Source of the DNA: an uncultured Rhodobiaceae bacterium
Lineage (GTDB): Bacteria > Pseudomonadota > Alphaproteobacteria > Rhizobiales > TMED25
Length of the DNA: 61,286 nucleotides
Reading direction: 5' to 3'
NCBI GenBank assembly: GCA_913030915.1
Contig: CAJWEW010000007.1
Span: 1 to 61,286 of the forward strand
Shown here: positions 1 to 61,286 of the stretch, piece after piece
Numbering within the stretch: position 1 is the stretch's first letter
Layout of the letters: each line of letters starts with the position of its first letter
Notes under the pieces: generated by a model
The model's database searches: none
What the model saw: only the letters and a program-made list of their open reading frames with translations
What the model was told of the DNA's origin: nothing
Program-made: the position numbers and the translations under genes

Positions 1-79
1 CAACAATAGAGTAAATCTTGGGAAGGAAGATATAATCTTTCAATTAGACTTTCATCCGTTATTAAATTATATTTTTATT

Positions 80-1897
80 ATGCCTATTAAAAAAATCAAA
101 ATACTTCTTCTGATTGTATTTTTTTTATTTGGAACAACTAATTATATAGCTTCAGAAGAGTATCGAGACTTAGATGATATATCATGGGAATATGCCTTAA
201 CCCTTGGGGATGAATTAAAATATTCAAGTAGTTTTACCCATTTTGATTATGTCAACCCAACAGCTCCAAAGCGTGGAAGCCTAACGCAGCCAGCAATTGG
301 GTCATTTGATACACTTAATCCTTTCAATCTAAAAGGTGTTCCGGCAATGGGCAGCTATTACATATATGATAGCTTGCTTAAAAATTCAGACGACGAACCT
401 TTCTCTTATTATGGTTTGTTAGCAGAGGCTATATACCACCCCGCCGACTTTTCGTATGTAATTTATAAATTAAGAGATAATGCACGATGGCATGACGGAA
501 AAGAAATAACAGCAGAAGATGTTAAATGGTCACTTGAAACCTTGAAGGAATATAATCCAAATTATCAATATTACTACAGTAATGTTAGTGAAATAAATAT
601 TATAAACGAAAAAGCAATTGAGTTTAAATTTGATCAATCAGGCAATAGAGAGCTGCCATTAATTACAGGCCAATTTCCAATATTACCAAAACATTTTTGG
701 AGTGACCCGACAAGGGATTTTAGTGAGACAATACTGGATTTTCCATTAGGTTCGGGACCATATAAGTATGCAGAGGTTCAAGTCAATAAAAAGGTAGTAT
801 ATGAGAGAGTCAAAGATTACTGGGGGAAAGATTTATCAGTAAATAGAGGCTTCAATAATTTTGATAATATTATTTTTGAATACTTCAGGGATCGCCAAGT
901 GCAGTTGGAGGCATTTAAGGCAAACGAGATAGATATTATTTTTGAAAATTCTTCAAAGAGATGGGCTACCGGTTATGATTTTTCTGCAAGGGATAACGGA
1001 GATGTAAAACTTGAGCTCTTTAAACTTAAAAATGTTCAGGGTATGCAAGCATTTGCAATGAATCTAAGAAAGCCCAAGTTTCAAGATTTAGCTGTAAGAA
1101 AAGCTCTTAATCTTGCCTTCGATTTCGAATGGCTGAACTCAAATTTATTCTATAATCAATATCAGAGGATCGATAGTTTCTTTGACAATTCGGAGTTGGA
1201 GTCTACATCTTTGCCTGATGGGCAGGAGTATGAGATATTGCTAGAAATAAGTAATTTGATTCCGGATGTAGTTTTTAATGAGGTTTATGAGAATCCTATT
1301 GGCGGTAGTCCACAAAATATGAGAAGAAATCTGAGAGAAGCTCAGACGCTATTAATGGATGCAGGCTATACAATTGTTGATGGCAAACTAATTGACAAAA
1401 ATACAAATAAACCCTTTGTTATTGAGTTCCTCATATCGCAACCGGATATGGAAAGAATTATAACGCAATTTCAAACTAACCTCAGATCTATTGGTATTGA
1501 AGTTAGCATAAGATTGGTAGACACTGCACAATATCAATTAAGGACGGATCAGTTTGACTTTGATATTGTAGTTGCAACTTTTCCGCAAAGTTTGTCGCCT
1601 GGTAATGAGCAAAGAGACTATTGGGGCTCGGAGGCCGCTGACTCTGAAGGGAGTCGGAATATAATTGGTATAAAAGATGAAGCGATTGATCTGCTTATTG
1701 ATGGAATTATCTATGCAGATACGAGGGCTGAGCTTATATCAACAACAAAAGCATTGGATAGAGTATTAAAATGGAACTATTTTGTTGTCCCTCACTATTA
1801 TTCAGAAGGGCTGAGAGTGGCAAGATGGAATAGGTTCGAATATTCTGATAATCTACCTGACTACAATGTAAACTTATTCACTTGGTGGAGTAAATAA
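80..1897 (+). CDS. yejA: YejA-like periplasmic peptide-binding protein (SBP family 5)
   Basis: This is the extracytoplasmic solute-binding protein of a YejABEF-type ABC importer for oligopeptides (microcin C-like or murein-derived peptides in studied relatives). The N-terminus is a signal peptide: a Lys-rich start, a hydrophobic run at about residues 8-20 and a likely cleavage near Ala24. The mature part has family-5 features such as the early PKRG segment (around residue 60) and the WHDGKEITAEDVKWS motif near residue 137. At 605 residues it has the family's usual length. The reading frame stays open to the left edge of the window, so ATG at 80 is chosen because the signal peptide begins there; no clear ribosome site precedes it. 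It leads a four-gene operon with both permeases and the ATPase. Confidence 0.9.
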   Translation: MPIKKIKILLLIVFFLFGTTNYIASEEYRDLDDISWEYALTLGDELKYSSSFTHFDYVNPTAPKRGSLTQPAIGSFDTLNPFNLKGVPAMGSYYIYDSLLKNSDDEPFSYYGLLAEAIYHPADFSYVIYKLRDNARWHDGKEITAEDVKWSLETLKEYNPNYQYYYSNVSEINIINEKAIEFKFDQSGNRELPLITGQFPILPKHFWSDPTRDFSETILDFPLGSGPYKYAEVQVNKKVVYERVKDYWGKDLSVNRGFNNFDNIIFEYFRDRQVQLEAFKANEIDIIFENSSKRWATGYDFSARDNGDVKLELFKLKNVQGMQAFAMNLRKPKFQDLAVRKALNLAFDFEWLNSNLFYNQYQRIDSFFDNSELESTSLPDGQEYEILLEISNLIPDVVFNEVYENPIGGSPQNMRRNLREAQTLLMDAGYTIVDGKLIDKNTNKPFVIEFLISQPDMERIITQFQTNLRSIGIEVSIRLVDTAQYQLRTDQFDFDIVVATFPQSLSPGNEQRDYWGSEAADSEGSRNIIGIKDEAIDLLIDGIIYADTRAELISTTKALDRVLKWNYFVVPHYYSEGLRVARWNRFEYSDNLPDYNVNLFTWWSK

Positions 1898-1928
1898 ACC
1901 CCATATACCAAAATATTGATCAGTTACT

Positions 1929-3026
1929 ATGCTTGCATACACAATCAAACGACTACTTCTAATAATACCAACTATTCTTGGCATAATGGCAATAAGCTTT
2001 CTAATTATCCAATTTGCTCCTGGTGGACCAATTGAAAGGATAATTGCCCAAATTGAGGGAACTGATAGCTCAGCCTTATCAAGAATTTCTGGAGGCTATA
2101 GTGGGGATTTCAGCCAAGGTATTCAAAATTCGGATACAAATAGTAAATATCGGGGCAGTCAGGGCTTAGATCAAGACTTTATTTTAGAGCTCGAAAAACA
2201 ATTTGGTTTTGATAAGCCACCAATTGAGAGATTCTTTCATATGATAATCAATTATATGACTTTTGATTTTGGTGAGAGTTATTATCGCGATATAAAAGTC
2301 ATAGATCTCGTCAAGGAAAAACTGCCAGTATCAATATCTCTCGGGCTCTGGATGACCCTTATATCTTATATAATTTCAATTCCACTTGGAATGATGAAGG
2401 CAATTAGAGATGGCACAAAATTTGATCTTTGGACTTCAACGATTATTGTCGTTAGTTATGCTTTACCTGGTTTTTTGATAGCAATATTTTTGATAATATT
2501 TTTTGCTGGTGGGAGTTATCTTGACTGGTTTCCATTGAGAGGCTTAACATCAGATAATTTTCATGATTTGAGCCTATTTGGAAAAATAATTGATTACATG
2601 TGGCACATAACACTACCTCTTTTTTCAATGGTACTTGCTGCGTTCGCGACCACCACCTTATTGACAAAAAATTCATTTTTAGATGAAATTGGAAAGCAAT
2701 ACGTTCTGACGGCAAAGTCAAAAGGTTTGACTGATAATCAAGTGCTAAAAAGGCACGTTTTTCGTAATGCAATGCTAATCATAATATCTGGTTTTCCCGC
2801 AGCATTTATTTCAGCATTTTTTACTGGTTCACTTCTAATCGAGACAATTTTCTCATTAGATGGACTTGGTTTATTAAGTTTTGAGTCAATTATAAATAGG
2901 GACTATGCAGTAGTCTTTGCGACGCTATATATTTTTTCATTTATTGGTTTATTGATAAATCTAATCTCTGATCTCTTGTATCATTGGATTGACCCAAGGA
3001 TTGATTTTGAAACGAGAGAGTTATAG
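1929..3026 (+). CDS. yejB: YejB-like ABC transporter permease
   Basis: This is one of the two inner-membrane permeases of the peptide importer. It starts MLAYTIKRLLLIIPT, the typical DppB/YejB first membrane segment, followed by a long periplasmic loop (about residues 35-130) and five more hydrophobic segments. The cytoplasmic EAA-type loop that contacts the ATPase is visible as YVLTAKSKGLTDNQVLKRH near residue 260. The C-terminus ends with the family's DPRIDF motif. It lies 31 bases after yejA and 24 bases before yejE, so the three are probably co-transcribed. The length (365 residues) is normal. Confidence 0.92.
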   Translation: MLAYTIKRLLLIIPTILGIMAISFLIIQFAPGGPIERIIAQIEGTDSSALSRISGGYSGDFSQGIQNSDTNSKYRGSQGLDQDFILELEKQFGFDKPPIERFFHMIINYMTFDFGESYYRDIKVIDLVKEKLPVSISLGLWMTLISYIISIPLGMMKAIRDGTKFDLWTSTIIVVSYALPGFLIAIFLIIFFAGGSYLDWFPLRGLTSDNFHDLSLFGKIIDYMWHITLPLFSMVLAAFATTTLLTKNSFLDEIGKQYVLTAKSKGLTDNQVLKRHVFRNAMLIIISGFPAAFISAFFTGSLLIETIFSLDGLGLLSFESIINRDYAVVFATLYIFSFIGLLINLISDLLYHWIDPRIDFETREL

Positions 3027-3050
3027 TCGAGGCAGTTCAGATATATATAA

Positions 3051-4163
3051 ATGTGGAACCCATACAAAAATATTACCCCAGTAACACGAAGAAGGCTGTA
3101 TAATTTTAAAAAAAATAGACGCGCTTTCATATCATTGAGAATTTTCTTTTTTCTTTTCCTACTATCATTATTTTCTGAGCTTTTAATTAATGATAAGCCT
3201 GTCATCGCCTATTATAAGGGTGAAATGCTCATGCCCATTTTCATCGATTATCCCGAAGAAAAATTTGGTGGATTTCTGGCGGTAACTGACTACAGGGACC
3301 CATTTATCTCAGATGAGATTCAAGCGAATGGCTGGATTTTGTGGCCTTTAGTTCGATATAATTACCAAACAATCAATTATGAGATTCCATCTCCAGCACC
3401 TTCACCACCATCTTTTTTAATCGAGAAGGAAATGCGATGTCAGAATTACCCGGGAGGCATCGATGATAAAAATTGCAATATTTGGAATTGGAATTGGCTT
3501 GGTACTGATGATCAAGGCAGGGATGTTTTGGCAAGATTAGTTTATGGTTTTCGTATTTCTGTTATATTTGGTCTAATTTTAACAGTTTTATCATCGTGTA
3601 TTGGGATAATTGTTGGTGCATTACAGGGTTTTTTTGGTGGCCTAACCGATCTTTTTTCACAGAGATTAATCGAAATATGGAATTCAATTCCATCATTGTA
3701 TCTGCTCATTATAATATCCGCTGTTATAACACCGTCCTTCTGGCTTCTTTTATTAATTTTATTACTTTTTTCATGGGTTAGTTTGGTTGGGGTGGTTAGA
3801 GCAGAATTTTTGAGAGCAAGAAACTTTGAATATGTGTTAGCTGCGAAAGCTTTAGGGGTGTCAAATATCAAAATCATGTTCAAGCACCTGCTACCAAATG
3901 CAATGGTTGCAACTTTAACATTCTTACCTTTCATATTAAATGGATCAATTGTTACTCTCACGTCGCTCGATTTTCTGGGTTTTGGCCTTCCCCCGGGATC
4001 GGCGTCACTTGGGGAGCTACTATCGCAAGGTAAAAATAATATTCATGCACCATGGCTAGGTTTGACTAGTTTCTTCGGTATTGCAGTTTTATTAAGTTTA
4101 TTGATTTTTATCGGTGAAGGTGTAAGAGATGCCTTTGATCCGAGAAAGGTATTTATTGATTGA
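3051..4163 (+). CDS. yejE: YejE-like ABC transporter permease
   Basis: This is the second permease of the importer. The first membrane segment is at about residues 25-43, and a long periplasmic loop follows with the YejE-characteristic YPEEKFGGF segment and a later WLGTDDQGRDVLARL motif near residue 150. The EAA-like loop reads EYVLAAKALGVSNIKIMFKHL near residue 262. The protein ends DAFDPRKVF, as DppC/YejE proteins do. It pairs with YejB to form the channel, and its stop codon is one base before the probable start of yejF, which suggests translational coupling. Confidence 0.92.
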   Translation: MWNPYKNITPVTRRRLYNFKKNRRAFISLRIFFFLFLLSLFSELLINDKPVIAYYKGEMLMPIFIDYPEEKFGGFLAVTDYRDPFISDEIQANGWILWPLVRYNYQTINYEIPSPAPSPPSFLIEKEMRCQNYPGGIDDKNCNIWNWNWLGTDDQGRDVLARLVYGFRISVIFGLILTVLSSCIGIIVGALQGFFGGLTDLFSQRLIEIWNSIPSLYLLIIISAVITPSFWLLLLILLLFSWVSLVGVVRAEFLRARNFEYVLAAKALGVSNIKIMFKHLLPNAMVATLTFLPFILNGSIVTLTSLDFLGFGLPPGSASLGELLSQGKNNIHAPWLGLTSFFGIAVLLSLLIFIGEGVRDAFDPRKVFID

Positions 4164-4164
4164 C

Positions 4165-5766
4165 ATGATTGAGAGCAATAAAAATATACTGCAAATAATA
4201 AATTTCTCGCTCAGCTTTCCTGCTAGTGGTAATGGAGAGTTTGGGATTAAGAATTTAAATATATCAATCCCTAAAGGTAAAACAATTTCTATTGTTGGTG
4301 AGTCCGGTTCAGGTAAAACTCTTACAGCATTATCAATATTAAGACTCAACCCAAATACATCCATAATTTCAGATGAGTCTAAGATTATTTTTCTAGGTAG
4401 AGATATACAGAAAATAGACAAGAGAGAGTTGAATACAATTAGGGGTAATGAAATATCTATGATTTTTCAAGAACCACTCAGCTCATTGAACCCATTACAT
4501 ACAGTTGAAAAACAAATTAGTGAAGCTTTAATACTGCATAAGACAAAAAAATCCCAAGACATTCGTGGCACAGTTATCGATTTAATGCGTAAAGTGAGGA
4601 TTAATGAACCAGAGAAAAAGCTTGCAAGATATCCACATCAATTATCGGGTGGTGAGAGGCAAAGAGTTATGATTGCAATGGCTCTCTCAAATAATCCTAA
4701 ACTTCTCATTGCAGATGAGCCAACAACTGCGCTCGATGTTACTGTACAATATGAAATTCTGAAGTTATTGAAAACCCTTCAGAATGAATTAGACCTAACT
4801 ATATTATTTATTACGCATGACTTAAGTATTGTAAAAAATTTCACGGATTATGTCTATGTAATGCAAAATGGATGTTTAGTTGAAGAGGGTTCAACGAATG
4901 TGATATTTAATGCGCCGAGAGAAGCCTACACTCGGAGGTTGGTCGATGCTAGAAATCTTATAGGAAAAAGACGAAAAAGAAATAAGTCACTCGAGATATT
5001 GAAACTTAACTCTCTTAGTGCCCAATATGAGCAGAATAAATTATTTCGTAAGACAAAAGTCAATAAAGTTGTCAGTAATATCAGTTTATCAATTAACTTA
5101 GGGGAAACAATTGGTTTAGTTGGTGAGTCAGGTTCAGGTAAAACAACTATTGGATTATCAATTTTAAGACTTATAAAATCTGACGGTAGTATTGTATTTA
5201 TGGGGGACGACCTCGCAAGAAAATCTTTCAAAGCTCTGAAAAAAAGGAGAAAAGATTTACAGATTGTATTTCAGGATCCTTTCGGATCACTATCACCAAG
5301 ATTGACAGTAGAGCAGATAATTGAAGAAGGATTGATAGCGCAAGAAATTGAGTTAGATGTAAATAGTAGAAAGGAGAGGGTTCTCGAAACACTCAAAGAT
5401 GTTGGCCTAGAACCTGACCAATTGAATAGATACCCGCATGAGTTCTCTGGTGGTCAGCGACAGAGAATTGCAATAGCAAGAGCGATTATATTAAGGCCAA
5501 AATTACTTGTTTTAGATGAGCCAACGAGTTCTTTGGATGCAACTGTCCAGTTGCAAATATTAAATTTGCTCAAAAAATTACAAGATAAATTTAATACTTC
5601 ATATATTTTTATAAGCCACGATCTTCGTGTTATAAGATATATTTCGGATAGAGTGATGGTCTTAAACTCTGGTGAAATTATTGAGATGGATTACACAGAA
5701 AATATATTTAATAACCCTAAGAATGAGTATACAAAAAAATTAATTTCTTCAGCCCTTTTGGGTTAA
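4165..5766 (+). CDS. yejF: YejF-like ABC transporter ATPase, two nucleotide-binding domains
   Basis: This protein powers the importer. It contains two complete ABC domains: Walker A GESGSGKTLTA and signature LSGGERQR in the first half, Walker A GESGSGKTTIG and signature FSGGQRQR in the second. Walker B segments (LLIADEPTT, LLVLDEPTS) follow each signature. The ATG at 4165 is preferred over one at 4129 because the earlier one would overlap yejE by 35 bases and add 12 residues the family lacks. With this start the protein has 533 residues, normal for YejF. Its stop codon is immediately followed by the end of the opposing NlpC/P60 gene. Confidence 0.92.
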   Translation: MIESNKNILQIINFSLSFPASGNGEFGIKNLNISIPKGKTISIVGESGSGKTLTALSILRLNPNTSIISDESKIIFLGRDIQKIDKRELNTIRGNEISMIFQEPLSSLNPLHTVEKQISEALILHKTKKSQDIRGTVIDLMRKVRINEPEKKLARYPHQLSGGERQRVMIAMALSNNPKLLIADEPTTALDVTVQYEILKLLKTLQNELDLTILFITHDLSIVKNFTDYVYVMQNGCLVEEGSTNVIFNAPREAYTRRLVDARNLIGKRRKRNKSLEILKLNSLSAQYEQNKLFRKTKVNKVVSNISLSINLGETIGLVGESGSGKTTIGLSILRLIKSDGSIVFMGDDLARKSFKALKKRRKDLQIVFQDPFGSLSPRLTVEQIIEEGLIAQEIELDVNSRKERVLETLKDVGLEPDQLNRYPHEFSGGQRQRIAIARAIILRPKLLVLDEPTSSLDATVQLQILNLLKKLQDKFNTSYIFISHDLRVIRYISDRVMVLNSGEIIEMDYTENIFNNPKNEYTKKLISSALLG

Positions 5767-6558
5767 CTACATATAAATTAATTCCGGTATCATCCTTGCA
5801 ACTGACTTAATATGATTATCTTCTTTATCTAATATTTCTCTTATCTTTATAAAATTTTCAATTCGTACATCCATACTGTTCATATTACTATGAATGATTT
5901 TATTTTTTTGTACATATATCGCTACATGACCTTCCCAAAAAATAATATCACCCCTTCTTAAATTACTGATTTCTGGATAAACCTCTGAGGTCTCACAGAA
6001 TTTTTTACATTGCTGTATACTGTCCCTAGGGCACTCATAACCAACCGCATTGAGTGAAGTTTGAACCAATCCAGAACAATCTATTCCAAGAATAGTTCTC
6101 CCACCCCATTTATATGGTGCACCAACATAACTTTTTGCTACATCAACAAAATCAGTTTTTTTTTCGAGATTTCTCCGAATATGACTCATATTTATAAATC
6201 CATCCTCAAAATTAACTTTGACAAAATTATTTTTCATGTTCGACGAGTCACAAAAGACTCTTGAATTTCTGAATAAAGTTTTTTTAATAGGCGATTTTGG
6301 GTCTGGGCTGGAATATATGTGGGCACTATTCGAATTGATTTTAAGAGAAGAATTACTTAATTTATGGTCCCCAACTCTAGTAGCGTTTTTTACCACATAA
6401 CCGCGATAGTCATCATTTGATAATCTTCCATATATCCACTCTTCATCTTCATCTTCAATCTTTATAAATTCACCGTAAAGAGCTTCTGATATTGTTTCAG
6501 AAGAATTTGATGGCTCTTTTTTAATATCTGTTTTGGGAATTGTAATAATGCGTTGAAT
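5767..6558 (-). CDS. NlpC/P60 (C40) cell-wall peptidase with N-terminal SH3 domain; probable ATT start
   Basis: The C-terminal half is an NlpC/P60 cysteine peptidase that cleaves murein stem peptides: catalytic Cys in GIDCSGLVQ, His in WEGHVAIYV and a third polar residue in KIIHSN. The N-terminal half is a bacterial SH3 domain. A GTG at 6396 would give only 209 residues and cut this domain in the middle, losing EEWIYGRLSNDDYRGY. Upstream of it the frame is open to a stop at 6568-6570 but has no ATG, GTG or TTG. An ATT at 6556-6558 sits six bases after GAAGG and would give 263 residues, a normal size. The gene is 14 bases downstream of the M17 aminopeptidase, a pairing common in Alphaproteobacteria. 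I see no signal peptide, so export is unclear. Confidence 0.8.
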   Translation of the reverse strand: MQRIITIPKTDIKKEPSNSSETISEALYGEFIKIEDEDEEWIYGRLSNDDYRGYVVKNATRVGDHKLSNSSLKINSNSAHIYSSPDPKSPIKKTLFRNSRVFCDSSNMKNNFVKVNFEDGFINMSHIRRNLEKKTDFVDVAKSYVGAPYKWGGRTILGIDCSGLVQTSLNAVGYECPRDSIQQCKKFCETSEVYPEISNLRRGDIIFWEGHVAIYVQKNKIIHSNMNSMDVRIENFIKIREILDKEDNHIKSVARMIPELIYM

Positions 6559-6572
6559 GCTACACCTTCAAA

Positions 6573-7931
6573 TTATTTATTAATATAAAGCTCTTTTATC
6601 AGCTGGTAAATAGCTCTGATGCCCTGTGCGGCTCCACCTTTGGGGATATACCGGTTTGTACCATTATTCCAGGAGTAAACATCAAAATGTAAATAATTAT
6701 TTGTGTTAGTAATAAATTTTTTCAGAAACTCTGCTGCGATAATAGAGCCTGCAAACGGTGTATTTGGTGAATTATTCAGGTCTGAGATCTCATTATTGAG
6801 CCATTTTCCGTATGGCGCAAAAAATGGAAGTTCCCAAACTGGATCTTGAACATTTTGCGAAACTTCTTTTAGGGTGTTGGAAATTGCCTTACTCGTACTA
6901 AAGAATGGAACTATCTCTGGTCCCACCGCCACTCTTGCCGCTCCTGTCAAGGTAGCCATATCGATGATTAAGTCAGGAGAATCCTCATCAGCGAGTGTGA
7001 GAGAGTCTGCTAATATCAATCTACCCTCAGCATCAGTGTTTCCAATTTCAACCGTTAAACCTGATCTTGAACTTAAAATATCGCCAGGCCGGAAGGAATT
7101 ACTTGAAATTGAGTTCTCAGCGATTGGTATTAATACTCTCAAGTTTAAATTCAGTTTATTCCCAATTATCATATTTGCGAGGCCCAATATATTTGCCGCC
7201 CCACCCATATCTTTTTTCATTAGAAGCATACCAGATGAAGGTTTAATATCTAAGCCACCTGTATCAAAAGTAATGCCTTTCCCAACTAGTGTAACTTTTG
7301 GATCATTTTTTTTCCCCCAATTAATCTCAACTAACCTTGGTTTATGTGAGCTTGCTTTTCCAACCTCGTATATAAGAGGGAAATTATATTTCATTAGATC
7401 TTCTCCGATAATTTCCGTAACTTTACAGTTTTTTTTCGAGAAATATTTTCCAATTATTTTTGCAAATTCTTCAGTTGTAAGTCTATTTGCGGGATGATTT
7501 ATAAGATCCATTGTAAAAAAGATACTTTCTACATGTATACTTACCGCACTATGGATCTTACCAGGAAGAAAAAGCTTTGACGTGGAAATTGGTTCACTGT
7601 CATATTTATAGCAACCCAAAGCCCAGCTTATATATGGTAAAGTTTCGTCAGGATCTAAATTTGAAATGTAGTAATTATTACTAGGTAATTTTTTTGCCAA
7701 ATTACTGCAAATAAATTTAGAGTAAACATCATTTTCATTTGGTTTTCCCAGTAAAACTTTTCTTATATTATCTTTATCCTTTGGGATTATGACCACCTCA
7801 CCAGGATCAGCTGTGAATGTATTTTGCTCGATCCAACTTCTTTGATCTGGGTTTTCTCTAAGGTAGTTGTTTAATTTATCTTTGCTTATAAGCTCAATTT
7901 CAATTGCATTATTTCTATTTTTTGTGAACAT
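6573..7931 (-). CDS. M17 family leucyl aminopeptidase (PepB/PepA-like)
   Basis: This is a cytosolic metallo-aminopeptidase that removes N-terminal residues from peptides. The M17 signature NTDAEGRL is present near residue 298, and the metal/substrate region VGKGITFDTGGLDIKP near residue 217 carries the catalytic Lys and Asp. The 452-residue length is that of the short alphaproteobacterial leucyl aminopeptidase group rather than of PepA (about 500). It is probably the first gene of a pair with the NlpC/P60 peptidase. Opposite the Yej importer it fits a role in breaking down imported peptides, although that link is inference. Confidence 0.9.
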   Translation of the reverse strand: MFTKNRNNAIEIELISKDKLNNYLRENPDQRSWIEQNTFTADPGEVVIIPKDKDNIRKVLLGKPNENDVYSKFICSNLAKKLPSNNYYISNLDPDETLPYISWALGCYKYDSEPISTSKLFLPGKIHSAVSIHVESIFFTMDLINHPANRLTTEEFAKIIGKYFSKKNCKVTEIIGEDLMKYNFPLIYEVGKASSHKPRLVEINWGKKNDPKVTLVGKGITFDTGGLDIKPSSGMLLMKKDMGGAANILGLANMIIGNKLNLNLRVLIPIAENSISSNSFRPGDILSSRSGLTVEIGNTDAEGRLILADSLTLADEDSPDLIIDMATLTGAARVAVGPEIVPFFSTSKAISNTLKEVSQNVQDPVWELPFFAPYGKWLNNEISDLNNSPNTPFAGSIIAAEFLKKFITNTNNYLHFDVYSWNNGTNRYIPKGGAAQGIRAIYQLIKELYINK

Positions 7932-7950
7932 TTTTTACCATTACAATAAA

Positions 7951-8418
7951 TTAATATATATTTGCATCCAGTCCAGCCGCGATCGTTGCGCCGAGATGAA
8001 AGCATTGATCTTTAAAATTGTCATTCCAACTGCCCTTGAGTATAAGTGGTTTTTGTACCTCTTTCCACTTTAAACCAGTTATTATTCTTTTTATATTTAC
8101 CTCAGTACCTGTACCATCATGTCCTGCTCGAATATATATTGCGTATGGCATACCATTTGTTTTATCGATACAGTGATTATAATTTCTGTCAAAAAAATCT
8201 TTGATAATCCCACTCATATAACCAAGGTTTTCGGTAGTACCAATTATTATTCCAGCTGAGTCTAGGATATGGTTATGGCTTACTTCTCGAGCATCGTAAG
8301 CCAATATTTTAATATTATTTGACTCAATAGATTTGGCACCTTTTTGTGTCTCGTAAAGTAATATCTCAGTATTTTTTGTTGGTAAATTTGATAATATAAG
8401 TAGTTTCTTCATCATCAA
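7951..8418 (-). CDS. Flavodoxin-like / NAD(P)H-dependent FMN-binding protein
   Basis: This 155-residue protein has a flavodoxin-type fold: an N-terminal strand KKLLILSNLPTKNTE whose loop would bind FMN phosphate, then the segment GIIIGTTENLGYMSG and a later YIRAGHDGTG segment, typical flavin-ring loops. Relatives are annotated as flavodoxin family or NADPH-dependent FMN reductase. Its redox partner cannot be told from the sequence. It lies 19 bases upstream of the M17 aminopeptidase on the same strand and may be the first gene of that transcript. Confidence 0.7.
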   Translation of the reverse strand: MMMKKLLILSNLPTKNTEILLYETQKGAKSIESNNIKILAYDAREVSHNHILDSAGIIIGTTENLGYMSGIIKDFFDRNYNHCIDKTNGMPYAIYIRAGHDGTGTEVNIKRIITGLKWKEVQKPLILKGSWNDNFKDQCFHLGATIAAGLDANIY

Positions 8419-8481
8419 TTTAGAGTAAATAACAAAGAAAGGATTTTCAATATAATCTTTTAATTATATATTTATAATAAG

Positions 8482-8556
8482 TGGTGCCGCAGGAGTGGAT
8501 TGAACACTCGACCTCACCCTTACCAAGGGTGCGCTCTACCACTGAGCTACTGCGGC
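8482..8556 (-). tRNA. tRNA-Thr (GGT anticodon)
   Basis: On the minus strand the sequence folds as a cloverleaf. A 7-bp acceptor stem (GCCGCAG with CTGCGGC) is followed by A73 and an encoded CCA. The D arm is GCTCAGTGGTAGAGC. The anticodon stem CACCC/GGGTG encloses the loop TTGGTAA with anticodon GGT, and the T arm contains GTTCAATCC. A promoter candidate lies just upstream. Confidence 0.95.
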
Positions 8557-8567
8557 TTCATATGCAT

Positions 8568-8596
8568 TTGTAAAATATTAATCAATCAAACATAAT
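8568..8596 (+). promoter_or_regulatory. Candidate sigma-70 promoter for the murA operon
   Basis: TTGTAA at 8568-8573 and CATAAT at 8591-8596 are separated by exactly 17 bases. Transcription would begin near 8603, about six bases before the small Lys-rich gene, which lacks a Shine-Dalgarno sequence, so its message would be almost leaderless. The site overlaps the opposing tRNA-Thr promoter candidate. This is an inference from the sequence match only. Confidence 0.45.
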
Positions 8597-8600
8597 ACAA
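8572..8600 (-). promoter_or_regulatory. Candidate sigma-70 promoter for tRNA-Thr
   Basis: On the minus strand TTGTAT (8595-8600) and TATTTT (8572-8577) are 17 bases apart and end 15 bases before the mature tRNA. The site lies on the opposite strand of the murA operon promoter candidate, within the same 33 bases, so the two promoters would compete for polymerase. Confidence 0.4.
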
Positions 8601-8608
8601 CTCGAAAT

Positions 8609-8740
8609 ATGGCAAAATTAAGAAAAAAAGACAATCAAAAATTAGCTACTGCTTTGAAAGAGAATTTGAAGAAACGAAAAGCTCAAGCAATCAAGAAAAA
8701 AGAAAAGAAAGCAAATAATAGCGAAGCAAAAGATGGATAA
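8609..8740 (+). CDS. Small Lys-rich conserved-looking protein upstream of murA
   Basis: This 43-residue protein begins MAKLRKKDNQKLATALKEN and is very rich in Lys (16 of 43) with Ala and Asn. It looks like one amphipathic basic helix with the core ALKENLKKRKAQA. I recall similar short proteins with an LRENLKRRKAQ-like core in other Alphaproteobacteria, but I cannot check this. Its stop overlaps the murA start by eight bases, so the two are probably translationally coupled. No ribosome site is visible before its ATG. No function is known to me; RNA or membrane binding is possible from the charge alone. Confidence 0.7.
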   Translation: MAKLRKKDNQKLATALKENLKKRKAQAIKKKEKKANNSEAKDG

Positions 8741-10010
8741 AATTCGAATTGTCGGCGGTAACAGGCTAAATGGAAAAGTTTCAATTTCGGGTTCAAAGAA
8801 CTCGTCACTTCCTATTATGATTTCATCCATCCTAACGGATGATGTATTACAAATACATAATGTACCTAATCTAACAGATATAAAAACGCTCACATTTATT
8901 TTAGAGGAGCTTGGCGCAAGTATAAATCAAATTAGGGCAAAAGACAGCGATCTCAGCGGGGCTATTTCCATCAACATGGCTAATATAGGTAGCACAACAG
9001 CTGGGTACGAAAATGTTTCCAAAATGAGGGCAAGCTTTCTAGTAATCGGTCCTTTACTTGCAAGAGAGGGTCACGCTCGTGTTTCAATGCCAGGTGGTTG
9101 TGCCATTGGTACGCGTCCAGTTGATATTCATTTAAACGGCCTAAAAGCATTGGGTGCCGACGTCAAAGTTGAGAAGGGATTTGTCATAGCAGAGGCTAAG
9201 AAAGGCCTGACAGGTAATCATATTCGATTAGAAAAACCATCTGTAGGCGCAACTCAAAATTTAATTATGGCGTCATCACTTGCAAAGGGCGAAACGAAGA
9301 TAAGCAACGCATCAATTGAGCCTGAAGTTTTAGATTTAATTGATTGCCTAAAAAAAATGGGAGCAAATATTGAGATAAACGAAAAAAATATATTTATTAA
9401 TGGGCAAGAAACACTTCATGGTGCATCGCATACGGTCATGTCTGACAGGATTGAGGCTGTAACTTTTGCAATTGCGGCATGTATTACAAGAGGAAATTTA
9501 ATATTGCAGGGTTGCGACCCAAATGTCTTGGAACTACCTCTGCGTCTATTAAGAAATATTGGTTTCCAAATAAAAGAAATCGATAATGGCATACATGTTG
9601 ATGACTGCCTGATAGATGAAATTAAACCCATAGTGCTTATAACGGAACCCTATCCTGGTTTTCCAACAGATTTACAAGCACAGTTTATGGCATTACTTTC
9701 ACAAGCGGACGGTGTTTCAGTGATAAATGAAAAAATTTTTGAAAATAGATTTATGCATGTGCAGGAATTAGTTAGAATGGGAGCAGATATATATTTAGAT
9801 GGAGACCAAGCAATAATAACTGGCAAAGCAAATTTAGTGGGTGCTCAAGTAATGGCTACAGATCTTAGAGCATCTGTATCCCTTGTAATTGCAGCCTTAT
9901 GCGCAGAAGGAGAAACCATAATAAATAGAGTTTATCATTTAGATCGGGGTTTTGAAAATTTAGAGAAAAAATTATCAAATTGCGGTGCGGACATAGAGAG
10001 AATAAGATAG
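8733..10010 (+). CDS. murA: UDP-N-acetylglucosamine 1-carboxyvinyltransferase
   Basis: MurA transfers enolpyruvate from phosphoenolpyruvate to UDP-GlcNAc, the first committed step of peptidoglycan synthesis in the cytoplasm. The N-terminal KNSSLPIM segment carries the conserved Lys-Asn. The active-site Cys is in PGGCAIGTRPVDIH near residue 127, so fosfomycin-type alkylation would be expected. The late segment EPYPGFPTDLQAQ holds the conserved catalytic Asp. The length of 425 residues is normal. It overlaps the preceding small gene and is followed nine bases later by hisD, an order frequent in Alphaproteobacteria. Confidence 0.96.
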   Translation: MDKIRIVGGNRLNGKVSISGSKNSSLPIMISSILTDDVLQIHNVPNLTDIKTLTFILEELGASINQIRAKDSDLSGAISINMANIGSTTAGYENVSKMRASFLVIGPLLAREGHARVSMPGGCAIGTRPVDIHLNGLKALGADVKVEKGFVIAEAKKGLTGNHIRLEKPSVGATQNLIMASSLAKGETKISNASIEPEVLDLIDCLKKMGANIEINEKNIFINGQETLHGASHTVMSDRIEAVTFAIAACITRGNLILQGCDPNVLELPLRLLRNIGFQIKEIDNGIHVDDCLIDEIKPIVLITEPYPGFPTDLQAQFMALLSQADGVSVINEKIFENRFMHVQELVRMGADIYLDGDQAIITGKANLVGAQVMATDLRASVSLVIAALCAEGETIINRVYHLDRGFENLEKKLSNCGADIERIR

Positions 10011-10018
10011 AATTTAGA

Positions 10019-11320
10019 ATGAAAAAAATATTTAATATTAACGACATGAAGTCAATGAGTGAGTTTTATCAGCAACAAGCTAAAAGGAAGCTGAACTTTA
10101 ATGAAATCTCCGGTGAAGTTGATGCTATAATTTCATCAATCAAGAAAAGTAAAGACTCCGCACTTCTAAGGTATACTAATGAGCTTGATAATAACCAGTT
10201 ATCACAAGAAGATTTAAAACTCGATAAGAATTTGTTGAGCAAAAGTATTGAAAATATAAGTAAAGAACTTTTAAGTTCCTTAAATTATGCGCATGATAGA
10301 ATTCTTGCATACCATAAAAAATTAAAACCTGAAAATCTATCTTACACAGATCAAATTAATGTTAAAATCGAGCAAAGATGGACACCAATAGAGTCGGTTG
10401 GTGTCTATGTACCAGGTGGGAAGGCAATGTATCCAAGCAGTGTCCTAATGAATGTTATACCGGCACAAGTGGCGGGTGTTAGCCGCATTGTAATGGTAAC
10501 ACCATCTATGAATGGTGTCCTAAATAGTTCGATACTAGCGGCGGCGAGTATTTGTAATGTGGAAGAAGTCTATAGGATTGGCGGAGCCCAAGCTATTGCA
10601 GCTCTTGCATATGGGACTGATAAAATAGATAAAGTTGATATGATTGTAGGTCCCGGGAATAGTTATGTTGCAGCTGCAAAAAAACTGGTTTTTGGTGACG
10701 TAGGTATTGATATGGTCGCAGGACCTTCAGAAGTTATGGTTGTTGCTGATGCAGATATGGATATAGAATGGGTTGTAGAAGATCTTTTTGCACAAGCAGA
10801 GCACGACGACAATGCCCAATCAATTCTTGTAACAAAGGATATTGATTTTGCAAAAAGTGTTCTGGAACGAATAAATCAAAGATTAGAGGATCTTGATGAT
10901 AGCGAAACCCTTAAAAAAAGTTGGACCCAGTATGGTTGTATAATAATATGTGATACAAGTGAAGAAATCATAAAATTTATAAATGAACTAGCCCCTGAAC
11001 ATTTGCAGTTATGTACGTCAGATGCGCGCGATTTATCTGAGCAAGTTAAAAATGCTGGGGCAATATTTGTTGGTAAATATACACCAGAAGCAGCTGGTGA
11101 TTATGTTGTTGGAACGAATCACGTATTACCTACAATGCAAACCGCACGATTTTCCTCTGGGCTATCTGTTCAGACTTTTATGAAACGAACATCTGTTGTT
11201 GAGTGTGATAAATCGAATTTTAATGAAATAGCCCCAAGCGCAATTACAATCGCTGAGCAAGAGGGTCTCACATCACACGCTGACTCATTAAGGGCGAGAT
11301 TGAACCGAGAAGATGATTAA
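10019..11320 (+). CDS. hisD: Histidinol dehydrogenase
   Basis: HisD performs the last two steps of histidine synthesis, oxidising L-histidinol to histidine with two NAD+. Recognisable segments are VGVYVPGGKAMYPSSVLMN, IGGAQAIAALAYGT, VGPGNSYVAAAKK, AQAEHDDNAQ and NELAPEHLQL, the last two containing catalytic and zinc-binding His and Glu. The ATG at 10019 is chosen because a possible earlier start lies inside murA and adds 13 non-homologous residues. The 433-residue length is normal. No other his genes except hisC are in the window. Confidence 0.96.
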   Translation: MKKIFNINDMKSMSEFYQQQAKRKLNFNEISGEVDAIISSIKKSKDSALLRYTNELDNNQLSQEDLKLDKNLLSKSIENISKELLSSLNYAHDRILAYHKKLKPENLSYTDQINVKIEQRWTPIESVGVYVPGGKAMYPSSVLMNVIPAQVAGVSRIVMVTPSMNGVLNSSILAAASICNVEEVYRIGGAQAIAALAYGTDKIDKVDMIVGPGNSYVAAAKKLVFGDVGIDMVAGPSEVMVVADADMDIEWVVEDLFAQAEHDDNAQSILVTKDIDFAKSVLERINQRLEDLDDSETLKKSWTQYGCIIICDTSEEIIKFINELAPEHLQLCTSDARDLSEQVKNAGAIFVGKYTPEAAGDYVVGTNHVLPTMQTARFSSGLSVQTFMKRTSVVECDKSNFNEIAPSAITIAEQEGLTSHADSLRARLNREDD

Positions 11321-11325
11321 GAAAG

Positions 11326-11931
11326 ATGGCTCCACGCTTAATATTAGCTAGTAATTCAATCCGTAGGTATGATTTATTAGGCCAAGTTGGGATTGTCCCT
11401 GATATCGTTGACCCTAGTAACGTGGATGAAACTATTAAAGATCAGAGCTTGTCACCACATCAAATAGCCCTGATGCTCGCGAGGAAAAAAGCGCATTCTG
11501 TTTCCGAAAATGGACAATATAAAAATGACTTTATATTAGCTGCAGACACAGTCGTTGCAATCGGTAGAACAGTTATGGAAAAAACTGAAGATATTGAAAA
11601 GGCGAGAGAAATCTTGAATTCATTATCTGGCCGTAACCACAGAGTTTTTACCGCTGTATGTGTACGAGATCAAAAAGGTATTTTTTATAATAGGACTGTT
11701 GAGACACGGGTTAAATTTAAGACGTTATCCGAAAGTGAAATACATCGCTATCTCAAAACGGGTGAATGGAGGGGCAAGGCAGGAGCATACGCCATACAGG
11801 GCATTGCAGGAGGATTTGTCATAAGACTAATTGGCTCATACTCGTCAGTGGTCGGCTTACCTTTATATGAGACTTTAAATTTACTCAATGGAATTGGCTT
11901 TAATGCACAAAATAAACCGAAAAATAAATAA
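11326..11931 (+). CDS. maf: Maf-family nucleoside triphosphate pyrophosphatase
   Basis: Maf proteins hydrolyse non-canonical or damaged nucleoside triphosphates. The N-terminal LILASNSIRRYDLL is the family's substrate loop, although the usual Pro of SPRR is Ile here. AADTVVAIG carries the catalytic Asp, and KAGAYAIQGIAG is the conserved late segment. It follows hisD by five bases and precedes an overlapping unknown gene. At 201 residues the size is typical. Whether it acts on UTP/TTP (YhdE type) or 7-methyl-GTP cannot be told safely. Confidence 0.9.
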   Translation: MAPRLILASNSIRRYDLLGQVGIVPDIVDPSNVDETIKDQSLSPHQIALMLARKKAHSVSENGQYKNDFILAADTVVAIGRTVMEKTEDIEKAREILNSLSGRNHRVFTAVCVRDQKGIFYNRTVETRVKFKTLSESEIHRYLKTGEWRGKAGAYAIQGIAGGFVIRLIGSYSSVVGLPLYETLNLLNGIGFNAQNKPKNK

Positions 11932-12304
11932 ACTCACTAATTACTGGATATACTCAGGATTGCTTATTTTGATAATAATGATGGTACTTTTCTATTTCGT
12001 TCATTCAAATACTCAAAGTAATAGTTTTGATGAGGAGCAGAGCTGGATAAGCTATAAGTTTATTAATAATAATTTGGTCATGGAATTTCCATATCTGATA
12101 AAAAAAAGATGTTTGATAAAAGAGGTAAGGTATGGAATTAATAACGCAAAACCAAATAATATCCTTGTGATGCCAATGTGTGAAAGTGAAATTAAGGAAA
12201 TAGAGAAATATAGAACTATCCCGCCATCAACATCGAAGGTTAGCTTGTATCTCATCATGATTGATGGTACTAAAACAAAAGCTCGAGAATTCTATGTTAA
12301 TTAA
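11903..12304 (+). CDS. Unknown single-pass membrane protein
   Basis: I do not recognise this 133-residue protein. A short basic cytoplasmic start is followed by one strongly hydrophobic segment (about residues 14-35, YSGLLILIIMMVLFYFV). The remaining soluble domain of roughly 95 residues probably faces the periplasm and has two Cys about 26 residues apart (KKRCLIKE and MPMCESE) that could pair. It overlaps the end of maf by 29 bases and precedes yacG. In many Alphaproteobacteria this slot holds an RNase E/G gene, but nothing here resembles an RNase. An ATG at 11888 would add five residues. Confidence 0.6.
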   Translation: MHKINRKINKLTNYWIYSGLLILIIMMVLFYFVHSNTQSNSFDEEQSWISYKFINNNLVMEFPYLIKKRCLIKEVRYGINNAKPNNILVMPMCESEIKEIEKYRTIPPSTSKVSLYLIMIDGTKTKAREFYVN

Positions 12305-12345
12305 AAATTGTAATTAATTAATATCTTATTATGTAGATGTAAGTT

Positions 12346-12549
12346 ATGAAAAAAGAAAAATGCCCAATGTGTAAAAAATCATCGAGCTCAAAATTCGAAC
12401 CCTTTTGTTCTGAGAAATGCGCAAACAAGGATTTGGGTAATTGGCTTACTGGAAAATATTATATACCGGGTGAGAAAGTTAATGATGAAATGATTAATGA
12501 GAACCCTGAGATAATTGATATAATAAAAAAAGATAAGCTAGACTTCTAA
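12346..12549 (+). CDS. yacG: YacG zinc-binding protein, DNA gyrase inhibitor family
   Basis: This 67-residue protein has the four-Cys zinc site of YacG: CPMC near residue 6 and FCSEKC near residue 24, followed by the conserved DLGNWLTGKYYIPGE segment. E. coli YacG binds GyrB and blocks DNA binding by gyrase. In Alphaproteobacteria the gene usually follows maf, as here, and lies just before a tRNA-Phe gene. Confidence 0.9.
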   Translation: MKKEKCPMCKKSSSSKFEPFCSEKCANKDLGNWLTGKYYIPGEKVNDEMINENPEIIDIIKKDKLDF

Positions 12550-12581
12550 TTAAAAAATTCATATAAATAGGAATATTATGT

Positions 12582-12657
12582 GCCCTGATAGCTCAGTTGG
12601 TAGAGCAAACGACTGAAAATCGTTGTGTCCCTAGTTCAAATCTAGGTCAGGGCACCA
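12582..12657 (+). tRNA. tRNA-Phe (GAA anticodon)
   Basis: The acceptor stem GCCCTGA/TCAGGGC is followed by A73 and an encoded CCA. The D arm is GCTCAGTTGGTAGAGC, the anticodon stem ACGAC/GTTGT (ending in a G-T wobble pair) encloses the loop TGAAAAT with anticodon GAA, and the T arm contains GTTCAAATC. It lies 32 bases after yacG and may be cut from that transcript. A run of eight T follows the CCA. The accessory metabolic block begins directly downstream. Confidence 0.96.
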
Positions 12658-12667
12658 CAAATTTTTT

Positions 12668-13564
12668 TTACTTTATTCTGCTTTTAAGTCCGGCCATACC
12701 TCGAAGAATCTCAATAAAGCTTGTGACATCTTTCTCACCATAACCAGCCTCTTCAGAGGCCTGCATGAGCTGAGACCAAATATTTGTCATTAACATGGGC
12801 GAACCAAATTTTTGTCCTTGTTCGAGCATTAATCTTGAGTCTTTCAATACATTTGTGACAAGGCTTTGTGTCTTAAAATCACCATCGATCATCTTCGGCC
12901 CTTTATCGATCATTGTTTTCGATGAGCATGCGCCATCTTTTACGACTGAAAGTAATGAATCAAGATTTATACCTGACTTTTCTCCTAATACAAGTCCTTC
13001 CGCTAGCGCGAGACGGTTTCCTGCTAAAACAAGATTTATAACAAGTTTTGTACGCGCTCCTGAACCAGACGGACCCATATAGTAAGATGCTCTGGAAAAT
13101 GTATTTAGTATTGGAATTGCTCTGTCGTATATCTCCTTTGAACCACCAGCAATGATAACCAAATCTCCTACCTCCGCCATTGCACTTGTTCCGCTAACGG
13201 CTGTATCCAAAAAATGTATCCCAAAATTTGAGATATCTTTAGCAATCTCTTCACTATCCTCAGGTCTCGATGTTGTTGTATCGCACACAATTAAATCACT
13301 ATAGTTATTATCTGCTAGCCCTCCTTCACCAAAGAATACTTCCCGCGCAATTTTACTATTTGGAAGTGACGTTATTACAAAATCTACATCCTTACCGACA
13401 AGGCGGGGTGAGTTCACTGGTGTACCACCGATATCTCTAAGTTGGGACATTCTTTTTTGATCAGTATCAAATCCTTGAACGTGTATTTGCGCCTTGACAA
13501 GATTTTTTATAAATGCTTGTCCCATTAAGCCCATACCGATTAGCCCAATTTTTTTTATTTTCAT
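12668..13564 (-). CDS. 3-hydroxyisobutyrate dehydrogenase family NAD(P)-dependent oxidoreductase
   Basis: This protein belongs to the beta-hydroxyacid dehydrogenases, which oxidise 3-hydroxyisobutyrate, tartronate semialdehyde-type or similar substrates. The nucleotide-binding motif GLIGMGLMGQAF is at the N-terminus. The substrate loop TAVSGTSAMAEVGDL and the catalytic-Lys segment GARTKLVINLVLAGN near residue 170 are both present. The ATG at 13564 overlaps the stop of the upstream Gfo/Idh gene as ATGA, so the pair is translationally coupled. It is the last gene of the four-gene minus-strand arm of the accessory block. The exact substrate is unknown. Confidence 0.85.
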   Translation of the reverse strand: MKIKKIGLIGMGLMGQAFIKNLVKAQIHVQGFDTDQKRMSQLRDIGGTPVNSPRLVGKDVDFVITSLPNSKIAREVFFGEGGLADNNYSDLIVCDTTTSRPEDSEEIAKDISNFGIHFLDTAVSGTSAMAEVGDLVIIAGGSKEIYDRAIPILNTFSRASYYMGPSGSGARTKLVINLVLAGNRLALAEGLVLGEKSGINLDSLLSVVKDGACSSKTMIDKGPKMIDGDFKTQSLVTNVLKDSRLMLEQGQKFGSPMLMTNIWSQLMQASEEAGYGEKDVTSFIEILRGMAGLKSRIK

Positions 13565-14553
13565 AACCACCTCTTAAGGTTCATGTCTATGAAAGAATTA
13601 TCCGCGTCCACAGACTCGGTTATTGCCTCCAAGGCACGAACAACTTTGAGTCCTTCATACCCTGAAGTTTCAGGAACGGTTGAAGTATTTATTGAGCTAC
13701 AAAAGTTTTTTAAATTCTCAATTACTCCATCTAGTTGATCGAGAGTGACTTCTGTCTGTGTCTCTTCATTGATAGCTTGGAATAAGAACTTTGAGCCATC
13801 TGCAACACTCCAAGCGGAACCTTTGTCACCGTGTGCAGAAATTGATGCTATAAATGGAAGCCTTAGAGACGTATTGATTACTGCATGAGCTCCGCTTTCA
13901 TATTTAATCATTACCGTTGTTATGTCATCAAGAGGGGTATTATTATCTAAGACGCTGCTGAGAGCGCATAATTTCTCAAAATTTCCTCCAAGATAAAATA
14001 GGTTATCAATCATGTGTACGCCTAAAGCAGTAAATGCGCCAGCTGGAGCCTCATCCTCTGAGTCTCGCCACGGTCTATTTGGATCTGGTCCGAAGGGTCG
14101 GCTAAAATTTGATTCAAAATGATGGATTTTGCCAAGTCGATCATCTAAAATATATTTTTTTAAAAGCCTGGTAGCTGGTAAAAGGCGCCTATAGTGAGCA
14201 ACTTGTATATAGACATTATTTTTTTCAGCACAGTCAATACAAACTTTTGCGTCATCGCTATTTAAAGTCATTGGTTTTTCAACCATAATATGCTTTTTCG
14301 AGTTTGCAATTTCGAGAATTAAATCTTTATGTGTTGAGTGTGGTGTTGATATTATTACCCCATCTAAATCTTTATCATCAAGAAGCTTGTCAAGACTATC
14401 TTTTGCGATACAATTATGTTTATTTGCAAAGTCCTCTCTCTTTTTCTGAGTTCTAGCAAAGCATGAAATTAAATTTGCTTCTGGGATTTTTTGTAATGAA
14501 TTAGCAAGCTTACTACCCCAATTTCCAAGCCCAATTATTCCAAGATTTACCAT
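13561..14553 (-). CDS. Gfo/Idh/MocA family oxidoreductase (first of three in the block)
   Basis: The N-terminal Rossmann motif is GIIGLGNWGSKLANSL, and the family's EKPMTLN segment (catalytic Lys) is near residue 92. The C-terminal half is the usual alpha/beta substrate domain, with GVHMIDNLFYLGG holding the conserved acid/His region. Such enzymes oxidise hydroxyl groups of sugars, inositols or related cyclic compounds. It is nine bases downstream of the enolase-superfamily gene and overlaps the beta-hydroxyacid dehydrogenase gene, so all are probably one transcript. Confidence 0.88.
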   Translation of the reverse strand: MVNLGIIGLGNWGSKLANSLQKIPEANLISCFARTQKKREDFANKHNCIAKDSLDKLLDDKDLDGVIISTPHSTHKDLILEIANSKKHIMVEKPMTLNSDDAKVCIDCAEKNNVYIQVAHYRRLLPATRLLKKYILDDRLGKIHHFESNFSRPFGPDPNRPWRDSEDEAPAGAFTALGVHMIDNLFYLGGNFEKLCALSSVLDNNTPLDDITTVMIKYESGAHAVINTSLRLPFIASISAHGDKGSAWSVADGSKFLFQAINEETQTEVTLDQLDGVIENLKNFCSSINTSTVPETSGYEGLKVVRALEAITESVDADNSFIDMNLKRWL

Positions 14554-14562
14554 ATCCCTACT

Positions 14563-15663
14563 TTAGACTGCTCTTCTGTATTGATCGATTTTACTCTCAT
14601 CAACTTCTATACCAAGACCTGGTCCATCTGGAGTTACTATGTGACCATTAATGACCGGTATCGGATTTTTAACAATATCATCCGTTAGATATTGATTTGT
14701 TACGCTTGCGTCCCATTCAAGGGTTGGCAGTGAAACAGCTAAATGAGATATTGCTGCACTTGCTATACTAGTATCGGCAGTCTTACCAGCCAAATTAACT
14801 GACATTGATAATGACTGCATCAATTTTGCACCTTCCATGACTCCCTGAGCACTTCCGAGCTTTATAAGCTTTAGACTTCCACCCATGGCAGCTCCTGCAT
14901 CATAATGTTTTTGTATGTCTTCAATGGAATGAATCCCCTCGTCTGCACCAATTGGAACATCACATAGTTCCGCGCATTTGCTCATTGACTTAATGTCGTG
15001 TCCGTGGACTGGTTGTTCAAAAAAATCTAAGCCTGCACTACCAGCGCCTTTGGCGAATGTGAATGCGTTCTCAGGGCTATATCCCTGGTTCGCATCGGCA
15101 GAGACATGAACATTGTCTCCACAAATCTTTCTTGATTTTTCCGAGCGCTCGAGGTCGTATTCAGGTGGATTTGGACCAACCTTAACTTTAAAGGCAATGT
15201 ATCCTTCATCTATCCTTGCCTGCGCTAATTCCATTTCATCTTTGCTACCTGCAATCATCCAAAACATTGGAGCTTGATCCCTTTTTTTGCCTCCGAGTAG
15301 CTCATACATCGGTTTATTAGTATGCTTTCCAATAAGATCGTGTAGTGCTCCATCAATAGCAGATTTAGCGCTGTGATTTGCAACCATTAACGGCTCAATG
15401 GTTGCAACGAGTTGATTTTGGTCCTGTATCTCGGTACCTTCCAGCCTCTGCGCCATGAAGTTTGTTGCAGCTACCAGTCCTTCAACTGTTTCACCCGTCA
15501 TTGTTGGTGCTGATGAAGCTTCTCCCCAGCCAACGTTTCCTTCAGTATCTGTTACTTTAACTATGAGGTTATCGCAGGTTTCAATTAAAATACCTGACAT
15601 TTTTATCGGCATTTTTAGCGGAATAGCTACAGCGCATGCTTCAATTTTTGCAATTTTAAACAT
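14563..15663 (-). CDS. Enolase superfamily enzyme, mandelate racemase/muconate lactonising type
   Basis: The protein has the capping domain and TIM barrel of this superfamily. Residues expected for the muconate-cycloisomerase-like subgroup are visible: the KxK motif FKVKVG near residue 158, metal ligands in SADANQGY, FFEQPVHG and IGADEGIHS, and a second catalytic Lys in SLKLIKLG. Members lactonise, epimerise or dehydrate acid substrates, so the reaction cannot be fixed. GC content is visibly high: a 60-base sample at 15061 has 31 G/C, against 14 of 60 at 24241 in lptB. It sits between the MmgE/PrpD and Gfo/Idh genes. Confidence 0.85.
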   Translation of the reverse strand: MFKIAKIEACAVAIPLKMPIKMSGILIETCDNLIVKVTDTEGNVGWGEASSAPTMTGETVEGLVAATNFMAQRLEGTEIQDQNQLVATIEPLMVANHSAKSAIDGALHDLIGKHTNKPMYELLGGKKRDQAPMFWMIAGSKDEMELAQARIDEGYIAFKVKVGPNPPEYDLERSEKSRKICGDNVHVSADANQGYSPENAFTFAKGAGSAGLDFFEQPVHGHDIKSMSKCAELCDVPIGADEGIHSIEDIQKHYDAGAAMGGSLKLIKLGSAQGVMEGAKLMQSLSMSVNLAGKTADTSIASAAISHLAVSLPTLEWDASVTNQYLTDDIVKNPIPVINGHIVTPDGPGLGIEVDESKIDQYRRAV

Positions 15664-15687
15664 CGATTATATTCTCCTAAATTGTAA

Positions 15688-17070
15688 TTAATTTGTTTTT
15701 CTCAATGGTGTTAGAAGGTCATCAATCGACGCATTTTCTAGATTATTTATTACATCGAAAACTTCTTTCCTATTTTTTTCATCATGTTTTGGGCTGAGAT
15801 CTCTAAACTTATCCTGTACTTCCTCAATGGTCATTGGCCTCTCTCTTTCTCCGCGCATGTGCTTACCATAGAGCTCTACCTCATCACCATCAATTGTCAT
15901 TTTAACCCTTCCTGGCCAGAACTCTGGATGAATGGCATCCAAGTCATCAGCTTGTTGTATGTTTGTTATGGACATAAGTCTTTTAAATTCATCCGATAAT
16001 CCTCTATCTAGGGCACCAGTAAAGGTTGTCATATCCGCTCTTTGCTCTGTTAGCGCAAGCGCAACTGCAAAACATCCAGAAAATTGTGCATCTACAGGAG
16101 ACTGTGGATTCCTTTTTTGTTCAATTGGAGAACCACACAGTTGTACGCCATATTTTGGCATATCAATTGTAATTGAAGATATCTTGTTTGTATCAATATT
16201 GTTTTCTTTTTGATAATCAATCACCAAGTCAAGTGTTTGGTGATTATATCGACATAAAGGAAATGGCTTTATCGCATTTTCAAGAGTTTCGTAACTTTTA
16301 CCAAGCGTTTTTGTTGCATTCTCCGGAAGGGGTCTAAGGGCATACCCTTGCAAGAAACCTTGCTTACCTTCAAAAACTTCTGCGGCGCCAATAAAGCCAG
16401 ATTGCGCCAATGTGGCTGCAATAAAACTGCTGTGAGTATTGATTCCTGGATGCGTACGCTTATTCCATGCCCCATTGACGACGTACTGCATTGAGCCTGC
16501 AGCTTGGGAACCATTCAGCCCCATTGCATTTACGATTTCATCCTCAGACATTTTTCTATTTCGGCCAATTATGGCAGAACCTGAAAATGTTGCGCATGTA
16601 CCTGTTGGATGGAATCCCATTTCATGTGAAGAATGAGGCCCCAATGCCATAGCTAGCCTACAGGCTATTTCGTAACCTATTACCACGGATACAATGAGCT
16701 CTTTTCCACTGGAATTATTTTCTTCAGCCGCGGCAAGAGAGCAATTCACGACCGAACCACCAGCATGAATAACACCTTTGGCGTGATGGTTATCATAATC
16801 GAGACTATGGGCCATCGAAGCATTTGCGAAAGAGGCCCATTCAGGTGCCATGCTTTCACCTGTTGCGAGAACTGTTGCGCCACCATTTCCTCTATTAATT
16901 GTCCTTATACCGTCTACAATTGATGGACCAGACTCCATCCATTCATATCCGCCAATATCATTACCCATGATGTCTAATACTGCTTTTTTAACATGCAATA
17001 TTACCTCTTCAGGCAGGTCACTATAATCTAAATTTGTGGCATATTTGGCGTATTGTCTGGCTATATCCAT
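15688..17070 (-). CDS. MmgE/PrpD family protein
   Basis: This 460-residue protein matches MmgE/PrpD proteins, whose known activities include 2-methylcitrate dehydratase, cis-aconitate decarboxylase and iminodisuccinate epimerase. Recognisable parts are the N-terminal VKKAVLDIMGNDIGG segment, the SMAHSLDYDNHHAKGVIHAGG segment near residue 95 with the conserved Asp and His residues, and FPLCRYNHQTLD near residue 272. It is the first gene of the minus-strand arm, with GGGAG ten bases before its ATG. A 60-base sample at 16021 has 28 G/C, above the neighbourhood. No prpB or prpC is nearby, so a methylcitrate role is unlikely. Confidence 0.88.
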   Translation of the reverse strand: MDIARQYAKYATNLDYSDLPEEVILHVKKAVLDIMGNDIGGYEWMESGPSIVDGIRTINRGNGGATVLATGESMAPEWASFANASMAHSLDYDNHHAKGVIHAGGSVVNCSLAAAEENNSSGKELIVSVVIGYEIACRLAMALGPHSSHEMGFHPTGTCATFSGSAIIGRNRKMSEDEIVNAMGLNGSQAAGSMQYVVNGAWNKRTHPGINTHSSFIAATLAQSGFIGAAEVFEGKQGFLQGYALRPLPENATKTLGKSYETLENAIKPFPLCRYNHQTLDLVIDYQKENNIDTNKISSITIDMPKYGVQLCGSPIEQKRNPQSPVDAQFSGCFAVALALTEQRADMTTFTGALDRGLSDEFKRLMSITNIQQADDLDAIHPEFWPGRVKMTIDGDEVELYGKHMRGERERPMTIEEVQDKFRDLSPKHDEKNRKEVFDVINNLENASIDDLLTPLRKTN

Positions 17071-17114
17071 TTTTGGTCTCCCTCACTATACTTCATTTAT
17101 CAAGAGTTATAGGT

Positions 17115-17147
17115 TACTAATAATAGATGATCTGTCAATACTAATAA
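17115..17147. repeat. Nine-base direct repeat in the divergent promoter region
   Basis: TACTAATAA occurs at 17115-17123 and again at 17139-17147, a start-to-start distance of 24 bases. The pair is in the 130-base space between the divergent MmgE/PrpD and Gfo/Idh genes, the only probable control region of the accessory block. It could be a regulator binding site, although AT-rich repeats also arise by chance. A perfect TTGACA occurs on the minus strand at 17133-17138 but lacks a well-spaced -10 element. Confidence 0.35.
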
Positions 17148-17200
17148 GGAATATATCTTTAGGCTTGATGTTGCTAAATATTTGTTGTTAAGTATAGTTT

Positions 17201-18250
17201 ATGGCAAAAATCAATCAAATAAATGTAGGTGTTGTTGGCGTAGGATGGGTTGGTGGGATTCGGGCCACTGCCGTGAAGAAAAATCCGATTGTTGATAAAT
17301 TGTATATTGCAGAAATTGATAAGAAAAGGCAGCAAGAGCTTAAGTCTGAACTTGAACCAGACGCAATTACTGAGAATTGGAAAGATCTCGTTGATGATAA
17401 TGATGTTGATGCAATTGTAATTTCAATGACTCCCGAAACAAAACGATTTCCTCTAGTGATGGAGTGCCTTGAGAAAGGAAAGCACGTATTTGTTGAAAAA
17501 CCCCTTGCCCCAACCATAAAAGAAGCAGATGAGGCACTGCAATTGGCAAAAAAAAATAATTTAAAATTAACGATTGGATATTCGAGAAGATTTGATCCGA
17601 GATATGCGTATATGAATAAAGCGCTAAAAGGTGGTTTGATAGGGGAACCTGTAACCTGTTTAATATCACGTCATTCTACACGAGAATTAGGGATGAAGAT
17701 AACCGGTAGATCAGATCTTTCGCCTGCGTCTATTGCTGGAGTTCATGATTTTGATTACATACTCTGGGCAATGCAGCCGAGAAAACCTGTTAGAGTTTAT
17801 TCTCAAACATCGGGGAAGCTATTTTCGAAGAATAGTAACAACCCCGATCACCAGTGGTGCATGATAACAATGGATGATGGCACAACCATAACTGTTGGGA
17901 TTGGTTGGATACTACCACCGCATACTCCAAACTATGTTCAGGCATTCATTGAGATTGTTGGAACTGAGGGGACGTTAACAATTGATGACTCTCACAAAGA
18001 TATACAGTTGAGTACGATCAAGGACGGTATACAATACCCAATGTCATCCATGCCTGGTGAGCAGATAGATCACGTTTTTGCAGGATCTATGCACGAGGAG
18101 ATTAATCACTTCTTAAGTGCAATAGTTTTTGATCATCCTGTTATGATCTCGGGTGAGGAGGCAAAGTTAGTTATGCAAGTATCTCAAGCTGCAGACATGT
18201 CTGTAAAGCTTGGTGAACCTGTATCCTTGCCAAGAAATGATTTTGTATAA
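17201..18250 (+). CDS. Gfo/Idh/MocA family oxidoreductase (second of three)
   Basis: The Rossmann motif GVVGVGWVGGIRATA and the VEKPLAPTIKEAD segment with the catalytic Lys define the family. The substrate-side segment SPASIAGVHDFDYILWAM carries the usual HD pair. It resembles the third Gfo/Idh protein of the block, with similar GYSRRF/GYSQRF segments after the dinucleotide domain, more than it resembles the first, so those two may act in sequence or be an old duplication. It begins the plus-strand arm, divergent from MmgE/PrpD, and is followed 24 bases later by a TerC-like gene. Confidence 0.87.
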   Translation: MAKINQINVGVVGVGWVGGIRATAVKKNPIVDKLYIAEIDKKRQQELKSELEPDAITENWKDLVDDNDVDAIVISMTPETKRFPLVMECLEKGKHVFVEKPLAPTIKEADEALQLAKKNNLKLTIGYSRRFDPRYAYMNKALKGGLIGEPVTCLISRHSTRELGMKITGRSDLSPASIAGVHDFDYILWAMQPRKPVRVYSQTSGKLFSKNSNNPDHQWCMITMDDGTTITVGIGWILPPHTPNYVQAFIEIVGTEGTLTIDDSHKDIQLSTIKDGIQYPMSSMPGEQIDHVFAGSMHEEINHFLSAIVFDHPVMISGEEAKLVMQVSQAADMSVKLGEPVSLPRNDFV

Positions 18251-18274
18251 TGCGATGGCACATCTCATAATTAA

Positions 18275-18967
18275 ATGATACAGAATATACTATCAAATAT
18301 TGATTTAATTCCAATTCTCCAGATTATATGGATCGATTTAATATTGAGCGGCGATAATGCAATCGTTATTGCTCTTGCATGCCGAGGTTTGCCTGAACAT
18401 CAGAAGAGGATTGGAATGATCTTTGGAGTTACTACTGCAATTATTTTAAGAATATTTTTTGCAAGCATAATCACACTAATTCTTGATATGCCCTACATAA
18501 GAACAGTCGGCGGCATCTTACTACTGTGGATTGCAATTAAACTGATATTGCCAGAAAGAGAGAGTGATCAGCCAAAGCATGGCGAAGCTAAGACATTATG
18601 GAAGGTTATACTCACTATCGCAATCGCAGATGCAGCAATGAGTTTAGATAATGTACTTGCCGTAGCTGCCGCAGCTCACGGATCCGTAATTTTAATCATT
18701 TTTGGAATATTATTCTCTATTCCTTTGCTATTCATCGGAAGTGCATTTCTGCTGAGAGTATTTTCGAAGTTACCAATTTTAATATGGTTTGGTGGTGCTT
18801 TGTTAGGATGGATTGCTGGACATTTACTTTTTACAGATATCGGAACCCAAGGTTTATTCCCATTCGTATCGAAGGATAATATTTTACAAGCATCTGTCGC
18901 GTGTGCTATGATTGTAGTTACATGTTCATATTTTATATCAAAGCAAAGACAAAAAGGAAGTGATTAA
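18275..18967 (+). CDS. TerC/YjbE family integral membrane protein
   Basis: This is a multi-span membrane protein of the TerC family, proposed in other bacteria to move Mn2+ or related ions. It has about seven hydrophobic segments and two repeated acidic motifs typical of the family: WIDLILSGDNAIVIALA near residue 20 and AIADAAMSLDNVLAVAAA near residue 117, whose Asp residues would bind a cation. The 230-residue length fits the YjbE-like subgroup. Its placement within a catabolic operon, ending one base before the dioxygenase ATG, is unusual. Confidence 0.85.
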   Translation: MIQNILSNIDLIPILQIIWIDLILSGDNAIVIALACRGLPEHQKRIGMIFGVTTAIILRIFFASIITLILDMPYIRTVGGILLLWIAIKLILPERESDQPKHGEAKTLWKVILTIAIADAAMSLDNVLAVAAAAHGSVILIIFGILFSIPLLFIGSAFLLRVFSKLPILIWFGGALLGWIAGHLLFTDIGTQGLFPFVSKDNILQASVACAMIVVTCSYFISKQRQKGSD

Positions 18968-18968
18968 G

Positions 18969-19994
18969 ATGGTATATAATGGTTTAATTAAAGAGCGGGC
19001 TGCATGGTTGGGTCCAGATATTCAAAATTCAAGTGAATGGCTGATACATCTAGATGAAGTTGAACTTGATGAAATACATAGTGCACTTCAATCGATAAAA
19101 GAACGTAATTTAAGTATACCATTTAACAAAGAAGACTTTAGTTTACCAACTCTCTCAAAAAAGATTACCTCTTTATATGACGTTTTAGAAAATCAATTAG
19201 GTTTTGTTCTGTTAAGAGGAATTGATCGTGATAGGTATACAGATTCAGAGTGTGAATTAATTTATTGGGGCATTGGTCTGCATTTAGGCAGGCCTGTATC
19301 ACAAAATACAAGAGGGCATCTGCTTGGTCATGTCACGGATGAGGGGAAAAAGATGTCTGACCCTACCACAAGGCTTTATCAAACTACATTGAAAATGGAT
19401 TTTCATTCAGATCAGCTGCCTGTTGATGTTGTGGGCTTATTTTGTCAAAGAAAAGCAAAGAAAGGAGGCGCGAGTTTCCTTGTGTCTGCACTAACCATCC
19501 ATAACGTCATCAAAGAAGAAAGGCCCGACCTTATAGATACATTGCATAGTCCTTTTAATCTTGATTGGAGAGGTGAAAATCCTGAAGGTGAGCAGCCATG
19601 GTATACTTGCCCAATGTACAGTCATTTTGCAGGAAAATTGACATCACGTCTTACATCAAGAGCATTTTTTGAGTCAGTTACACGTCATGGTGAACACCTC
19701 GGGCTGACAGATTTGCAGAGAGAAGCGCTTGATGTTGTTCAGGAAATAGGTGAACGTGAGTCACTTCGTCTTTCGATGGACTTTAACGAAGGGGATATAC
19801 AATTTATTAACAATCATCAAATTTTGCACGCAAGAGAGGATTTTATAGATCATGAGGATCCAAAGCTAAAAAGGCATCTACTTAGAATGTGGATTTCATT
19901 CCCAAAAGAACACAGGAGAGCCTTAGCACCAGACTTAATGGAGAGGTATTCATATGTTGAGAGGGGTGGCATTCCAAAGAAAGAAGTTGCATGA
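18969..19994 (+). CDS. TauD/TfdA family Fe(II)/2-oxoglutarate-dependent dioxygenase
   Basis: This enzyme would hydroxylate or cleave a small organic substrate with O2 and 2-oxoglutarate. The iron-binding HxD is seen in MDFHSDQLP (H146, D148). The distal His is in NNHQILHAREDF, and the 2-oxoglutarate-binding Arg is in RHLLRMWISFP near the C-terminus. The ATG at 18969 follows AAGGAAG and starts directly after the terC stop. It overlaps the next gene by ATGA. Fe(II) dependence next to a metal-transport-type membrane protein is suggestive but unproven. Confidence 0.86.
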   Translation: MVYNGLIKERAAWLGPDIQNSSEWLIHLDEVELDEIHSALQSIKERNLSIPFNKEDFSLPTLSKKITSLYDVLENQLGFVLLRGIDRDRYTDSECELIYWGIGLHLGRPVSQNTRGHLLGHVTDEGKKMSDPTTRLYQTTLKMDFHSDQLPVDVVGLFCQRKAKKGGASFLVSALTIHNVIKEERPDLIDTLHSPFNLDWRGENPEGEQPWYTCPMYSHFAGKLTSRLTSRAFFESVTRHGEHLGLTDLQREALDVVQEIGERESLRLSMDFNEGDIQFINNHQILHAREDFIDHEDPKLKRHLLRMWISFPKEHRRALAPDLMERYSYVERGGIPKKEVA

Positions 19995-21094
19995 TCCTCT
20001 CAGGCAATGAGTTCAAAAAGCGCCAATTAGGCGTTGCTGTTGTGGGTTCAGGAAGAATGGGCTCACATAGAGCAAGATTAGCATCTCTTCACCCTGCCGT
20101 TAGTTATCTTGTCGTTGGGGACATCAATGAAGATCAAGCAAGAAAACTAGCCGAAATATCAAAGGCAAATGGATATTCATCGGATAATTTAGAATTAATC
20201 AATGACCCAAGAGTTGATGTGGTTATTGTATCCACGCCCGAAGATCAACATAGGGACTCGGTTGAAGCTGCAATAATCGCAGGCAAGTCGGTATTAGTTG
20301 AAAAGCCGCTCGCCCTGACAATTGACGATGGTGACCGCTTATCAAAATTAGCTCAAGAAAAAGGTGTAGACTTAAGAATTGGTTATTCCCAGCGCTTTCT
20401 TCAAAAATATTTTGTGGCACATGATGAAATTTCGAAAGGAAAACTTGGTCCGATATTAGGTGGTATGACACGTGTTTATAATACAAGAACAAATATGCTT
20501 GAAATTCTTAAAAGATGTCCTGAGGCAACTCCAATATTAGATATTATTACTTATAATGTTGATTACATCGGATGGTGCCTTGGCCCCGATGTCTCTCCTG
20601 TAGAAGTTCAGGCTATGGGTCATGGAACTATCTTCAGAGACCAAGGGTTTGATGTTGATGACATAAGCTTAACCATGGTAAAATATTCAACTGGGGCAGT
20701 TTTTTCATTTGATATTTGTTACGCACTGCCTGGGGGCTTTCCAACAACAGGTCAAAGCGTTCGCCTCGAGATAATGGGACGGGATGGCGTTATACTCATA
20801 GATGATGATCATAGAGATCAGATTATGTATTCTGAGCATGGATATAGCAATGCCTATGCCCCAGATCAAAAATTAAACTTAGCATTTTTGGGCAGTAGAT
20901 CTTCTGGTGAGTGGGCAGATGGTATCATGTTTGGGCGTATAGCAGATGAGACAAAAGAGTGGCTCGACTCACAATCTACTGGAGCTAAATGTCATCTGAC
21001 AACGGCAAAAGAAGCACGGCAAACGCTAGCTGTAACATTAGCTATGGCTGAAGCGTCAGAGACGGGTCAACCAGTGCCATTAGCTAACATTTAA
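19991..21094 (+). CDS. Gfo/Idh/MocA family oxidoreductase (third of three)
   Basis: The Rossmann motif VVGSGRMGSHRARLA, the VEKPLALTIDDGD segment and the large C-terminal substrate domain define the family. At the usual HD position it reads ILDIITYNVDYIGWCL, with Asp at the first position and no His in the typical place, so catalysis may differ from the second paralogue (GVHDFDYILWAM). At 367 residues it is somewhat longer than the other two. It is the last gene of the plus arm and converges, with nine bases between, on the carboxymuconolactone-decarboxylase-like gene. Confidence 0.86.
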   Translation: MILSGNEFKKRQLGVAVVGSGRMGSHRARLASLHPAVSYLVVGDINEDQARKLAEISKANGYSSDNLELINDPRVDVVIVSTPEDQHRDSVEAAIIAGKSVLVEKPLALTIDDGDRLSKLAQEKGVDLRIGYSQRFLQKYFVAHDEISKGKLGPILGGMTRVYNTRTNMLEILKRCPEATPILDIITYNVDYIGWCLGPDVSPVEVQAMGHGTIFRDQGFDVDDISLTMVKYSTGAVFSFDICYALPGGFPTTGQSVRLEIMGRDGVILIDDDHRDQIMYSEHGYSNAYAPDQKLNLAFLGSRSSGEWADGIMFGRIADETKEWLDSQSTGAKCHLTTAKEARQTLAVTLAMAEASETGQPVPLANI

Positions 21095-21103
21095 TTTACT
21101 ATT

Positions 21104-21514
21104 CTATTCTTGCCAACCATCTTCTTTTAATTCTTCAATTGCCTCAAGCATACAAGTTACACTATAGGTGAGTACCATTGCGCCTCCAGGATTAACACAA
21201 ACCATTAATGCCTCAGCAATTTCTTCTGGTTTTAAACCTAATTTTAAACCTTTTTTTATGTGTGCTTTTAAATGCGGCTGATTATGAGGATTAGAACCTT
21301 TAACGGCCAGAGCTATTATGTGAAACAGCTCATGCATTTTCTCATCATAAATTTTTGTTTTTTGTCTAATTTCAAAATCTAAATCAAGCATAATCTGAAT
21401 ATATTCTGGAAATTTTTCAGCTAGCCATTGATGTGCAGGATAAACATGATCTCTTCTTTCTGCGAATACTTTAGCTAACTTGTTATTTTTATTGTTACTA
21501 TCTTTTTTTGCCAT
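21104..21514 (-). CDS. Carboxymuconolactone decarboxylase (CMD/AhpD) family protein
   Basis: This 136-residue protein has the all-helical CMD fold: the segment HELFHIIALAVKGSN, a conserved His in HLKAHIKKGLKLGLKPEEIAEALMV, and a C-terminal GGAMVLTYSVTCMLEA. It lacks the AhpD CxxC peroxidase motif, since no Cys pair is present, so a decarboxylase or lactone-handling role is more likely. It lies ten bases downstream of the amidohydrolase gene and is probably co-transcribed with it. Confidence 0.8.
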   Translation of the reverse strand: MAKKDSNNKNNKLAKVFAERRDHVYPAHQWLAEKFPEYIQIMLDLDFEIRQKTKIYDEKMHELFHIIALAVKGSNPHNQPHLKAHIKKGLKLGLKPEEIAEALMVCVNPGGAMVLTYSVTCMLEAIEELKEDGWQE

Positions 21515-21524
21515 AATAAATTTC

Positions 21525-22520
21525 CTACTTTATAAACCCTAATATATTTTCGCTAAAGATTTTATTTTTTTCTGTTTCTGATAGTGAACTACAATTGGCA
21601 ACAAAGTCAACAGGATATGGTTCACCCATATCAGCTGGGTAATCGCTTCCTAAAAAAATTTTATCAATACCAACAGTATCAATTAAATTTCTGAGGCCGC
21701 TTTCCGAATGTGTAATAGTATCATAATAAAAGCTCTTTAGATAAGTGGATGGTAAAGCTGAAATATTTTCTTTTGCTTCCTTCCGGACATTAAATCCATG
21801 ATTAAATCTGCCAATTCCCTGGCGAATAAAACCTCCGCCATGAGCAAAACATAGTTTTAGATCAGGGAGTTTATCTAAAATTCCACCAAAAATAATTGAT
21901 CCCATCGCAGCAGTTGTTTCTAATGGATTACCAATGAGATTTCTTAAGTGGTAGTTCTTTAACCATGAGTCGGCTCTACCCCGTGTAGGGTGAAAAAAAA
22001 TTAGACATTTCAATTCATTAGCGGCTTCTAAAACCGGATATAATTTTTTATCATCCCAATCCATACCATTTACATTTGTAGCAACCATAGCGCCAAGCAT
22101 TTTTTTTGAATTTACACATCTTTCAAGTTCAATTACGGATGCTTCAGGATCTTGAAGAGGTAAAAAACAGAATGATTTAAATCTGCTCCCATTCACGCTT
22201 TCGTAGTCTGATATATCATCATTAACATCTTTGGCGTACGCTATTGCATTTGACTTATCCAGACCGTGCCAATGCATAAGAGGGCTAATACTTAGTACGT
22301 GCATATCGACTTTACGGGCGTCCATGGAATTCAGTCTTTCATCAGGAGTTTCCATTTTTTTTGGCCATGGTAGTGACATCTTTAGATCACCGTAAGATGT
22401 TGTAAGCTTATCATTTTTGTCGCGATAAAATTCTACGCCATGCCATGTTCCTCCACTTTCTGCAATTTTTACAGCTTGCCGAGGCGCTACATGTGAGTGC
22501 ATATCAATTGTCATTGTCAT
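21525..22520 (-). CDS. Amidohydrolase family 2 protein (ACMSD-like)
   Basis: This is a TIM-barrel metal-dependent hydrolase or decarboxylase of the ACMSD/gamma-resorcylate decarboxylase type. The N-terminal metal motif is MHSHVAPR. Later ligands are His in IFFHPTRGR near residue 183 and CFAHGGGF near residue 227, and the final Asp is in FLGSDYPADMGEPYP. Relatives often decarboxylate aromatic or muconic acids without oxygen. Together with the CMD-like gene it suggests processing of a cyclic or muconate-like acid. Its start is 27 bases upstream of rpoN's end, where the accessory block stops. Confidence 0.85.
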   Translation of the reverse strand: MTMTIDMHSHVAPRQAVKIAESGGTWHGVEFYRDKNDKLTTSYGDLKMSLPWPKKMETPDERLNSMDARKVDMHVLSISPLMHWHGLDKSNAIAYAKDVNDDISDYESVNGSRFKSFCFLPLQDPEASVIELERCVNSKKMLGAMVATNVNGMDWDDKKLYPVLEAANELKCLIFFHPTRGRADSWLKNYHLRNLIGNPLETTAAMGSIIFGGILDKLPDLKLCFAHGGGFIRQGIGRFNHGFNVRKEAKENISALPSTYLKSFYYDTITHSESGLRNLIDTVGIDKIFLGSDYPADMGEPYPVDFVANCSSLSETEKNKIFSENILGFIK

Positions 22521-22547
22521 TGTCTTATCCTTCTTAAAAAAATATTA

Positions 22548-23897
22548 CTAAAGATATCGATTTTTTCTCTTAGATGATGGTAAAATATTCAATTTTGTAC
22601 GATATTTTGCAACAGTTCTTCTTGCGATATTTATATCATATTTTTTTAATAGCTTCACAATTTTGTCATCGGATAAAATATTTGACGGAGTTTCACTTTT
22701 TATGAGTTCTTTAATTCTATTTTCTATTGTTTTTGATGAAATTTGTTTATCTTGTTCTTCTCCGTAAGTGCCCTTATCGAAGAAATACTTCATCTCAAAT
22801 GTTCCTCTCGGCGTTTCAATAAATTTATTTTGAATAGATCTGCTCACTGTGGAAATATGAAGATTTGTCATTTTTGAAATTTTATCTAAATTCAGTGGCC
22901 GCATATGATTTATACCATTTTCAAGAAAATCTCTCTGCTGTAACATTACTTCATATGCAATTTTTAGCAGAGTTCTCTGTCTTTGCGCTATACTGCTGAT
23001 CAACATCTTTGCATCTCGATAATGGTTTGCTATGAATTCATCTTTTTTCTTTTTTGATTCTAGAATTATATCATTATATGTTTGGTCAACAGTAATATTT
23101 GAAAAGTAGTTTTGTATCAGTCTTATTGCATATACACCACTCGAGTTCTTTTCGATTACAATGTCAGGGGCAATAATTTCAAGAGTGTCACGTGAGTAAT
23201 TTAAACCAGGCTTAGGATTACATTTTCTTATTATATTTATTAATTTAAATAAACCCTCCTTATCAATATTTAATCGTGAAGATAATTCCTTGTAATTATC
23301 TTCAGCAATAAGTTCAATATTTGCGAGAAGTTCTGATAATTGTTCATTCATTAAATTCTTCTCTCTCAATTGTAAATGAATGCATTCACTGAGCGTCCTT
23401 GCAAATACTCCGGTTGGTTCAAAGTTTTGTAAGCTTGTCAAAATTCCTTCGTATACCTCAGTATCAATACCAAGCTTTACACAAATCATTTCATCATTTT
23501 CAGTCAAGTAACCCGCTTCATCTAAAATATTTATAAGGTAAGTCGCGATAATTTTTTCTTTATTATTCATCCTTGAGATGAGAAGTTGGTCAAGAAGGTG
23601 TTCTCTTAGCGATTTTGCATAGCTGATATTATTTAATAAATCTAAATTTGAGGAATTCCGGGAATATTTATCTGTAAATTTTTGAATTCTGAGTTCGTGT
23701 TCTTTTATATTATGCTTTTCAATCAAAAGAGGGTTATCCTCAATTTTTTTTTCTAAATAGCTCTCTAGTTCTATATTATTGAGACTCAGTAATTTTATCG
23801 TTAATTGTACCTGTGGTGATAGCGTTTGTGTCTGATTTATTGTTACAATATTTGTTAGACCAAGACCCATTTTAAAAAAACTATATGTTAAATTCAC
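22548..23897 (-). CDS. rpoN: RNA polymerase sigma-54 factor
   Basis: RpoN directs polymerase to -24/-12 promoters with help from AAA+ activators. The N-terminal Gln/Leu-rich region I (QTQTLSPQVQLTIKLLSLN) binds activator and core. The HTH region includes ISKMTNLHISTVSRSIQNK, and the RpoN box reads ARRTVAKYR near the C-terminus, the signature for the -24 element. ATG at 23897 overlaps lptB by 17 bases; an internal ATG at 23870 gives MGLGLTNIV, closer to family starts. The hpf and ptsN genes that often follow rpoN are missing here. Confidence 0.94.
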   Translation of the reverse strand: MNLTYSFFKMGLGLTNIVTINQTQTLSPQVQLTIKLLSLNNIELESYLEKKIEDNPLLIEKHNIKEHELRIQKFTDKYSRNSSNLDLLNNISYAKSLREHLLDQLLISRMNNKEKIIATYLINILDEAGYLTENDEMICVKLGIDTEVYEGILTSLQNFEPTGVFARTLSECIHLQLREKNLMNEQLSELLANIELIAEDNYKELSSRLNIDKEGLFKLINIIRKCNPKPGLNYSRDTLEIIAPDIVIEKNSSGVYAIRLIQNYFSNITVDQTYNDIILESKKKKDEFIANHYRDAKMLISSIAQRQRTLLKIAYEVMLQQRDFLENGINHMRPLNLDKISKMTNLHISTVSRSIQNKFIETPRGTFEMKYFFDKGTYGEEQDKQISSKTIENRIKELIKSETPSNILSDDKIVKLLKKYDINIARRTVAKYRTKLNILPSSKRKNRYL

Positions 23898-24606
23898 TGC
23901 CTAAGTAGACTCTTTTAGCTTCTTCGCTTTTGAGTATTTCATCAGAGGTGCCGCCGACCAAAATATTTCCTTCATATATAATGTAGGCTCTATCAATAAG
24001 ACTCAGCGTCTCTCTAACATTATGGTCAGTAATTAAAACTCCAATATTACTTGCGCTCAGGGACTTAATAATATTTTTTATTTCTTCAATCGCCAGAGGA
24101 TCGACTCCAGAAAATGGCTCATCCATGAGTATATATTTAGGCTGACCTGCAATAGATCTCGCAATTTCTACCCTTCTTCTTTCACCCCCCGAGAGCAGAC
24201 GTGCAGAATTTTTTTGAATTTTTTCAAGTCCAAATATTTCAAGCAATTTCTCTAATTTAATTTTTCTCAGCTTTTTATTTTTCTCTGTTATCTCCAAAAT
24301 AGAGTTTATATTATCTCGAACATTCATTCCTCTAAATATAGATGGTTCTTGTGGTAAGTAGCTAATACCAAGCCGTGCTCGGCTATACATGGCAAGCTTT
24401 GTGATATCGTTGTTGTTTAATTTAATTATACCTTTTCGTGGTTTTATAAGACCCATAATAATATAAAAAAGTGTTGTTTTACCTGCCCCATTTGGGCCAA
24501 GAAGGCCAATAATTTCACCTTGTTTTACTGAAATAGAAATATCATTTATAACATTAATACCGTTATAGTCCTTTGCGATATTTTCGATTGTAAGTAAATC
24601 TTGCAT
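23881..24606 (-). CDS. lptB: LPS export ABC transporter ATP-binding protein
   Basis: LptB is the cytoplasmic ATPase that drives extraction of lipopolysaccharide from the inner membrane with LptFG. Walker A is GPNGAGKTTLF, the Q-loop segment is YLPQEPSIFRGMNV, the signature is LLSGGERRRVEIARS, and Walker B is YILMDEPFSGVDP. The 241-residue length is normal. It sits between lptA and rpoN, the standard proteobacterial order. Confidence 0.96.
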   Translation of the reverse strand: MQDLLTIENIAKDYNGINVINDISISVKQGEIIGLLGPNGAGKTTLFYIIMGLIKPRKGIIKLNNNDITKLAMYSRARLGISYLPQEPSIFRGMNVRDNINSILEITEKNKKLRKIKLEKLLEIFGLEKIQKNSARLLSGGERRRVEIARSIAGQPKYILMDEPFSGVDPLAIEEIKNIIKSLSASNIGVLITDHNVRETLSLIDRAYIIYEGNILVGGTSDEILKSEEAKRVYLGSEFNI

Positions 24607-24635
24607 GTTATCTTCTGTTGTTACATTATATTTTT

Positions 24636-25175
24636 TTATTTGTCCAAGACGTCTTCCATTGTGTCACTCTTACGTTTATTATTTGGGGTAATGAAAGCCC
24701 TAACTCGGCTTTTTGAGTCCATTTTTATTCTCATAGTATTTAAATCAACTGTGACTTTATCAGCTTTTATTGCATTACCCTCATCGCGACTAATTATGAC
24801 CTCATCACTAAATACCAATTGATTTGTCCCACCATCATATACTGCATTCAAACTTGTTATTACCTGATTTTCGTATTCGATTAATACATTTCCAGCGCAG
24901 GTGATTTTTTGAACCTTTATATCACCAGTAATATCGTCAAAAGAATACTGCAATATTAGATTGTCTGTCGCAAGCAATGTATCTTCGTGTGCAATCCTAA
25001 CTTGACCACTAAATATTGCTTTTTTTTCACTATCAATTATTTCTAAACTTGAACTTTCTATATTTAATGCTGAATTAACAAAAAAGGATTTTATTTTTTC
25101 AGAAGAAATACTTTCTGTTGGCACAAAGCAGGCAAGAATTAGTAGAAGGAATAATAGTCTCAGGAAATTATACAT
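24636..25175 (-). CDS. lptA: LptA-like LPS transport periplasmic protein (OstA family)
   Basis: LptA forms the periplasmic bridge that carries lipopolysaccharide to the outer membrane. A signal peptide occupies about residues 1-23 (FLRLLFLLLILACFVPTES). The rest is a beta-rich OstA-like domain with repeated strands such as IIDSEKKAIFSGQVRIAHED and VQKITCAGNVLIEYENQ. Its start overlaps the end of lptC by 16 bases. The length of 179 residues fits. Confidence 0.87.
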   Translation of the reverse strand: MYNFLRLLFLLLILACFVPTESISSEKIKSFFVNSALNIESSSLEIIDSEKKAIFSGQVRIAHEDTLLATDNLILQYSFDDITGDIKVQKITCAGNVLIEYENQVITSLNAVYDGGTNQLVFSDEVIISRDEGNAIKADKVTVDLNTMRIKMDSKSRVRAFITPNNKRKSDTMEDVLDK

Positions 25176-25831
25176 CGAGTATTCTCCCCAATAATGAAGT
25201 TGACGCCATCTGTGAATTTTATCTTATCTCCATTATTATTTACTTCAAAATTTTTCCCTTCAATACATATATCTTCATATGTGATTTTAATTGGACTCGG
25301 GCTTGATATTATTTTTTTACGCAGATCTATATTAATATTTTCAATGGAAACTTCAAAATTTTTATTTGATGATATAACGATATCACTCTCTAATTTCAGA
25401 GTCTTTGTTTTATTATTAAACTGGGCAGTCTTGCCAAATATGCTAATTTCAAGATCATTTTGTAGTAATAACTTTGTCTTGATACCAGTCATTTCTACAA
25501 TGTCTTTATCATCTATTGAATTCCATGTTCTCTCTGTACTTATTTCATAATATTGGTTCTTCCCATCAATACCTGAAATAATTGAGTTCTTTATCTCTAT
25601 AATATTTTCAGCTATGTAGGCTTCTTTTTCAATAGATACAGGTGTTTTATTCTCGATTTCAGCTACCTTTTCTTCTTCAAAATTTATGTAATAAATAAAG
25701 CCTCCCACACCCAAAATAATAATCAAAAGAATGAAATTATTGATTATCTTTAAATTTCTTGTATGAGAATTTGCTCGGTCAATTTGATCATTATTTGTAT
25801 TTTTTACAGTATTATCGGAAGTATTTGTCAT
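25160..25831 (-). CDS. lptC: LptC-like LPS export protein
   Basis: LptC receives lipopolysaccharide from LptBFG and passes it to LptA. The protein has a cytoplasmic Asn-rich start, a single membrane anchor at about residues 31-50 (FILLIIILGVGGFIYYINF), and a periplasmic beta-jellyroll with strand repeats such as VEMTGIKTKLLLQNDLEISIF. Assignment rests mostly on position between rnd and lptA plus topology, because LptC sequences are poorly conserved. Confidence 0.83.
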   Translation of the reverse strand: MTNTSDNTVKNTNNDQIDRANSHTRNLKIINNFILLIIILGVGGFIYYINFEEEKVAEIENKTPVSIEKEAYIAENIIEIKNSIISGIDGKNQYYEISTERTWNSIDDKDIVEMTGIKTKLLLQNDLEISIFGKTAQFNNKTKTLKLESDIVISSNKNFEVSIENINIDLRKKIISSPSPIKITYEDICIEGKNFEVNNNGDKIKFTDGVNFIIGENTRCIIS

Positions 25832-25834
25832 CGT

Positions 25835-26461
25835 TTAGTGATCGAAAATATTTTGACTGCCCCAGCCTCTTAGATCTAATTCCACTTGCGTATTTATGAA
25901 CTCAAAACATGATTTAGCGAGATCGATACGATTTTCTCTTTCAAGCATTGAGTCGAGGGACTCTTTGATTTTATGTAAATAAATTACATCATTCGCAGCA
26001 TATTTTTTTTGACTTTCCGTTAGCTGTTCTGAACCCCAATCAGAACTCTGTTCCTCTTTTGAAAGTGATATATTAAGTAGTTCTTCACAGAGTGACTTTA
26101 GGCTGTGTTTATCAGTGTAGGTTCTGGCTATTTTAGATGCAATTTTTGTGCAGTAAATATTATTAATGGATATGCCATAGGATTTTGTCATAACAGCTAC
26201 ATCAAAACGGGCAAAGTGAAATATTTTTTGTATTCGATCACTCTCAAGGATTTTTATGAGGTTAGGCGCTGGGTTTATCGGGGAAGAAACCCTGATCAAA
26301 TGAGTACTATCACTCCCATCATTAATTTGGATCAAGCAGAGTCTATCTCTCGCTGGATTTAGACCTAATGTTTCTGTGTCAATGGCAACTTGATTGCTTA
26401 ATCGCAAATCACTAGGCAGATCATCATTATAAAGATGAATTTTTGATAAATTGCTGTCCAA
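25835..26461 (-). CDS. rnd: Short ribonuclease D (3'-5' exonuclease)
   Basis: This is the compact alphaproteobacterial form of RNase D (about 200 residues, catalytic domain without HRDC domains), which trims RNA 3' ends. The DEDD residues are in VAIDTETLGLNP, FHFARFDVAVM and YAANDVIYLHKI. The start is TTG at 26459-26461, placed seven bases after GAAGGGG; the family's normal N-terminus follows. It precedes lptC by three bases, the usual alphaproteobacterial arrangement. Confidence 0.9.
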   Translation of the reverse strand: MDSNLSKIHLYNDDLPSDLRLSNQVAIDTETLGLNPARDRLCLIQINDGSDSTHLIRVSSPINPAPNLIKILESDRIQKIFHFARFDVAVMTKSYGISINNIYCTKIASKIARTYTDKHSLKSLCEELLNISLSKEEQSSDWGSEQLTESQKKYAANDVIYLHKIKESLDSMLERENRIDLAKSCFEFINTQVELDLRGWGSQNIFDH

Positions 26462-26567
26462 TTCGTGCCCCTTCTTTAATTTCTATTTTTTTTATATTGA
26501 ATATATATTATATTCTCAATTAATTAAATTATATTATTCTATTATAACTTCGACCGAGGATAGAAAA

Positions 26568-27512
26568 ATAAACATACCATCAAATAAGAGTAAAATCGTT
26601 TCCATTTTGGGTGGTAATGGATTCATAGGACGGAATTTAGTTCGAGAACTCGCGAAAGCAGGCTATAGAATAAAAATTGGTACCAGAAACCCGGCTACAG
26701 CAAATCACCTAAGTGTTTCTGGTGTTCCAGGACAAATAGAAGTTTCTAGGGTAAATGTGAATGACGAGCGCTCAATTAATAAGTTTATCCAAAGTTCCGA
26801 TTATGTCATCAACTTAGTAGGTATTTTGGAAGAGAGAAAAAGACAAAAATTCCAATACATTCATGCTGAGTTACCTGGGATTATTGCGAAGATTTGCACT
26901 GAATATGACGTAAAAAGACTTATACATATGTCATCTTTAGGTGCCGATTTAAATTCAAGTTCAAAATATCAGAAAAGTAAGGCAATGGGTGAGGCTTCCA
27001 TACAAAGCGAAAGCTCAAATTATACGATAATCAGACCTTCTGTTGTTTTTGGTTATGATGATAATTTTTTTAATCAATTTGCAAGGATTCTGTCACTATC
27101 TCCAATTTTCCCATTAATCGGGAATGGAGAAACAAAATTCCAGCCAGTTTATGTACTTGACTTAGTGAAGCTAATAATTTCACACATAGAAGATACCGAT
27201 AGAAAAAATATTTATGAAATTGGAGGTAAAGAAATTTATTCTCTTAGGGAAGTTATTGAGTTAATTTTGGCTACAATTAAAAAGAAAAGGATCCTAATTC
27301 CAATACCATTTTCGTTATCAAAAATATTCATAACGCCAATGCAATTTTTACCAAAGAGACCTATTACATTTGATCAACTCGAGTCACTAAAAACTGATAA
27401 TGTCCTGTTACATACTCAAAATGAAGAGATCGGTAAGCTCGAAGATTATGATATTGAAGCATGTTCTGCAAAAAATATTATCCCTGAATATTTAGGACGT
27501 TTTTCAAGTTAG
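26568..27512 (+). CDS. NDUFA9-like NAD(P)-binding protein; probable ATA start
   Basis: This is an atypical short-chain dehydrogenase of the complex I NDUFA9 subunit family. The dinucleotide motif is SILGGNGFIGRNLVREL, and the YQKSKAMGE segment near residue 140 carries the atypical active site. Reading upstream, the frame has no ATG or GTG; the only standard start is a TTG at 26451, which would overlap the rnd start and add 39 residues of AT-rich, promoter-like sequence. An ATA at 26568 lies eight bases after GAGG and begins the protein 11 codons before the first beta strand, as in relatives. With that start it has 314 residues. It converges on uppP with four bases between. Confidence 0.75.
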   Translation: MNIPSNKSKIVSILGGNGFIGRNLVRELAKAGYRIKIGTRNPATANHLSVSGVPGQIEVSRVNVNDERSINKFIQSSDYVINLVGILEERKRQKFQYIHAELPGIIAKICTEYDVKRLIHMSSLGADLNSSSKYQKSKAMGEASIQSESSNYTIIRPSVVFGYDDNFFNQFARILSLSPIFPLIGNGETKFQPVYVLDLVKLIISHIEDTDRKNIYEIGGKEIYSLREVIELILATIKKKRILIPIPFSLSKIFITPMQFLPKRPITFDQLESLKTDNVLLHTQNEEIGKLEDYDIEACSAKNIIPEYLGRFSS

Positions 27513-27516
27513 GTTT

Positions 27517-28302
27517 TCAACTAATAAAATATAAAATTACCAAGCTAAGGCAGACTCTATAAATTACGAACGGGTATAATTTTATTCGGTCAATGAATTC
27601 AATTATTATTTTTATTGATAAGTAAGATGTGATGAATGAGAGGGTTATGGCCAAAAATATTGTATTTGTAAGAAAAATATCCTGTTTTTGATAAATTGTT
27701 GCTGCTATAAAAATGAGGCTTGCAAATAATATTGGAAAAGACATGATTGTCGAAATGATTGACGACTCCGTTCTGCCAAAGCCTAAAAACCTGGAGACGG
27801 TGATGCATATACCAGATCTGCTTACACCAGGAATTAGTGATATTGATTGAAGTACCGACAAAAAAACTAAGTTTACTCTTGTTATCTTTTTATTTGACTT
27901 TTTACCGAAGTAATCACCAAGAAATAGAAGTATTGCGAATAATAAATTACACCAGACTATTACATGTATATTCTCTCTAATAATATGAATTAGATTATAG
28001 TTCAGAAAAATATATGCCAATGCCATAGTTGGCAATGCACTGAATAAAATAAGATAAACAGCTTCCCTAATTGACAAAAAATCTGAATTGAAATTTGCTA
28101 TTTTTTTTGATTTTAGTGGGTTTTGAAGGAAATAAACTATCAAAGCTAAAAGTGAACCAATATGCAAACTTAAATCTACCGAGACTGATTGGTCATTAGT
28201 TTCACTAAAGAAATTAAGGATCATTAAATGAGCTGATGAACTTATCGGAAGAAACTCTGTTATACCCTGAACTATTGAGAGAATTAATAAATATTCAACC
28301 AT
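27517..28302 (-). CDS. uppP: Undecaprenyl-diphosphatase (BacA/UppP)
   Basis: UppP dephosphorylates undecaprenyl pyrophosphate to recycle the lipid carrier for peptidoglycan and O-antigen synthesis. It is an integral membrane protein with about eight hydrophobic segments. Motif 1 is VQGITEFLPISSSAHLM near residue 11, with catalytic Glu and Ser, and motif 2 is IPGVSRSG near residue 157, with the catalytic Arg. The 261-residue length is normal. Its position beside the NDUFA9-like gene is typical of Alphaproteobacteria. Confidence 0.95.
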   Translation of the reverse strand: MVEYLLILSIVQGITEFLPISSSAHLMILNFFSETNDQSVSVDLSLHIGSLLALIVYFLQNPLKSKKIANFNSDFLSIREAVYLILFSALPTMALAYIFLNYNLIHIIRENIHVIVWCNLLFAILLFLGDYFGKKSNKKITRVNLVFLSVLQSISLIPGVSRSGICITVSRFLGFGRTESSIISTIMSFPILFASLIFIAATIYQKQDIFLTNTIFLAITLSFITSYLSIKIIIEFIDRIKLYPFVIYRVCLSLVILYFIS

Positions 28303-28347
28303 GTGGGAAATTATAATGTATTGGTTGTTTTATGAAAGTAAATTAAC

Positions 28348-29253
28348 TCAGGGAAGTGGAATAAATTCTTCTTTGTCATTTATAATCGAGGGGAAGTTGC
28401 CTTGAAGCCATTTATTTTTTGCATCTTCAATTTTATCTTTTCTTGAGGAGACAAAGTTCCAATAAATATATCTCGGTCCATCCATTGGCTCACCACCCAG
28501 AACAAGCAATCGTGTACGTTTGGTCGCCTCAATCGTAATATTTACCGATGGCTTCAATATAATTAATTTATTTAATGGTAGCTTTGTTTTATGAATATAT
28601 GCATTCCCTGAGATGACATAAATAGCTCTTTCGATATAGGTTGGTGGGATTTTAAATTTATTTTTTGCCTCAATTGTAACGTCAAGATAAAGTGTTGCCC
28701 ATTGTGAGTCAATAGATGACTTCAATCCATCGAGCTCACCAAATAGAACTTTTCCATGAACGCCTCCACCGTCAATCTTTGTAATTTCTTTTGAGCATAT
28801 GTTTTGAAATGACGGCTTAGAATCCTCATATTTTTTTGGTTGTGCAATCCAGCTTTGTATTCCAAATAATTCTGATGGCAATTCACGTATATCCTGGCCT
28901 GTTCTCTCTGAGTGGACAATTCCTCCACCTGCTGACATGAGGTTTATGTCTCCGGGTTCAATTCTTATATCATTACCAAGAGAGTCTTTGTGATCCATTG
29001 TACCCTTGAAGAGATAAGTTATTGTAGATAGCCCAATATGTGGATGCGGTCTGACATCTAAGCCGGTTCCGGAGAGAAATTCACCGGGACCCATTTGATC
29101 CCAAAAAATAAATGGGCCAACCATTTGTCTATCTTTTGAAGGCAGCGCTCTATGAACTTCAAAATTGCCAATGTCACTAGTTCTTGGTAAAATTACCGTA
29201 TCAATATAATCATTATCCTCTAATTTTTTTTTTGATGTAGGAAGCCAACTCAT
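28348..29253 (-). CDS. Pirin family protein
   Basis: The protein has the two-cupin pirin fold. The N-terminal cupin metal site is visible in VRPHPHIGLSTITYLFKG and in AGGGIVHSERTG, giving the usual His-His-His-Glu set. Some pirins act as quercetinases, others as redox or metabolic regulators, so the role is not determined. At 301 residues it is normal. It lies alone between uppP and the divergent GST gene. Confidence 0.87.
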   Translation of the reverse strand: MSWLPTSKKKLEDNDYIDTVILPRTSDIGNFEVHRALPSKDRQMVGPFIFWDQMGPGEFLSGTGLDVRPHPHIGLSTITYLFKGTMDHKDSLGNDIRIEPGDINLMSAGGGIVHSERTGQDIRELPSELFGIQSWIAQPKKYEDSKPSFQNICSKEITKIDGGGVHGKVLFGELDGLKSSIDSQWATLYLDVTIEAKNKFKIPPTYIERAIYVISGNAYIHKTKLPLNKLIILKPSVNITIEATKRTRLLVLGGEPMDGPRYIYWNFVSSRKDKIEDAKNKWLQGNFPSIINDKEEFIPLP

Positions 29254-29341
29254 ATTAGTGAAACCTTTTTTTATAAAGAAAGTAACTTATTATTAAATAA
29301 TGTTTTTTACAAATTTTATATAATATAGCTTAAATAATAAT

Positions 29342-30034
29342 ATGATTAAACTATTTCAATTTAAACTCTGCCCCTTTTCCAGAAGAGTAAGGTTTACACT
29401 GGAAGAGTATAACGTAAGTTTTGTGATAATTGACGAAATAATTTGGAATAAGAGAAAGGAATTTCTTGCAATTAATCCTGCAGGCTCACTCCCTGTTATG
29501 ATCGATGAGACAGATAATATTATTATAAATAATTATGCAATAATTGAATATATTGAAGAAAAATATAGCCATACTTTAAACGGTGCATCACTTATTTCGG
29601 GCAATCTTACAGCCAAAGCTGAGATCAGAAGGCTGGTGGATTGGTATGACAATAAATTTTATTATGAAGTTAGTAAAATAATTCTGAGAGAATTAATTGA
29701 TAAGTATTATATGAAAAATAGAATTGAAGATAAAAGCCCAAATATGGAGTCGCTGAGAATAGCTCAAGAAAATTCGATATACCATTTCGAGTATCTCTCT
29801 CATCTTATTAGTTCTAGAAGCTGGATTGCCGGTGATGCTATTTCGCAGGCTGATATAGCGGCTGCAACACATATATCATGTCTCGATTATTTAAATAAAA
29901 TTGATTGGGATAAATGGTTAGAAATTAAAAACTGGTATGCGCGAATAAAGTCTCGACCATCATTTTCCTCTATATTAGAAGATCGTATAGCTGGATTTCA
30001 ACCACCAAACCACTACTCAAATCCTGATTTTTAA
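29342..30034 (+). CDS. Glutathione S-transferase family protein
   Basis: The N-terminal thioredoxin-like domain starts IKLFQFKLCPFSRRVRFTLEE and includes the glutathione-binding NPAGSLPVMIDE segment with the cis-Pro; Cys and Ser near residue 10-13 may be catalytic. The C-terminal all-helical domain contains the family's WIAGDAISQADIAAATHISCLDY stretch. It is followed by queG after eight bases, a pairing conserved in Alphaproteobacteria. The substrate is unknown. Confidence 0.88.
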   Translation: MIKLFQFKLCPFSRRVRFTLEEYNVSFVIIDEIIWNKRKEFLAINPAGSLPVMIDETDNIIINNYAIIEYIEEKYSHTLNGASLISGNLTAKAEIRRLVDWYDNKFYYEVSKIILRELIDKYYMKNRIEDKSPNMESLRIAQENSIYHFEYLSHLISSRSWIAGDAISQADIAAATHISCLDYLNKIDWDKWLEIKNWYARIKSRPSFSSILEDRIAGFQPPNHYSNPDF

Positions 30035-30042
30035 ATAAGAAT

Positions 30043-31152
30043 ATGAAAGCAATAACAAAAGACGTCCTAAAAACTAAAATTGAGATACTAGGCTTTGATG
30101 ATGCAGGATTTACCGATATTGATGATATACCTGACCAAAAAGATAGTCTGGAGGAGTATCTAAAAAATGGCTTCCATGGCGATATGATTTGGCTAGAAAA
30201 AAACAAAGAACGGAGGTCGCATCCAAGCAATATATGGCAAGATGCGAAGTCCGTCATTGTGGTATCTAAAAATTATGGTCCTCAAGATAATCCACTACAT
30301 AATATTAAGGAGAAGCGTAAAGCAAATATCTCTGTATATGCGCGAGCTGATGATTATCATGAATTAATGAAAAAAAGCCTGAAGAAGTTGAGCGCATGGC
30401 TTCAGGATGAGTATGGGATTGAGTCAAAACTTTTTGTCGATACTGCTCCAATAATGGAAAAGCCAATTGCGCAAATAGCAGGTATCGGATGGCAGGGTAA
30501 ACATTCAAATCTTGTCAGCCGTAAATTAGGATCTTGGTTTTTTTTAGGAGTTCTCTTATTACCGATTAACTTAAAAGCTTCATCCCCGGAATTAGATCAT
30601 TGTGGGAGTTGTTCCTCTTGTATTGATATATGTCCAACAAATGCTATTGTTTCACCTTATAAACTTGACTCAAGAAGGTGTATATCATATCTAACGATCG
30701 AATATAAAGGACATATTCCAGAGGAATTTAGGGGTTTAATTGGTAATCGTATATATGGTTGCGACGACTGCCTAGCCATATGTCCATGGAACAAGTTTGC
30801 ATCACAGACAAGGGATATTCATTTGAAGGCAAAAAAGATCTTGGATATGCCAGATATTTCCTTTTTTCTAGAATTTGATTACGATTTTTTTAATAAATTC
30901 TTTGAAACATCGCCAATAAAGAGAATTGGCAAGGATCGATTTCTCAGAAATGTACTCATCGCAGCAGGAAACTCGGGGTCACGTGAAATATCAACAAGGG
31001 TTGAAAAATTTATCAAGCATGAGTCATCTATAATACGGGCAAGTGCAATATGGGCATTAAAAAAAATTATCTCAAAAAAAGAATTTCAAAAATTACGTAA
31101 GATATATATCTTAGAAGAAAACGATCCTGAGGTTGTGAGTGAATGGGGTTAA
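30043..31152 (+). CDS. queG: Epoxyqueuosine reductase
   Basis: QueG reduces epoxyqueuosine to queuosine in tRNA using a cobalamin cofactor and two [4Fe-4S] clusters. Both ferredoxin-type motifs are present: CGSCSSCIDICP near residue 187 and CDDCLAICPWN near residue 238. The N-terminal domain (DAGFTDIDDIPD; YADDYHELM-like segment) matches the family. A C-terminal helical-repeat (HEAT-like) portion follows. At 369 residues the length is normal. It is next to pduO-independent genes, so cobalamin supply is not explained by its neighbours. Confidence 0.93.
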   Translation: MKAITKDVLKTKIEILGFDDAGFTDIDDIPDQKDSLEEYLKNGFHGDMIWLEKNKERRSHPSNIWQDAKSVIVVSKNYGPQDNPLHNIKEKRKANISVYARADDYHELMKKSLKKLSAWLQDEYGIESKLFVDTAPIMEKPIAQIAGIGWQGKHSNLVSRKLGSWFFLGVLLLPINLKASSPELDHCGSCSSCIDICPTNAIVSPYKLDSRRCISYLTIEYKGHIPEEFRGLIGNRIYGCDDCLAICPWNKFASQTRDIHLKAKKILDMPDISFFLEFDYDFFNKFFETSPIKRIGKDRFLRNVLIAAGNSGSREISTRVEKFIKHESSIIRASAIWALKKIISKKEFQKLRKIYILEENDPEVVSEWG

Positions 31153-31155
31153 ATA

Positions 31156-32028
31156 TTGAATAAATTATTTTGCTTTGGTATTGGTTTTACGGGTCTGAAG
31201 ACTTGTGAATATTTTTATGATCAGAATTGGATTTCTTCAGGGACAACTCGTGATAAAAATAAAAAAGTAAATCCAAATATTGAGCTAATCGAATATAATC
31301 CCAGTGAAGGCAAAATATATCTCGGTGAGTCATTAGCAAATTCAAAAATTCTCTTAATATCAATTGCTCCTGATAAAAATGGGGATATTATTCTAAAGTC
31401 GAATTATGATGATATAGCCAACGCACTAGAAACTTCAGTAAAAAGGGTTATTTATCTATCAACAACAGCTGTGTATGGTGATGCAAATGGATCAAGTGTG
31501 GATGAAAAATATAGGATAAATCCTCAGTCTGACCGAGCAAAGAATCGAATATTTGCAGAAAAACAATGGACTGATTTATGTAACAAATGTGACGTCACAC
31601 TCAACATACTTCGACTGTCTGGTATCTACGGCACAGGCAGAAACCAAATTAGAAATTTGATTAACGGCAAAGCAAAAAGAATTATCAAGAAAGGACATGT
31701 TTTTAATAGAATACATGTTACCGATATCGCTCGAATTATATACATGCTGTCAGTTTCAGGTATTAAATCTGATATATTTAATATTTCGGACGATATGCCT
31801 GCCCCCCCTCAAGATGTTGTTGAGTTTGCCGCAAGGTTATTAAACATTGATCCACCAGAGCCTATTAAGTTTAGTGATGCAAGTTTATCAGAAATGGCAA
31901 GAAGTTTCTACTCAGAGACAAAGTATATCAGAAATGATAAGATAAAAGAAAAGTTGGATCTCCGATTAAAATACCCAAATTATAAACAGGGCTTAAAGGA
32001 CATTTTAGAGGAAGAGCTTAACAGGTGA
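31156..32028 (+). CDS. SDR family NAD-dependent epimerase/dehydratase-like protein (YeeZ-like)
   Basis: An extended short-chain dehydrogenase: the Rossmann start is FCFGIGFTGLKTCEYF, the STTAVYGDANG segment carries the Ser/Tyr-like active-site region, and ILRLSGIYGTGRN is a typical late motif. It starts with TTG seven bases after GGGG, three bases after queG. The group commonly follows queG in Alphaproteobacteria and is annotated as an SDR of unknown substrate. Confidence 0.8.
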   Translation: MNKLFCFGIGFTGLKTCEYFYDQNWISSGTTRDKNKKVNPNIELIEYNPSEGKIYLGESLANSKILLISIAPDKNGDIILKSNYDDIANALETSVKRVIYLSTTAVYGDANGSSVDEKYRINPQSDRAKNRIFAEKQWTDLCNKCDVTLNILRLSGIYGTGRNQIRNLINGKAKRIIKKGHVFNRIHVTDIARIIYMLSVSGIKSDIFNISDDMPAPPQDVVEFAARLLNIDPPEPIKFSDASLSEMARSFYSETKYIRNDKIKEKLDLRLKYPNYKQGLKDILEEELNR

Positions 32029-32051
32029 TTAGTTCGTAATAAATATTTGAT

Positions 32052-32080
32052 TTGTCCAAAATTTTATATATATTTATAAT
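32052..32080 (+). promoter_or_regulatory. Candidate sigma-70 promoter for infC
   Basis: TTGTCC (32052-32057) and a perfect TATAAT (32075-32080) are separated by 17 bases. Transcription would start near 32087, giving a leader of about 24 bases before the infC start codon. It would drive infC and probably the downstream ribosomal genes. Confidence 0.55.
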
Positions 32081-32110
32081 TCTTAGTAAAACTATCATTG
32101 GAGATTAATC

Positions 32111-32653
32111 ATAGCCAGAAGAACAGAAGATTTCGCAAGAAAAAAAACTGAGCCTGCACATAAAATAAATAATCTGATAGACGCAGGGAATATAAGACTT
32201 ATAGGACCAAACAGCGAAAATTATGGTGAAGTAACTCTAGATATTGGTTTACAAGAGGCTGAAAAATTTTCGTTAGACCTCGTAGAAATTTCTCCAAACA
32301 CAGACTTACCAGTATGTAAAATAATGGATTATGGTAAGTTTAAGTATCAATCACAAAAGAAAGCAGCTGAAGCCAAAAAGAAGCAGAAAGTAATCGGCGT
32401 TAAAGAGATTAAGATGCGTCCAAACATTGATACACATGACTATGAAGTAAAATTAAAAAATATGAAAAAATTCATAGAATTTGGAGATAAAGTGAAGATA
32501 TCGCTAATGTTTCGCGGACGGGAAATGTCTCATTCGGAGCTTGGGGTAAAACTTTTTGATCGAATAAAAAATGATACAGATGAGTTTGCGAAAGTTGAGC
32601 TTGAGCCAAAATTTGAAGGACGGCAAATCATCATGGTGTTAGCGCCAAAATAA
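32111..32653 (+). CDS. infC: Translation initiation factor IF-3; non-AUG start
   Basis: IF-3 checks start-codon pairing and keeps ribosomal subunits apart. The N-domain begins ARRTEDFARKKTEPAHKIN, followed by the linker region MDYGKFKYQSQKKAAEAKKKQ and the C-domain with VKEIKMRPNIDTHDYEVK and SLMFRGREMSHSE. The first in-frame ATG, at 32324, would delete the whole N-domain. Upstream there is no ATG, GTG or TTG after the stop at 32087-32089. ATA at 32111 lies seven bases after GGAG (an ATC at 32108 is also possible), giving 180 residues. infC in E. coli and many bacteria uses AUU or similar for autoregulation by IF-3, so this is expected. Confidence 0.93.
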   Translation: MARRTEDFARKKTEPAHKINNLIDAGNIRLIGPNSENYGEVTLDIGLQEAEKFSLDLVEISPNTDLPVCKIMDYGKFKYQSQKKAAEAKKKQKVIGVKEIKMRPNIDTHDYEVKLKNMKKFIEFGDKVKISLMFRGREMSHSELGVKLFDRIKNDTDEFAKVELEPKFEGRQIIMVLAPK

Positions 32654-32686
32654 ATACTTTTAATATAATATTTTTTCATTTTTCTG

Positions 32687-32715
32687 TTGTAAATAGTTCT
32701 GACCTAGCCTATAAA
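32687..32715 (+). promoter_or_regulatory. Candidate sigma-70 promoter for rpmI-rplT
   Basis: TTGTAA (32687-32692) and TATAAA (32710-32715) are 17 bases apart, within the 100 bases between infC and rpmI. Transcription would begin near 32722, about 32 bases before rpmI. This would allow ribosomal protein genes to be expressed independently of infC. Confidence 0.5.
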
Positions 32716-32753
32716 GTCGTATAGTTTATAAATTCATAAAAATCTGTGAAGAA

Positions 32754-32951
32754 ATGCCAAAGCTAAAAACAAAATCTGGTGCAAAGAAAAGATTTAAAGT
32801 CACAAAAAGTGGCAAAATAATGTGTGCCCAAGCAGGGAAAAGACATGGTATGATTAAAAGAACCAATAAATTTATTCGAAATGCCAGAGGCATGTCGGTA
32901 TTAGCCGAGGCCGATCAAAAGATTGTAAAGCAGTTTTTACCATATAATTAG
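32754..32951 (+). CDS. rpmI: 50S ribosomal protein L35
   Basis: This 65-residue basic protein starts [21 protein letters not shown], the standard L35 N-terminus, and contains the conserved GKRHGM segment near residue 29. It is part of the large ribosomal subunit. It lies between infC and rplT, the universal bacterial order. Confidence 0.97.
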
Positions 32952-32961
32952 GATAAGATAG

Positions 32962-33318
32962 ATGGCGAGAGTTAAAAGAGGCGTAACATCACATGCTCGA
33001 CATGCAAAAGTTTTGTCAAAAGCAAAAGGATATTATGGTAGAAGAAAGAACACAATCCGCGTAGCAAAGCAAGCTGTAGAAAAAGCGGCACAATATGCCT
33101 ATAGAGATAGAAAAGTTAGAAAAAGAGACTTTAGAAGTTTGTGGATCCAGCGCATAAATGCAATGGTCAGAGAGCATGGTATGCGCTATTCAACTTTTAT
33201 GCATGGTTTAAACAAGGCTGGAATTAGTATCGACAGAAAAGTTTTAGCTGATCTTGCTGTAAATGAACCACAAGCATTTATGGAGATATTGAGCAAGGCT
33301 CAGGCAGAACTTAAGTAG
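32962..33318 (+). CDS. rplT: 50S ribosomal protein L20
   Basis: L20 is needed for early assembly of the large subunit and in some bacteria represses its own operon. The sequence begins [18 protein letters not shown] and has the characteristic [10 protein letters not shown] and [15 protein letters not shown] segments. The length of 118 residues is standard. AGGAT, eight bases before the ATG, is a good ribosome site. Confidence 0.97.
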
Positions 33319-33388
33319 TTTCTATTTACCATTCATTTATCTAAATGTCGTAAAATTTCTATTGCAATAATTGATAGGTGCCTTGCGT

Positions 33389-34477
33389 ATGAGTAAATTC
33401 CCAGATATTTCAAATCTCCGAGTTAGGCTATTGAAAGAGATCAATGATATCAAGTCATTGGATCAACTTGACAATATAAGAGTGTCTGCGCTTGGGAAAA
33501 AAGGTGCTATTACATCGCTTCTAAAAAATATTTCATCACAAACAATTGAGGTCCGAAAGGATTTTGGTGAGCAAGTCAATGCACTTAAGAAACAAATTAC
33601 TGACGAGATTGAAATCTGCAAATCAGCTTTGCAGCAAGCGGAGATCACAAAAAAAATAAGCCAAGACGCCATAGATGTTACTCTTCCATTGACGAATACT
33701 AATCTTGAAAACGGTAAAATTCATCCAATCAGTCAGGTCACCGAAGAGATAATTGAAATATTTTCAGATATGGGCTTTAACATAGCTGAAGGACCTGATA
33801 TTGAGGATGAACATCACAACTTTAACTCTTTAAATATACCAGAAAGCCACCCTGCCAGGCAGATGGTTGACACTTTTTATTTACCGGGAAAAGATGGCAA
33901 TTCGAGGCTACTTAGAACTCACACGAGTCCCGTTCAGATCAGGACAATGATGCGAGAGGAGCCACCAATAAGAATTATCGCTCCTGGTAGAACATATAGA
34001 TCTGACTCTGATCAAACACACACACCAATGTTCCATCAGGTTGAAGGGTTGGTAATAGATGAAGATACAAATATGGGGCAGCTAAAATGGTGCTTAGAAG
34101 AGTTTTGCAAGGCTTTTTTTGAAGTTGATAATATAAAGATGAGACTCCGGCCAAGTTATTTCCCATTCACAGAGCCGTCACTAGAAGTTGATATTGCTTG
34201 TCAAAAAGATCAAAATCGCCTGATTGTTGGGGAAGGCAGTGACTGGCTAGAAGTTTTAGGGAGTGGGATGGTCCACCCGCAGGTTTTAAGAAATGTTAAT
34301 TTAGACCCAAGTAAATATAAAGGATTTGCATTCGGACTAGGTATAGATCGCTTGGCCATGCTAAAATATGGTATGACAGATCTCCGGTCTTTTTTTGACT
34401 CAGATCTCCGTTGGCTCAGGCATTATGGATTTCGAGTGCTCGACATACCATCTCTATCAAGGGGACTATCCGAATGA
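33389..34477 (+). CDS. pheS: Phenylalanyl-tRNA synthetase alpha subunit
   Basis: PheS is the catalytic subunit that activates phenylalanine and charges tRNA-Phe, in an (alpha-beta)2 complex with PheT. Class II motifs are visible: motif 1 region HPISQVTEEIIEIFSDMGF, motif 2 around RTHTSPVQIRTM and RIIAPGRTYR, and motif 3 GFAFGLGIDRLAMLKYG. The ATG at 33389 follows AGGTG by eight bases and gives 362 residues. An N-terminal coiled coil for tRNA binding covers about residues 1-85. Confidence 0.96.
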   Translation: MSKFPDISNLRVRLLKEINDIKSLDQLDNIRVSALGKKGAITSLLKNISSQTIEVRKDFGEQVNALKKQITDEIEICKSALQQAEITKKISQDAIDVTLPLTNTNLENGKIHPISQVTEEIIEIFSDMGFNIAEGPDIEDEHHNFNSLNIPESHPARQMVDTFYLPGKDGNSRLLRTHTSPVQIRTMMREEPPIRIIAPGRTYRSDSDQTHTPMFHQVEGLVIDEDTNMGQLKWCLEEFCKAFFEVDNIKMRLRPSYFPFTEPSLEVDIACQKDQNRLIVGEGSDWLEVLGSGMVHPQVLRNVNLDPSKYKGFAFGLGIDRLAMLKYGMTDLRSFFDSDLRWLRHYGFRVLDIPSLSRGLSE

Positions 34478-36882
34478 GATTCACGCTGTCATGGCTAAAA
34501 GACCACCTCACCACAAATGCAAGCTTGGATGAGATCTGTAATAAATTAAATATGATTGGCCTCGAAGTAGAGGATATTTACGATCCATCTAAGATTTACA
34601 AGGATTTTACGATCTGTGAGATTTCAACTATAAAAAAACACCCGGATGCTGATAAGTTAAAAATCTGTACTTTAAATACTATAAATGGAACACAGGATGT
34701 GGTTTGTGGAGCTAATAATGTAAAAGAGGGAATGAAAGCGGTTTTTGCTCCAGAAGGTTCCTATATTCCTGGCTTATCAATGACGTTACAAGCCACAAAG
34801 ATCCGAGGTATAAAGTCAAGTGGAATGCTACTTTCTGAAAGAGAATTGTCACTATCTGATGAGCATGATGGTATTTTGGAGCTTGATCCGAAATCTCAAA
34901 TTGGTAATAATATTTTTGATCAAATTAATAAGTCAGACCCCGTTATTGAAATATCCATAACACCTAATAGGTCGGATGCACTCGGTGTAAGGGGTATCGC
35001 ACGTGATCTATGTGCAGCAGGTATCGGAAAATTGAAGCCCCTGAAAGCGACGAAGATTATTGGAAAGTATGATATTAAAAAAGAGATAAAAATAAATAAA
35101 GATGTCGAAAATAATATATATGCAAGCTTTAGATTAATAAAAAATGTAAAAAATTGTGACTCACCACAATGGTTGAAGAATAGATTAGAGGCAATAGGAT
35201 TAAGGCCGATTAATGCGCTTGTTGATGTGACCAACTATCTAACATATGATTTGAATCGTCCTTTGCACGTATTTGATTATGATAAAATCAACAAGGGCTT
35301 AGAGATTCGAAAGGCAAAAGCTGGTGAGAAGATTCTTGCGCTCGACGACAAAGAATATAAGCTCAATCGATCTCATACAATTTTTTCAGATGATAATAAT
35401 CCGGAGTCAATCTCCGGCATTATTGGTGGAAAAAGAACTGGCTGCGGTATTGATACTGTGAATGTTTTAGTCGAAAGTGCTGTTTGGGACAAAATTAATA
35501 TCGCAAATACTGGTAGGGAGTTAAACATCAACTCCGACGCAAGATACAGAAATGAGAGAGGAATAGATAGTGGTTTCAATGACAATGGTTTGGATAAAGC
35601 CGTTGAGATGATTAAAGAAATATGTGGAGGTGAAATATCAAACATAAAATCAGTAGGAAAGCCGCTAAATCGTCAAGAAAAGATAAATTTTAGTTTGGAT
35701 GAAGTATCAAGGCTTCTCGGTATTTCATATAAAAAATCTGAGATAGATCACATACTTACAGGGTTGGGGTTTTTATTATCCGAGAAAAATAATAAAATTG
35801 AGGTCACTATCCCATCATGGAGACATGACATCTCTGAGAATGCCTGCATTGTTGAAGAAATCATGCGTATTAAGGGAACGGATAATATAAAGTCAATTCC
35901 TCTCAAAAAATCTGTTGGCGTAGCGTCCAAGAAAATAAGTAGGGCTCAAAAAATAAGATTTAATATAAAAAGGGTGCTAGCTAGCAGGGGCATGATGGAA
36001 ATAGTCAGCTACTCGTTTATTTCCGATAAAATCGCAAAACTTTTTTACACAGTCAATGATGATTTGCGTCTTCTAAATCCCATATCAACGGAACTGAATG
36101 TCATGAGGCAGCTCTTGATGCCGAGTTTACTTTTATCAGTTAAAAAAAATTTAGATAGGGGTCAGAGAGACATATCTCTATTTGAGGTAAGCAATTGCTA
36201 TAGTGGGGTTAACCCAGAAGATCAATTTGAGTTTGCGTCTGGGGTTAGACTTGGAAAAGCAATCTCACATGGTGGAAATAACGACTGGAGAGGTAATTCA
36301 CGAGATTATGACTCATTTGATGCCAAAGAGGATATAATTTCAATTTTGAGATCTGAAGGTATAGATGATAGTAATTATAAAATCACTCAAGATGCACCCG
36401 AATATTATCATCCAGGTAAGTCCGGGGTTATCCGACAGGGTCCAATAAACATATTAGGTCATTTTGGTGAAATTCATCCAACTATTTTACACGACCTTGA
36501 CATAGATACCCCAATCTTTGCTTTCGAGATATTCATGGATAAAATATCATCAAAAGTAAAAGCCAAGTCAAGAGTGAGACCTGGATTTACAATAAGTAGC
36601 TTTATGCCAGTAAGCCGCGATTTTGCTTTTATACTGGATAAAGATACGAAAGCAGAAGAAATTCTTAATGTAATAAAAAGAATTAAGAATACCATGATTG
36701 AAGATATTAAAATATTTGACATTTATTCAGGGAAAAATATACCGAAAAATAAAAAATCAATTGGGATCAATGTTATAATTCAACCATACCAAAAAACACT
36801 AACAGATTCCGAAATTGAAGAAATATCAAGAATGATTATATCTGAAGTAGGAAATAAATTTGAAGCTGAAATAAGATCTTAG
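34474..36882 (+). CDS. pheT: Phenylalanyl-tRNA synthetase beta subunit
   Basis: PheT carries the tRNA-binding and editing functions. The N-terminus [12 protein letters not shown] and the tRBD segment [13 protein letters not shown] are followed by the B3/B4 editing region, B5 domains, a catalytic-like domain and the C-terminal FDX-ACB domain ([15 protein letters not shown]). The ATG at 34474 overlaps the pheS stop as ATGA and is nine bases after AAGGGG; longer reading upstream is in the wrong part of pheS. The length of 802 residues is normal. Confidence 0.96.
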
Positions 36883-36913
36883 ATATGGTTTCCGAAAAAA
36901 AAGTTCAGATATT

Positions 36914-38713
36914 ATGAATAATTTATCAAAAATAAGAAATTTTTCAATAATAGCACACATAGATCATGGCAAATCGACGCTCGCCGATAGATTGATTCAA
37001 ATAACAGGCGGACTTGAGCTAAGAGAAATGAAGGATCAGGTACTTGACTCAATGGAACTAGAAAGAGAGCGAGGAATCACAATCAAGGCACAGTCAGTTA
37101 GCTTGAAATACAAGAGTAATAAAAATGAAGAATTTACACTAAACATTATAGATACACCAGGCCATGTAGATTTCGCATATGAGGTTAATAGATCGCTTGC
37201 TGCTTGTGAAGGATCTATATTGGTAGTTGACGCAAGTCAAGGGGTAGAAGCTCAGACACTAGCAAATGTATATCAGTCAATTGCCAATAATCATGAAATT
37301 TTAGTTGTTTTAAATAAGGTAGACCTACCAGCAGCTGATCCAGAAAGAGTTAAAGCACAAATTGAGGACGTCATTGGTTTAGATACAAGTGATGCGATTG
37401 AAATTTCAGCGAAAACAGGTCTTGGCATCAGTGATCTTCTTGAAAAAGTGACAGAGAAGCTACCGCCACCCTCAGGCGATATAAGCCAGACGACAAAAGC
37501 ACTGCTCGTGGACTCTTGGTATGATACTTATCTGGGTGTTGTTGTTTTGGTAAGAGTTTATGACGGTTCAATAAAAAAAGGGCAGAAAATTAAACTCTTA
37601 TCTAACTCCGCAACATATCAGATTGACAGAGTTGGTGTCTTTCAACCGAAACAAAAGATGCTTGATGAACTCGGTCCAGGTGAGATTGGATTTTTTACAG
37701 CATCTATCAAGCAAGTCTCGGATATGAGGGTTGGAGATACTATTACTGATGCAAAGGCACAAGATATTGCCGCCCTCGACGGTTTCAAGCCCTCACAGCC
37801 TGTAGTTTTCTGTGGACTATACCCTCAGGATACATCAGATTTTGAAGGTTTGAGGGATGCAATCGAGAAGTTAAGCCTTAATGATGCAAGCTTTCAATAT
37901 GAGAAAGAAACGTCAGCTGCCTTAGGGTTGGGCTATAGGTGCGGTTTTTTAGGCCTATTACACCTTGAAATTATTTGTGAAAGAATTGATAGAGAATATA
38001 ATATTGATCTGGTTACAACTGCACCGAGCGTAATTTATAGGGTGCATACTACAGATGGGAAATTAATCGAGTTACATAATCCCGTTGATTTGCCACCCCA
38101 AGAAAGAATAGCAAAAATTGAAGAGCCTTGGATTAATGCATCCATTATTGTACCTGAGGAATATCTTGGCGCAATATTGAAGCTATGTGAGGAAAGAAGG
38201 GGAGTGCAGAAGGAATTAAATTTCTCAGGTAACCGAGCTGTAATCAACTATCAAATTCCTCTAAATGAGGTCGTTTTTGATTTTTATGATAAATTAAAAT
38301 CTATCTCAAAAGGGTACGCTAGTTTTGATTACTCAATAGCAAATTACGACGCGTCGGATCTTGTCAAAATGCAGATTTTAGTTAATGAGGAGTCAGTTGA
38401 CGCATTGGCAATGATTGTTCATAGAAGCGTTGCTGAAAACCGGGGAAGAGTCATAATAGAAAAACTAAAGGATTTAATTCCAAGACATTTATTCAAAATA
38501 CCGTTGCAGGCAGCCATTGGCGGGAAGGTTATAGCAAGAGAGACGATATCTGCGGTTAGAAAGGACGTAACAGCAAAATGTTACGGTGGAGACGTGACAC
38601 GTAAAAGAAAACTGCTTGAAAAGCAAAAGAAAGGCAAAAAGAAAATGAGGAAATATGGAAAAGTTGAGATTCCACAAGAAGCCTTTATTGCAGCTCTTAA
38701 AGCCGATTATTAA
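36914..38713 (+). CDS. lepA: Elongation factor 4 (back-translocase LepA)
   Basis: LepA is a membrane-associated ribosomal GTPase that affects translocation or initiation under stress. G motifs are canonical: [10 protein letters not shown] (G1), RERGITI (G2), DTPGHVDF (G3), NKVDLP (G4) and a SAKTG segment (G5). The unique C-terminal domain ends [14 protein letters not shown]. The length of 599 residues is standard. Confidence 0.97.
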
Positions 38714-38729
38714 ACTAAGATCTACCCAG

Positions 38730-39593
38730 ATGAAAAGCTTTTCTTACAAACTCATCTTATTTATTCTAATTTTTTTAATAGATATAAACCTGGTTTTATC
38801 GAAAGAATATGCGAGCGAAATATTCTACAAGATAAGAACAGAAACTATTTCTGAAGCAAAGAGCATTGGCTCTTATTCAAAAGGCTGCTTAGCGGGCGCT
38901 GAATACCTGCCAAACCACAGTCTTCACTATGAGGCATTGAAACCATCAAGAAATAGATTTTGGGGTCATCCAGATCTAATAAGCTATATAAAAGATACAT
39001 CAAAAGAGGTATTTGAGACTTATGGAAATGGTCTTATTCTTGGAGATTTATCAATGCCAAGAGGTGGACCAATGCCTTATGGGCATAAAAGTCATCAGAC
39101 GGGTCTTGATGTTGATATTTATTTTGAAAGAAAGCCAGACCTAGCAATGAGCAGGTATCAACTTGAAACTTTCAAACCAAGATCCGTTCTCACACCAAAT
39201 CAAAGGGAAATAAATGAGGATCTATGGTCAGGTTATCATTATGATCTACTAAAAATAGCAACAAAAGATGATAGGGTAACTAGAATTTTTGTTAATCCAT
39301 TAATCAAGAATGAACTATGTACGATAGCAAAAGAGAAGGGTGACATGGATTGGTTAAAAAAAATAAGACCCTGGGCTGGGCATTACAAGCATTTCCATGT
39401 CAGATTGAGTTGTCCAGAAAATTCAGAGCTATGTATTAATCAAGCTGATGTGAATAATTCAAGTGGATGCGGTAGTGAATTAGATTTTTGGATGAAAAAA
39501 GATAAGCTTTTTGAGTCAAACTCAACAAAAATACGTAAATGGATGTTGTTGTCTGATTTGCCAAAATCATGTAAACAAATATCTATGGAATAA
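38730..39593 (+). CDS. mepA: Penicillin-insensitive murein endopeptidase
   Basis: MepA is a periplasmic zinc LAS-type endopeptidase that cuts D-Ala-mDAP cross-links in peptidoglycan. The ATG at 38730 is chosen because it begins a signal peptide (MKSFSYKLILFILIFLID) and lies after the lepA stop; an earlier possible start is inside lepA. Zinc ligands are in MPRGGPMPYGHKSHQTGLDVDIY (split here: GHKSHQTG and DVDIYF) and GHYKHFHVRLSCP. Six or more Cys would form disulfides. The length of 287 residues is typical. Confidence 0.93.
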   Translation: MKSFSYKLILFILIFLIDINLVLSKEYASEIFYKIRTETISEAKSIGSYSKGCLAGAEYLPNHSLHYEALKPSRNRFWGHPDLISYIKDTSKEVFETYGNGLILGDLSMPRGGPMPYGHKSHQTGLDVDIYFERKPDLAMSRYQLETFKPRSVLTPNQREINEDLWSGYHYDLLKIATKDDRVTRIFVNPLIKNELCTIAKEKGDMDWLKKIRPWAGHYKHFHVRLSCPENSELCINQADVNNSSGCGSELDFWMKKDKLFESNSTKIRKWMLLSDLPKSCKQISME

Positions 39594-39602
39594 TTTAATT
39601 AC

Positions 39603-39692
39603 GGAGAGGTGGCCGAGTGGTTTAAGGCGCACGCCTGGAACGCGTGTATAGTAGCAATACTATCGAGGGTTCGAATCCCTCTCTCTCCGCCA
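39603..39692 (+). tRNA. tRNA-Ser (GGA anticodon)
   Basis: A 90-base tRNA with the acceptor stem GGAGAGG/TCTCTCC, discriminator G and encoded CCA. The anticodon loop CTGGAAC holds anticodon GGA, and the long class II variable arm (GTATAGTAGCAATACTATC) forms a stem. The T arm has GTTCGAATC. It begins only nine bases after the mepA stop and may be processed from that transcript. Confidence 0.95.
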
Positions 39693-39697
39693 ATTGA

Positions 39698-39712
39698 GGC
39701 ATAATTAATGCC
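39698..39712 (+). terminator. Weak hairpin after tRNA-Ser
   Basis: GGCAT and ATGCC form a 5-bp stem with a 5-base loop, beginning six bases after the tRNA CCA. There is no following T run, so it is at best a processing or pausing element rather than a proven terminator. Confidence 0.2.
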
Positions 39713-39745
39713 GGATCATACTACACAAGCAAAGAGCATAAATAT

Positions 39746-40126
39746 ATGAGTAGAGAGATTAAAAAAAATGTTTTAGGTGGAGTACTACAATCATGCTGTT
39801 ATGCCCCAAAAACTGGATATTTTAGAGATGGATTTTGTCGAACAGACGATAGCGACCTTGGTAGCCATGTTATTTGCGCTGAAGTCACGGCGGGGTTTTT
39901 AGAGTTTTCAAAGAGCCGTGGAAATGATCTTTCAACCCCGAGACCGGAATATAATTTTCCTGGTCTATCACCAGGGGATCGATGGTGCCTCTGCGCTTTA
40001 AGATGGAGAGAGGCATGGGAAGAAGGAATAGCGCCATCTGTAATTCTCGAGGCATGTGATCAAGCGGCTCTCATGTATGTCCCCCTTAAAATATTAAAAG
40101 AATTTGCAATTAAGGCTACGCATTAA
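39746..40126 (+). CDS. DUF2237 family protein
   Basis: This 126-residue protein matches the DUF2237 family closely: NVLGGVLQSCCYAPKTGYFRDGFC at the start (two halves: NVLGGVLQSC and TGYFRDGFC), EFSKSRGNDLSTPRPEYNFPG in the middle, and PGDRWCLCALRW near residue 77. The conserved Cys residues suggest metal binding. Its function is not known. The stop is one base before the selO ATG, so the two are likely co-expressed. Confidence 0.9.
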   Translation: MSREIKKNVLGGVLQSCCYAPKTGYFRDGFCRTDDSDLGSHVICAEVTAGFLEFSKSRGNDLSTPRPEYNFPGLSPGDRWCLCALRWREAWEEGIAPSVILEACDQAALMYVPLKILKEFAIKATH

Positions 40127-40127
40127 C

Positions 40128-41585
40128 ATGACTCAATCATTAAACTTTAATTTTGATACTACATATACGAGCTTGCCAAAAGAATTCTATGTGAAACAAC
40201 GACCCGAACGTGTCCAAAATCCCATGATTGTTCATATTAACTATGACCTTGCTCAGGAAATTGGCCTTAATTTGACCTCAACTACACAAAAAAAACTGTC
40301 AAAACTATTTTCTGGGAACGAACTACCTGATGGATCAACACCGCTGTCGCAGGCCTATGCAGGCCATCAATTTGGATATTTTACTATGTTAGGAGATGGC
40401 CGGGCTCATCTTCTTGGGGAACATATTACGCCCAATGGAATACGACTCGATATCCAATTAAAAGGATCTGGAAAAACTCCATACTCAAGAAGCGGAGACG
40501 GCAGAGCAGCGCTCGGTCCAATGATACGCGAGTATCTCATTTCAGAGGCAATGTATCATTTAGGTATTCCAACGACAAGAAGCCTCGCAGTTATAACTAC
40601 CGGCCAAGAAGTAAGACGCGAAGCTTTATTACCTGGATCAATATTAACGCGCATTGCAAGCTCTCATATCAGGGTGGGAACTTTTGAGTTTGCGGCTAAC
40701 CAAAAAGATGAGGCGCTCTTAAAATCATTACTGGATTATACAATAAAAAGACACTGCCCAGAGGTTTTTGATTGCTCAAATAAGGCAGTAGGTCTTATTG
40801 AAAATATGATGCAAAAACAATCTGATTTGATTGTTCATTGGATGCGTGTCGGATTTATACATGGCGTAATGAATACAGATAATATGACCCTCTCTGGTGA
40901 GACGATTGATTATGGACCTTGTGCTTTTATGGATAATTATGATCCAAATACATTTTTTAGCTCTATTGATCGGGGAGGGCGTTATTCATTTATGAACCAG
41001 CCATTGATCACGCAATGGAATTTAGCACGATTAATTGAAGCACTGTTACCTCTGATTGATAATAATGTAGATAATGCTGTCAAACTGGGCGAAAAGTTAA
41101 TTGATAAATTTTCTGATATATATAAACAAAAATGGCTATCTATGATGCGACTGAAGCTCGGTTTAGATGGTGATCAACCAGAGGACCAAATGTTAATCAA
41201 GGATCTCTTAGATTGGATGCATAATAATGATGCTGATTTTACAAACACCTTTCGTGATCTTGGTATTGGTAAACAACCAACAGAAAAAATATATAAAATA
41301 TCATCTTTTCAAACTTGGTATAAGCAATGGAAAAAAAGATTACAAAAAAATAGTAAATCTTGGGATACATCTGTGACAATGATGAGAAATGTTAACCCAA
41401 TAATAATACCAAGGAACCATCAGGTTGAGAAAGTAATAAGCACTGCGGCTGAAGGTGATTTTAAGCATTTTAGAAATTTTTTAGAGGTATTAAAAGAGCC
41501 ATACAAGGTGGATATTAAATCAAAGGATTACCAGCTGCCACCTGAACCACGAGAACGCGTATATCAAACATTTTGTGGCACATAA
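40128..41585 (+). CDS. selO: SelO-type protein adenylyltransferase (YdiU/UPF0061)
   Basis: SelO is a pseudokinase-fold enzyme that attaches AMP to Ser, Thr or Tyr of target proteins, linked to redox stress in studied cases. Key segments are QLKGSGKTPYSRSGDGRAAL near residue 105 with nucleotide-binding Lys and Arg, HGVMNTDNMTLSGETIDYGP near residue 246 with the Asn and Asp metal ligands, and the C-terminal TFCGT ending with the Cys found in place of selenocysteine in bacteria. The ATG at 40128 fits the family start. Confidence 0.93.
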   Translation: MTQSLNFNFDTTYTSLPKEFYVKQRPERVQNPMIVHINYDLAQEIGLNLTSTTQKKLSKLFSGNELPDGSTPLSQAYAGHQFGYFTMLGDGRAHLLGEHITPNGIRLDIQLKGSGKTPYSRSGDGRAALGPMIREYLISEAMYHLGIPTTRSLAVITTGQEVRREALLPGSILTRIASSHIRVGTFEFAANQKDEALLKSLLDYTIKRHCPEVFDCSNKAVGLIENMMQKQSDLIVHWMRVGFIHGVMNTDNMTLSGETIDYGPCAFMDNYDPNTFFSSIDRGGRYSFMNQPLITQWNLARLIEALLPLIDNNVDNAVKLGEKLIDKFSDIYKQKWLSMMRLKLGLDGDQPEDQMLIKDLLDWMHNNDADFTNTFRDLGIGKQPTEKIYKISSFQTWYKQWKKRLQKNSKSWDTSVTMMRNVNPIIIPRNHQVEKVISTAAEGDFKHFRNFLEVLKEPYKVDIKSKDYQLPPEPRERVYQTFCGT

Positions 41586-41645
41586 TAATAAATAGACATC
41601 TGGCCAAATAAGTAGTTATATATCTAAAAACATGTCTTTAATAGA

Positions 41646-42842
41646 ATGTACAACAAAAATTTAATCTTAATTATTATAGCTCAAATATTCGGATTTACAG
41701 CTGCACCTGTCACTATCTTCTTAAGTGGTATAATTGGCTCAACCCTTACATCATTAACAACACTCTCAACACTTCCAACTGCTTCGATGGTGATTGGTCT
41801 TGCAAGCTCAACAATGATTGCTTCCAAGATAATGAGTAAGATTGGCAGAAAAAGAGGTTTTATTTATGCTGCAATTTATACTTCAATGTCCTCGCTGATA
41901 GCTGCTATATCAATTTATTATGGAGATTTTTTGTTTTATTGCCTGTCTTGCTTTGCCATCGGTAACGGTCTTGCATTTACTCACCAATATAGATTTGCAG
42001 CAGCAGAGTCAGTTAGTGAAGATATGATTCCAAGGGCGATTTCAGTTGTTATGTTGGCAGGCATAGTTTCAGCATTGCTTGGACCAAATATCGCAGTATA
42101 TTCACAAAATCTCATACCTGAGCATACTTTTGTCGGTCCTTATATTGCACTATCTTTCATGACATTTTTACCAGTTTTACCTTTAATATTTTATAGCCCA
42201 AAAAGTGCCGCAAAAAGTGAAAAGAAGATCATTGCTGGAAGGTCGTATAGTGAATTACTAAGTTCGCATAGATTTAGTCAAGCTATAGTTGTTGCGGCAA
42301 TGTCATATGCCATAATGTCATTCTTGATGACGGCAACACCTATTAGCATGCACCACCATCACGGCTTTTCAATTGAAAGTACGAAGATAGTTATTCAATT
42401 TCACATAATTGGGATGTTTCTGCCGTCATTATTTACTGGCAGGTTAATAAAGAAATTTGGTCATAGCCCTATAATATACACAGGTGTATTATTTTTCTTA
42501 TTAACTATACTTTTGAGTTATTTTGAAACAACTTATATTAATTATCTTATAGCCCTTACATTTCTTGGCATTGGATGGAATTTTCTATTCATTACCTCAA
42601 CAAGTCTACTGGTCATTTCATATAGAGAAGAAGAGAAGTTTAAGGCTCAAGGGTTCAATGAAATTGTTGTCTTTTCAATGCAAGCAATAGCGAGTCTATC
42701 CGCGGGTTTTATGTTGACACTCGTAGGTTGGGAAATTATGAATATCTTATGTGTACCGCTAAGTCTTTTAGTTATACTTATGACTTTAAGAGCTGACTTA
42801 AGTGAGAAGAAGAGTACCCAAATAATTATGAATAAAGGATAA
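41646..42842 (+). CDS. MFS transporter
   Basis: A 12-helix major facilitator protein of 398 residues. Between helices 2 and 3 there is the SKIGRKRGF-like loop (MSKIGRKRGFIY), a form of the MFS motif A. The centre has a cytoplasmic loop near residue 190 (SPKSAAKSEKKI), and a His-rich HHHHGFS segment lies just after helix 7. Its substrate cannot be inferred. It ends three bases before the thiolase gene, so it may carry a compound linked to acyl-CoA metabolism. Confidence 0.8.
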   Translation: MYNKNLILIIIAQIFGFTAAPVTIFLSGIIGSTLTSLTTLSTLPTASMVIGLASSTMIASKIMSKIGRKRGFIYAAIYTSMSSLIAAISIYYGDFLFYCLSCFAIGNGLAFTHQYRFAAAESVSEDMIPRAISVVMLAGIVSALLGPNIAVYSQNLIPEHTFVGPYIALSFMTFLPVLPLIFYSPKSAAKSEKKIIAGRSYSELLSSHRFSQAIVVAAMSYAIMSFLMTATPISMHHHHGFSIESTKIVIQFHIIGMFLPSLFTGRLIKKFGHSPIIYTGVLFFLLTILLSYFETTYINYLIALTFLGIGWNFLFITSTSLLVISYREEEKFKAQGFNEIVVFSMQAIASLSAGFMLTLVGWEIMNILCVPLSLLVILMTLRADLSEKKSTQIIMNKG

Positions 42843-42845
42843 TAA

Positions 42846-44036
42846 GTGTATCAAGACAAAGACACAGTTATAGTTGCAGCTTCACGAACTGCTATTGGGA
42901 GCTTTAATGGAAGTTTTCGAGATGTAGCGCCCTATAAACTTGGATCTGCAGTTATTCATTCGCTATTAGGCAAGATAAATATTAAAGCGTCAGACATTGA
43001 CGAAGTAATTCTCGGGCAAATCTTAACTGCAGGACAAGGACAAAATCCAGCGAGGCAAGCAGCAATTGATGCTGGTATACCATTTGAGACGCCAGCTTGG
43101 CTAATCAATCAGCTTTGTGCATCAGGATTAAGATCTGTAATAATTGCGTACCAGCAGATAAAAGAGGATATTGACCGGATATTAATTGCAGGCGGGCAAG
43201 AAAGCATGACGCAAGCACCCCATGTTTCATATATTCGACAGGGTCAGAAAATGGGTGCTTTGCAAATGCAGGATTCAATGATTAGCGATGCACTGATTGA
43301 TTTTTTTAATAATTATCATATGGGAGTAACAGCTGAAAATGTTGCTGATAAATGGTCGATATCACGTGACGCTCAAGACAAGTTTGCATTCGACTCCCAA
43401 ATGAAAGCGGCGAAGGCTCAAGATAATGGAAAATTTATTGATGAAATTTGCCCCGTTCATATTGAACGAAAGAAGAATAAAGAAATTGTGTTAGAAGACG
43501 AGTATATAAGAAAAAATATTAGTATGGATGATATAGCCTCGCTCAGTACAATATTTAAAAAAGAGGGTGGTACTGTAACTGCTGCTAATGCCTCCGGAAT
43601 AAATGATGGGGCTGCCGGCGTTTTATTAATGTCTTATGCAAAAGCAAAGTCAATGAGGCTGGAGCCATTAGCGAGAATTGCAGGTTGGGGGCAAGCTGCT
43701 GTTGATCCTGCAATAATGGGGACCGGTCCAATTCCCGCGATTAAGAGCGCGTTATCGAATGTAGATTGGAATATTTATGATATTGATTTATTTGAATTAA
43801 ATGAGGCATTTGCTTCGCAAGCATGTGCTTGTGCTAAGGATTTAAATATTCCTGCGGAAAAATTGAATGTAAATGGTGGTGCTATTGCCCTAGGCCACCC
43901 AGTTGGCGCTTCCGGTGCGAGGATACTTGTCACACTATTACATGAAATGGAAAAAAGAAAGTCATCAAAGGGCCTAGCCTCTCTCTGTGTTGGCGGAGGG
44001 ATGGGAGTCGCCTTGTGCGTAGAAAGATATAACTAG
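42846..44036 (+). CDS. Acetyl-CoA acetyltransferase (thiolase)
   Basis: This is a biosynthetic-type thiolase interconverting two acetyl-CoA with acetoacetyl-CoA. The nucleophilic Cys is in NQLCASGLRS near residue 91, the catalytic His in GGAIALGHPVGASGAR near residue 350, and the second Cys in CVGGGMGVA. It starts with GTG, preceded by AAAGGA. The length of 396 residues is standard for PhaA/AtoB. Its stop overlaps the end of the opposing gloB by four bases. It could work with the hbd gene near 55 kb in butyrate or polyhydroxybutyrate metabolism. Confidence 0.93.
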   Translation: MYQDKDTVIVAASRTAIGSFNGSFRDVAPYKLGSAVIHSLLGKINIKASDIDEVILGQILTAGQGQNPARQAAIDAGIPFETPAWLINQLCASGLRSVIIAYQQIKEDIDRILIAGGQESMTQAPHVSYIRQGQKMGALQMQDSMISDALIDFFNNYHMGVTAENVADKWSISRDAQDKFAFDSQMKAAKAQDNGKFIDEICPVHIERKKNKEIVLEDEYIRKNISMDDIASLSTIFKKEGGTVTAANASGINDGAAGVLLMSYAKAKSMRLEPLARIAGWGQAAVDPAIMGTGPIPAIKSALSNVDWNIYDIDLFELNEAFASQACACAKDLNIPAEKLNVNGGAIALGHPVGASGARILVTLLHEMEKRKSSKGLASLCVGGGMGVALCVERYN

Positions 44037-44803
44037 AAATTATCTTTTTGTGTTCGTGTCTCTGAAAAAACTTCTAAGTCTCTTGATTTAATCATGCCTA
44101 ATTTATTTTTTAAAACCGGATCATCGTACATTAAGAATGGGTTGGTCTTTAATTCAAGCTCTAAAGTTGTAGGCAAACAGTATTTTTTTTCTGATACAGC
44201 TTTTTGGATATGCTCATATCTATTTCCAATATTTTCATTATTTGGATAAATTGATAAGGCAAATTTTGCATTTGCCAAAGAGTACTCGTGTCCACAATAT
44301 ATGACTGTATCAGCGGGTAAATCCCTTATTTTTTTGATCGACTCAAACATTTGCTCATGGGTTCCTTCAAAAACTCTGCCGCAGCCCATAAGAAATAGTG
44401 TATCTCCAGCAAATAAAATTTTCTCTCTTTCAAAAAAGAAAACAATGTGACCGAGAGTATGACCTGGTGTCTCTATCACCCTAATTGGTGATCCTGAGAA
44501 GTCTATATATTCGTCACCGATGAGTGTTATATCTAAATGAGGTATTTGGTCTTTTTCTGATTCAGGCCCCAGCACAATACAGTTGTATTTATTTTTTAAA
44601 TATTCAATTCCGTCAATGTGATCTTGATGTTTGTGTGTAATTAAAAGGTGAGTTAAATTAAGTTTCTTTTTTTCAAGTTCTTCATCAATTCTCTTAGCAT
44701 CAGGGGCATCAACAGACATTGTTAAGCCTGTATCTGCATCTGAGACAAGAACTCCATAATTATCCGTCCTGCATATAAATTGATGTATTTCAAATTTAGT
44801 CAT
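44033..44803 (-). CDS. gloB: Hydroxyacylglutathione hydrolase (glyoxalase II)
   Basis: GloB hydrolyses S-lactoylglutathione to lactate and glutathione, ending methylglyoxal detoxification. The metallo-beta-lactamase motif is THKHQDHIDG, followed by ETPGHTLGH, FAGDTLFLMGCGR and YCGHEYSLANAKF, all typical of the family. The ATG at 44803 is preferred over 44836 because it gives the family start MTKFEIHQF; it overlaps metW by eight bases. The length of 256 residues is normal. Confidence 0.94.
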   Translation of the reverse strand: MTKFEIHQFICRTDNYGVLVSDADTGLTMSVDAPDAKRIDEELEKKKLNLTHLLITHKHQDHIDGIEYLKNKYNCIVLGPESEKDQIPHLDITLIGDEYIDFSGSPIRVIETPGHTLGHIVFFFEREKILFAGDTLFLMGCGRVFEGTHEQMFESIKKIRDLPADTVIYCGHEYSLANAKFALSIYPNNENIGNRYEHIQKAVSEKKYCLPTTLELELKTNPFLMYDDPVLKNKLGMIKSRDLEVFSETRTQKDNF

Positions 44804-45413
44804 TATTTTTTTTAAGTAAGAATATTGCTTGTTCACCTATCAAGTTAACAGAACGTATTCGGTTTGCAAAGTTTAACTGTGCCCCATTTTTATCGAGAGC
44901 TACGGATTTGATAATTTTAATATTAATTTCATCGCATAAACTCAAAAAATCATTAATAGTACACAGGTGTATATTTTCAGTATTATACCACTTAGCTGGC
45001 AGTGATGGAGTCATAGGCATTTGTCCATTTAGTGCAAGGTAGAGTCTGACCTTCCAATGACCAAAATTTGGAATGGAGACAATCGCTTTTTTACCAATGC
45101 GAAGTAGCTGCTCAAGTATATCCCGCGGCCTATTTACAGATTGAAGTGTTTTACTCAAAATGACATAATCAAAGCTATTATCCGGATACATTTCAAGGTC
45201 AAAATTTGCATCACCTTGAACGACAGGAAGTCCTTTTTCGAGACATAAATTTACCCGATCTGAATATAATTCTATACCACGTACATCAACTTTCTTTTTA
45301 TCCTGCAGCATTTTCAATAGGGATCCATCATCACACCCAATATCCAAAACCTTAGAACGAAGCTCTACCATTTCTTCAATAATTAAAAAATCAAACCTAT
45401 TACTCATATCCAC
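44796..45413 (-). CDS. metW: Methionine biosynthesis protein MetW
   Basis: MetW is a small methyltransferase-fold protein that partners MetX in homoserine acylation. The SAM-type motif VLDIGCDDGSLLKML and the later SIPNFGHWKVRLYL and PLPAKWYNTENIHLCT-like segments match the family (the latter seen as LPAKWYNTENIHLCTIND). It follows metX by 17 bases. At 205 residues it is standard. Confidence 0.93.
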   Translation of the reverse strand: MDMSNRFDFLIIEEMVELRSKVLDIGCDDGSLLKMLQDKKKVDVRGIELYSDRVNLCLEKGLPVVQGDANFDLEMYPDNSFDYVILSKTLQSVNRPRDILEQLLRIGKKAIVSIPNFGHWKVRLYLALNGQMPMTPSLPAKWYNTENIHLCTINDFLSLCDEINIKIIKSVALDKNGAQLNFANRIRSVNLIGEQAIFLLKKNND

Positions 45414-45430
45414 CTATGACCTATCCATGA

Positions 45431-46534
45431 TTATTTAACATATTGTGCTTCTAAAAAGCCACGTATCGTTTTAAACATTGCCGGTTCATCCATTAGAAAT
45501 GCGTCATGCCCCTTATTTGACTCAATATCTATAAAACTTACATCAACACCCTTTGAATTTAATGCATGCACAATTTTTTTACTTTCGATGGATGGAAATA
45601 GCCAATCACCTGTAAAAGAAATGACACAAACAGAGGCATTTAAATTATTAAATGCATTTGCTAAAATCCCATCATTTTCAGAAATCAAATCAAAATAATC
45701 CATAGCTCTTGTTAAGAAAAGATAACTATTTGCATCAAATCTTTTAACAAAATTCACTCCTTGATATCGAAGATAGCTCTCGACTTGAAAGTCAGCATCA
45801 AAACTAAACGTCTTTTTCGCTCTATCTTGTAAATTTCTTCCAAATTTGTTCTGTAAGGCAATTTCAGATAAATAGGTTATATGGGCTGTCATTCGAGCCA
45901 CTGATAGACCTTTTTCAGGCGAGGTATTATGTTCAAAATATTTACCATCGTGCCATTCTGGGTCTGCCATTACTGCTTGCCGCCCAACTTCATGGAACGC
46001 AATATTCTGTGATGTGTGATATGCTGCAGTAGCAATAGGAATTGCTGATTTTATTCGATCTGGATATTCAGACATCCATGATAGTACCTGCATGCCCCCC
46101 ATTGATCCACCGATTACAGTCAAAACTTTTGGTATTTCCAAATGGTCCAATAGTAATACTTGTGATTTTACCATATCGCTGATTGTTATTACTGGAAAAT
46201 TAAGCCCATAGGGTTCATTTGTGATTAAGTTTTGTGATTTTGGACCGGTTGTTCCCATGCAACCTCCCAAAACATTCGAGCAAATTATGAAATATTTATC
46301 AGTGTCAATTGGCTTGCCTTTTCCAACCAGAATATCCCACCAACCCGGTTTTTTTGTTATTGGATTAGTGGCACTTGCATATTGATCTCCAGTAAGCGCA
46401 TGACAGATTAGAATAGCATTTGTTTTGTCTTTATTGAGCTTTCCATAGGTTTCGTATGCAATCTCGAGGGGCGAAATTGATTTTCCTGAAGCTAAATTAA
46501 AATCTTTAGTGGCATGTTTGACTATTTTTGTCAT
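45431..46534 (-). CDS. metX: Homoserine O-acyltransferase
   Basis: MetX transfers an acyl group (acetyl or succinyl) from its CoA to homoserine, the entry to methionine synthesis. The alpha/beta-hydrolase nucleophile is in [14 protein letters not shown] near residue 142. The Asp is in FTGDWLFPS near residue 300, and the His is in [11 protein letters not shown] near the end. Proteobacterial MetX paired with MetW may use succinyl-CoA, so I do not fix the donor. I looked for a SAM-II riboswitch in the 116 bases before the start and did not find one. Confidence 0.94.
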
Positions 46535-46722
46535 CTTATTTTACTGGTTTATTATGTTCGCATTAACGCATAGAAATTTTAATAATTCTCTAATATTAGA
46601 ATAACTTAGATATATTTAAATTTAAATATTGTCTATTATTTAACAACTATATGCTTTATATAGTAATAATATTTACGATATATTTCAAAAATAACTATGC
46701 AACTATCAATCACCTGAGCAAA
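46535..46722. other. AT-rich divergent control region between metX and the chorismate mutase gene
   Basis: These 188 bases hold no gene I can support. They are strongly AT-rich and contain the perfect ten-base palindrome CTAATATTAG at 46590-46599. On the minus strand TAGACA (46630-46635) is 17 bases from a poor TATCTA (46607-46612). Reading from 46651 could add 24 residues to the chorismate mutase, but these do not look like family sequence. Confidence 0.35.
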
Positions 46723-47535
46723 ATGGTAGAAGAAACAAAAATAAATAATGAACTCACAGCGCTGAGAATAAGCCTTGACCAGATTGATACCCGTTTACGG
46801 AAAACTCTAATTGAAAGGGCTGATATTGCAACAAAAGTAGCAAAAGTAAAGAAAGCGCATAATCTATCTGTTTTTCACCCGTCTCGAGAGATGGAAATAT
46901 TAAGAGATTTAAATAATTCAGATTTAGGCTCGTTCAGCCTGGAGCAAATTTGGGGTATATGGCGAGGAATAATTAATGCGAATACTGCAATACAATCAAA
47001 GCTCAATATAATTATTGAGAAAGATATTAAGAAAAATGATCGAGATTTGATACTTCATAATTTCGGCCCAATTAATAAAATTATTGAGGATGAGAATGCA
47101 ATGGACATGTTGAAGAAAGAAGAAAATATTGACTCAACTATCCTTGTTCTTGGAAATGATAGTAGCTCGCTACTTGATATTGATGGTAAAAAACTATCTG
47201 TAATCGGAACACTACCACAGCTACATAACAAAAGTATGGAGCCAACTTTATATATTATTGGGCAACCAGACCAATTTCATACAGAAGATGATACATGTCT
47301 ATATAGAACTAAAATTGAAAAGAAAAAATTGATAGATGAAGAATATATCTCCACTTTGCTTCATGACCAATTAGATAATGACTTAAAGTTTATAAAAAAA
47401 TTATCTGAAGAATTTTATTTGTTGGCAATAAAAGATAAAGTAGATAACGGATTAAATAAAATTTCGATAATTAATGAAATTCAATGCATTGGTAGATATG
47501 CTACGCCTCTAATAATTGGAGATGAAGTTGAGTAA
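46723..47535 (+). CDS. Chorismate mutase with alphaproteobacterial C-terminal extension
   Basis: The N-terminal 90 residues form an AroQ-type chorismate mutase (LRISLDQIDTRLRKTLIERA, KVKKAHNLSVF, PSREMEIL), which turns chorismate into prephenate. The expected Arg, Lys and Arg-Glu catalytic residues are present. The remaining 180 residues form a separate domain, which I do not recognise with confidence; equivalents exist in other alphaproteobacterial proteins of this locus. ATG at 46723 begins the family N-terminus. It precedes hisC and tyrA, so it is probably part of Phe/Tyr synthesis. Confidence 0.85.
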   Translation: MVEETKINNELTALRISLDQIDTRLRKTLIERADIATKVAKVKKAHNLSVFHPSREMEILRDLNNSDLGSFSLEQIWGIWRGIINANTAIQSKLNIIIEKDIKKNDRDLILHNFGPINKIIEDENAMDMLKKEENIDSTILVLGNDSSSLLDIDGKKLSVIGTLPQLHNKSMEPTLYIIGQPDQFHTEDDTCLYRTKIEKKKLIDEEYISTLLHDQLDNDLKFIKKLSEEFYLLAIKDKVDNGLNKISIINEIQCIGRYATPLIIGDEVE

Positions 47536-48652
47536 TTTGATAAAACCCCGCGATGGGATTCTTGGTATAAGTCGCTACAAGGGCGGAAAGGGTAGCCAAG
47601 CAATTGGTGCAATAAAGCTATCATCAAATGAGTCGCCCTTAGGACCAAGTGATAGGGCTGTAAAAGCGTATATTGACTCAGCTAAGTCTCTTTCAATATA
47701 TCCGGATGGCAACAGCACTCTTTTGAAAGAAAAAATATCAGAACTGCATAATATAAATGTGAATAATATTATATGTGGAGCGGGATCAGATGAAATTTTG
47801 AACTTAATCGCTTGCGCCTATCTGATGCCGGGTGATGAAGTTATATACAGCGAGCATGCTTTTTTATTATATAAAATAATCACATTAACAAATAATGGGG
47901 TTCCAATCGCTGCAAAAGAAGTTGGGCTGAAGGCAAATATAGACAACATTGTTAGCTGCGTCACAGAAAAAACAAAGATTGTATTTATTGCAAACCCAAA
48001 TAACCCAACTGGTTCATACTTAAACAAAGACGAGTTATATGAAATCCGTAATCGATTACCTGAGCGCGTGCTATTAGTGATTGATGGTGCATATGCTGAA
48101 TATACCAAAGAGGAAGATTACATTGACGGTAAAAGCCTTATTTCAGAGACAGCCAATACTGTAATGACAAGAACCTTTTCTAAGGTTTATGCCCTTGCCG
48201 CACTTAGAATTGGGTGGGCATATGCGCCAACACATATTATCGAAGTCCTAAATAGAATTAGAGGCCCTTTTAATCTATCAACTTCCGCGATAAATGCCGG
48301 CGCTGCTGCCATTGAGGATCGTGATCACGTGTCTAAATCTGTTGAATTAAATTCTAATGAGAAAGTTGAATTATTAAAGGCATATGAGGGAGCTCAGATT
48401 AATGTACATGGTGGAGCTGCAAATTTTTTACTATTAGATTTAACAAATCTTGCTAAAAATACTTCTACAGGGCCGCAAGAAATGGTAGTTGGTCTGAATA
48501 ATTATCTGATAAAAAACAATATTTTTGTTAGAAATGTCTCAGATTATGGACTTCCATGTCATCTCCGAATTACAATTGGTAGCAGAGAGCAAAATAGGAC
48601 TGTTTTTGGTAAAATACGGGAATATGTAGAACAAGTTTGTAGTATCAAATAA
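47522..48652 (+). CDS. hisC: Histidinol-phosphate / aromatic aminotransferase
   Basis: A PLP-dependent fold-type I aminotransferase. LSSNESPLGPS begins the enzyme, ANPNNPTGSYL lies near residue 155, and the PLP Lys is in TRTFSKVYALAALRIGWA near residue 218. It overlaps the preceding chorismate mutase by 14 bases and lies before tyrA. In Alphaproteobacteria this gene acts both in histidine and in aromatic amino acid synthesis; that dual role is inferred here. Confidence 0.93.
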   Translation: MKLSNLIKPRDGILGISRYKGGKGSQAIGAIKLSSNESPLGPSDRAVKAYIDSAKSLSIYPDGNSTLLKEKISELHNINVNNIICGAGSDEILNLIACAYLMPGDEVIYSEHAFLLYKIITLTNNGVPIAAKEVGLKANIDNIVSCVTEKTKIVFIANPNNPTGSYLNKDELYEIRNRLPERVLLVIDGAYAEYTKEEDYIDGKSLISETANTVMTRTFSKVYALAALRIGWAYAPTHIIEVLNRIRGPFNLSTSAINAGAAAIEDRDHVSKSVELNSNEKVELLKAYEGAQINVHGGAANFLLLDLTNLAKNTSTGPQEMVVGLNNYLIKNNIFVRNVSDYGLPCHLRITIGSREQNRTVFGKIREYVEQVCSIK

Positions 48653-48681
48653 ATTACCACTTTAAAATAAAAGATCAGATT

Positions 48682-49590
48682 ATGAATATGAAATCAGAAA
48701 ATATAATATTTGATAAAGTTGCTATAATTGGTATCGGACTGATAGGGTCATCAATTGCCAAGGGTATTCAAAAAAATAAAATTGCGAGAAAGGTTTATGG
48801 ATATGCCAAAACCGCTTCAACTAGAGCGAAAGCTAGGGAGCTTGGTTATATGGATAAAATTTTTGATACATTAGTTGAAGCAGTAAACGATGCTGATTTA
48901 ATAATCTTATGTACTCCTGTTGGGTCAAACGCCGACATTATGAGAAACATCCACGGGCATCTGAAGAAGGGCTCTATCATAACAGATGTTGGCTCCGTGA
49001 AAAAAGCAGTTATTGATCAAATTCATAAATATGTACCAGATGGAGTAAGTTTCATACCAGGGCATCCAATCGCAGGTACTGAGTTTTCGGGGCCAGAGTC
49101 AGGTTTTGCTGAATTATTTTATAAAAAATGTTGTCTATTAACGCCTTATACTAAAACAGATAAAGCGCATTTGGATAAGATAATTTCTTTCTGGGAAGAA
49201 CTTGGGATGATTGTTGATACTATCTCACCAGAAACGCATGATCTTATTCTCGCTACTATCAGTCATTTACCCCATCTGGTTGCCTATAATCTTGTTGATA
49301 CAGCTTCGAAGCTTGAAAATAAAAAAGATCATGAATTCACAAAATATGCTGCAGGTGGATTTCTTGATTATACGAGGGTTGCATCATCGGATCCAATCAT
49401 GTGGAGAGATATTTTCTTAAATAATAAAGAAGCGATGATAGAAATACTCGACAGTTTTATAGACGGCTTAGCTGATTTAAAAGATAGTATTAAAACGGAT
49501 AATGGAAATAAACTTGAAAGACTATTCAAAGAGACGCGAAACAAACGTAACAAAATCTTAGACTCAATAAAAAAATTAGAGTCTGAATAG
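48682..49590 (+). CDS. Prephenate/arogenate dehydrogenase
   Basis: This TyrA-family enzyme oxidatively decarboxylates prephenate or arogenate on the way to tyrosine. The NAD(P) motif is IIGIGLIGSSIAKG. TDVGSVKKAVID and FIPGHPIAGTEFSGPESGF hold the conserved catalytic and substrate residues, including the central His. ISHLPHLVAYNLV near residue 195 is the usual helical-domain motif. It lies third after chorismate mutase and hisC, the standard alphaproteobacterial order. Cofactor and substrate preference are not settled. Confidence 0.92.
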   Translation: MNMKSENIIFDKVAIIGIGLIGSSIAKGIQKNKIARKVYGYAKTASTRAKARELGYMDKIFDTLVEAVNDADLIILCTPVGSNADIMRNIHGHLKKGSIITDVGSVKKAVIDQIHKYVPDGVSFIPGHPIAGTEFSGPESGFAELFYKKCCLLTPYTKTDKAHLDKIISFWEELGMIVDTISPETHDLILATISHLPHLVAYNLVDTASKLENKKDHEFTKYAAGGFLDYTRVASSDPIMWRDIFLNNKEAMIEILDSFIDGLADLKDSIKTDNGNKLERLFKETRNKRNKILDSIKKLESE

Positions 49591-49602
49591 TATCACCCGA
49601 CG

Positions 49603-50304
49603 TTATTTGACAAGTTTATTTGTTGCTTCTTCAATCCGAGTCTTTAATTGCCTCATGAAATCATCATCATCAAGCCCAGGTTCAATTGGCTTTAGAAATT
49701 CAACCAATATTTTACCTGGTTTCTTTCTCAACTTATTTTTCGGCCAAAATAGCCCTGAATTCAAGGCAACAGGCACACATGGTATTTTTAAATTCTTATA
49801 TAGGGCTAATATACCTCTTTTATATTCAGGATCGGAATTAATTGCACTTCTCGTACCCTCTGGGAATATTAATATAGATCTGTTTTGATTTTTGCTTTTT
49901 TTTGCTTTTTTTACCATATCTTTTATGGCAGAAATACCGGCTTTTCTATTGATTGGAATATTGCCAAATTTTAGTGCATATTGACCAAAGAATGGAATAA
50001 ATAGTAATTCTTTTTTTAATATCATTATGGGTGGCTGGTCTAAGATATGGAGAAAATTGATTGTCTCCCAAGTTGATTGATGCTTTGAAGCAATTAACGC
50101 TTGCTCTTTTGGAATAAATTCTTGCCCGTGAATTTCAAAATCAACGCTACACAGATAGTAGAGGATACTCTGAGAAACTCTTGCCCAGAAACTCAAGATA
50201 GTTAACCCGATTGATCTTGGGAGGAAAAATAAAGGTAAAAAAATAATAGAAAAAATTAATAGGTTTAATGAAAAAATAATATAATAAATAATTCCTCTTA
50301 TCAT
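49603..50304 (-). CDS. plsC: 1-acyl-sn-glycerol-3-phosphate acyltransferase
   Basis: PlsC makes phosphatidic acid by acylating lysophosphatidic acid at the inner membrane. A hydrophobic N-terminal segment (about residues 5-30) is followed by the catalytic ASKHQSTWETINF motif, an HX4D variant with Glu as usual for this alphaproteobacterial group. FPEGTRSA near residue 148 binds phosphate. The length of 233 residues is typical. Confidence 0.88.
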   Translation of the reverse strand: MIRGIIYYIIFSLNLLIFSIIFLPLFFLPRSIGLTILSFWARVSQSILYYLCSVDFEIHGQEFIPKEQALIASKHQSTWETINFLHILDQPPIMILKKELLFIPFFGQYALKFGNIPINRKAGISAIKDMVKKAKKSKNQNRSILIFPEGTRSAINSDPEYKRGILALYKNLKIPCVPVALNSGLFWPKNKLRKKPGKILVEFLKPIEPGLDDDDFMRQLKTRIEEATNKLVK

Positions 50305-50313
50305 TCAAATCAC

Positions 50314-50907
50314 CTAATTAAATTCAAAAAACAATCTTAGACGTGTAAATAGATATTTTGAATACTCAAGTACGATTATCCTTAGTTTTTCAAATTTTGT
50401 GATATTCATATCGTATAGAAGTTTACTTTTAACATGATAAGGAAAAAAGTTGGTATCTTCACTGAAATTTTTTAAGATCATTAAACTTCTTTTCATGTGG
50501 TAATCTGAAGTTACAATAATTATATTTTTGTATTCATTTTCTCTTATCCAGTCTGTGGTCTCTGCTGCGTTTTCAAAAGTATTTTTTGCGTTACTTCCAA
50601 GATCTATACAACAGTCAATTAGATTGGAGTTAATATGTATTTGCTCTGAAATATTATACTTATTTGTATCTGGATTCACGCCAGATATAAACAAGCGTTT
50701 TGCAATGCCATTGGATAGAAGTTCAATTGAGGTTTTTATACGGTCTTCACCACCTGTGAATACAACTATTCCGTCTATGGTGTTAGATTTCGTAATAATG
50801 TTTGGTTTTGAATTGAATATTTTCACAAAATCAACGACATCTAATGTGAGAACAAAGACACAAATAATTGAGGCAAGTATTTTCAGTATTTTTAGTGATT
50901 TATACAT
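50314..50907 (-). CDS. YdcF/ElyC (DUF218) family protein
   Basis: The 197-residue protein has one N-terminal membrane anchor (about residues 8-28, ILASIICVFVLTLDVVDFV) and a DUF218 domain with the motifs GIVVFTGGEDRI, KRLFISGV and the late IIVTSDYHMKRS. Members such as E. coli ElyC and SanA act in envelope integrity and lipid-carrier metabolism. The position between ftsX and plsC recurs in Alphaproteobacteria. Confidence 0.85.
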   Translation of the reverse strand: MYKSLKILKILASIICVFVLTLDVVDFVKIFNSKPNIITKSNTIDGIVVFTGGEDRIKTSIELLSNGIAKRLFISGVNPDTNKYNISEQIHINSNLIDCCIDLGSNAKNTFENAAETTDWIRENEYKNIIIVTSDYHMKRSLMILKNFSEDTNFFPYHVKSKLLYDMNITKFEKLRIIVLEYSKYLFTRLRLFFEFN

Positions 50908-50922
50908 TATGCCATTATTAAT

Positions 50923-51561
50923 TTAATAATATTTTTTTACTAATCTTTTGACTGTCAAATATGATGATATGGAACAGATCACAGTAATAAAAATAGGCAT
51001 TAACATAAATATGTAATATTGAGCATAGGCAGAATTGGTTGATACAACGACTAAATCAGAGATATTATTAAATAGCCCACTAATTTGAAGTAAGAATGGA
51101 TTAATAAAAATAATTGTAATTAATCCAGCAAATGATCCAGTTAATCCGGCAGTTAACCCTATCTTTGTGAAAGAGTAGACAATTTTGCTTATTACAAAGC
51201 TATTTGAGGCACCGAGTTGTATTAATAGATTTATCGTATTTCTATTGTAAATAATTGATGTGTGAGTTCCATACATAATTATGTACGCAATTATTACAAA
51301 AATTATAAAAATTAACGTTACCCAAGATATTAGGCTAGTCTGTATCATGCTAATTGATAATGCTGAAAACTCAGGCTGACCAATGAGAATGACAAATGAT
51401 GTCAAAAGAATTGTTATTAAATAGCTCAAAAGAGATATCACAATAAATAGATATTTGCTGTGAAAATTAGTACTTGAGATAATTGATGATGGTCTTGGAG
51501 CGAGCTGTTTCATTACTCTTTTTGCTTCAGATTTGTCTATCACTTTATTTATAATATTCAC
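50923..51561 (-). CDS. ftsX: FtsX-like cell-division permease lacking most of its periplasmic domain
   Basis: FtsX with FtsE couples ATP use to activation of cell-wall hydrolases at the septum. The N-terminal cytoplasmic part (MKQLAPRPSSIISS) and four membrane segments are clear (about 38-61, 81-103, 142-165, 185-207), with the usual NTINLLIQLGASNSF coupling helix between segments 2 and 3. The loop between segments 1 and 2 is only about 20 residues (QPEFSALSISMIQTSLISW); typical FtsX has a domain of about 100 residues there that contacts EnvC-like activators. Thus the protein is 212 rather than about 300 residues. It starts with GTG overlapping the ftsE stop. Confidence 0.85.
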   Translation of the reverse strand: MNIINKVIDKSEAKRVMKQLAPRPSSIISSTNFHSKYLFIVISLLSYLITILLTSFVILIGQPEFSALSISMIQTSLISWVTLIFIIFVIIAYIIMYGTHTSIIYNRNTINLLIQLGASNSFVISKIVYSFTKIGLTAGLTGSFAGLITIIFINPFLLQISGLFNNISDLVVVSTNSAYAQYYIFMLMPIFITVICSISSYLTVKRLVKKYY

Positions 51562-52232
51562 TTATTTCGTATCCTAATTTCATTATTTTCTATATCAATA
51601 ATGCTCGCTCGCTTGTGCGATATGAGACTCTCATCGTGTGTTGCTATGATAATAGTTGTTCCTAATTTATTCATTTCACTAAACAGGCCAAGAATTTTTT
51701 TTGAATTTTCATAATCAACGTTACCGGTCGGTTCATCAGCGAGTATTAGCTTTGGTGACGATATTACGGCTCTAGCAATTGCAGCTCTCTGTTGTTCCCC
51801 ACCTGATAAATAATTTGGATAGCTATGGGTGCAGTGCTCCAGATTTACCCAATTGAGTAGCTCAATAACATCCTTTTTGTAGCTTTTTTCTTTTTTATTT
51901 TGAACTTTTAACGGTAATGCAACATTCTCATATGTTGTTAAGTGGGGTAGTAATCGAAAATCCTGAAAAACGAAGCCGATTTTTCTTTTTATATTGTATA
52001 GCTTATTTTGCGGTATGGTATTTAAATTGATCCCATTAAATAACACGCTACCGCTTGTCGGTCTTAATGATGACGAGAGAAGTTTTAGGAAGGTCGTTTT
52101 TCCCGCGCCAGAAGATCCTGTAATAAAATAAAAATCACCCTCTTTTATATTTAAACTTATATCATTAAAAATATCTCGGGATATACTATATCTATGATAA
52201 ACATTTTCTAACGATAATAGGGTGTCTGCCAT
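51558..52232 (-). CDS. ftsE: Cell-division ATP-binding protein FtsE
   Basis: FtsE is the ATPase partner of FtsX. Walker A is GSSGAGKTTFLKLL, the Q-loop segment is FVFQDFRLLPHLT, the signature is YLSGGEQQRAAIARA, and Walker B is LILADEPTGNVD. It lies 14 bases downstream of lysA and overlaps ftsX by four bases. The length of 224 residues is normal. Confidence 0.95.
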   Translation of the reverse strand: MADTLLSLENVYHRYSISRDIFNDISLNIKEGDFYFITGSSGAGKTTFLKLLSSSLRPTSGSVLFNGINLNTIPQNKLYNIKRKIGFVFQDFRLLPHLTTYENVALPLKVQNKKEKSYKKDVIELLNWVNLEHCTHSYPNYLSGGEQQRAAIARAVISSPKLILADEPTGNVDYENSKKILGLFSEMNKLGTTIIIATHDESLISHKRASIIDIENNEIRIRNK

Positions 52233-52246
52233 TTTATCCTAAAAAT

Positions 52247-53503
52247 TTATAACCAATTTGCTATCCTCTCTCGAGTTAGCATATCTTTCACCTCAACCCT
52301 CTCACGAATAACTTCATATTTATCGTTTTGAACAATTATTTCTGCGATTTGTGGTCTCGAGTTGTAATTTGAGGATAGTACAGAGCCATAAGCTCCTACT
52401 GACTTAATTGCAATTAAACTGCCAACTTGTACAGAATTCATATTTCTATTTTTTGCAAAGTAATCACCTGTTTCACAGATTGGTCCAACGATATCATATA
52501 GCTTGTTCGAGGTTCCAAGATTATTCTTAACAGGAAGTATTTCATGGTAAGAGTTATATAAGGTTGGTCTGATGAAATCATTCATGGCTGCGTCCACGAT
52601 GACAAAGGTTTTCTGACTTGTTGTTTTAATATCTATTACACGGGTCACAAGCAGGCCACTATTTGCCACCAAAAGTCTTCCGGGCTCGATATATACTTCA
52701 ATATTTAAATTACCAAATATGCTTTGTATGAGCGATGCATATTCTTTAAAAGTTGGTACATTATCATCATCCGAATAGGTCACGCCAAGTCCACCGCCCA
52801 GATCCACATGTTTAATTTTATGTCCAAGGCTCCGAAGATCATTAATCAAATCATAGATGATTTGAAAAGCTTTTTTAAACGGCTTTAAGTTAGTGATTTG
52901 ACTTCCAATGTGTACAGAGATCCCGATTATATTTACGTTAGATAACTTGGAAGCTATTTCATACATACTTTTTATGTAATCAAATTCTATGCCAAATTTA
53001 TTTTCAGCTTTACCAGTCGTTATTTTAACATGAGTTTTTGCATCAACATCAGGATTTACCCTCAATGAAATATTCTGTTTAGTATTAAGTTTCTCACATA
53101 TATCATTTATTCTTGTTAATTCTGACTGAGACTCGACATTGATGCAATGGATCTTTTCTTGAATCGCATAAATTAACTCTTCATCAGTTTTCCCAACCCC
53201 AGCATATATAATATCTTTTCCAGTTGCCCCTGCACTAAGTGCGCGCTCAATCTCACCGCCCGATACAACATCAATTCCTGAACCTTGGTTTAGCAGGAGC
53301 TTTAAGATTGATAAGTTTGAATTTGCCTTCATTGAGTAAAATATTTTTGCTTCCATATCAAACGCAGATTTTAGAGCTTGATATTGATCTTCAATATATT
53401 TTTCAGAGTAACAATAGAAAGGGGTTTGATTATCGTTGGCAAGCTTTTCGACACTCAATCCCTCAACGTATAGATTATTACTTTTATATTTTATTGGAGT
53501 CAT
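52247..53503 (-). CDS. lysA: Diaminopimelate decarboxylase
   Basis: LysA removes CO2 from meso-diaminopimelate to make lysine, with PLP. The fold-type III Lys is in IFYSMKANSNLSIL near residue 56. The HVDLGGGLGVTY and EPGRLLVANSG segments bind PLP and substrate, and the catalytic Cys of the second subunit is in VGPICETGDYFAK near residue 336. The length of 418 residues is standard. The order argH-lptM-lysA is conserved in Alphaproteobacteria. Confidence 0.96.
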   Translation of the reverse strand: MTPIKYKSNNLYVEGLSVEKLANDNQTPFYCYSEKYIEDQYQALKSAFDMEAKIFYSMKANSNLSILKLLLNQGSGIDVVSGGEIERALSAGATGKDIIYAGVGKTDEELIYAIQEKIHCINVESQSELTRINDICEKLNTKQNISLRVNPDVDAKTHVKITTGKAENKFGIEFDYIKSMYEIASKLSNVNIIGISVHIGSQITNLKPFKKAFQIIYDLINDLRSLGHKIKHVDLGGGLGVTYSDDDNVPTFKEYASLIQSIFGNLNIEVYIEPGRLLVANSGLLVTRVIDIKTTSQKTFVIVDAAMNDFIRPTLYNSYHEILPVKNNLGTSNKLYDIVGPICETGDYFAKNRNMNSVQVGSLIAIKSVGAYGSVLSSNYNSRPQIAEIIVQNDKYEVIRERVEVKDMLTRERIANWL

Positions 53504-53547
53504 TATTTTATATTTAATACTTTTTAGTCTGCTGAAATAAAAATTAT

Positions 53548-53700
53548 TTAGATCAATCTGTCTAAAATACTCGTTTTCTCAGAGATTGATTCTTTTTCTA
53601 GTTCGATGTCGCCTTTAACGCCGCACGCGCAAAGTGTAATTAATAGCAGAAAAGCCATAATTAATTTCGTTGGTGCACTTTTTTTTTGCTGCTTGTTCAT
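53548..53700 (-). CDS. lptM: Small LptM-like lipoprotein
   Basis: A 50-residue lipoprotein encoded between argH and lysA. A basic start (MNKQQKKSAPTK) leads to a hydrophobic segment (LIMAFLLLITL) and a lipobox-like LCAC, followed by GVKGDIE, which matches the CGxKGPL motif of LptM (YifL). In E. coli LptM binds LptD and assists its oxidative maturation. Its ATG overlaps the argH stop as ATGA. The second Cys of CAC is the probable lipidated residue. Confidence 0.8.
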   Translation of the reverse strand: MNKQQKKSAPTKLIMAFLLLITLCACGVKGDIELEKESISEKTSILDRLI

Positions 53701-55082
53701 TTTATTTTTAGAGCTTTCAACCATTTTTCCGCTTCTTTCTTCACATTTTTTGGGGCAGTTCCGCCCTCGGAAGTCTTATTATGAATAATTCTATCAAATG
53801 ATATTTTATTTACTAGTTCTATTGTAATTCTTGGATCAATTTTCTGATAATCTTCGATAAGAAGTTCATCTAAAGATTTGTTATTCAATTCTGCGAAGCT
53901 AACAATTGATCCAACAATTTTATGTGACTCTCTGAATGGAATACCTAAATCCTGGACTAAAACATCAGCAATATCCGTTGCAATAGAAAACCCATTCTTA
54001 GCTGATTGAAGCATTCTGTCTCTATTTGGTTTCATATCAGTAATCATCTGATTCATAACCCCTAGTGATAATTCTATTGTATCTACGGCATCAAATAATG
54101 GTTCTTTATCCTCTTGAAGATCTTTATTATAAGTCAATGGAAGACCCTTCATGACAACCAACAAAGTGTTTAATGATCCAATGACCCTTCCAGCTTTTGA
54201 ACGAATAATTTCTGCTCCATCTGGATTTCTTTTCTGTGGCATAATTGATGATCCCGTTGTCAGAGAGTCGGGCAAACTTATGAAATTAAATTCTGTAGAA
54301 ACCCACAGGATGATTTCTTCTGCCAGTCTGGATAAATTTACCGATAAAATAGCAATATTTGATAATGTCTCAAGAAGCATATCCCTAGATGATACGGCAT
54401 CAATGGAGTTTGACATTGGTTTTTTAAAGCCAAGCAATTTCGAAGAATATTGTCTGTCTATTGGATAGGATGTACCAGCCATTGCTGCAGCGCCGAGAGG
54501 GCTTTCATCTAATCTCTTTAGACTATCTGTCAATCTAAGTTTATCTCTATTTAACAATTCAACATAGGAAAGCAGGTGATGCCCGAGGGTAATTGGTTGT
54601 GCAATTTGTAGATGAGTATACCCTGGCATTATGGCATCATAATTATCGAAAGCTTGCTGTGAAAGCGTTTTTTGATTTTCTTCAATTAGCTGTATGATGG
54701 TGTTTATTTTTTCGATTAAGAACAATCTAATATCAGTAGAGACTTGATCGTTCCTCGATCTTGCTGTATGAAGTTTACCCGCAATAGGACCAATAATCTC
54801 TGTGAGTCTACTCTCAATATTCATATGAATATCTTCAAGTTTTTTCTTAAATTCAAATTTATCGTTACTAATTTCTTTTTGTACATCTTTTAATCCATTG
54901 ACAATCAGATTGCATTCTTCTTTCCGGATAACACCGGATTTTTCAAGCATCATTGCATGCGCAATCGATACTTCAATGTCATATTTTGCAAGACGATAGT
55001 CATATTTTATTGATGCGTTAAGATCTTCCAGTAGCTCATTCGTAGCTTTAGAAAACCTACCACCCCACATTTTATTTGTCAT
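53697..55082 (-). CDS. argH: Argininosuccinate lyase
   Basis: ArgH splits argininosuccinate into arginine and fumarate. The N-terminal MWGGRFSKATNELLEDLNAS and the family signature GSSIMPQKRNPDG near residue 280 (the mobile loop with the catalytic Ser) are clear, and TARSRNDQVSTD near residue 110 and GYTHLQIAQP near residue 154 are the other two conserved regions. It leads a likely operon with lptM, lysA, ftsE and ftsX. The length of 461 residues is standard. Confidence 0.97.
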   Translation of the reverse strand: MTNKMWGGRFSKATNELLEDLNASIKYDYRLAKYDIEVSIAHAMMLEKSGVIRKEECNLIVNGLKDVQKEISNDKFEFKKKLEDIHMNIESRLTEIIGPIAGKLHTARSRNDQVSTDIRLFLIEKINTIIQLIEENQKTLSQQAFDNYDAIMPGYTHLQIAQPITLGHHLLSYVELLNRDKLRLTDSLKRLDESPLGAAAMAGTSYPIDRQYSSKLLGFKKPMSNSIDAVSSRDMLLETLSNIAILSVNLSRLAEEIILWVSTEFNFISLPDSLTTGSSIMPQKRNPDGAEIIRSKAGRVIGSLNTLLVVMKGLPLTYNKDLQEDKEPLFDAVDTIELSLGVMNQMITDMKPNRDRMLQSAKNGFSIATDIADVLVQDLGIPFRESHKIVGSIVSFAELNNKSLDELLIEDYQKIDPRITIELVNKISFDRIIHNKTSEGGTAPKNVKKEAEKWLKALKIK

Positions 55083-55112
55083 TATACTTCCACGCTCAAG
55101 TAAAGTTGAAAT

Positions 55113-55142
55113 ATTATAATAATTATGAAGGCAAAAAGATAA
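55113..55142 (-). promoter_or_regulatory. Possible promoter for argH
   Basis: On the minus strand TATAAT (55113-55118) is preceded, 18 bases away, by TTATCT (55137-55142). The -10 is perfect but the -35 is poor. It lies in the 68-base gap between hbd and argH, about 31 bases before the argH ATG. Confidence 0.3.
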
Positions 55143-55150
55143 TAATTTAT

Positions 55151-55960
55151 TTAATATTTATAAAATCCTTCCTTTGTTTTGCGGCCCAGCTTTCCACACT
55201 GGACATATTCTTCTAACAAAGGGCACGGTTTATATTTTGAGTCATTGAAATCTTCTTGGAGTATCCTCAGAATTGATAAACAAGTATCCAAACCTATAAA
55301 GTCAGCTAACTCTAGTGGTCCCATGGGGTGATTTGCTCCTACTTTTAATGCTGTATCGATAGACTTAGCATCCGATGTGTCATTCTCGAGGCAATAAATT
55401 GCTTCGTTTATCATCGGTAACAAAATTCTATTCACTATAAAACCAGGTTTATCATTGCATTCTATTGATATCATATCCATTACATCAAGATACTGCGTTA
55501 TTTCTGTGAGAATTTTCTTATCAAGCGCCCTATGATTGATTATTTCGACAAGCTTGATTATCTGCGGCGGGTTCATAAAATGAAGACCAAGAAATCTCTC
55601 AGGGTATTGAAGACTGCTTGCTAATCTATGAATTGATATTGAAGATGTATTGGTCGCAATAATTGTTTTTCTGTTGCAATTTTTCTCAATATTTTTGAAG
55701 AAATTTGACTTTATGTTCTCATCTTCAGTCAAACATTCAATAATTAAATCACAGTTTTTCAATGAAGATATTTTATCTTTATATTTTACTGTAGCCTGCA
55801 GATTTGATTCATTGATTTTTTTATCAAGTTTACCTTTAGCATTGGACAGCTGACTTTCTTCTGTATCAAAAATAATCACGTCATAGCCCGCATGTAGGTT
55901 AGTTTCTGCGATCGCAGATCCCATTAATCCACAACCAGCAATACCGACCTGAGTAACCAT
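55151..55960 (-). CDS. 3-hydroxyacyl-CoA (3-hydroxybutyryl-CoA) dehydrogenase
   Basis: This enzyme oxidises 3-hydroxyacyl-CoA to the 3-keto form with NAD. The dinucleotide motif is GIAGCGLMGSAIAE. The catalytic Ser-His-Glu-Asn set is seen in TNTSSISIH, LGLHFMNPPQIIKLVEII and GFIVNRILLPMINEA. At 269 residues it is slightly shorter than the usual 285-290. It lies four bases after etfA, so it is co-expressed with its electron acceptor, a typical arrangement. Confidence 0.91.
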   Translation of the reverse strand: MVTQVGIAGCGLMGSAIAETNLHAGYDVIIFDTEESQLSNAKGKLDKKINESNLQATVKYKDKISSLKNCDLIIECLTEDENIKSNFFKNIEKNCNRKTIIATNTSSISIHRLASSLQYPERFLGLHFMNPPQIIKLVEIINHRALDKKILTEITQYLDVMDMISIECNDKPGFIVNRILLPMINEAIYCLENDTSDAKSIDTALKVGANHPMGPLELADFIGLDTCLSILRILQEDFNDSKYKPCPLLEEYVQCGKLGRKTKEGFYKY

Positions 55961-55964
55961 TTTT

Positions 55965-56909
55965 TTATTTTTGTATTTTTTCGAGTTCTTTATCTAGATC
56001 AGGAACTGCATCGAATAAATCGGCAACTAAGCCATAATCGGCAACCTCAAATATTGGAGCTTCTTCATCTTTGTTTATTGCAACAATGACTTTAGAGTCT
56101 TTCATGCCAGCTAGATGCTGAATAGCTCCGGATATGCCAACCGCGATATAAAGTTCAGGAGCAACGACTTTTCCAGTTTGCCCCACTTGGTATTCATTTG
56201 GAACAAAACCTGAGTCAACAGCTGCCCGGCTTGCGCCCACAGCGGCGCCAAGTTTGTCCGCAACAGACTCTAGCAACTTGAAATTATCTCCAGATTGCAT
56301 TCCCCTCCCACCGGAGACTATGGTGCCAGCTGATGTCAGTTCAGGCCTTTCACCACCAGACACTTTTTCTTCAACGAACTCAGATAGGCCTGGATTTTTT
56401 TCTATTCCGATTGAGCTTATTTCGGCAGTTGATTTGCTTTCTTTCGCGGTTTCAAATGCAGTTGTCCTAATTGTTATGACATTCTTATCAGTTGAACTTT
56501 CAACTGTAGCAATCGCATTACCTGCATATATTGGTCTTTGAAATGTTTTTCCATCAACAACATTAATAATCTCTGATATTTGGCTAACATCTAATTTTGC
56601 TGCAACTCTTGGCAGTATGTTCTTTCCATTTGTGGTCGCCGCAGATACCAGATAATCATACTCGTTCATAAGATCAATTAATAATTCAGAAATGGGCTCT
56701 GATAACATATTTTTATAGTGTGAGTTTTCAGCAAGCAAAACCTTTTCTACGCCTTCTGTTGAAGCTGCATCATTTGCAGCATTTGCACAATCCATACCCG
56801 CAACTAGAACATGGACAGGACTAGCAATCTTTGAGGCTGCAGTAATTGCTTTCTTGGTTGCCTCTTTAAGAATTTCATTGTTATGTTCTGCTAATACTAA
56901 AATACTCAT
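55965..56909 (-). CDS. etfA: Electron transfer flavoprotein alpha subunit
   Basis: EtfA binds FAD and passes electrons from acyl-CoA dehydrogenases to the ETF-quinone oxidoreductase. The C-terminal FAD domain has GGRGMQSGDNFKLLE, GASRAAVDSGF, QVGQTGKVVAPELYIAVGISGA and the late ADLFDAVPDL segments, all canonical. The start overlaps the last base of the etfB stop. The length of 314 residues is normal. Confidence 0.97.
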   Translation of the reverse strand: MSILVLAEHNNEILKEATKKAITAASKIASPVHVLVAGMDCANAANDAASTEGVEKVLLAENSHYKNMLSEPISELLIDLMNEYDYLVSAATTNGKNILPRVAAKLDVSQISEIINVVDGKTFQRPIYAGNAIATVESSTDKNVITIRTTAFETAKESKSTAEISSIGIEKNPGLSEFVEEKVSGGERPELTSAGTIVSGGRGMQSGDNFKLLESVADKLGAAVGASRAAVDSGFVPNEYQVGQTGKVVAPELYIAVGISGAIQHLAGMKDSKVIVAINKDEEAPIFEVADYGLVADLFDAVPDLDKELEKIQK

Positions 56910-57658
56910 TATATTACTCCTGAAACGTTTTTTAATTTATCCACTAAATCCTCTATTGAGTCAACCTTTCCACCACCTATTCTTATTGGAGGCTCTTCTA
57001 CTTTTTTAGTAACAACTTTAGGTTGCATTTCAATTTGTAAGCTCGCAGGATCAACTTCGTCAATGGTCTTTTGCTTTGCTTTCATAATGTTAGGTAATGA
57101 GGCATATCTCGGTTCATTTAATCGTAAATCTGTTGTTAGTACAGCAGGTTTTGCAAGCTTGATTGTTTGTAGACCGCCATCTATTTCTCTTGTAACGACA
57201 AATGAGTCATTCTCAATTTCAATTTTTGATGCGTATGTGCCAATTGAACAACCCAAAAGGGCTGATAGCATTTGTCCTGTTTGATTGCAATCATCATCAA
57301 TAGATTGTTTTCCTAATATTATTAAATCAAACGCTTCTTTTTCAATTATCTTTGCTAGAATTTTTGCAACAAGCAGTGGCTCTGGAGAATGTTCTGTCTT
57401 TACATGAATACCTCTGTCAGCACCCATTGCTAGTGCATTCCTGATTGTTTCTTTTGATTGTTCAGGCCCAAGAGAAACTACAACTATTTCATCACACTTT
57501 CCACCTTCTTTTATCCTTATTGCTTCTTCGACAGCAATTTCATCAAATGGGTTGATGGACATCTTGACATTATTTAGGTCAACCGAATTTGTTTCTTTAT
57601 CAACTCTGATTTTAACGTTGTAATCAACAACTCTCTTTACTGGTACGAGTATTTTCAT
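56909..57658 (-). CDS. etfB: Electron transfer flavoprotein beta subunit
   Basis: EtfB pairs with EtfA and binds AMP. The N-terminus MKILVPVKRVVDYNVKIRV and NPFDEIAVEEAIRIKE near residue 36 are standard. The segment LVAKILAKIIEKEAFDLIILGKQSIDDDCNQTG (read in two pieces: KEAFDLIILGKQSIDDD and NQTGQM) and the recognition-loop region PRYASLPNIMKAK are typical of the ETF group that serves beta-oxidation. The length of 249 residues is normal. Confidence 0.97.
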   Translation of the reverse strand: MKILVPVKRVVDYNVKIRVDKETNSVDLNNVKMSINPFDEIAVEEAIRIKEGGKCDEIVVVSLGPEQSKETIRNALAMGADRGIHVKTEHSPEPLLVAKILAKIIEKEAFDLIILGKQSIDDDCNQTGQMLSALLGCSIGTYASKIEIENDSFVVTREIDGGLQTIKLAKPAVLTTDLRLNEPRYASLPNIMKAKQKTIDEVDPASLQIEMQPKVVTKKVEEPPIRIGGGKVDSIEDLVDKLKNVSGVI

Positions 57659-57670
57659 AATTATTCTCCG

Positions 57671-58258
57671 TTACTCCTCGTAGTTATTACCTGGTATCCA
57701 AAGTATGTCTTCAAAATCTAATTTCAAGTTTACATACCTTGCTGCAACAAATAGGAAGTCGGATAATCTATTAATATATTGAACCGCTTCCTTACTGATT
57801 TCAGACTCCTCAATTTGTCTTAGTTCTATCATCTCCCTCTCACAACGTCTAGCGATTGTTCTTGCTATATGAATATATGCTGAGACTTTTGTGCCACCTG
57901 GCAGAATAAAAGATCTTAATGGCTCAAGTTGGCTATTTAGTTTATCAATTTCTTTTTCAAGGTTCTTAACATAATTGTTAACTATTTTGAGGCTGTCTGC
58001 GTTTTTATCTTTATCCGGTATACAGAGGTCTGCGCCAAGATCGAATAAATCATTTTGAATTGTAGCGAGTATTTTGTCTAATTCTTTTAATTTATCTGAC
58101 TCAATAAAAGATCTTGCCAATCCAATGAAGGAGTTCAATTCATCCACTGACCCATATGCAGATACTCTTTTTGAGCTCTTTGCGATACGTTCGCCATTGC
58201 CAAGTGCGGTTGTACCGTCGTCACCTGTTTTTGTATATATTTTGTTTAAGATTACGAT
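57671..58258 (-). CDS. PduO-type cob(I)alamin adenosyltransferase; probable ATC start
   Basis: This enzyme adenosylates cobalamin using ATP. The conserved N-terminal ATP site LNKIYTKTGDDGTTALGNG and SSKRVSAYGSVDELN lie upstream of a GTG at 58147 that would otherwise be the first standard start, so that start would remove the active site. In frame between the stop at 58271-58273 and this region there is no ATG, GTG or TTG. An ATC at 58256-58258, nine bases after AAGGG, gives VILNKIYT directly after the start, in register with the family's MVxLNKIYT. The protein then has 195 residues, a normal size. It lies 12 bases after the HIG1 gene and 12 before etfB. Confidence 0.82.
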   Translation of the reverse strand: MVILNKIYTKTGDDGTTALGNGERIAKSSKRVSAYGSVDELNSFIGLARSFIESDKLKELDKILATIQNDLFDLGADLCIPDKDKNADSLKIVNNYVKNLEKEIDKLNSQLEPLRSFILPGGTKVSAYIHIARTIARRCEREMIELRQIEESEISKEAVQYINRLSDFLFVAARYVNLKLDFEDILWIPGNNYEE

Positions 58259-58270
58259 TTGCTTGATCCC

Positions 58271-58459
58271 TTAATAGTTAAAATAGAAAAATATCATAAT
58301 TAATACGACTGCAATGAACTGTGCGACCACTCTAAATCTCATTAATTTTTGTGATCTGTTGGCGCTTCCTCTCTTTAGCATGTTTGCTAAACCCAAAACA
58401 AGAACTAAAGCCACAGAAAGAACTGAAATTGTAATTATTATATATAGTAAACCAGACAT
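58271..58459 (-). CDS. Twin-transmembrane HIG1 domain-like protein
   Basis: This 62-residue protein has two hydrophobic segments (about residues 3-26, LLYIIITISVLSVALVLVLGLANML; and 44-60, VAQFIAVVLIMIFFYF) joined by the basic loop KRGSANRSQKLMRFRV, which matches the alphaproteobacterial HIG1/twin-TM family found beside pduO and etfBA. Related mitochondrial HIG1 proteins associate with cytochrome oxidase; a similar role here is only suggested. Confidence 0.8.
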   Translation of the reverse strand: MSGLLYIIITISVLSVALVLVLGLANMLKRGSANRSQKLMRFRVVAQFIAVVLIMIFFYFNY

Positions 58460-58530
58460 TATGATACCAACATTTATACTAACTTATTTAATCACTGAGT
58501 TCAGAAATTTCAAAGTTTATCCAACACTGA

Positions 58531-58551
58531 ATTGAAAAATATTTTTTCAAT
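58531..58551. repeat. Nine-base perfect inverted repeat in the divergent leader region
   Basis: ATTGAAAAA (58531-58539) and TTTTTCAAT (58543-58551) are perfect inverted copies with a three-base spacer. They lie between the divergent HIG1 and esterase genes. The pair could be an operator or a weak RNA hairpin in the esterase leader. Confidence 0.4.
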
Positions 58552-58615
58552 TAATAGAACCTATTGTAAGATTGCTTTAGCACAGCAATATTTTTGGCAA
58601 GGAATTAGAATTATT

Positions 58616-59221
58616 ATGAAAGAAAAAAAACTACTCATCCTTCTCCATGGTTATGGGGCTAATGGTATGGATTTAATGCCAATTGGAGATTATGTAAAAA
58701 ATGCAATAAAAAAATTTGAATTGGATTATTTTGCGCCAGATGCATTTGAGGTTTGTGACTCAAATCCATCTGGTTTTCAGTGGTTTAAATTATCCCCTGA
58801 TCGCGAATATTCTTACAATGGGGAGGTTGAGAAAGTCTCTACTAAGGTTCTCTCAGATATAATCATACAAGAAACCCAAAATCGCCAGATCAGAATATCA
58901 GATGTAATACTCTGTGGGTTCAGTCAAGGTGGAATGGTCGCGCTATCGACAAGCTTAACAATAAAAGAAAAACCTTTGGCAACAATTTGCCTTTCAGGAT
59001 TGCTTGTTGATAATATTCATCCTATTGGGGAAATGCAACCCAATATTCTTGTGATGCATGGTGAAGAGGATGACGTTTTATCAATTGATTTTTATCATAA
59101 AACAAAACAACAATTAGATGATTATGGCATAGAGTACCAAGCAAAATCCTATCCCAACCTGGGGCATAGCATTAGCCAAGAAGAACTAGATGATCTCATT
59201 ATATTTTTAGATAATTTATAG
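58616..59221 (+). CDS. Phospholipase/carboxylesterase family alpha/beta hydrolase
   Basis: The protein has the alpha/beta-hydrolase elements of the YpfH/carboxylesterase group: ILLHGYGANGMDLMP near the start (oxyanion hole), nucleophile Ser in CGFSQGGMVAL, Asp in HGEEDDVLSID and His in PNLGHSISQEE. The ATG at 58616 gives 201 residues and places the first beta strand at the start as in relatives. A TTG at 58532 would add 28 residues without family similarity. The substrate is unknown. It converges on dsbB with seven bases between. Confidence 0.85.
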   Translation: MKEKKLLILLHGYGANGMDLMPIGDYVKNAIKKFELDYFAPDAFEVCDSNPSGFQWFKLSPDREYSYNGEVEKVSTKVLSDIIIQETQNRQIRISDVILCGFSQGGMVALSTSLTIKEKPLATICLSGLLVDNIHPIGEMQPNILVMHGEEDDVLSIDFYHKTKQQLDDYGIEYQAKSYPNLGHSISQEELDDLIIFLDNL

Positions 59222-59228
59222 TTTACCT

Positions 59229-59759
59229 TTATATAATTTGTCTGTTCTTTTTAAGATCAAAGATGACAAAGCCAGCTATCAGTAAATTTGAAATTATATT
59301 GTAACCAGATAGGGATAGCCCAAAAAACTTTAGTGGATCTGAACAGTTTGGCTCTATTTTGTTTATGTCTTCGAGTAAATTTGTGGCGTTTAGCTCCATA
59401 CCAGAGAGCCTATCTGAACATCCTGAAAAATTTTGCCAGTAATTATTTTCAATACCAAAATGATAAGTTGCAATTGAAAATCCAGTTATGGAGGCTAATA
59501 TAATGACAACATAGGCTCCAACATAAGCTCTCTTTGAGAAATATTTAAATAAAGGTAATGATAGGTTGACAGAGATTGTTTTAGATTTGAGAGAGAACAG
59601 CGCAATAGCTGACAAAATAATGATATAATATGGATATCTCTGGATAATGCATAACTCGCAGGGTTTGTATCCCAGAACATGCTCAATGAAATAAGCCGAT
59701 AAAATAATACAGGTCGCATAAATTGCGATAATTAACGGAATTGATATTCTAAAATTCAT
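59229..59759 (-). CDS. dsbB: Disulfide bond formation protein DsbB
   Basis: DsbB reoxidises DsbA in the periplasm and passes electrons to quinone. Four membrane segments are visible. The first periplasmic loop has the CELC redox pair (KPCELCIIQRYPYY) near residue 32, and the second loop holds the other Cys pair in FSGCSDRL and EPNCSDPL. The ATG at 59759 is preferred to a TTG at 59771, which would overlap the upstream gene. At 176 residues it is normal. Confidence 0.92.
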   Translation of the reverse strand: MNFRISIPLIIAIYATCIILSAYFIEHVLGYKPCELCIIQRYPYYIIILSAIALFSLKSKTISVNLSLPLFKYFSKRAYVGAYVVIILASITGFSIATYHFGIENNYWQNFSGCSDRLSGMELNATNLLEDINKIEPNCSDPLKFFGLSLSGYNIISNLLIAGFVIFDLKKNRQII

Positions 59760-59761
59760 AA

Positions 59762-60412
59762 TTAAAACCAAGCGTAGATATAGAACATTATTAATATTAT
59801 AACTAAAGATAGAATTATCAATGATCTACTTACCACTTTCTTACTCTTGTTGATCTTATCATAAATATCAATCATTTTTGGACCAATAATGTAAGTTATT
59901 GTGGTCACAATCTGATATCTAAAATATCTTCCAATAAAGCTGTAGATGATTAGATAAAAAATATTAATTTTAAAAATACCACTCGCTATCGTTACAAGTT
60001 TGAATGGGAATGGTGTAATGGCTCCAATAAGTATGATCAATGGTCCATAGCTTTCGTACAACTCACCAAAATCTGATAAATCGATAAAATTACGGATCAT
60101 ATATTCTTCCAGATAAAAACCCAGAAGATATCCAATTAATGCACCAATTGTCGACATTACTGATGCAATAAGTGCAAATTTTATGAATTTTTTACGAAAC
60201 TTGATAACCGATGGTATCAAAATTACCTCAACCGGCACTGGGTTTACGACGCTTTCGGTAATTGAAAATAAGGAAATATAGAATGTTACTAACTTCTCAT
60301 TAGTGTATTTCTCTATATTTTTTTTCCAATCAAGCAATAAGTTTCTCAATCTAGCAAATGTTCTCAGTGGACTTATTATATAATGAGACAAATCTCGTTG
60401 ATTATCAATCAA
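59762..60412 (-). CDS. YqaA/VTT domain (DedA-like) membrane protein
   Basis: A membrane protein of the VTT/SNARE-associated family. NPVPVEVILIPSVI near residue 57 and the GAITPFPFKLVTIASG segment near residue 132 are the re-entrant-loop motifs of the DedA superfamily. Relatives include undecaprenyl-phosphate flippases. The start is uncertain: TTG at 60412 is the first available, but family N-termini begin near LRNLLLDWKKN around residue 22. It lies two bases upstream of dsbB, a pair common in Alphaproteobacteria. Confidence 0.8.
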   Translation of the reverse strand: MIDNQRDLSHYIISPLRTFARLRNLLLDWKKNIEKYTNEKLVTFYISLFSITESVVNPVPVEVILIPSVIKFRKKFIKFALIASVMSTIGALIGYLLGFYLEEYMIRNFIDLSDFGELYESYGPLIILIGAITPFPFKLVTIASGIFKINIFYLIIYSFIGRYFRYQIVTTITYIIGPKMIDIYDKINKSKKVVSRSLIILSLVIILIMFYIYAWF

Positions 60413-60426
60413 GAATTATGCATAAT
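60398..60426 (+). promoter_or_regulatory. Candidate sigma-70 promoter for amtB
   Basis: TTGATT (60398-60403) and CATAAT (60421-60426) are separated by 17 bases. Transcription would begin near 60433 and give a 28-base leader with GGGAGA eight bases... before the amtB ATG. The -35 lies within the start of the opposing VTT-domain gene. I see no sigma-54 type -24/-12 pair here. Confidence 0.4.
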
Positions 60427-60460
60427 CGTCAGCAAATATATGTAATTTGGGAGAAATATA

Positions 60461-61286
60461 ATGGTTAATTCTGGGGATACTAGTTGGATACTGACTGCTA
60501 CGGCTCTTGTTCTGTTTATGACGATGCCAGGCTTAGCTCTTTTTTATGCAGGCTTAGTTAGATCGAAAAATATTTTATCAGTTTTGATGCATTGTGCTGC
60601 TATATGTTGTCTTGCATCGATTACGTGGTTGGCGGTTGCCTATTCACTCGCTTTTTCAGGTGATGGTGCTTATATTGGAGATCTATCAAAAATATTTCTA
60701 GCAGGTGTGACACGAGATGCAATGAGTGGATCTATCCCAGAATCCTTATTCTTCTCATTTCAAATGACATTCGCAATAATAACTCCAGCTCTAATCGTTG
60801 GGGCTTATGTAGAAAGAATAAAATTTGGCGCTGTTTTACTAATTTCTGCACTCTGGCTAATATTTGTTTATGCTCCAGTTTGCCATTGGGTCTGGGGCGG
60901 AGGCTGGCTTAGTGCACTTGGTGTCTACGATTTTGCCGGGGGTATTGTTGTTCATGTTACAGCTGGGGTATCAGCACTCGTCATAGCAAAAATGCTTGGT
61001 AGTAGATCTGGCTATCCCGATCAAGTCCAGCCTCCACATGCACCTTGGATGGTGATGGTAGGCGCCTGCATGCTGTGGGTGGGATGGTTTGGATTTAATG
61101 CGGGTAGTGCTCTAACAGCTGGTACAGACGCATCTATGGCATTGCTTGTCACTCATATTTCAGCAGCTACTGCATCTTTAGTCTGGCTAATCATTGAATG
61201 GTTAAGGTTTGGTAAGCCAAGCCTAGTCGGTCTTGTTACAGGGACTATTGCAGGTTTGGCAACCATTACCCCAGCTTCAGGCTATG
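60461..61286 (+). CDS. amt: Ammonium transporter (Amt family), 3' end cut by window
   Basis: This is the N-terminal 275 residues of an ammonium channel. The first segment MVNSGDTSWILTATALVLFM lacks a clear cleavable signal. TMPGLALFYAGLVRSKN is the classic helix-1 motif, SFQMTFAIITPALIVGAYVER is the Phe-gate region, and FAGGIVVHVTAGVSALV contains the first pore His. MLWVGWFGFNAGSAL follows. GGGAGA precedes the ATG. No glnK is next to it on the left; whether one follows cannot be seen. Confidence 0.95.
   Translation, partial: MVNSGDTSWILTATALVLFMTMPGLALFYAGLVRSKNILSVLMHCAAICCLASITWLAVAYSLAFSGDGAYIGDLSKIFLAGVTRDAMSGSIPESLFFSFQMTFAIITPALIVGAYVERIKFGAVLLISALWLIFVYAPVCHWVWGGGWLSALGVYDFAGGIVVHVTAGVSALVIAKMLGSRSGYPDQVQPPHAPWMVMVGACMLWVGWFGFNAGSALTAGTDASMALLVTHISAATASLVWLIIEWLRFGKPSLVGLVTGTIAGLATITPASGY

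Follow-up and report, generated by a model that had tools for sequence, protein, structure and literature searches.

Isoleucine start codons are known from infC, the gene of IF3, which IF3 autoregulates and which starts with ATT in Escherichia coli, with ATC in Streptomyces and with AUA in Staphylococcus aureus. Outside infC, experiments have shown that the GTC start of Streptomyces sigR is repressed by IF3 (PMC5472188), and ribosome profiling has revealed conserved starts at AUA in ccpN and at AUU in cvfC1 of Staphylococcus (PMC13009471). Furthermore, pcnB of E. coli is reported to be limited by its AUU start (Binns and Masters 2002). What is known already is the single-gene principle, that is, non-AUG, IF3-sensitive starts described gene by gene.

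Here we describe six genes with probable AUU, AUC or AUA start codons (hereafter AUH, or ATH in DNA) in the OCS116 cluster, a family of uncultured marine bacteria in the Rhizobiales. As in infC autoregulation, an AUH codon stands behind a Shine-Dalgarno (SD) sequence, and infC is itself one of the six, but OCS116 has five further, unrelated genes with such a probable start, all of them known from sequence alone. With sigR the set shares conserved non-canonical starts with a strong SD, located outside infC and mis-annotated in databases; sigR differs in being one gene, with a GTC codon and experimental evidence for repression. The likeness to ccpN and cvfC1 of S. aureus lies in conserved AUH starts, outside infC, that have an extended SD. 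However, S. aureus has two conserved genes of this kind, found by ribosome profiling, whereas OCS116 has five, in another phylum, and adds an exchange of the third base that nowhere gives AUG in the AUH sites read. The pcnB gene of E. coli is likewise a non-infC gene reported to be limited by its start, but it is a single gene, of RNA metabolism. The preliminary description of this DNA was aware of no account of such a set. IF3-repressed or conserved starts outside infC have been published (sigR, cvfC1, ccpN), whereas a literature search found no co-inherited multi-gene AUH set.

Six genes with probable AUH start codons

Four apparent isoleucine-codon starts had been reported in the window, i.e. 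the whole stretch of 61,286 nucleotides that was analysed. All four are present as described, each located 6-9 bases 3' of an SD sequence. The gene of an NlpC/P60 peptidase with an SH3 domain (5767..6558, minus strand) probably starts with ATT at 6558-6556, behind the SD GAAGGTG (6563..6569, minus strand). Its earliest in-frame ATG, GTG or TTG is codon 58 of 266, and in genome G001 the downstream canonical codon is codon 229 of 266. The gene of an NDUFA9-like NAD(P)-binding protein (26568..27512, plus strand) probably starts with ATA at 26568-26570, behind GAGGAT (26556..26561, plus strand); a TTG lies far upstream in the window, but is absent from the six other genomes in that scan. The infC gene (32111..32653, plus strand) probably starts with ATA at 32111-32113, behind TTGGAGA (32098..32104, plus strand), and its earliest canonical codon is codon 79 of 187. 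Finally, the gene of a pduO-type cobalamin adenosyltransferase (57671..58258, minus strand) probably starts with ATC at 58258-58256, behind AAGGG (58268..58272, minus strand), with codon 42 of 199 as the earliest canonical codon.

When 479 ortholog groups were scanned in stretches from eight genomes, six proved to be AUH groups; by extrapolation, this would amount to roughly 15 such genes per genome. The six comprised all four genes above and two further members, an MFS transporter and argE, which encodes acetylornithine deacetylase. The pattern exceeds chance, since six of the 479 groups show it and the four genes picked beforehand are among them. In all six genes the AUH codon borders the conserved protein, where no AUG, GUG or UUG is shared. 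No common function is evident for the five genes other than infC. Four of the six fall in the window region; because this region was chosen in the preliminary description and is covered by more genomes, we make no claim of clustering.

Of the window ORFs, 63 had orthologs in a scan. The first listing gave 24 groups, of which 18 were discarded by eye. A later scan flagged 66 groups: 15 alignments were inspected, infC, NDUFA9-like and NlpC/P60 were read separately, and 48 groups were judged by table only, seven of which had a shared ATH column deeper inside the protein. The scan would miss any AUH gene whose start is soon followed by a canonical codon in frame. The hisC gene of G003 and G008, with ATA where relatives have ATG, was rejected as an ordinary case, as a shared TTG follows two codons on, six bases behind AAGGAG.

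Conservation was read in 14 draft genomes. ATT, ATA or ATC was found at 75 of the 77 readable sites across the family, and the two exceptions were the NlpC/P60 copies of the sister genus. The infC start was ATA in 14/14 family genomes and AUH in 15 of the 16 outgroup copies read. NDUFA9-like had ATH in 13/13 readable family copies, and pduO in all 11 family genomes having the gene, while outside the family pduO started with ATG, GTG or TTG at 73 of 74 loci. NlpC/P60 had ATT in 10/10 readable copies of the genus and ATG in 2/2 copies of the sister genus. Among these genomes, ATG in a near relative was thus confined to NlpC/P60 of the sister genus; every other readable copy in the family had AUH. 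Two public pduO variants (P0038 and P0040), which have M exactly at the AUH codon and come from sources usually calling ATG, GTG or TTG, may carry ATG.

An SD match of at least four bases was found at 94% of 32 AUH sites and at 39% of 685 ATG sites, a comparison that is partly circular because the SD helped to select the AUH groups. One pduO copy and one NDUFA9-like copy had a weak SD, with a three-base match. Local RNA structure at the starts did not differ significantly (p 0.08). Overall, the suggestion of an AUU/AUA/AUC start set beyond infC held up: the starts are conserved, have SD sequences and, among the AUH sites, vary in the third base between A, C and T, never G, as would be expected if a weak, IF3-sensitive start were selected.

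Third-base drift and probable avoidance of AUG

The third base of the AUH codons underwent at least seven changes among A, C and T, and none to G. In infC, NDUFA9-like, pduO and argE, G was present in some genome at 98 of 151 four-fold columns. Selection against AUG at these start codons is therefore likely. Under four-fold drift the chance of six G-free sites is ~0.002; the third base of infC, the MFS gene and NlpC/P60 is invariant in the family, so that the argument rests on the three varying sites, for which the chance is 0.04. Within the genus, 5/5 start columns were invariant as AUH, versus 38 of 116 internal isoleucine columns. The MFS gene was left out of this comparison, and only internal columns were used for NlpC/P60, as its rows differ in the first codon.

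Possible control by IF3 and alternative readings

We consider it fairly probable (roughly 0.6) that the six AUH codons are true starts, probably kept weak by selection against AUG, such that IF3 would hold all six genes low in step with its own level. Ribosomes would start with fMet at these codons, selection would hold the starts weak by avoiding AUG, and IF3, known from studied bacteria to reject codons of this kind, would act on five genes besides infC. Expression of all six genes would then be kept low, tracking the IF3 level. The analogous cases of infC, sigR and Staphylococcus ccpN suggest repression by IF3. The ATG of NlpC/P60 in the sister genus, the two pduO variants that may carry ATG, the weak SD of some copies and the lack of an evident function common to the five genes count against this explanation.

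A bolder version is tentative and on balance doubtful. Here IF3 would stand at the centre of a real translational regulon of OCS116, in which pduO, argE, NDUFA9-like, the MFS transporter, NlpC/P60 and probably some 10 unseen genes have in common with infC an AUH start that evolution prevents from turning into AUG. Their common level would be set with growth by a single ribosomal factor and not by a transcription factor.

Alternatively, the AUH codons may be true starts that act as fixed throttles, each gene being held low separately, while changes in IF3 level have no regulatory role for the five genes besides infC. The sequence data fit this equally well, and the lack of an evident shared function among the five genes agrees with it. 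Moreover, the AUU start of S. aureus cvfC1 is weak but unresponsive to the medium (PMC13009471). However, IF3 acts generally on such codons in studied species, so some IF3 sensitivity would follow anyway, and we regard purely fixed throttles as unlikely.

Relaxed start selection, as in mycoplasmas, goes with many non-canonical starts and an unusual initiator tRNA or IF3. The preliminary description had offered relaxation as an alternative. In this reading, an altered initiator tRNA or IF3 would have let the genes merely drift to AUH. The initiator tRNA indeed has A29-U41 replacing a G-C pair, and a few AUH cases, left out of our count, were confined to single genomes (ispH in G011; ispE, an esterase and others in G012). 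In contrast, start choice is not relaxed genome-wide, since only six of 479 ortholog groups have AUH; ATG accounts for 685 of 738 confident canonical starts, and the AUH class is steady across the family rather than scattered. The A29-U41 arm was dropped as a cause because it is shared across the order (80 of 101 genomes), and IF3 aligns over its length with IF3 of solved structures, with no large change. These results make relaxation very improbable. A dedicated second initiator tRNA reading AUH was not found in G010, where 34 matches gave 33 called tRNAs; three of these have CAU, and the GGG/CCC anticodon stem is otherwise seen in two tRNAs, Gln-TTG and Tyr-GTA. The 33 tRNAs did not include a tRNA-Ile with GAU, and the stretches examined contained no 16S 3' end, so that they probably lack the rRNA operon.

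Least probable of all is that the AUH codons are not starts, and that another start codon, a frameshift from the upstream gene or assembly errors account for them: public ORF predictions do place the starts of NDUFA9-like, argE and part of the pduO proteins elsewhere, but 12 of 34 public pduO proteins, all of NCBI source, begin exactly at the AUH codon, downstream canonical codons would cut the conserved protein (as in NlpC/P60 of G001), a stop codon directly precedes AUH in several copies (argE and NDUFA9-like in G003 and G008), the upstream neighbour of pduO and NDUFA9-like is divergent instead of on the same strand, and codons of one class are found again in as many as 14 draft genomes, assembly error being unlikely because the codon is retained wherever it could be read in the rest of the genus.

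Implications for the OCS116 family

Gene callers limited to ATG, GTG and TTG shorten or misplace these genes, as in many of the public proteins examined. If our preferred reading, weak starts under IF3, is true, IF3 gains a list of targets, and small-genome ocean bacteria would have a cheap route to regulation. A bacterial family in which the same genes stay on AUU, AUC or AUA, their third base changing without reaching AUG, would then show that weak starting can be inherited as a regulatory trait.

Probable isoleucine start codons in the window and across ortholog groups

We read four start sites in the window, which is contig 7 of a draft genome (1.31 Mb, 42 contigs, 93% complete), from stop-to-stop frames and codon listings. 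As claimed in the preliminary description, the apparent starts are isoleucine codons (ATT, ATC or ATA; hereafter ATH, or AUH in RNA): ATT in the NlpC/P60 gene (6558-6556, minus strand), ATA in the NDUFA9-like gene (26568-26570), ATA in infC (32111-32113) and ATC in pduO (58258-58256, minus strand). At each site, a Shine-Dalgarno (SD)-like stretch lies upstream at a spacing of 6-9 bases. Pfam and NCBIfam identify the products as a protein with NlpC/P60 and SH3 domains, an NAD(P)-binding protein of the epimerase type, IF3 and a PduO-type adenosyltransferase, respectively. The name NDUFA9 is absent from these matches and is borne by one related public protein, P0125.

All stop-to-stop frames were compared across the window and stretches of seven relatives (2.45 million bases). 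This yielded 554 ortholog groups, of which 481 contained a pair below 85% identity and 479 were analysed. To be selected, a group had to lack a canonical start (ATG, GTG or TTG) before the conserved part in at least two genomes and to share an ATH codon behind an SD. Six of the 479 groups were retained: the four genes of the window and two further ones, argE (score above the TIGR01892 cut-off) and an MFS transporter gene. Relaxed start selection, which had been suggested for this lineage, is not borne out, as ATH starts are confined to about 1% of the groups and other start choice is ordinary (685 ATG, 40 TTG and 13 GTG among 738 confident canonical starts).

SD matches of at least four bases were found at 94% of the 32 AUH sites versus 39% of the 685 ATG sites, and at 80% of the 40 TTG and 85% of the 13 GTG sites. 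Compared by group (6 versus 171), the difference in SD strength had p = 0.003. The six groups first surfaced without the SD criterion, which was then used in judging argE and the MFS transporter and as a filter; because the SD thus helped to pick the groups, the comparison is supportive rather than independent.

Several other genes also had no canonical start before the conserved part. In a sister-genus genome (G012:C8) these were ispE (L198:4867-5742, minus strand) and an esterase gene (L161:9621-10292, minus strand), which may be further AUH genes. The ispH gene at G011:C5:84827-85780 was another such case, and three of its orthologs have a canonical start.

Conservation of the probable start codons

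Pooled over all six genes, 75 of the 77 readable sites in the family were ATH (34 ATT, 27 ATA, 14 ATC). infC had ATA throughout the family (14 genomes: two from the sister genus and 12 from the genus, the window's among them). Of the 16 outgroup copies read, 15 had an ATH codon. The NDUFA9-like gene had ATA in six, ATT in four and ATC in one copy within the genus, and ATA followed at once by ATT in both sister-genus genomes; hence all 13 readable family copies were ATH, and the 14th (G007) is truncated at the edge of its contig. All eight outgroup copies printed had a canonical codon near the N-terminus. In argE, ATH was found in 13 of 13 genomes, sister genus included (six ATA, four ATC, three ATT), and five of six outgroup copies printed had a canonical codon near the N-terminus. 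In genomes G003 and G008 a stop codon directly precedes the ATH codon of both the NDUFA9-like gene and argE, so these frames cannot start earlier. The MFS transporter had ATT in 14 of 14 family genomes and ATG in the single outgroup copy read.

All 11 family genomes with pduO had ATH (nine ATC, one ATT, one ATA); G002 has a TTG five codons upstream. A wider survey kept 80 pduO loci from 479 relatives found. All six family loci were ATH, versus 67 ATG, five GTG, one TTG and one ATA among the 74 loci outside the family. At the pduO start site (L099) of one alphaproteobacterium outside the family, ATA lies behind GGAGG and could be an independent case; an in-frame ATG lies four codons upstream.

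An ATH codon was conserved in every readable family copy of infC, the NDUFA9-like gene, pduO, argE and the MFS gene, but only within the genus in NlpC/P60, which had ATT in all 10 genus copies that could be read and ATG in both sister-genus copies. No NlpC match was found in G005. The G007 copy (G007:C5:16379-17166) appears as two overlapping matches with internal stops, pointing to a frameshift or assembly error, and was left out of the count.

For pduO, 34 of 120 listed public proteins were fetched. Of these, 12 NCBI-sourced proteins (77-97% identity) have the ATH codon as their first codon, and the same is true of the window's entry (P0001) and of one less closely related NCBI protein (P0047). 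Three further NCBI-sourced proteins (P0005, P0025 and P0050) and most of the others start 3-5 codons upstream or about 31 codons downstream, P0028 (225 member sequences) being of the downstream kind. Where a source retains the original residue, the upstream starts read V or L and are therefore GTG or TTG. For the NDUFA9-like protein and ArgE, 23 of 29 listed representatives were fetched, and in none of them is the isoleucine codon the first one; in the largest clusters (203 and 200 members) the start lies 13 and 4 codons deeper in the protein. This fits the lack of a canonical codon there in natural variants, and shows that both genes are often mis-started in public annotation.

Probable selection against AUG

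At least seven third-base changes were counted on a tree of the 14 genomes (pduO two, NDUFA9-like two, argE three; none in infC, MFS and NlpC), and none was to G. Among four-fold columns in the alignments of infC, the NDUFA9-like gene, pduO and argE, 98 of 151 had G in some genome. Under four-fold drift, the chance of six sites without G was about 0.002 (0.005 with infC left out), and 0.04 for the three varying sites alone. Within the genus all five start columns compared were invariant, versus 38 of 116 internal isoleucine columns in five of the genes.

Where fMet-tRNA reads a codon, AUG should work best; that it is missing here suggests avoidance. These patterns make selection against AUG at the six start sites likely. 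Two pduO proteins from non-NCBI sources (P0038 and P0040) begin with M at the ATH position and may carry ATG there, which counts against strict AUG avoidance.

Possible control by IF3

IF3 is encoded by a single copy in the window's draft genome and aligns over its full length with IF3 of solved structures. Genome G010 has 33 called tRNAs, three with CAU; in its initiator tRNA (L383; G010:C3:185272-185345) A29-U41 replaces the usual G-C of the anticodon stem. We rejected this arm as the cause of AUH starts because 80 of 101 genomes from the order share it, and it may instead be a permissive background. No 16S rRNA 3' end turned up in the stretches analysed.

Published reports describe comparable cases: a GTC start repressed by IF3 in Streptomyces sigR (PMC5472188), and conserved AUU/AUA starts in S. 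aureus cvfC1 and ccpN, with reporters near 10% of AUG output in poor medium (PMC13009471). Weak third-base pairs are reported to be excluded by IF3 (PMC10158994), and 1 of 61,358 ancestral AUG starts to have switched to AUU (PMC5622118). In titles and abstract openings of the papers listed by the literature searches, with subscription journals and preprints mostly outside coverage, we found no multi-gene AUH set in Alphaproteobacteria.

The five genes other than infC, which concern the cobalamin cofactor (pduO), arginine synthesis (argE), a complex I-like factor (NDUFA9-like), transport (MFS) and wall hydrolysis (NlpC/P60), may share a purpose; separate throttles, one per gene, would explain our data nearly as well. 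The sequences are best read as showing six AUH starts that are weak and are maintained so. To judge from E. coli infC, Streptomyces sigR and the S. aureus cases, IF3 would select against them, and we infer that it would also act on the five genes other than infC. The output of the AUH genes would then be low and drop as IF3 rises.
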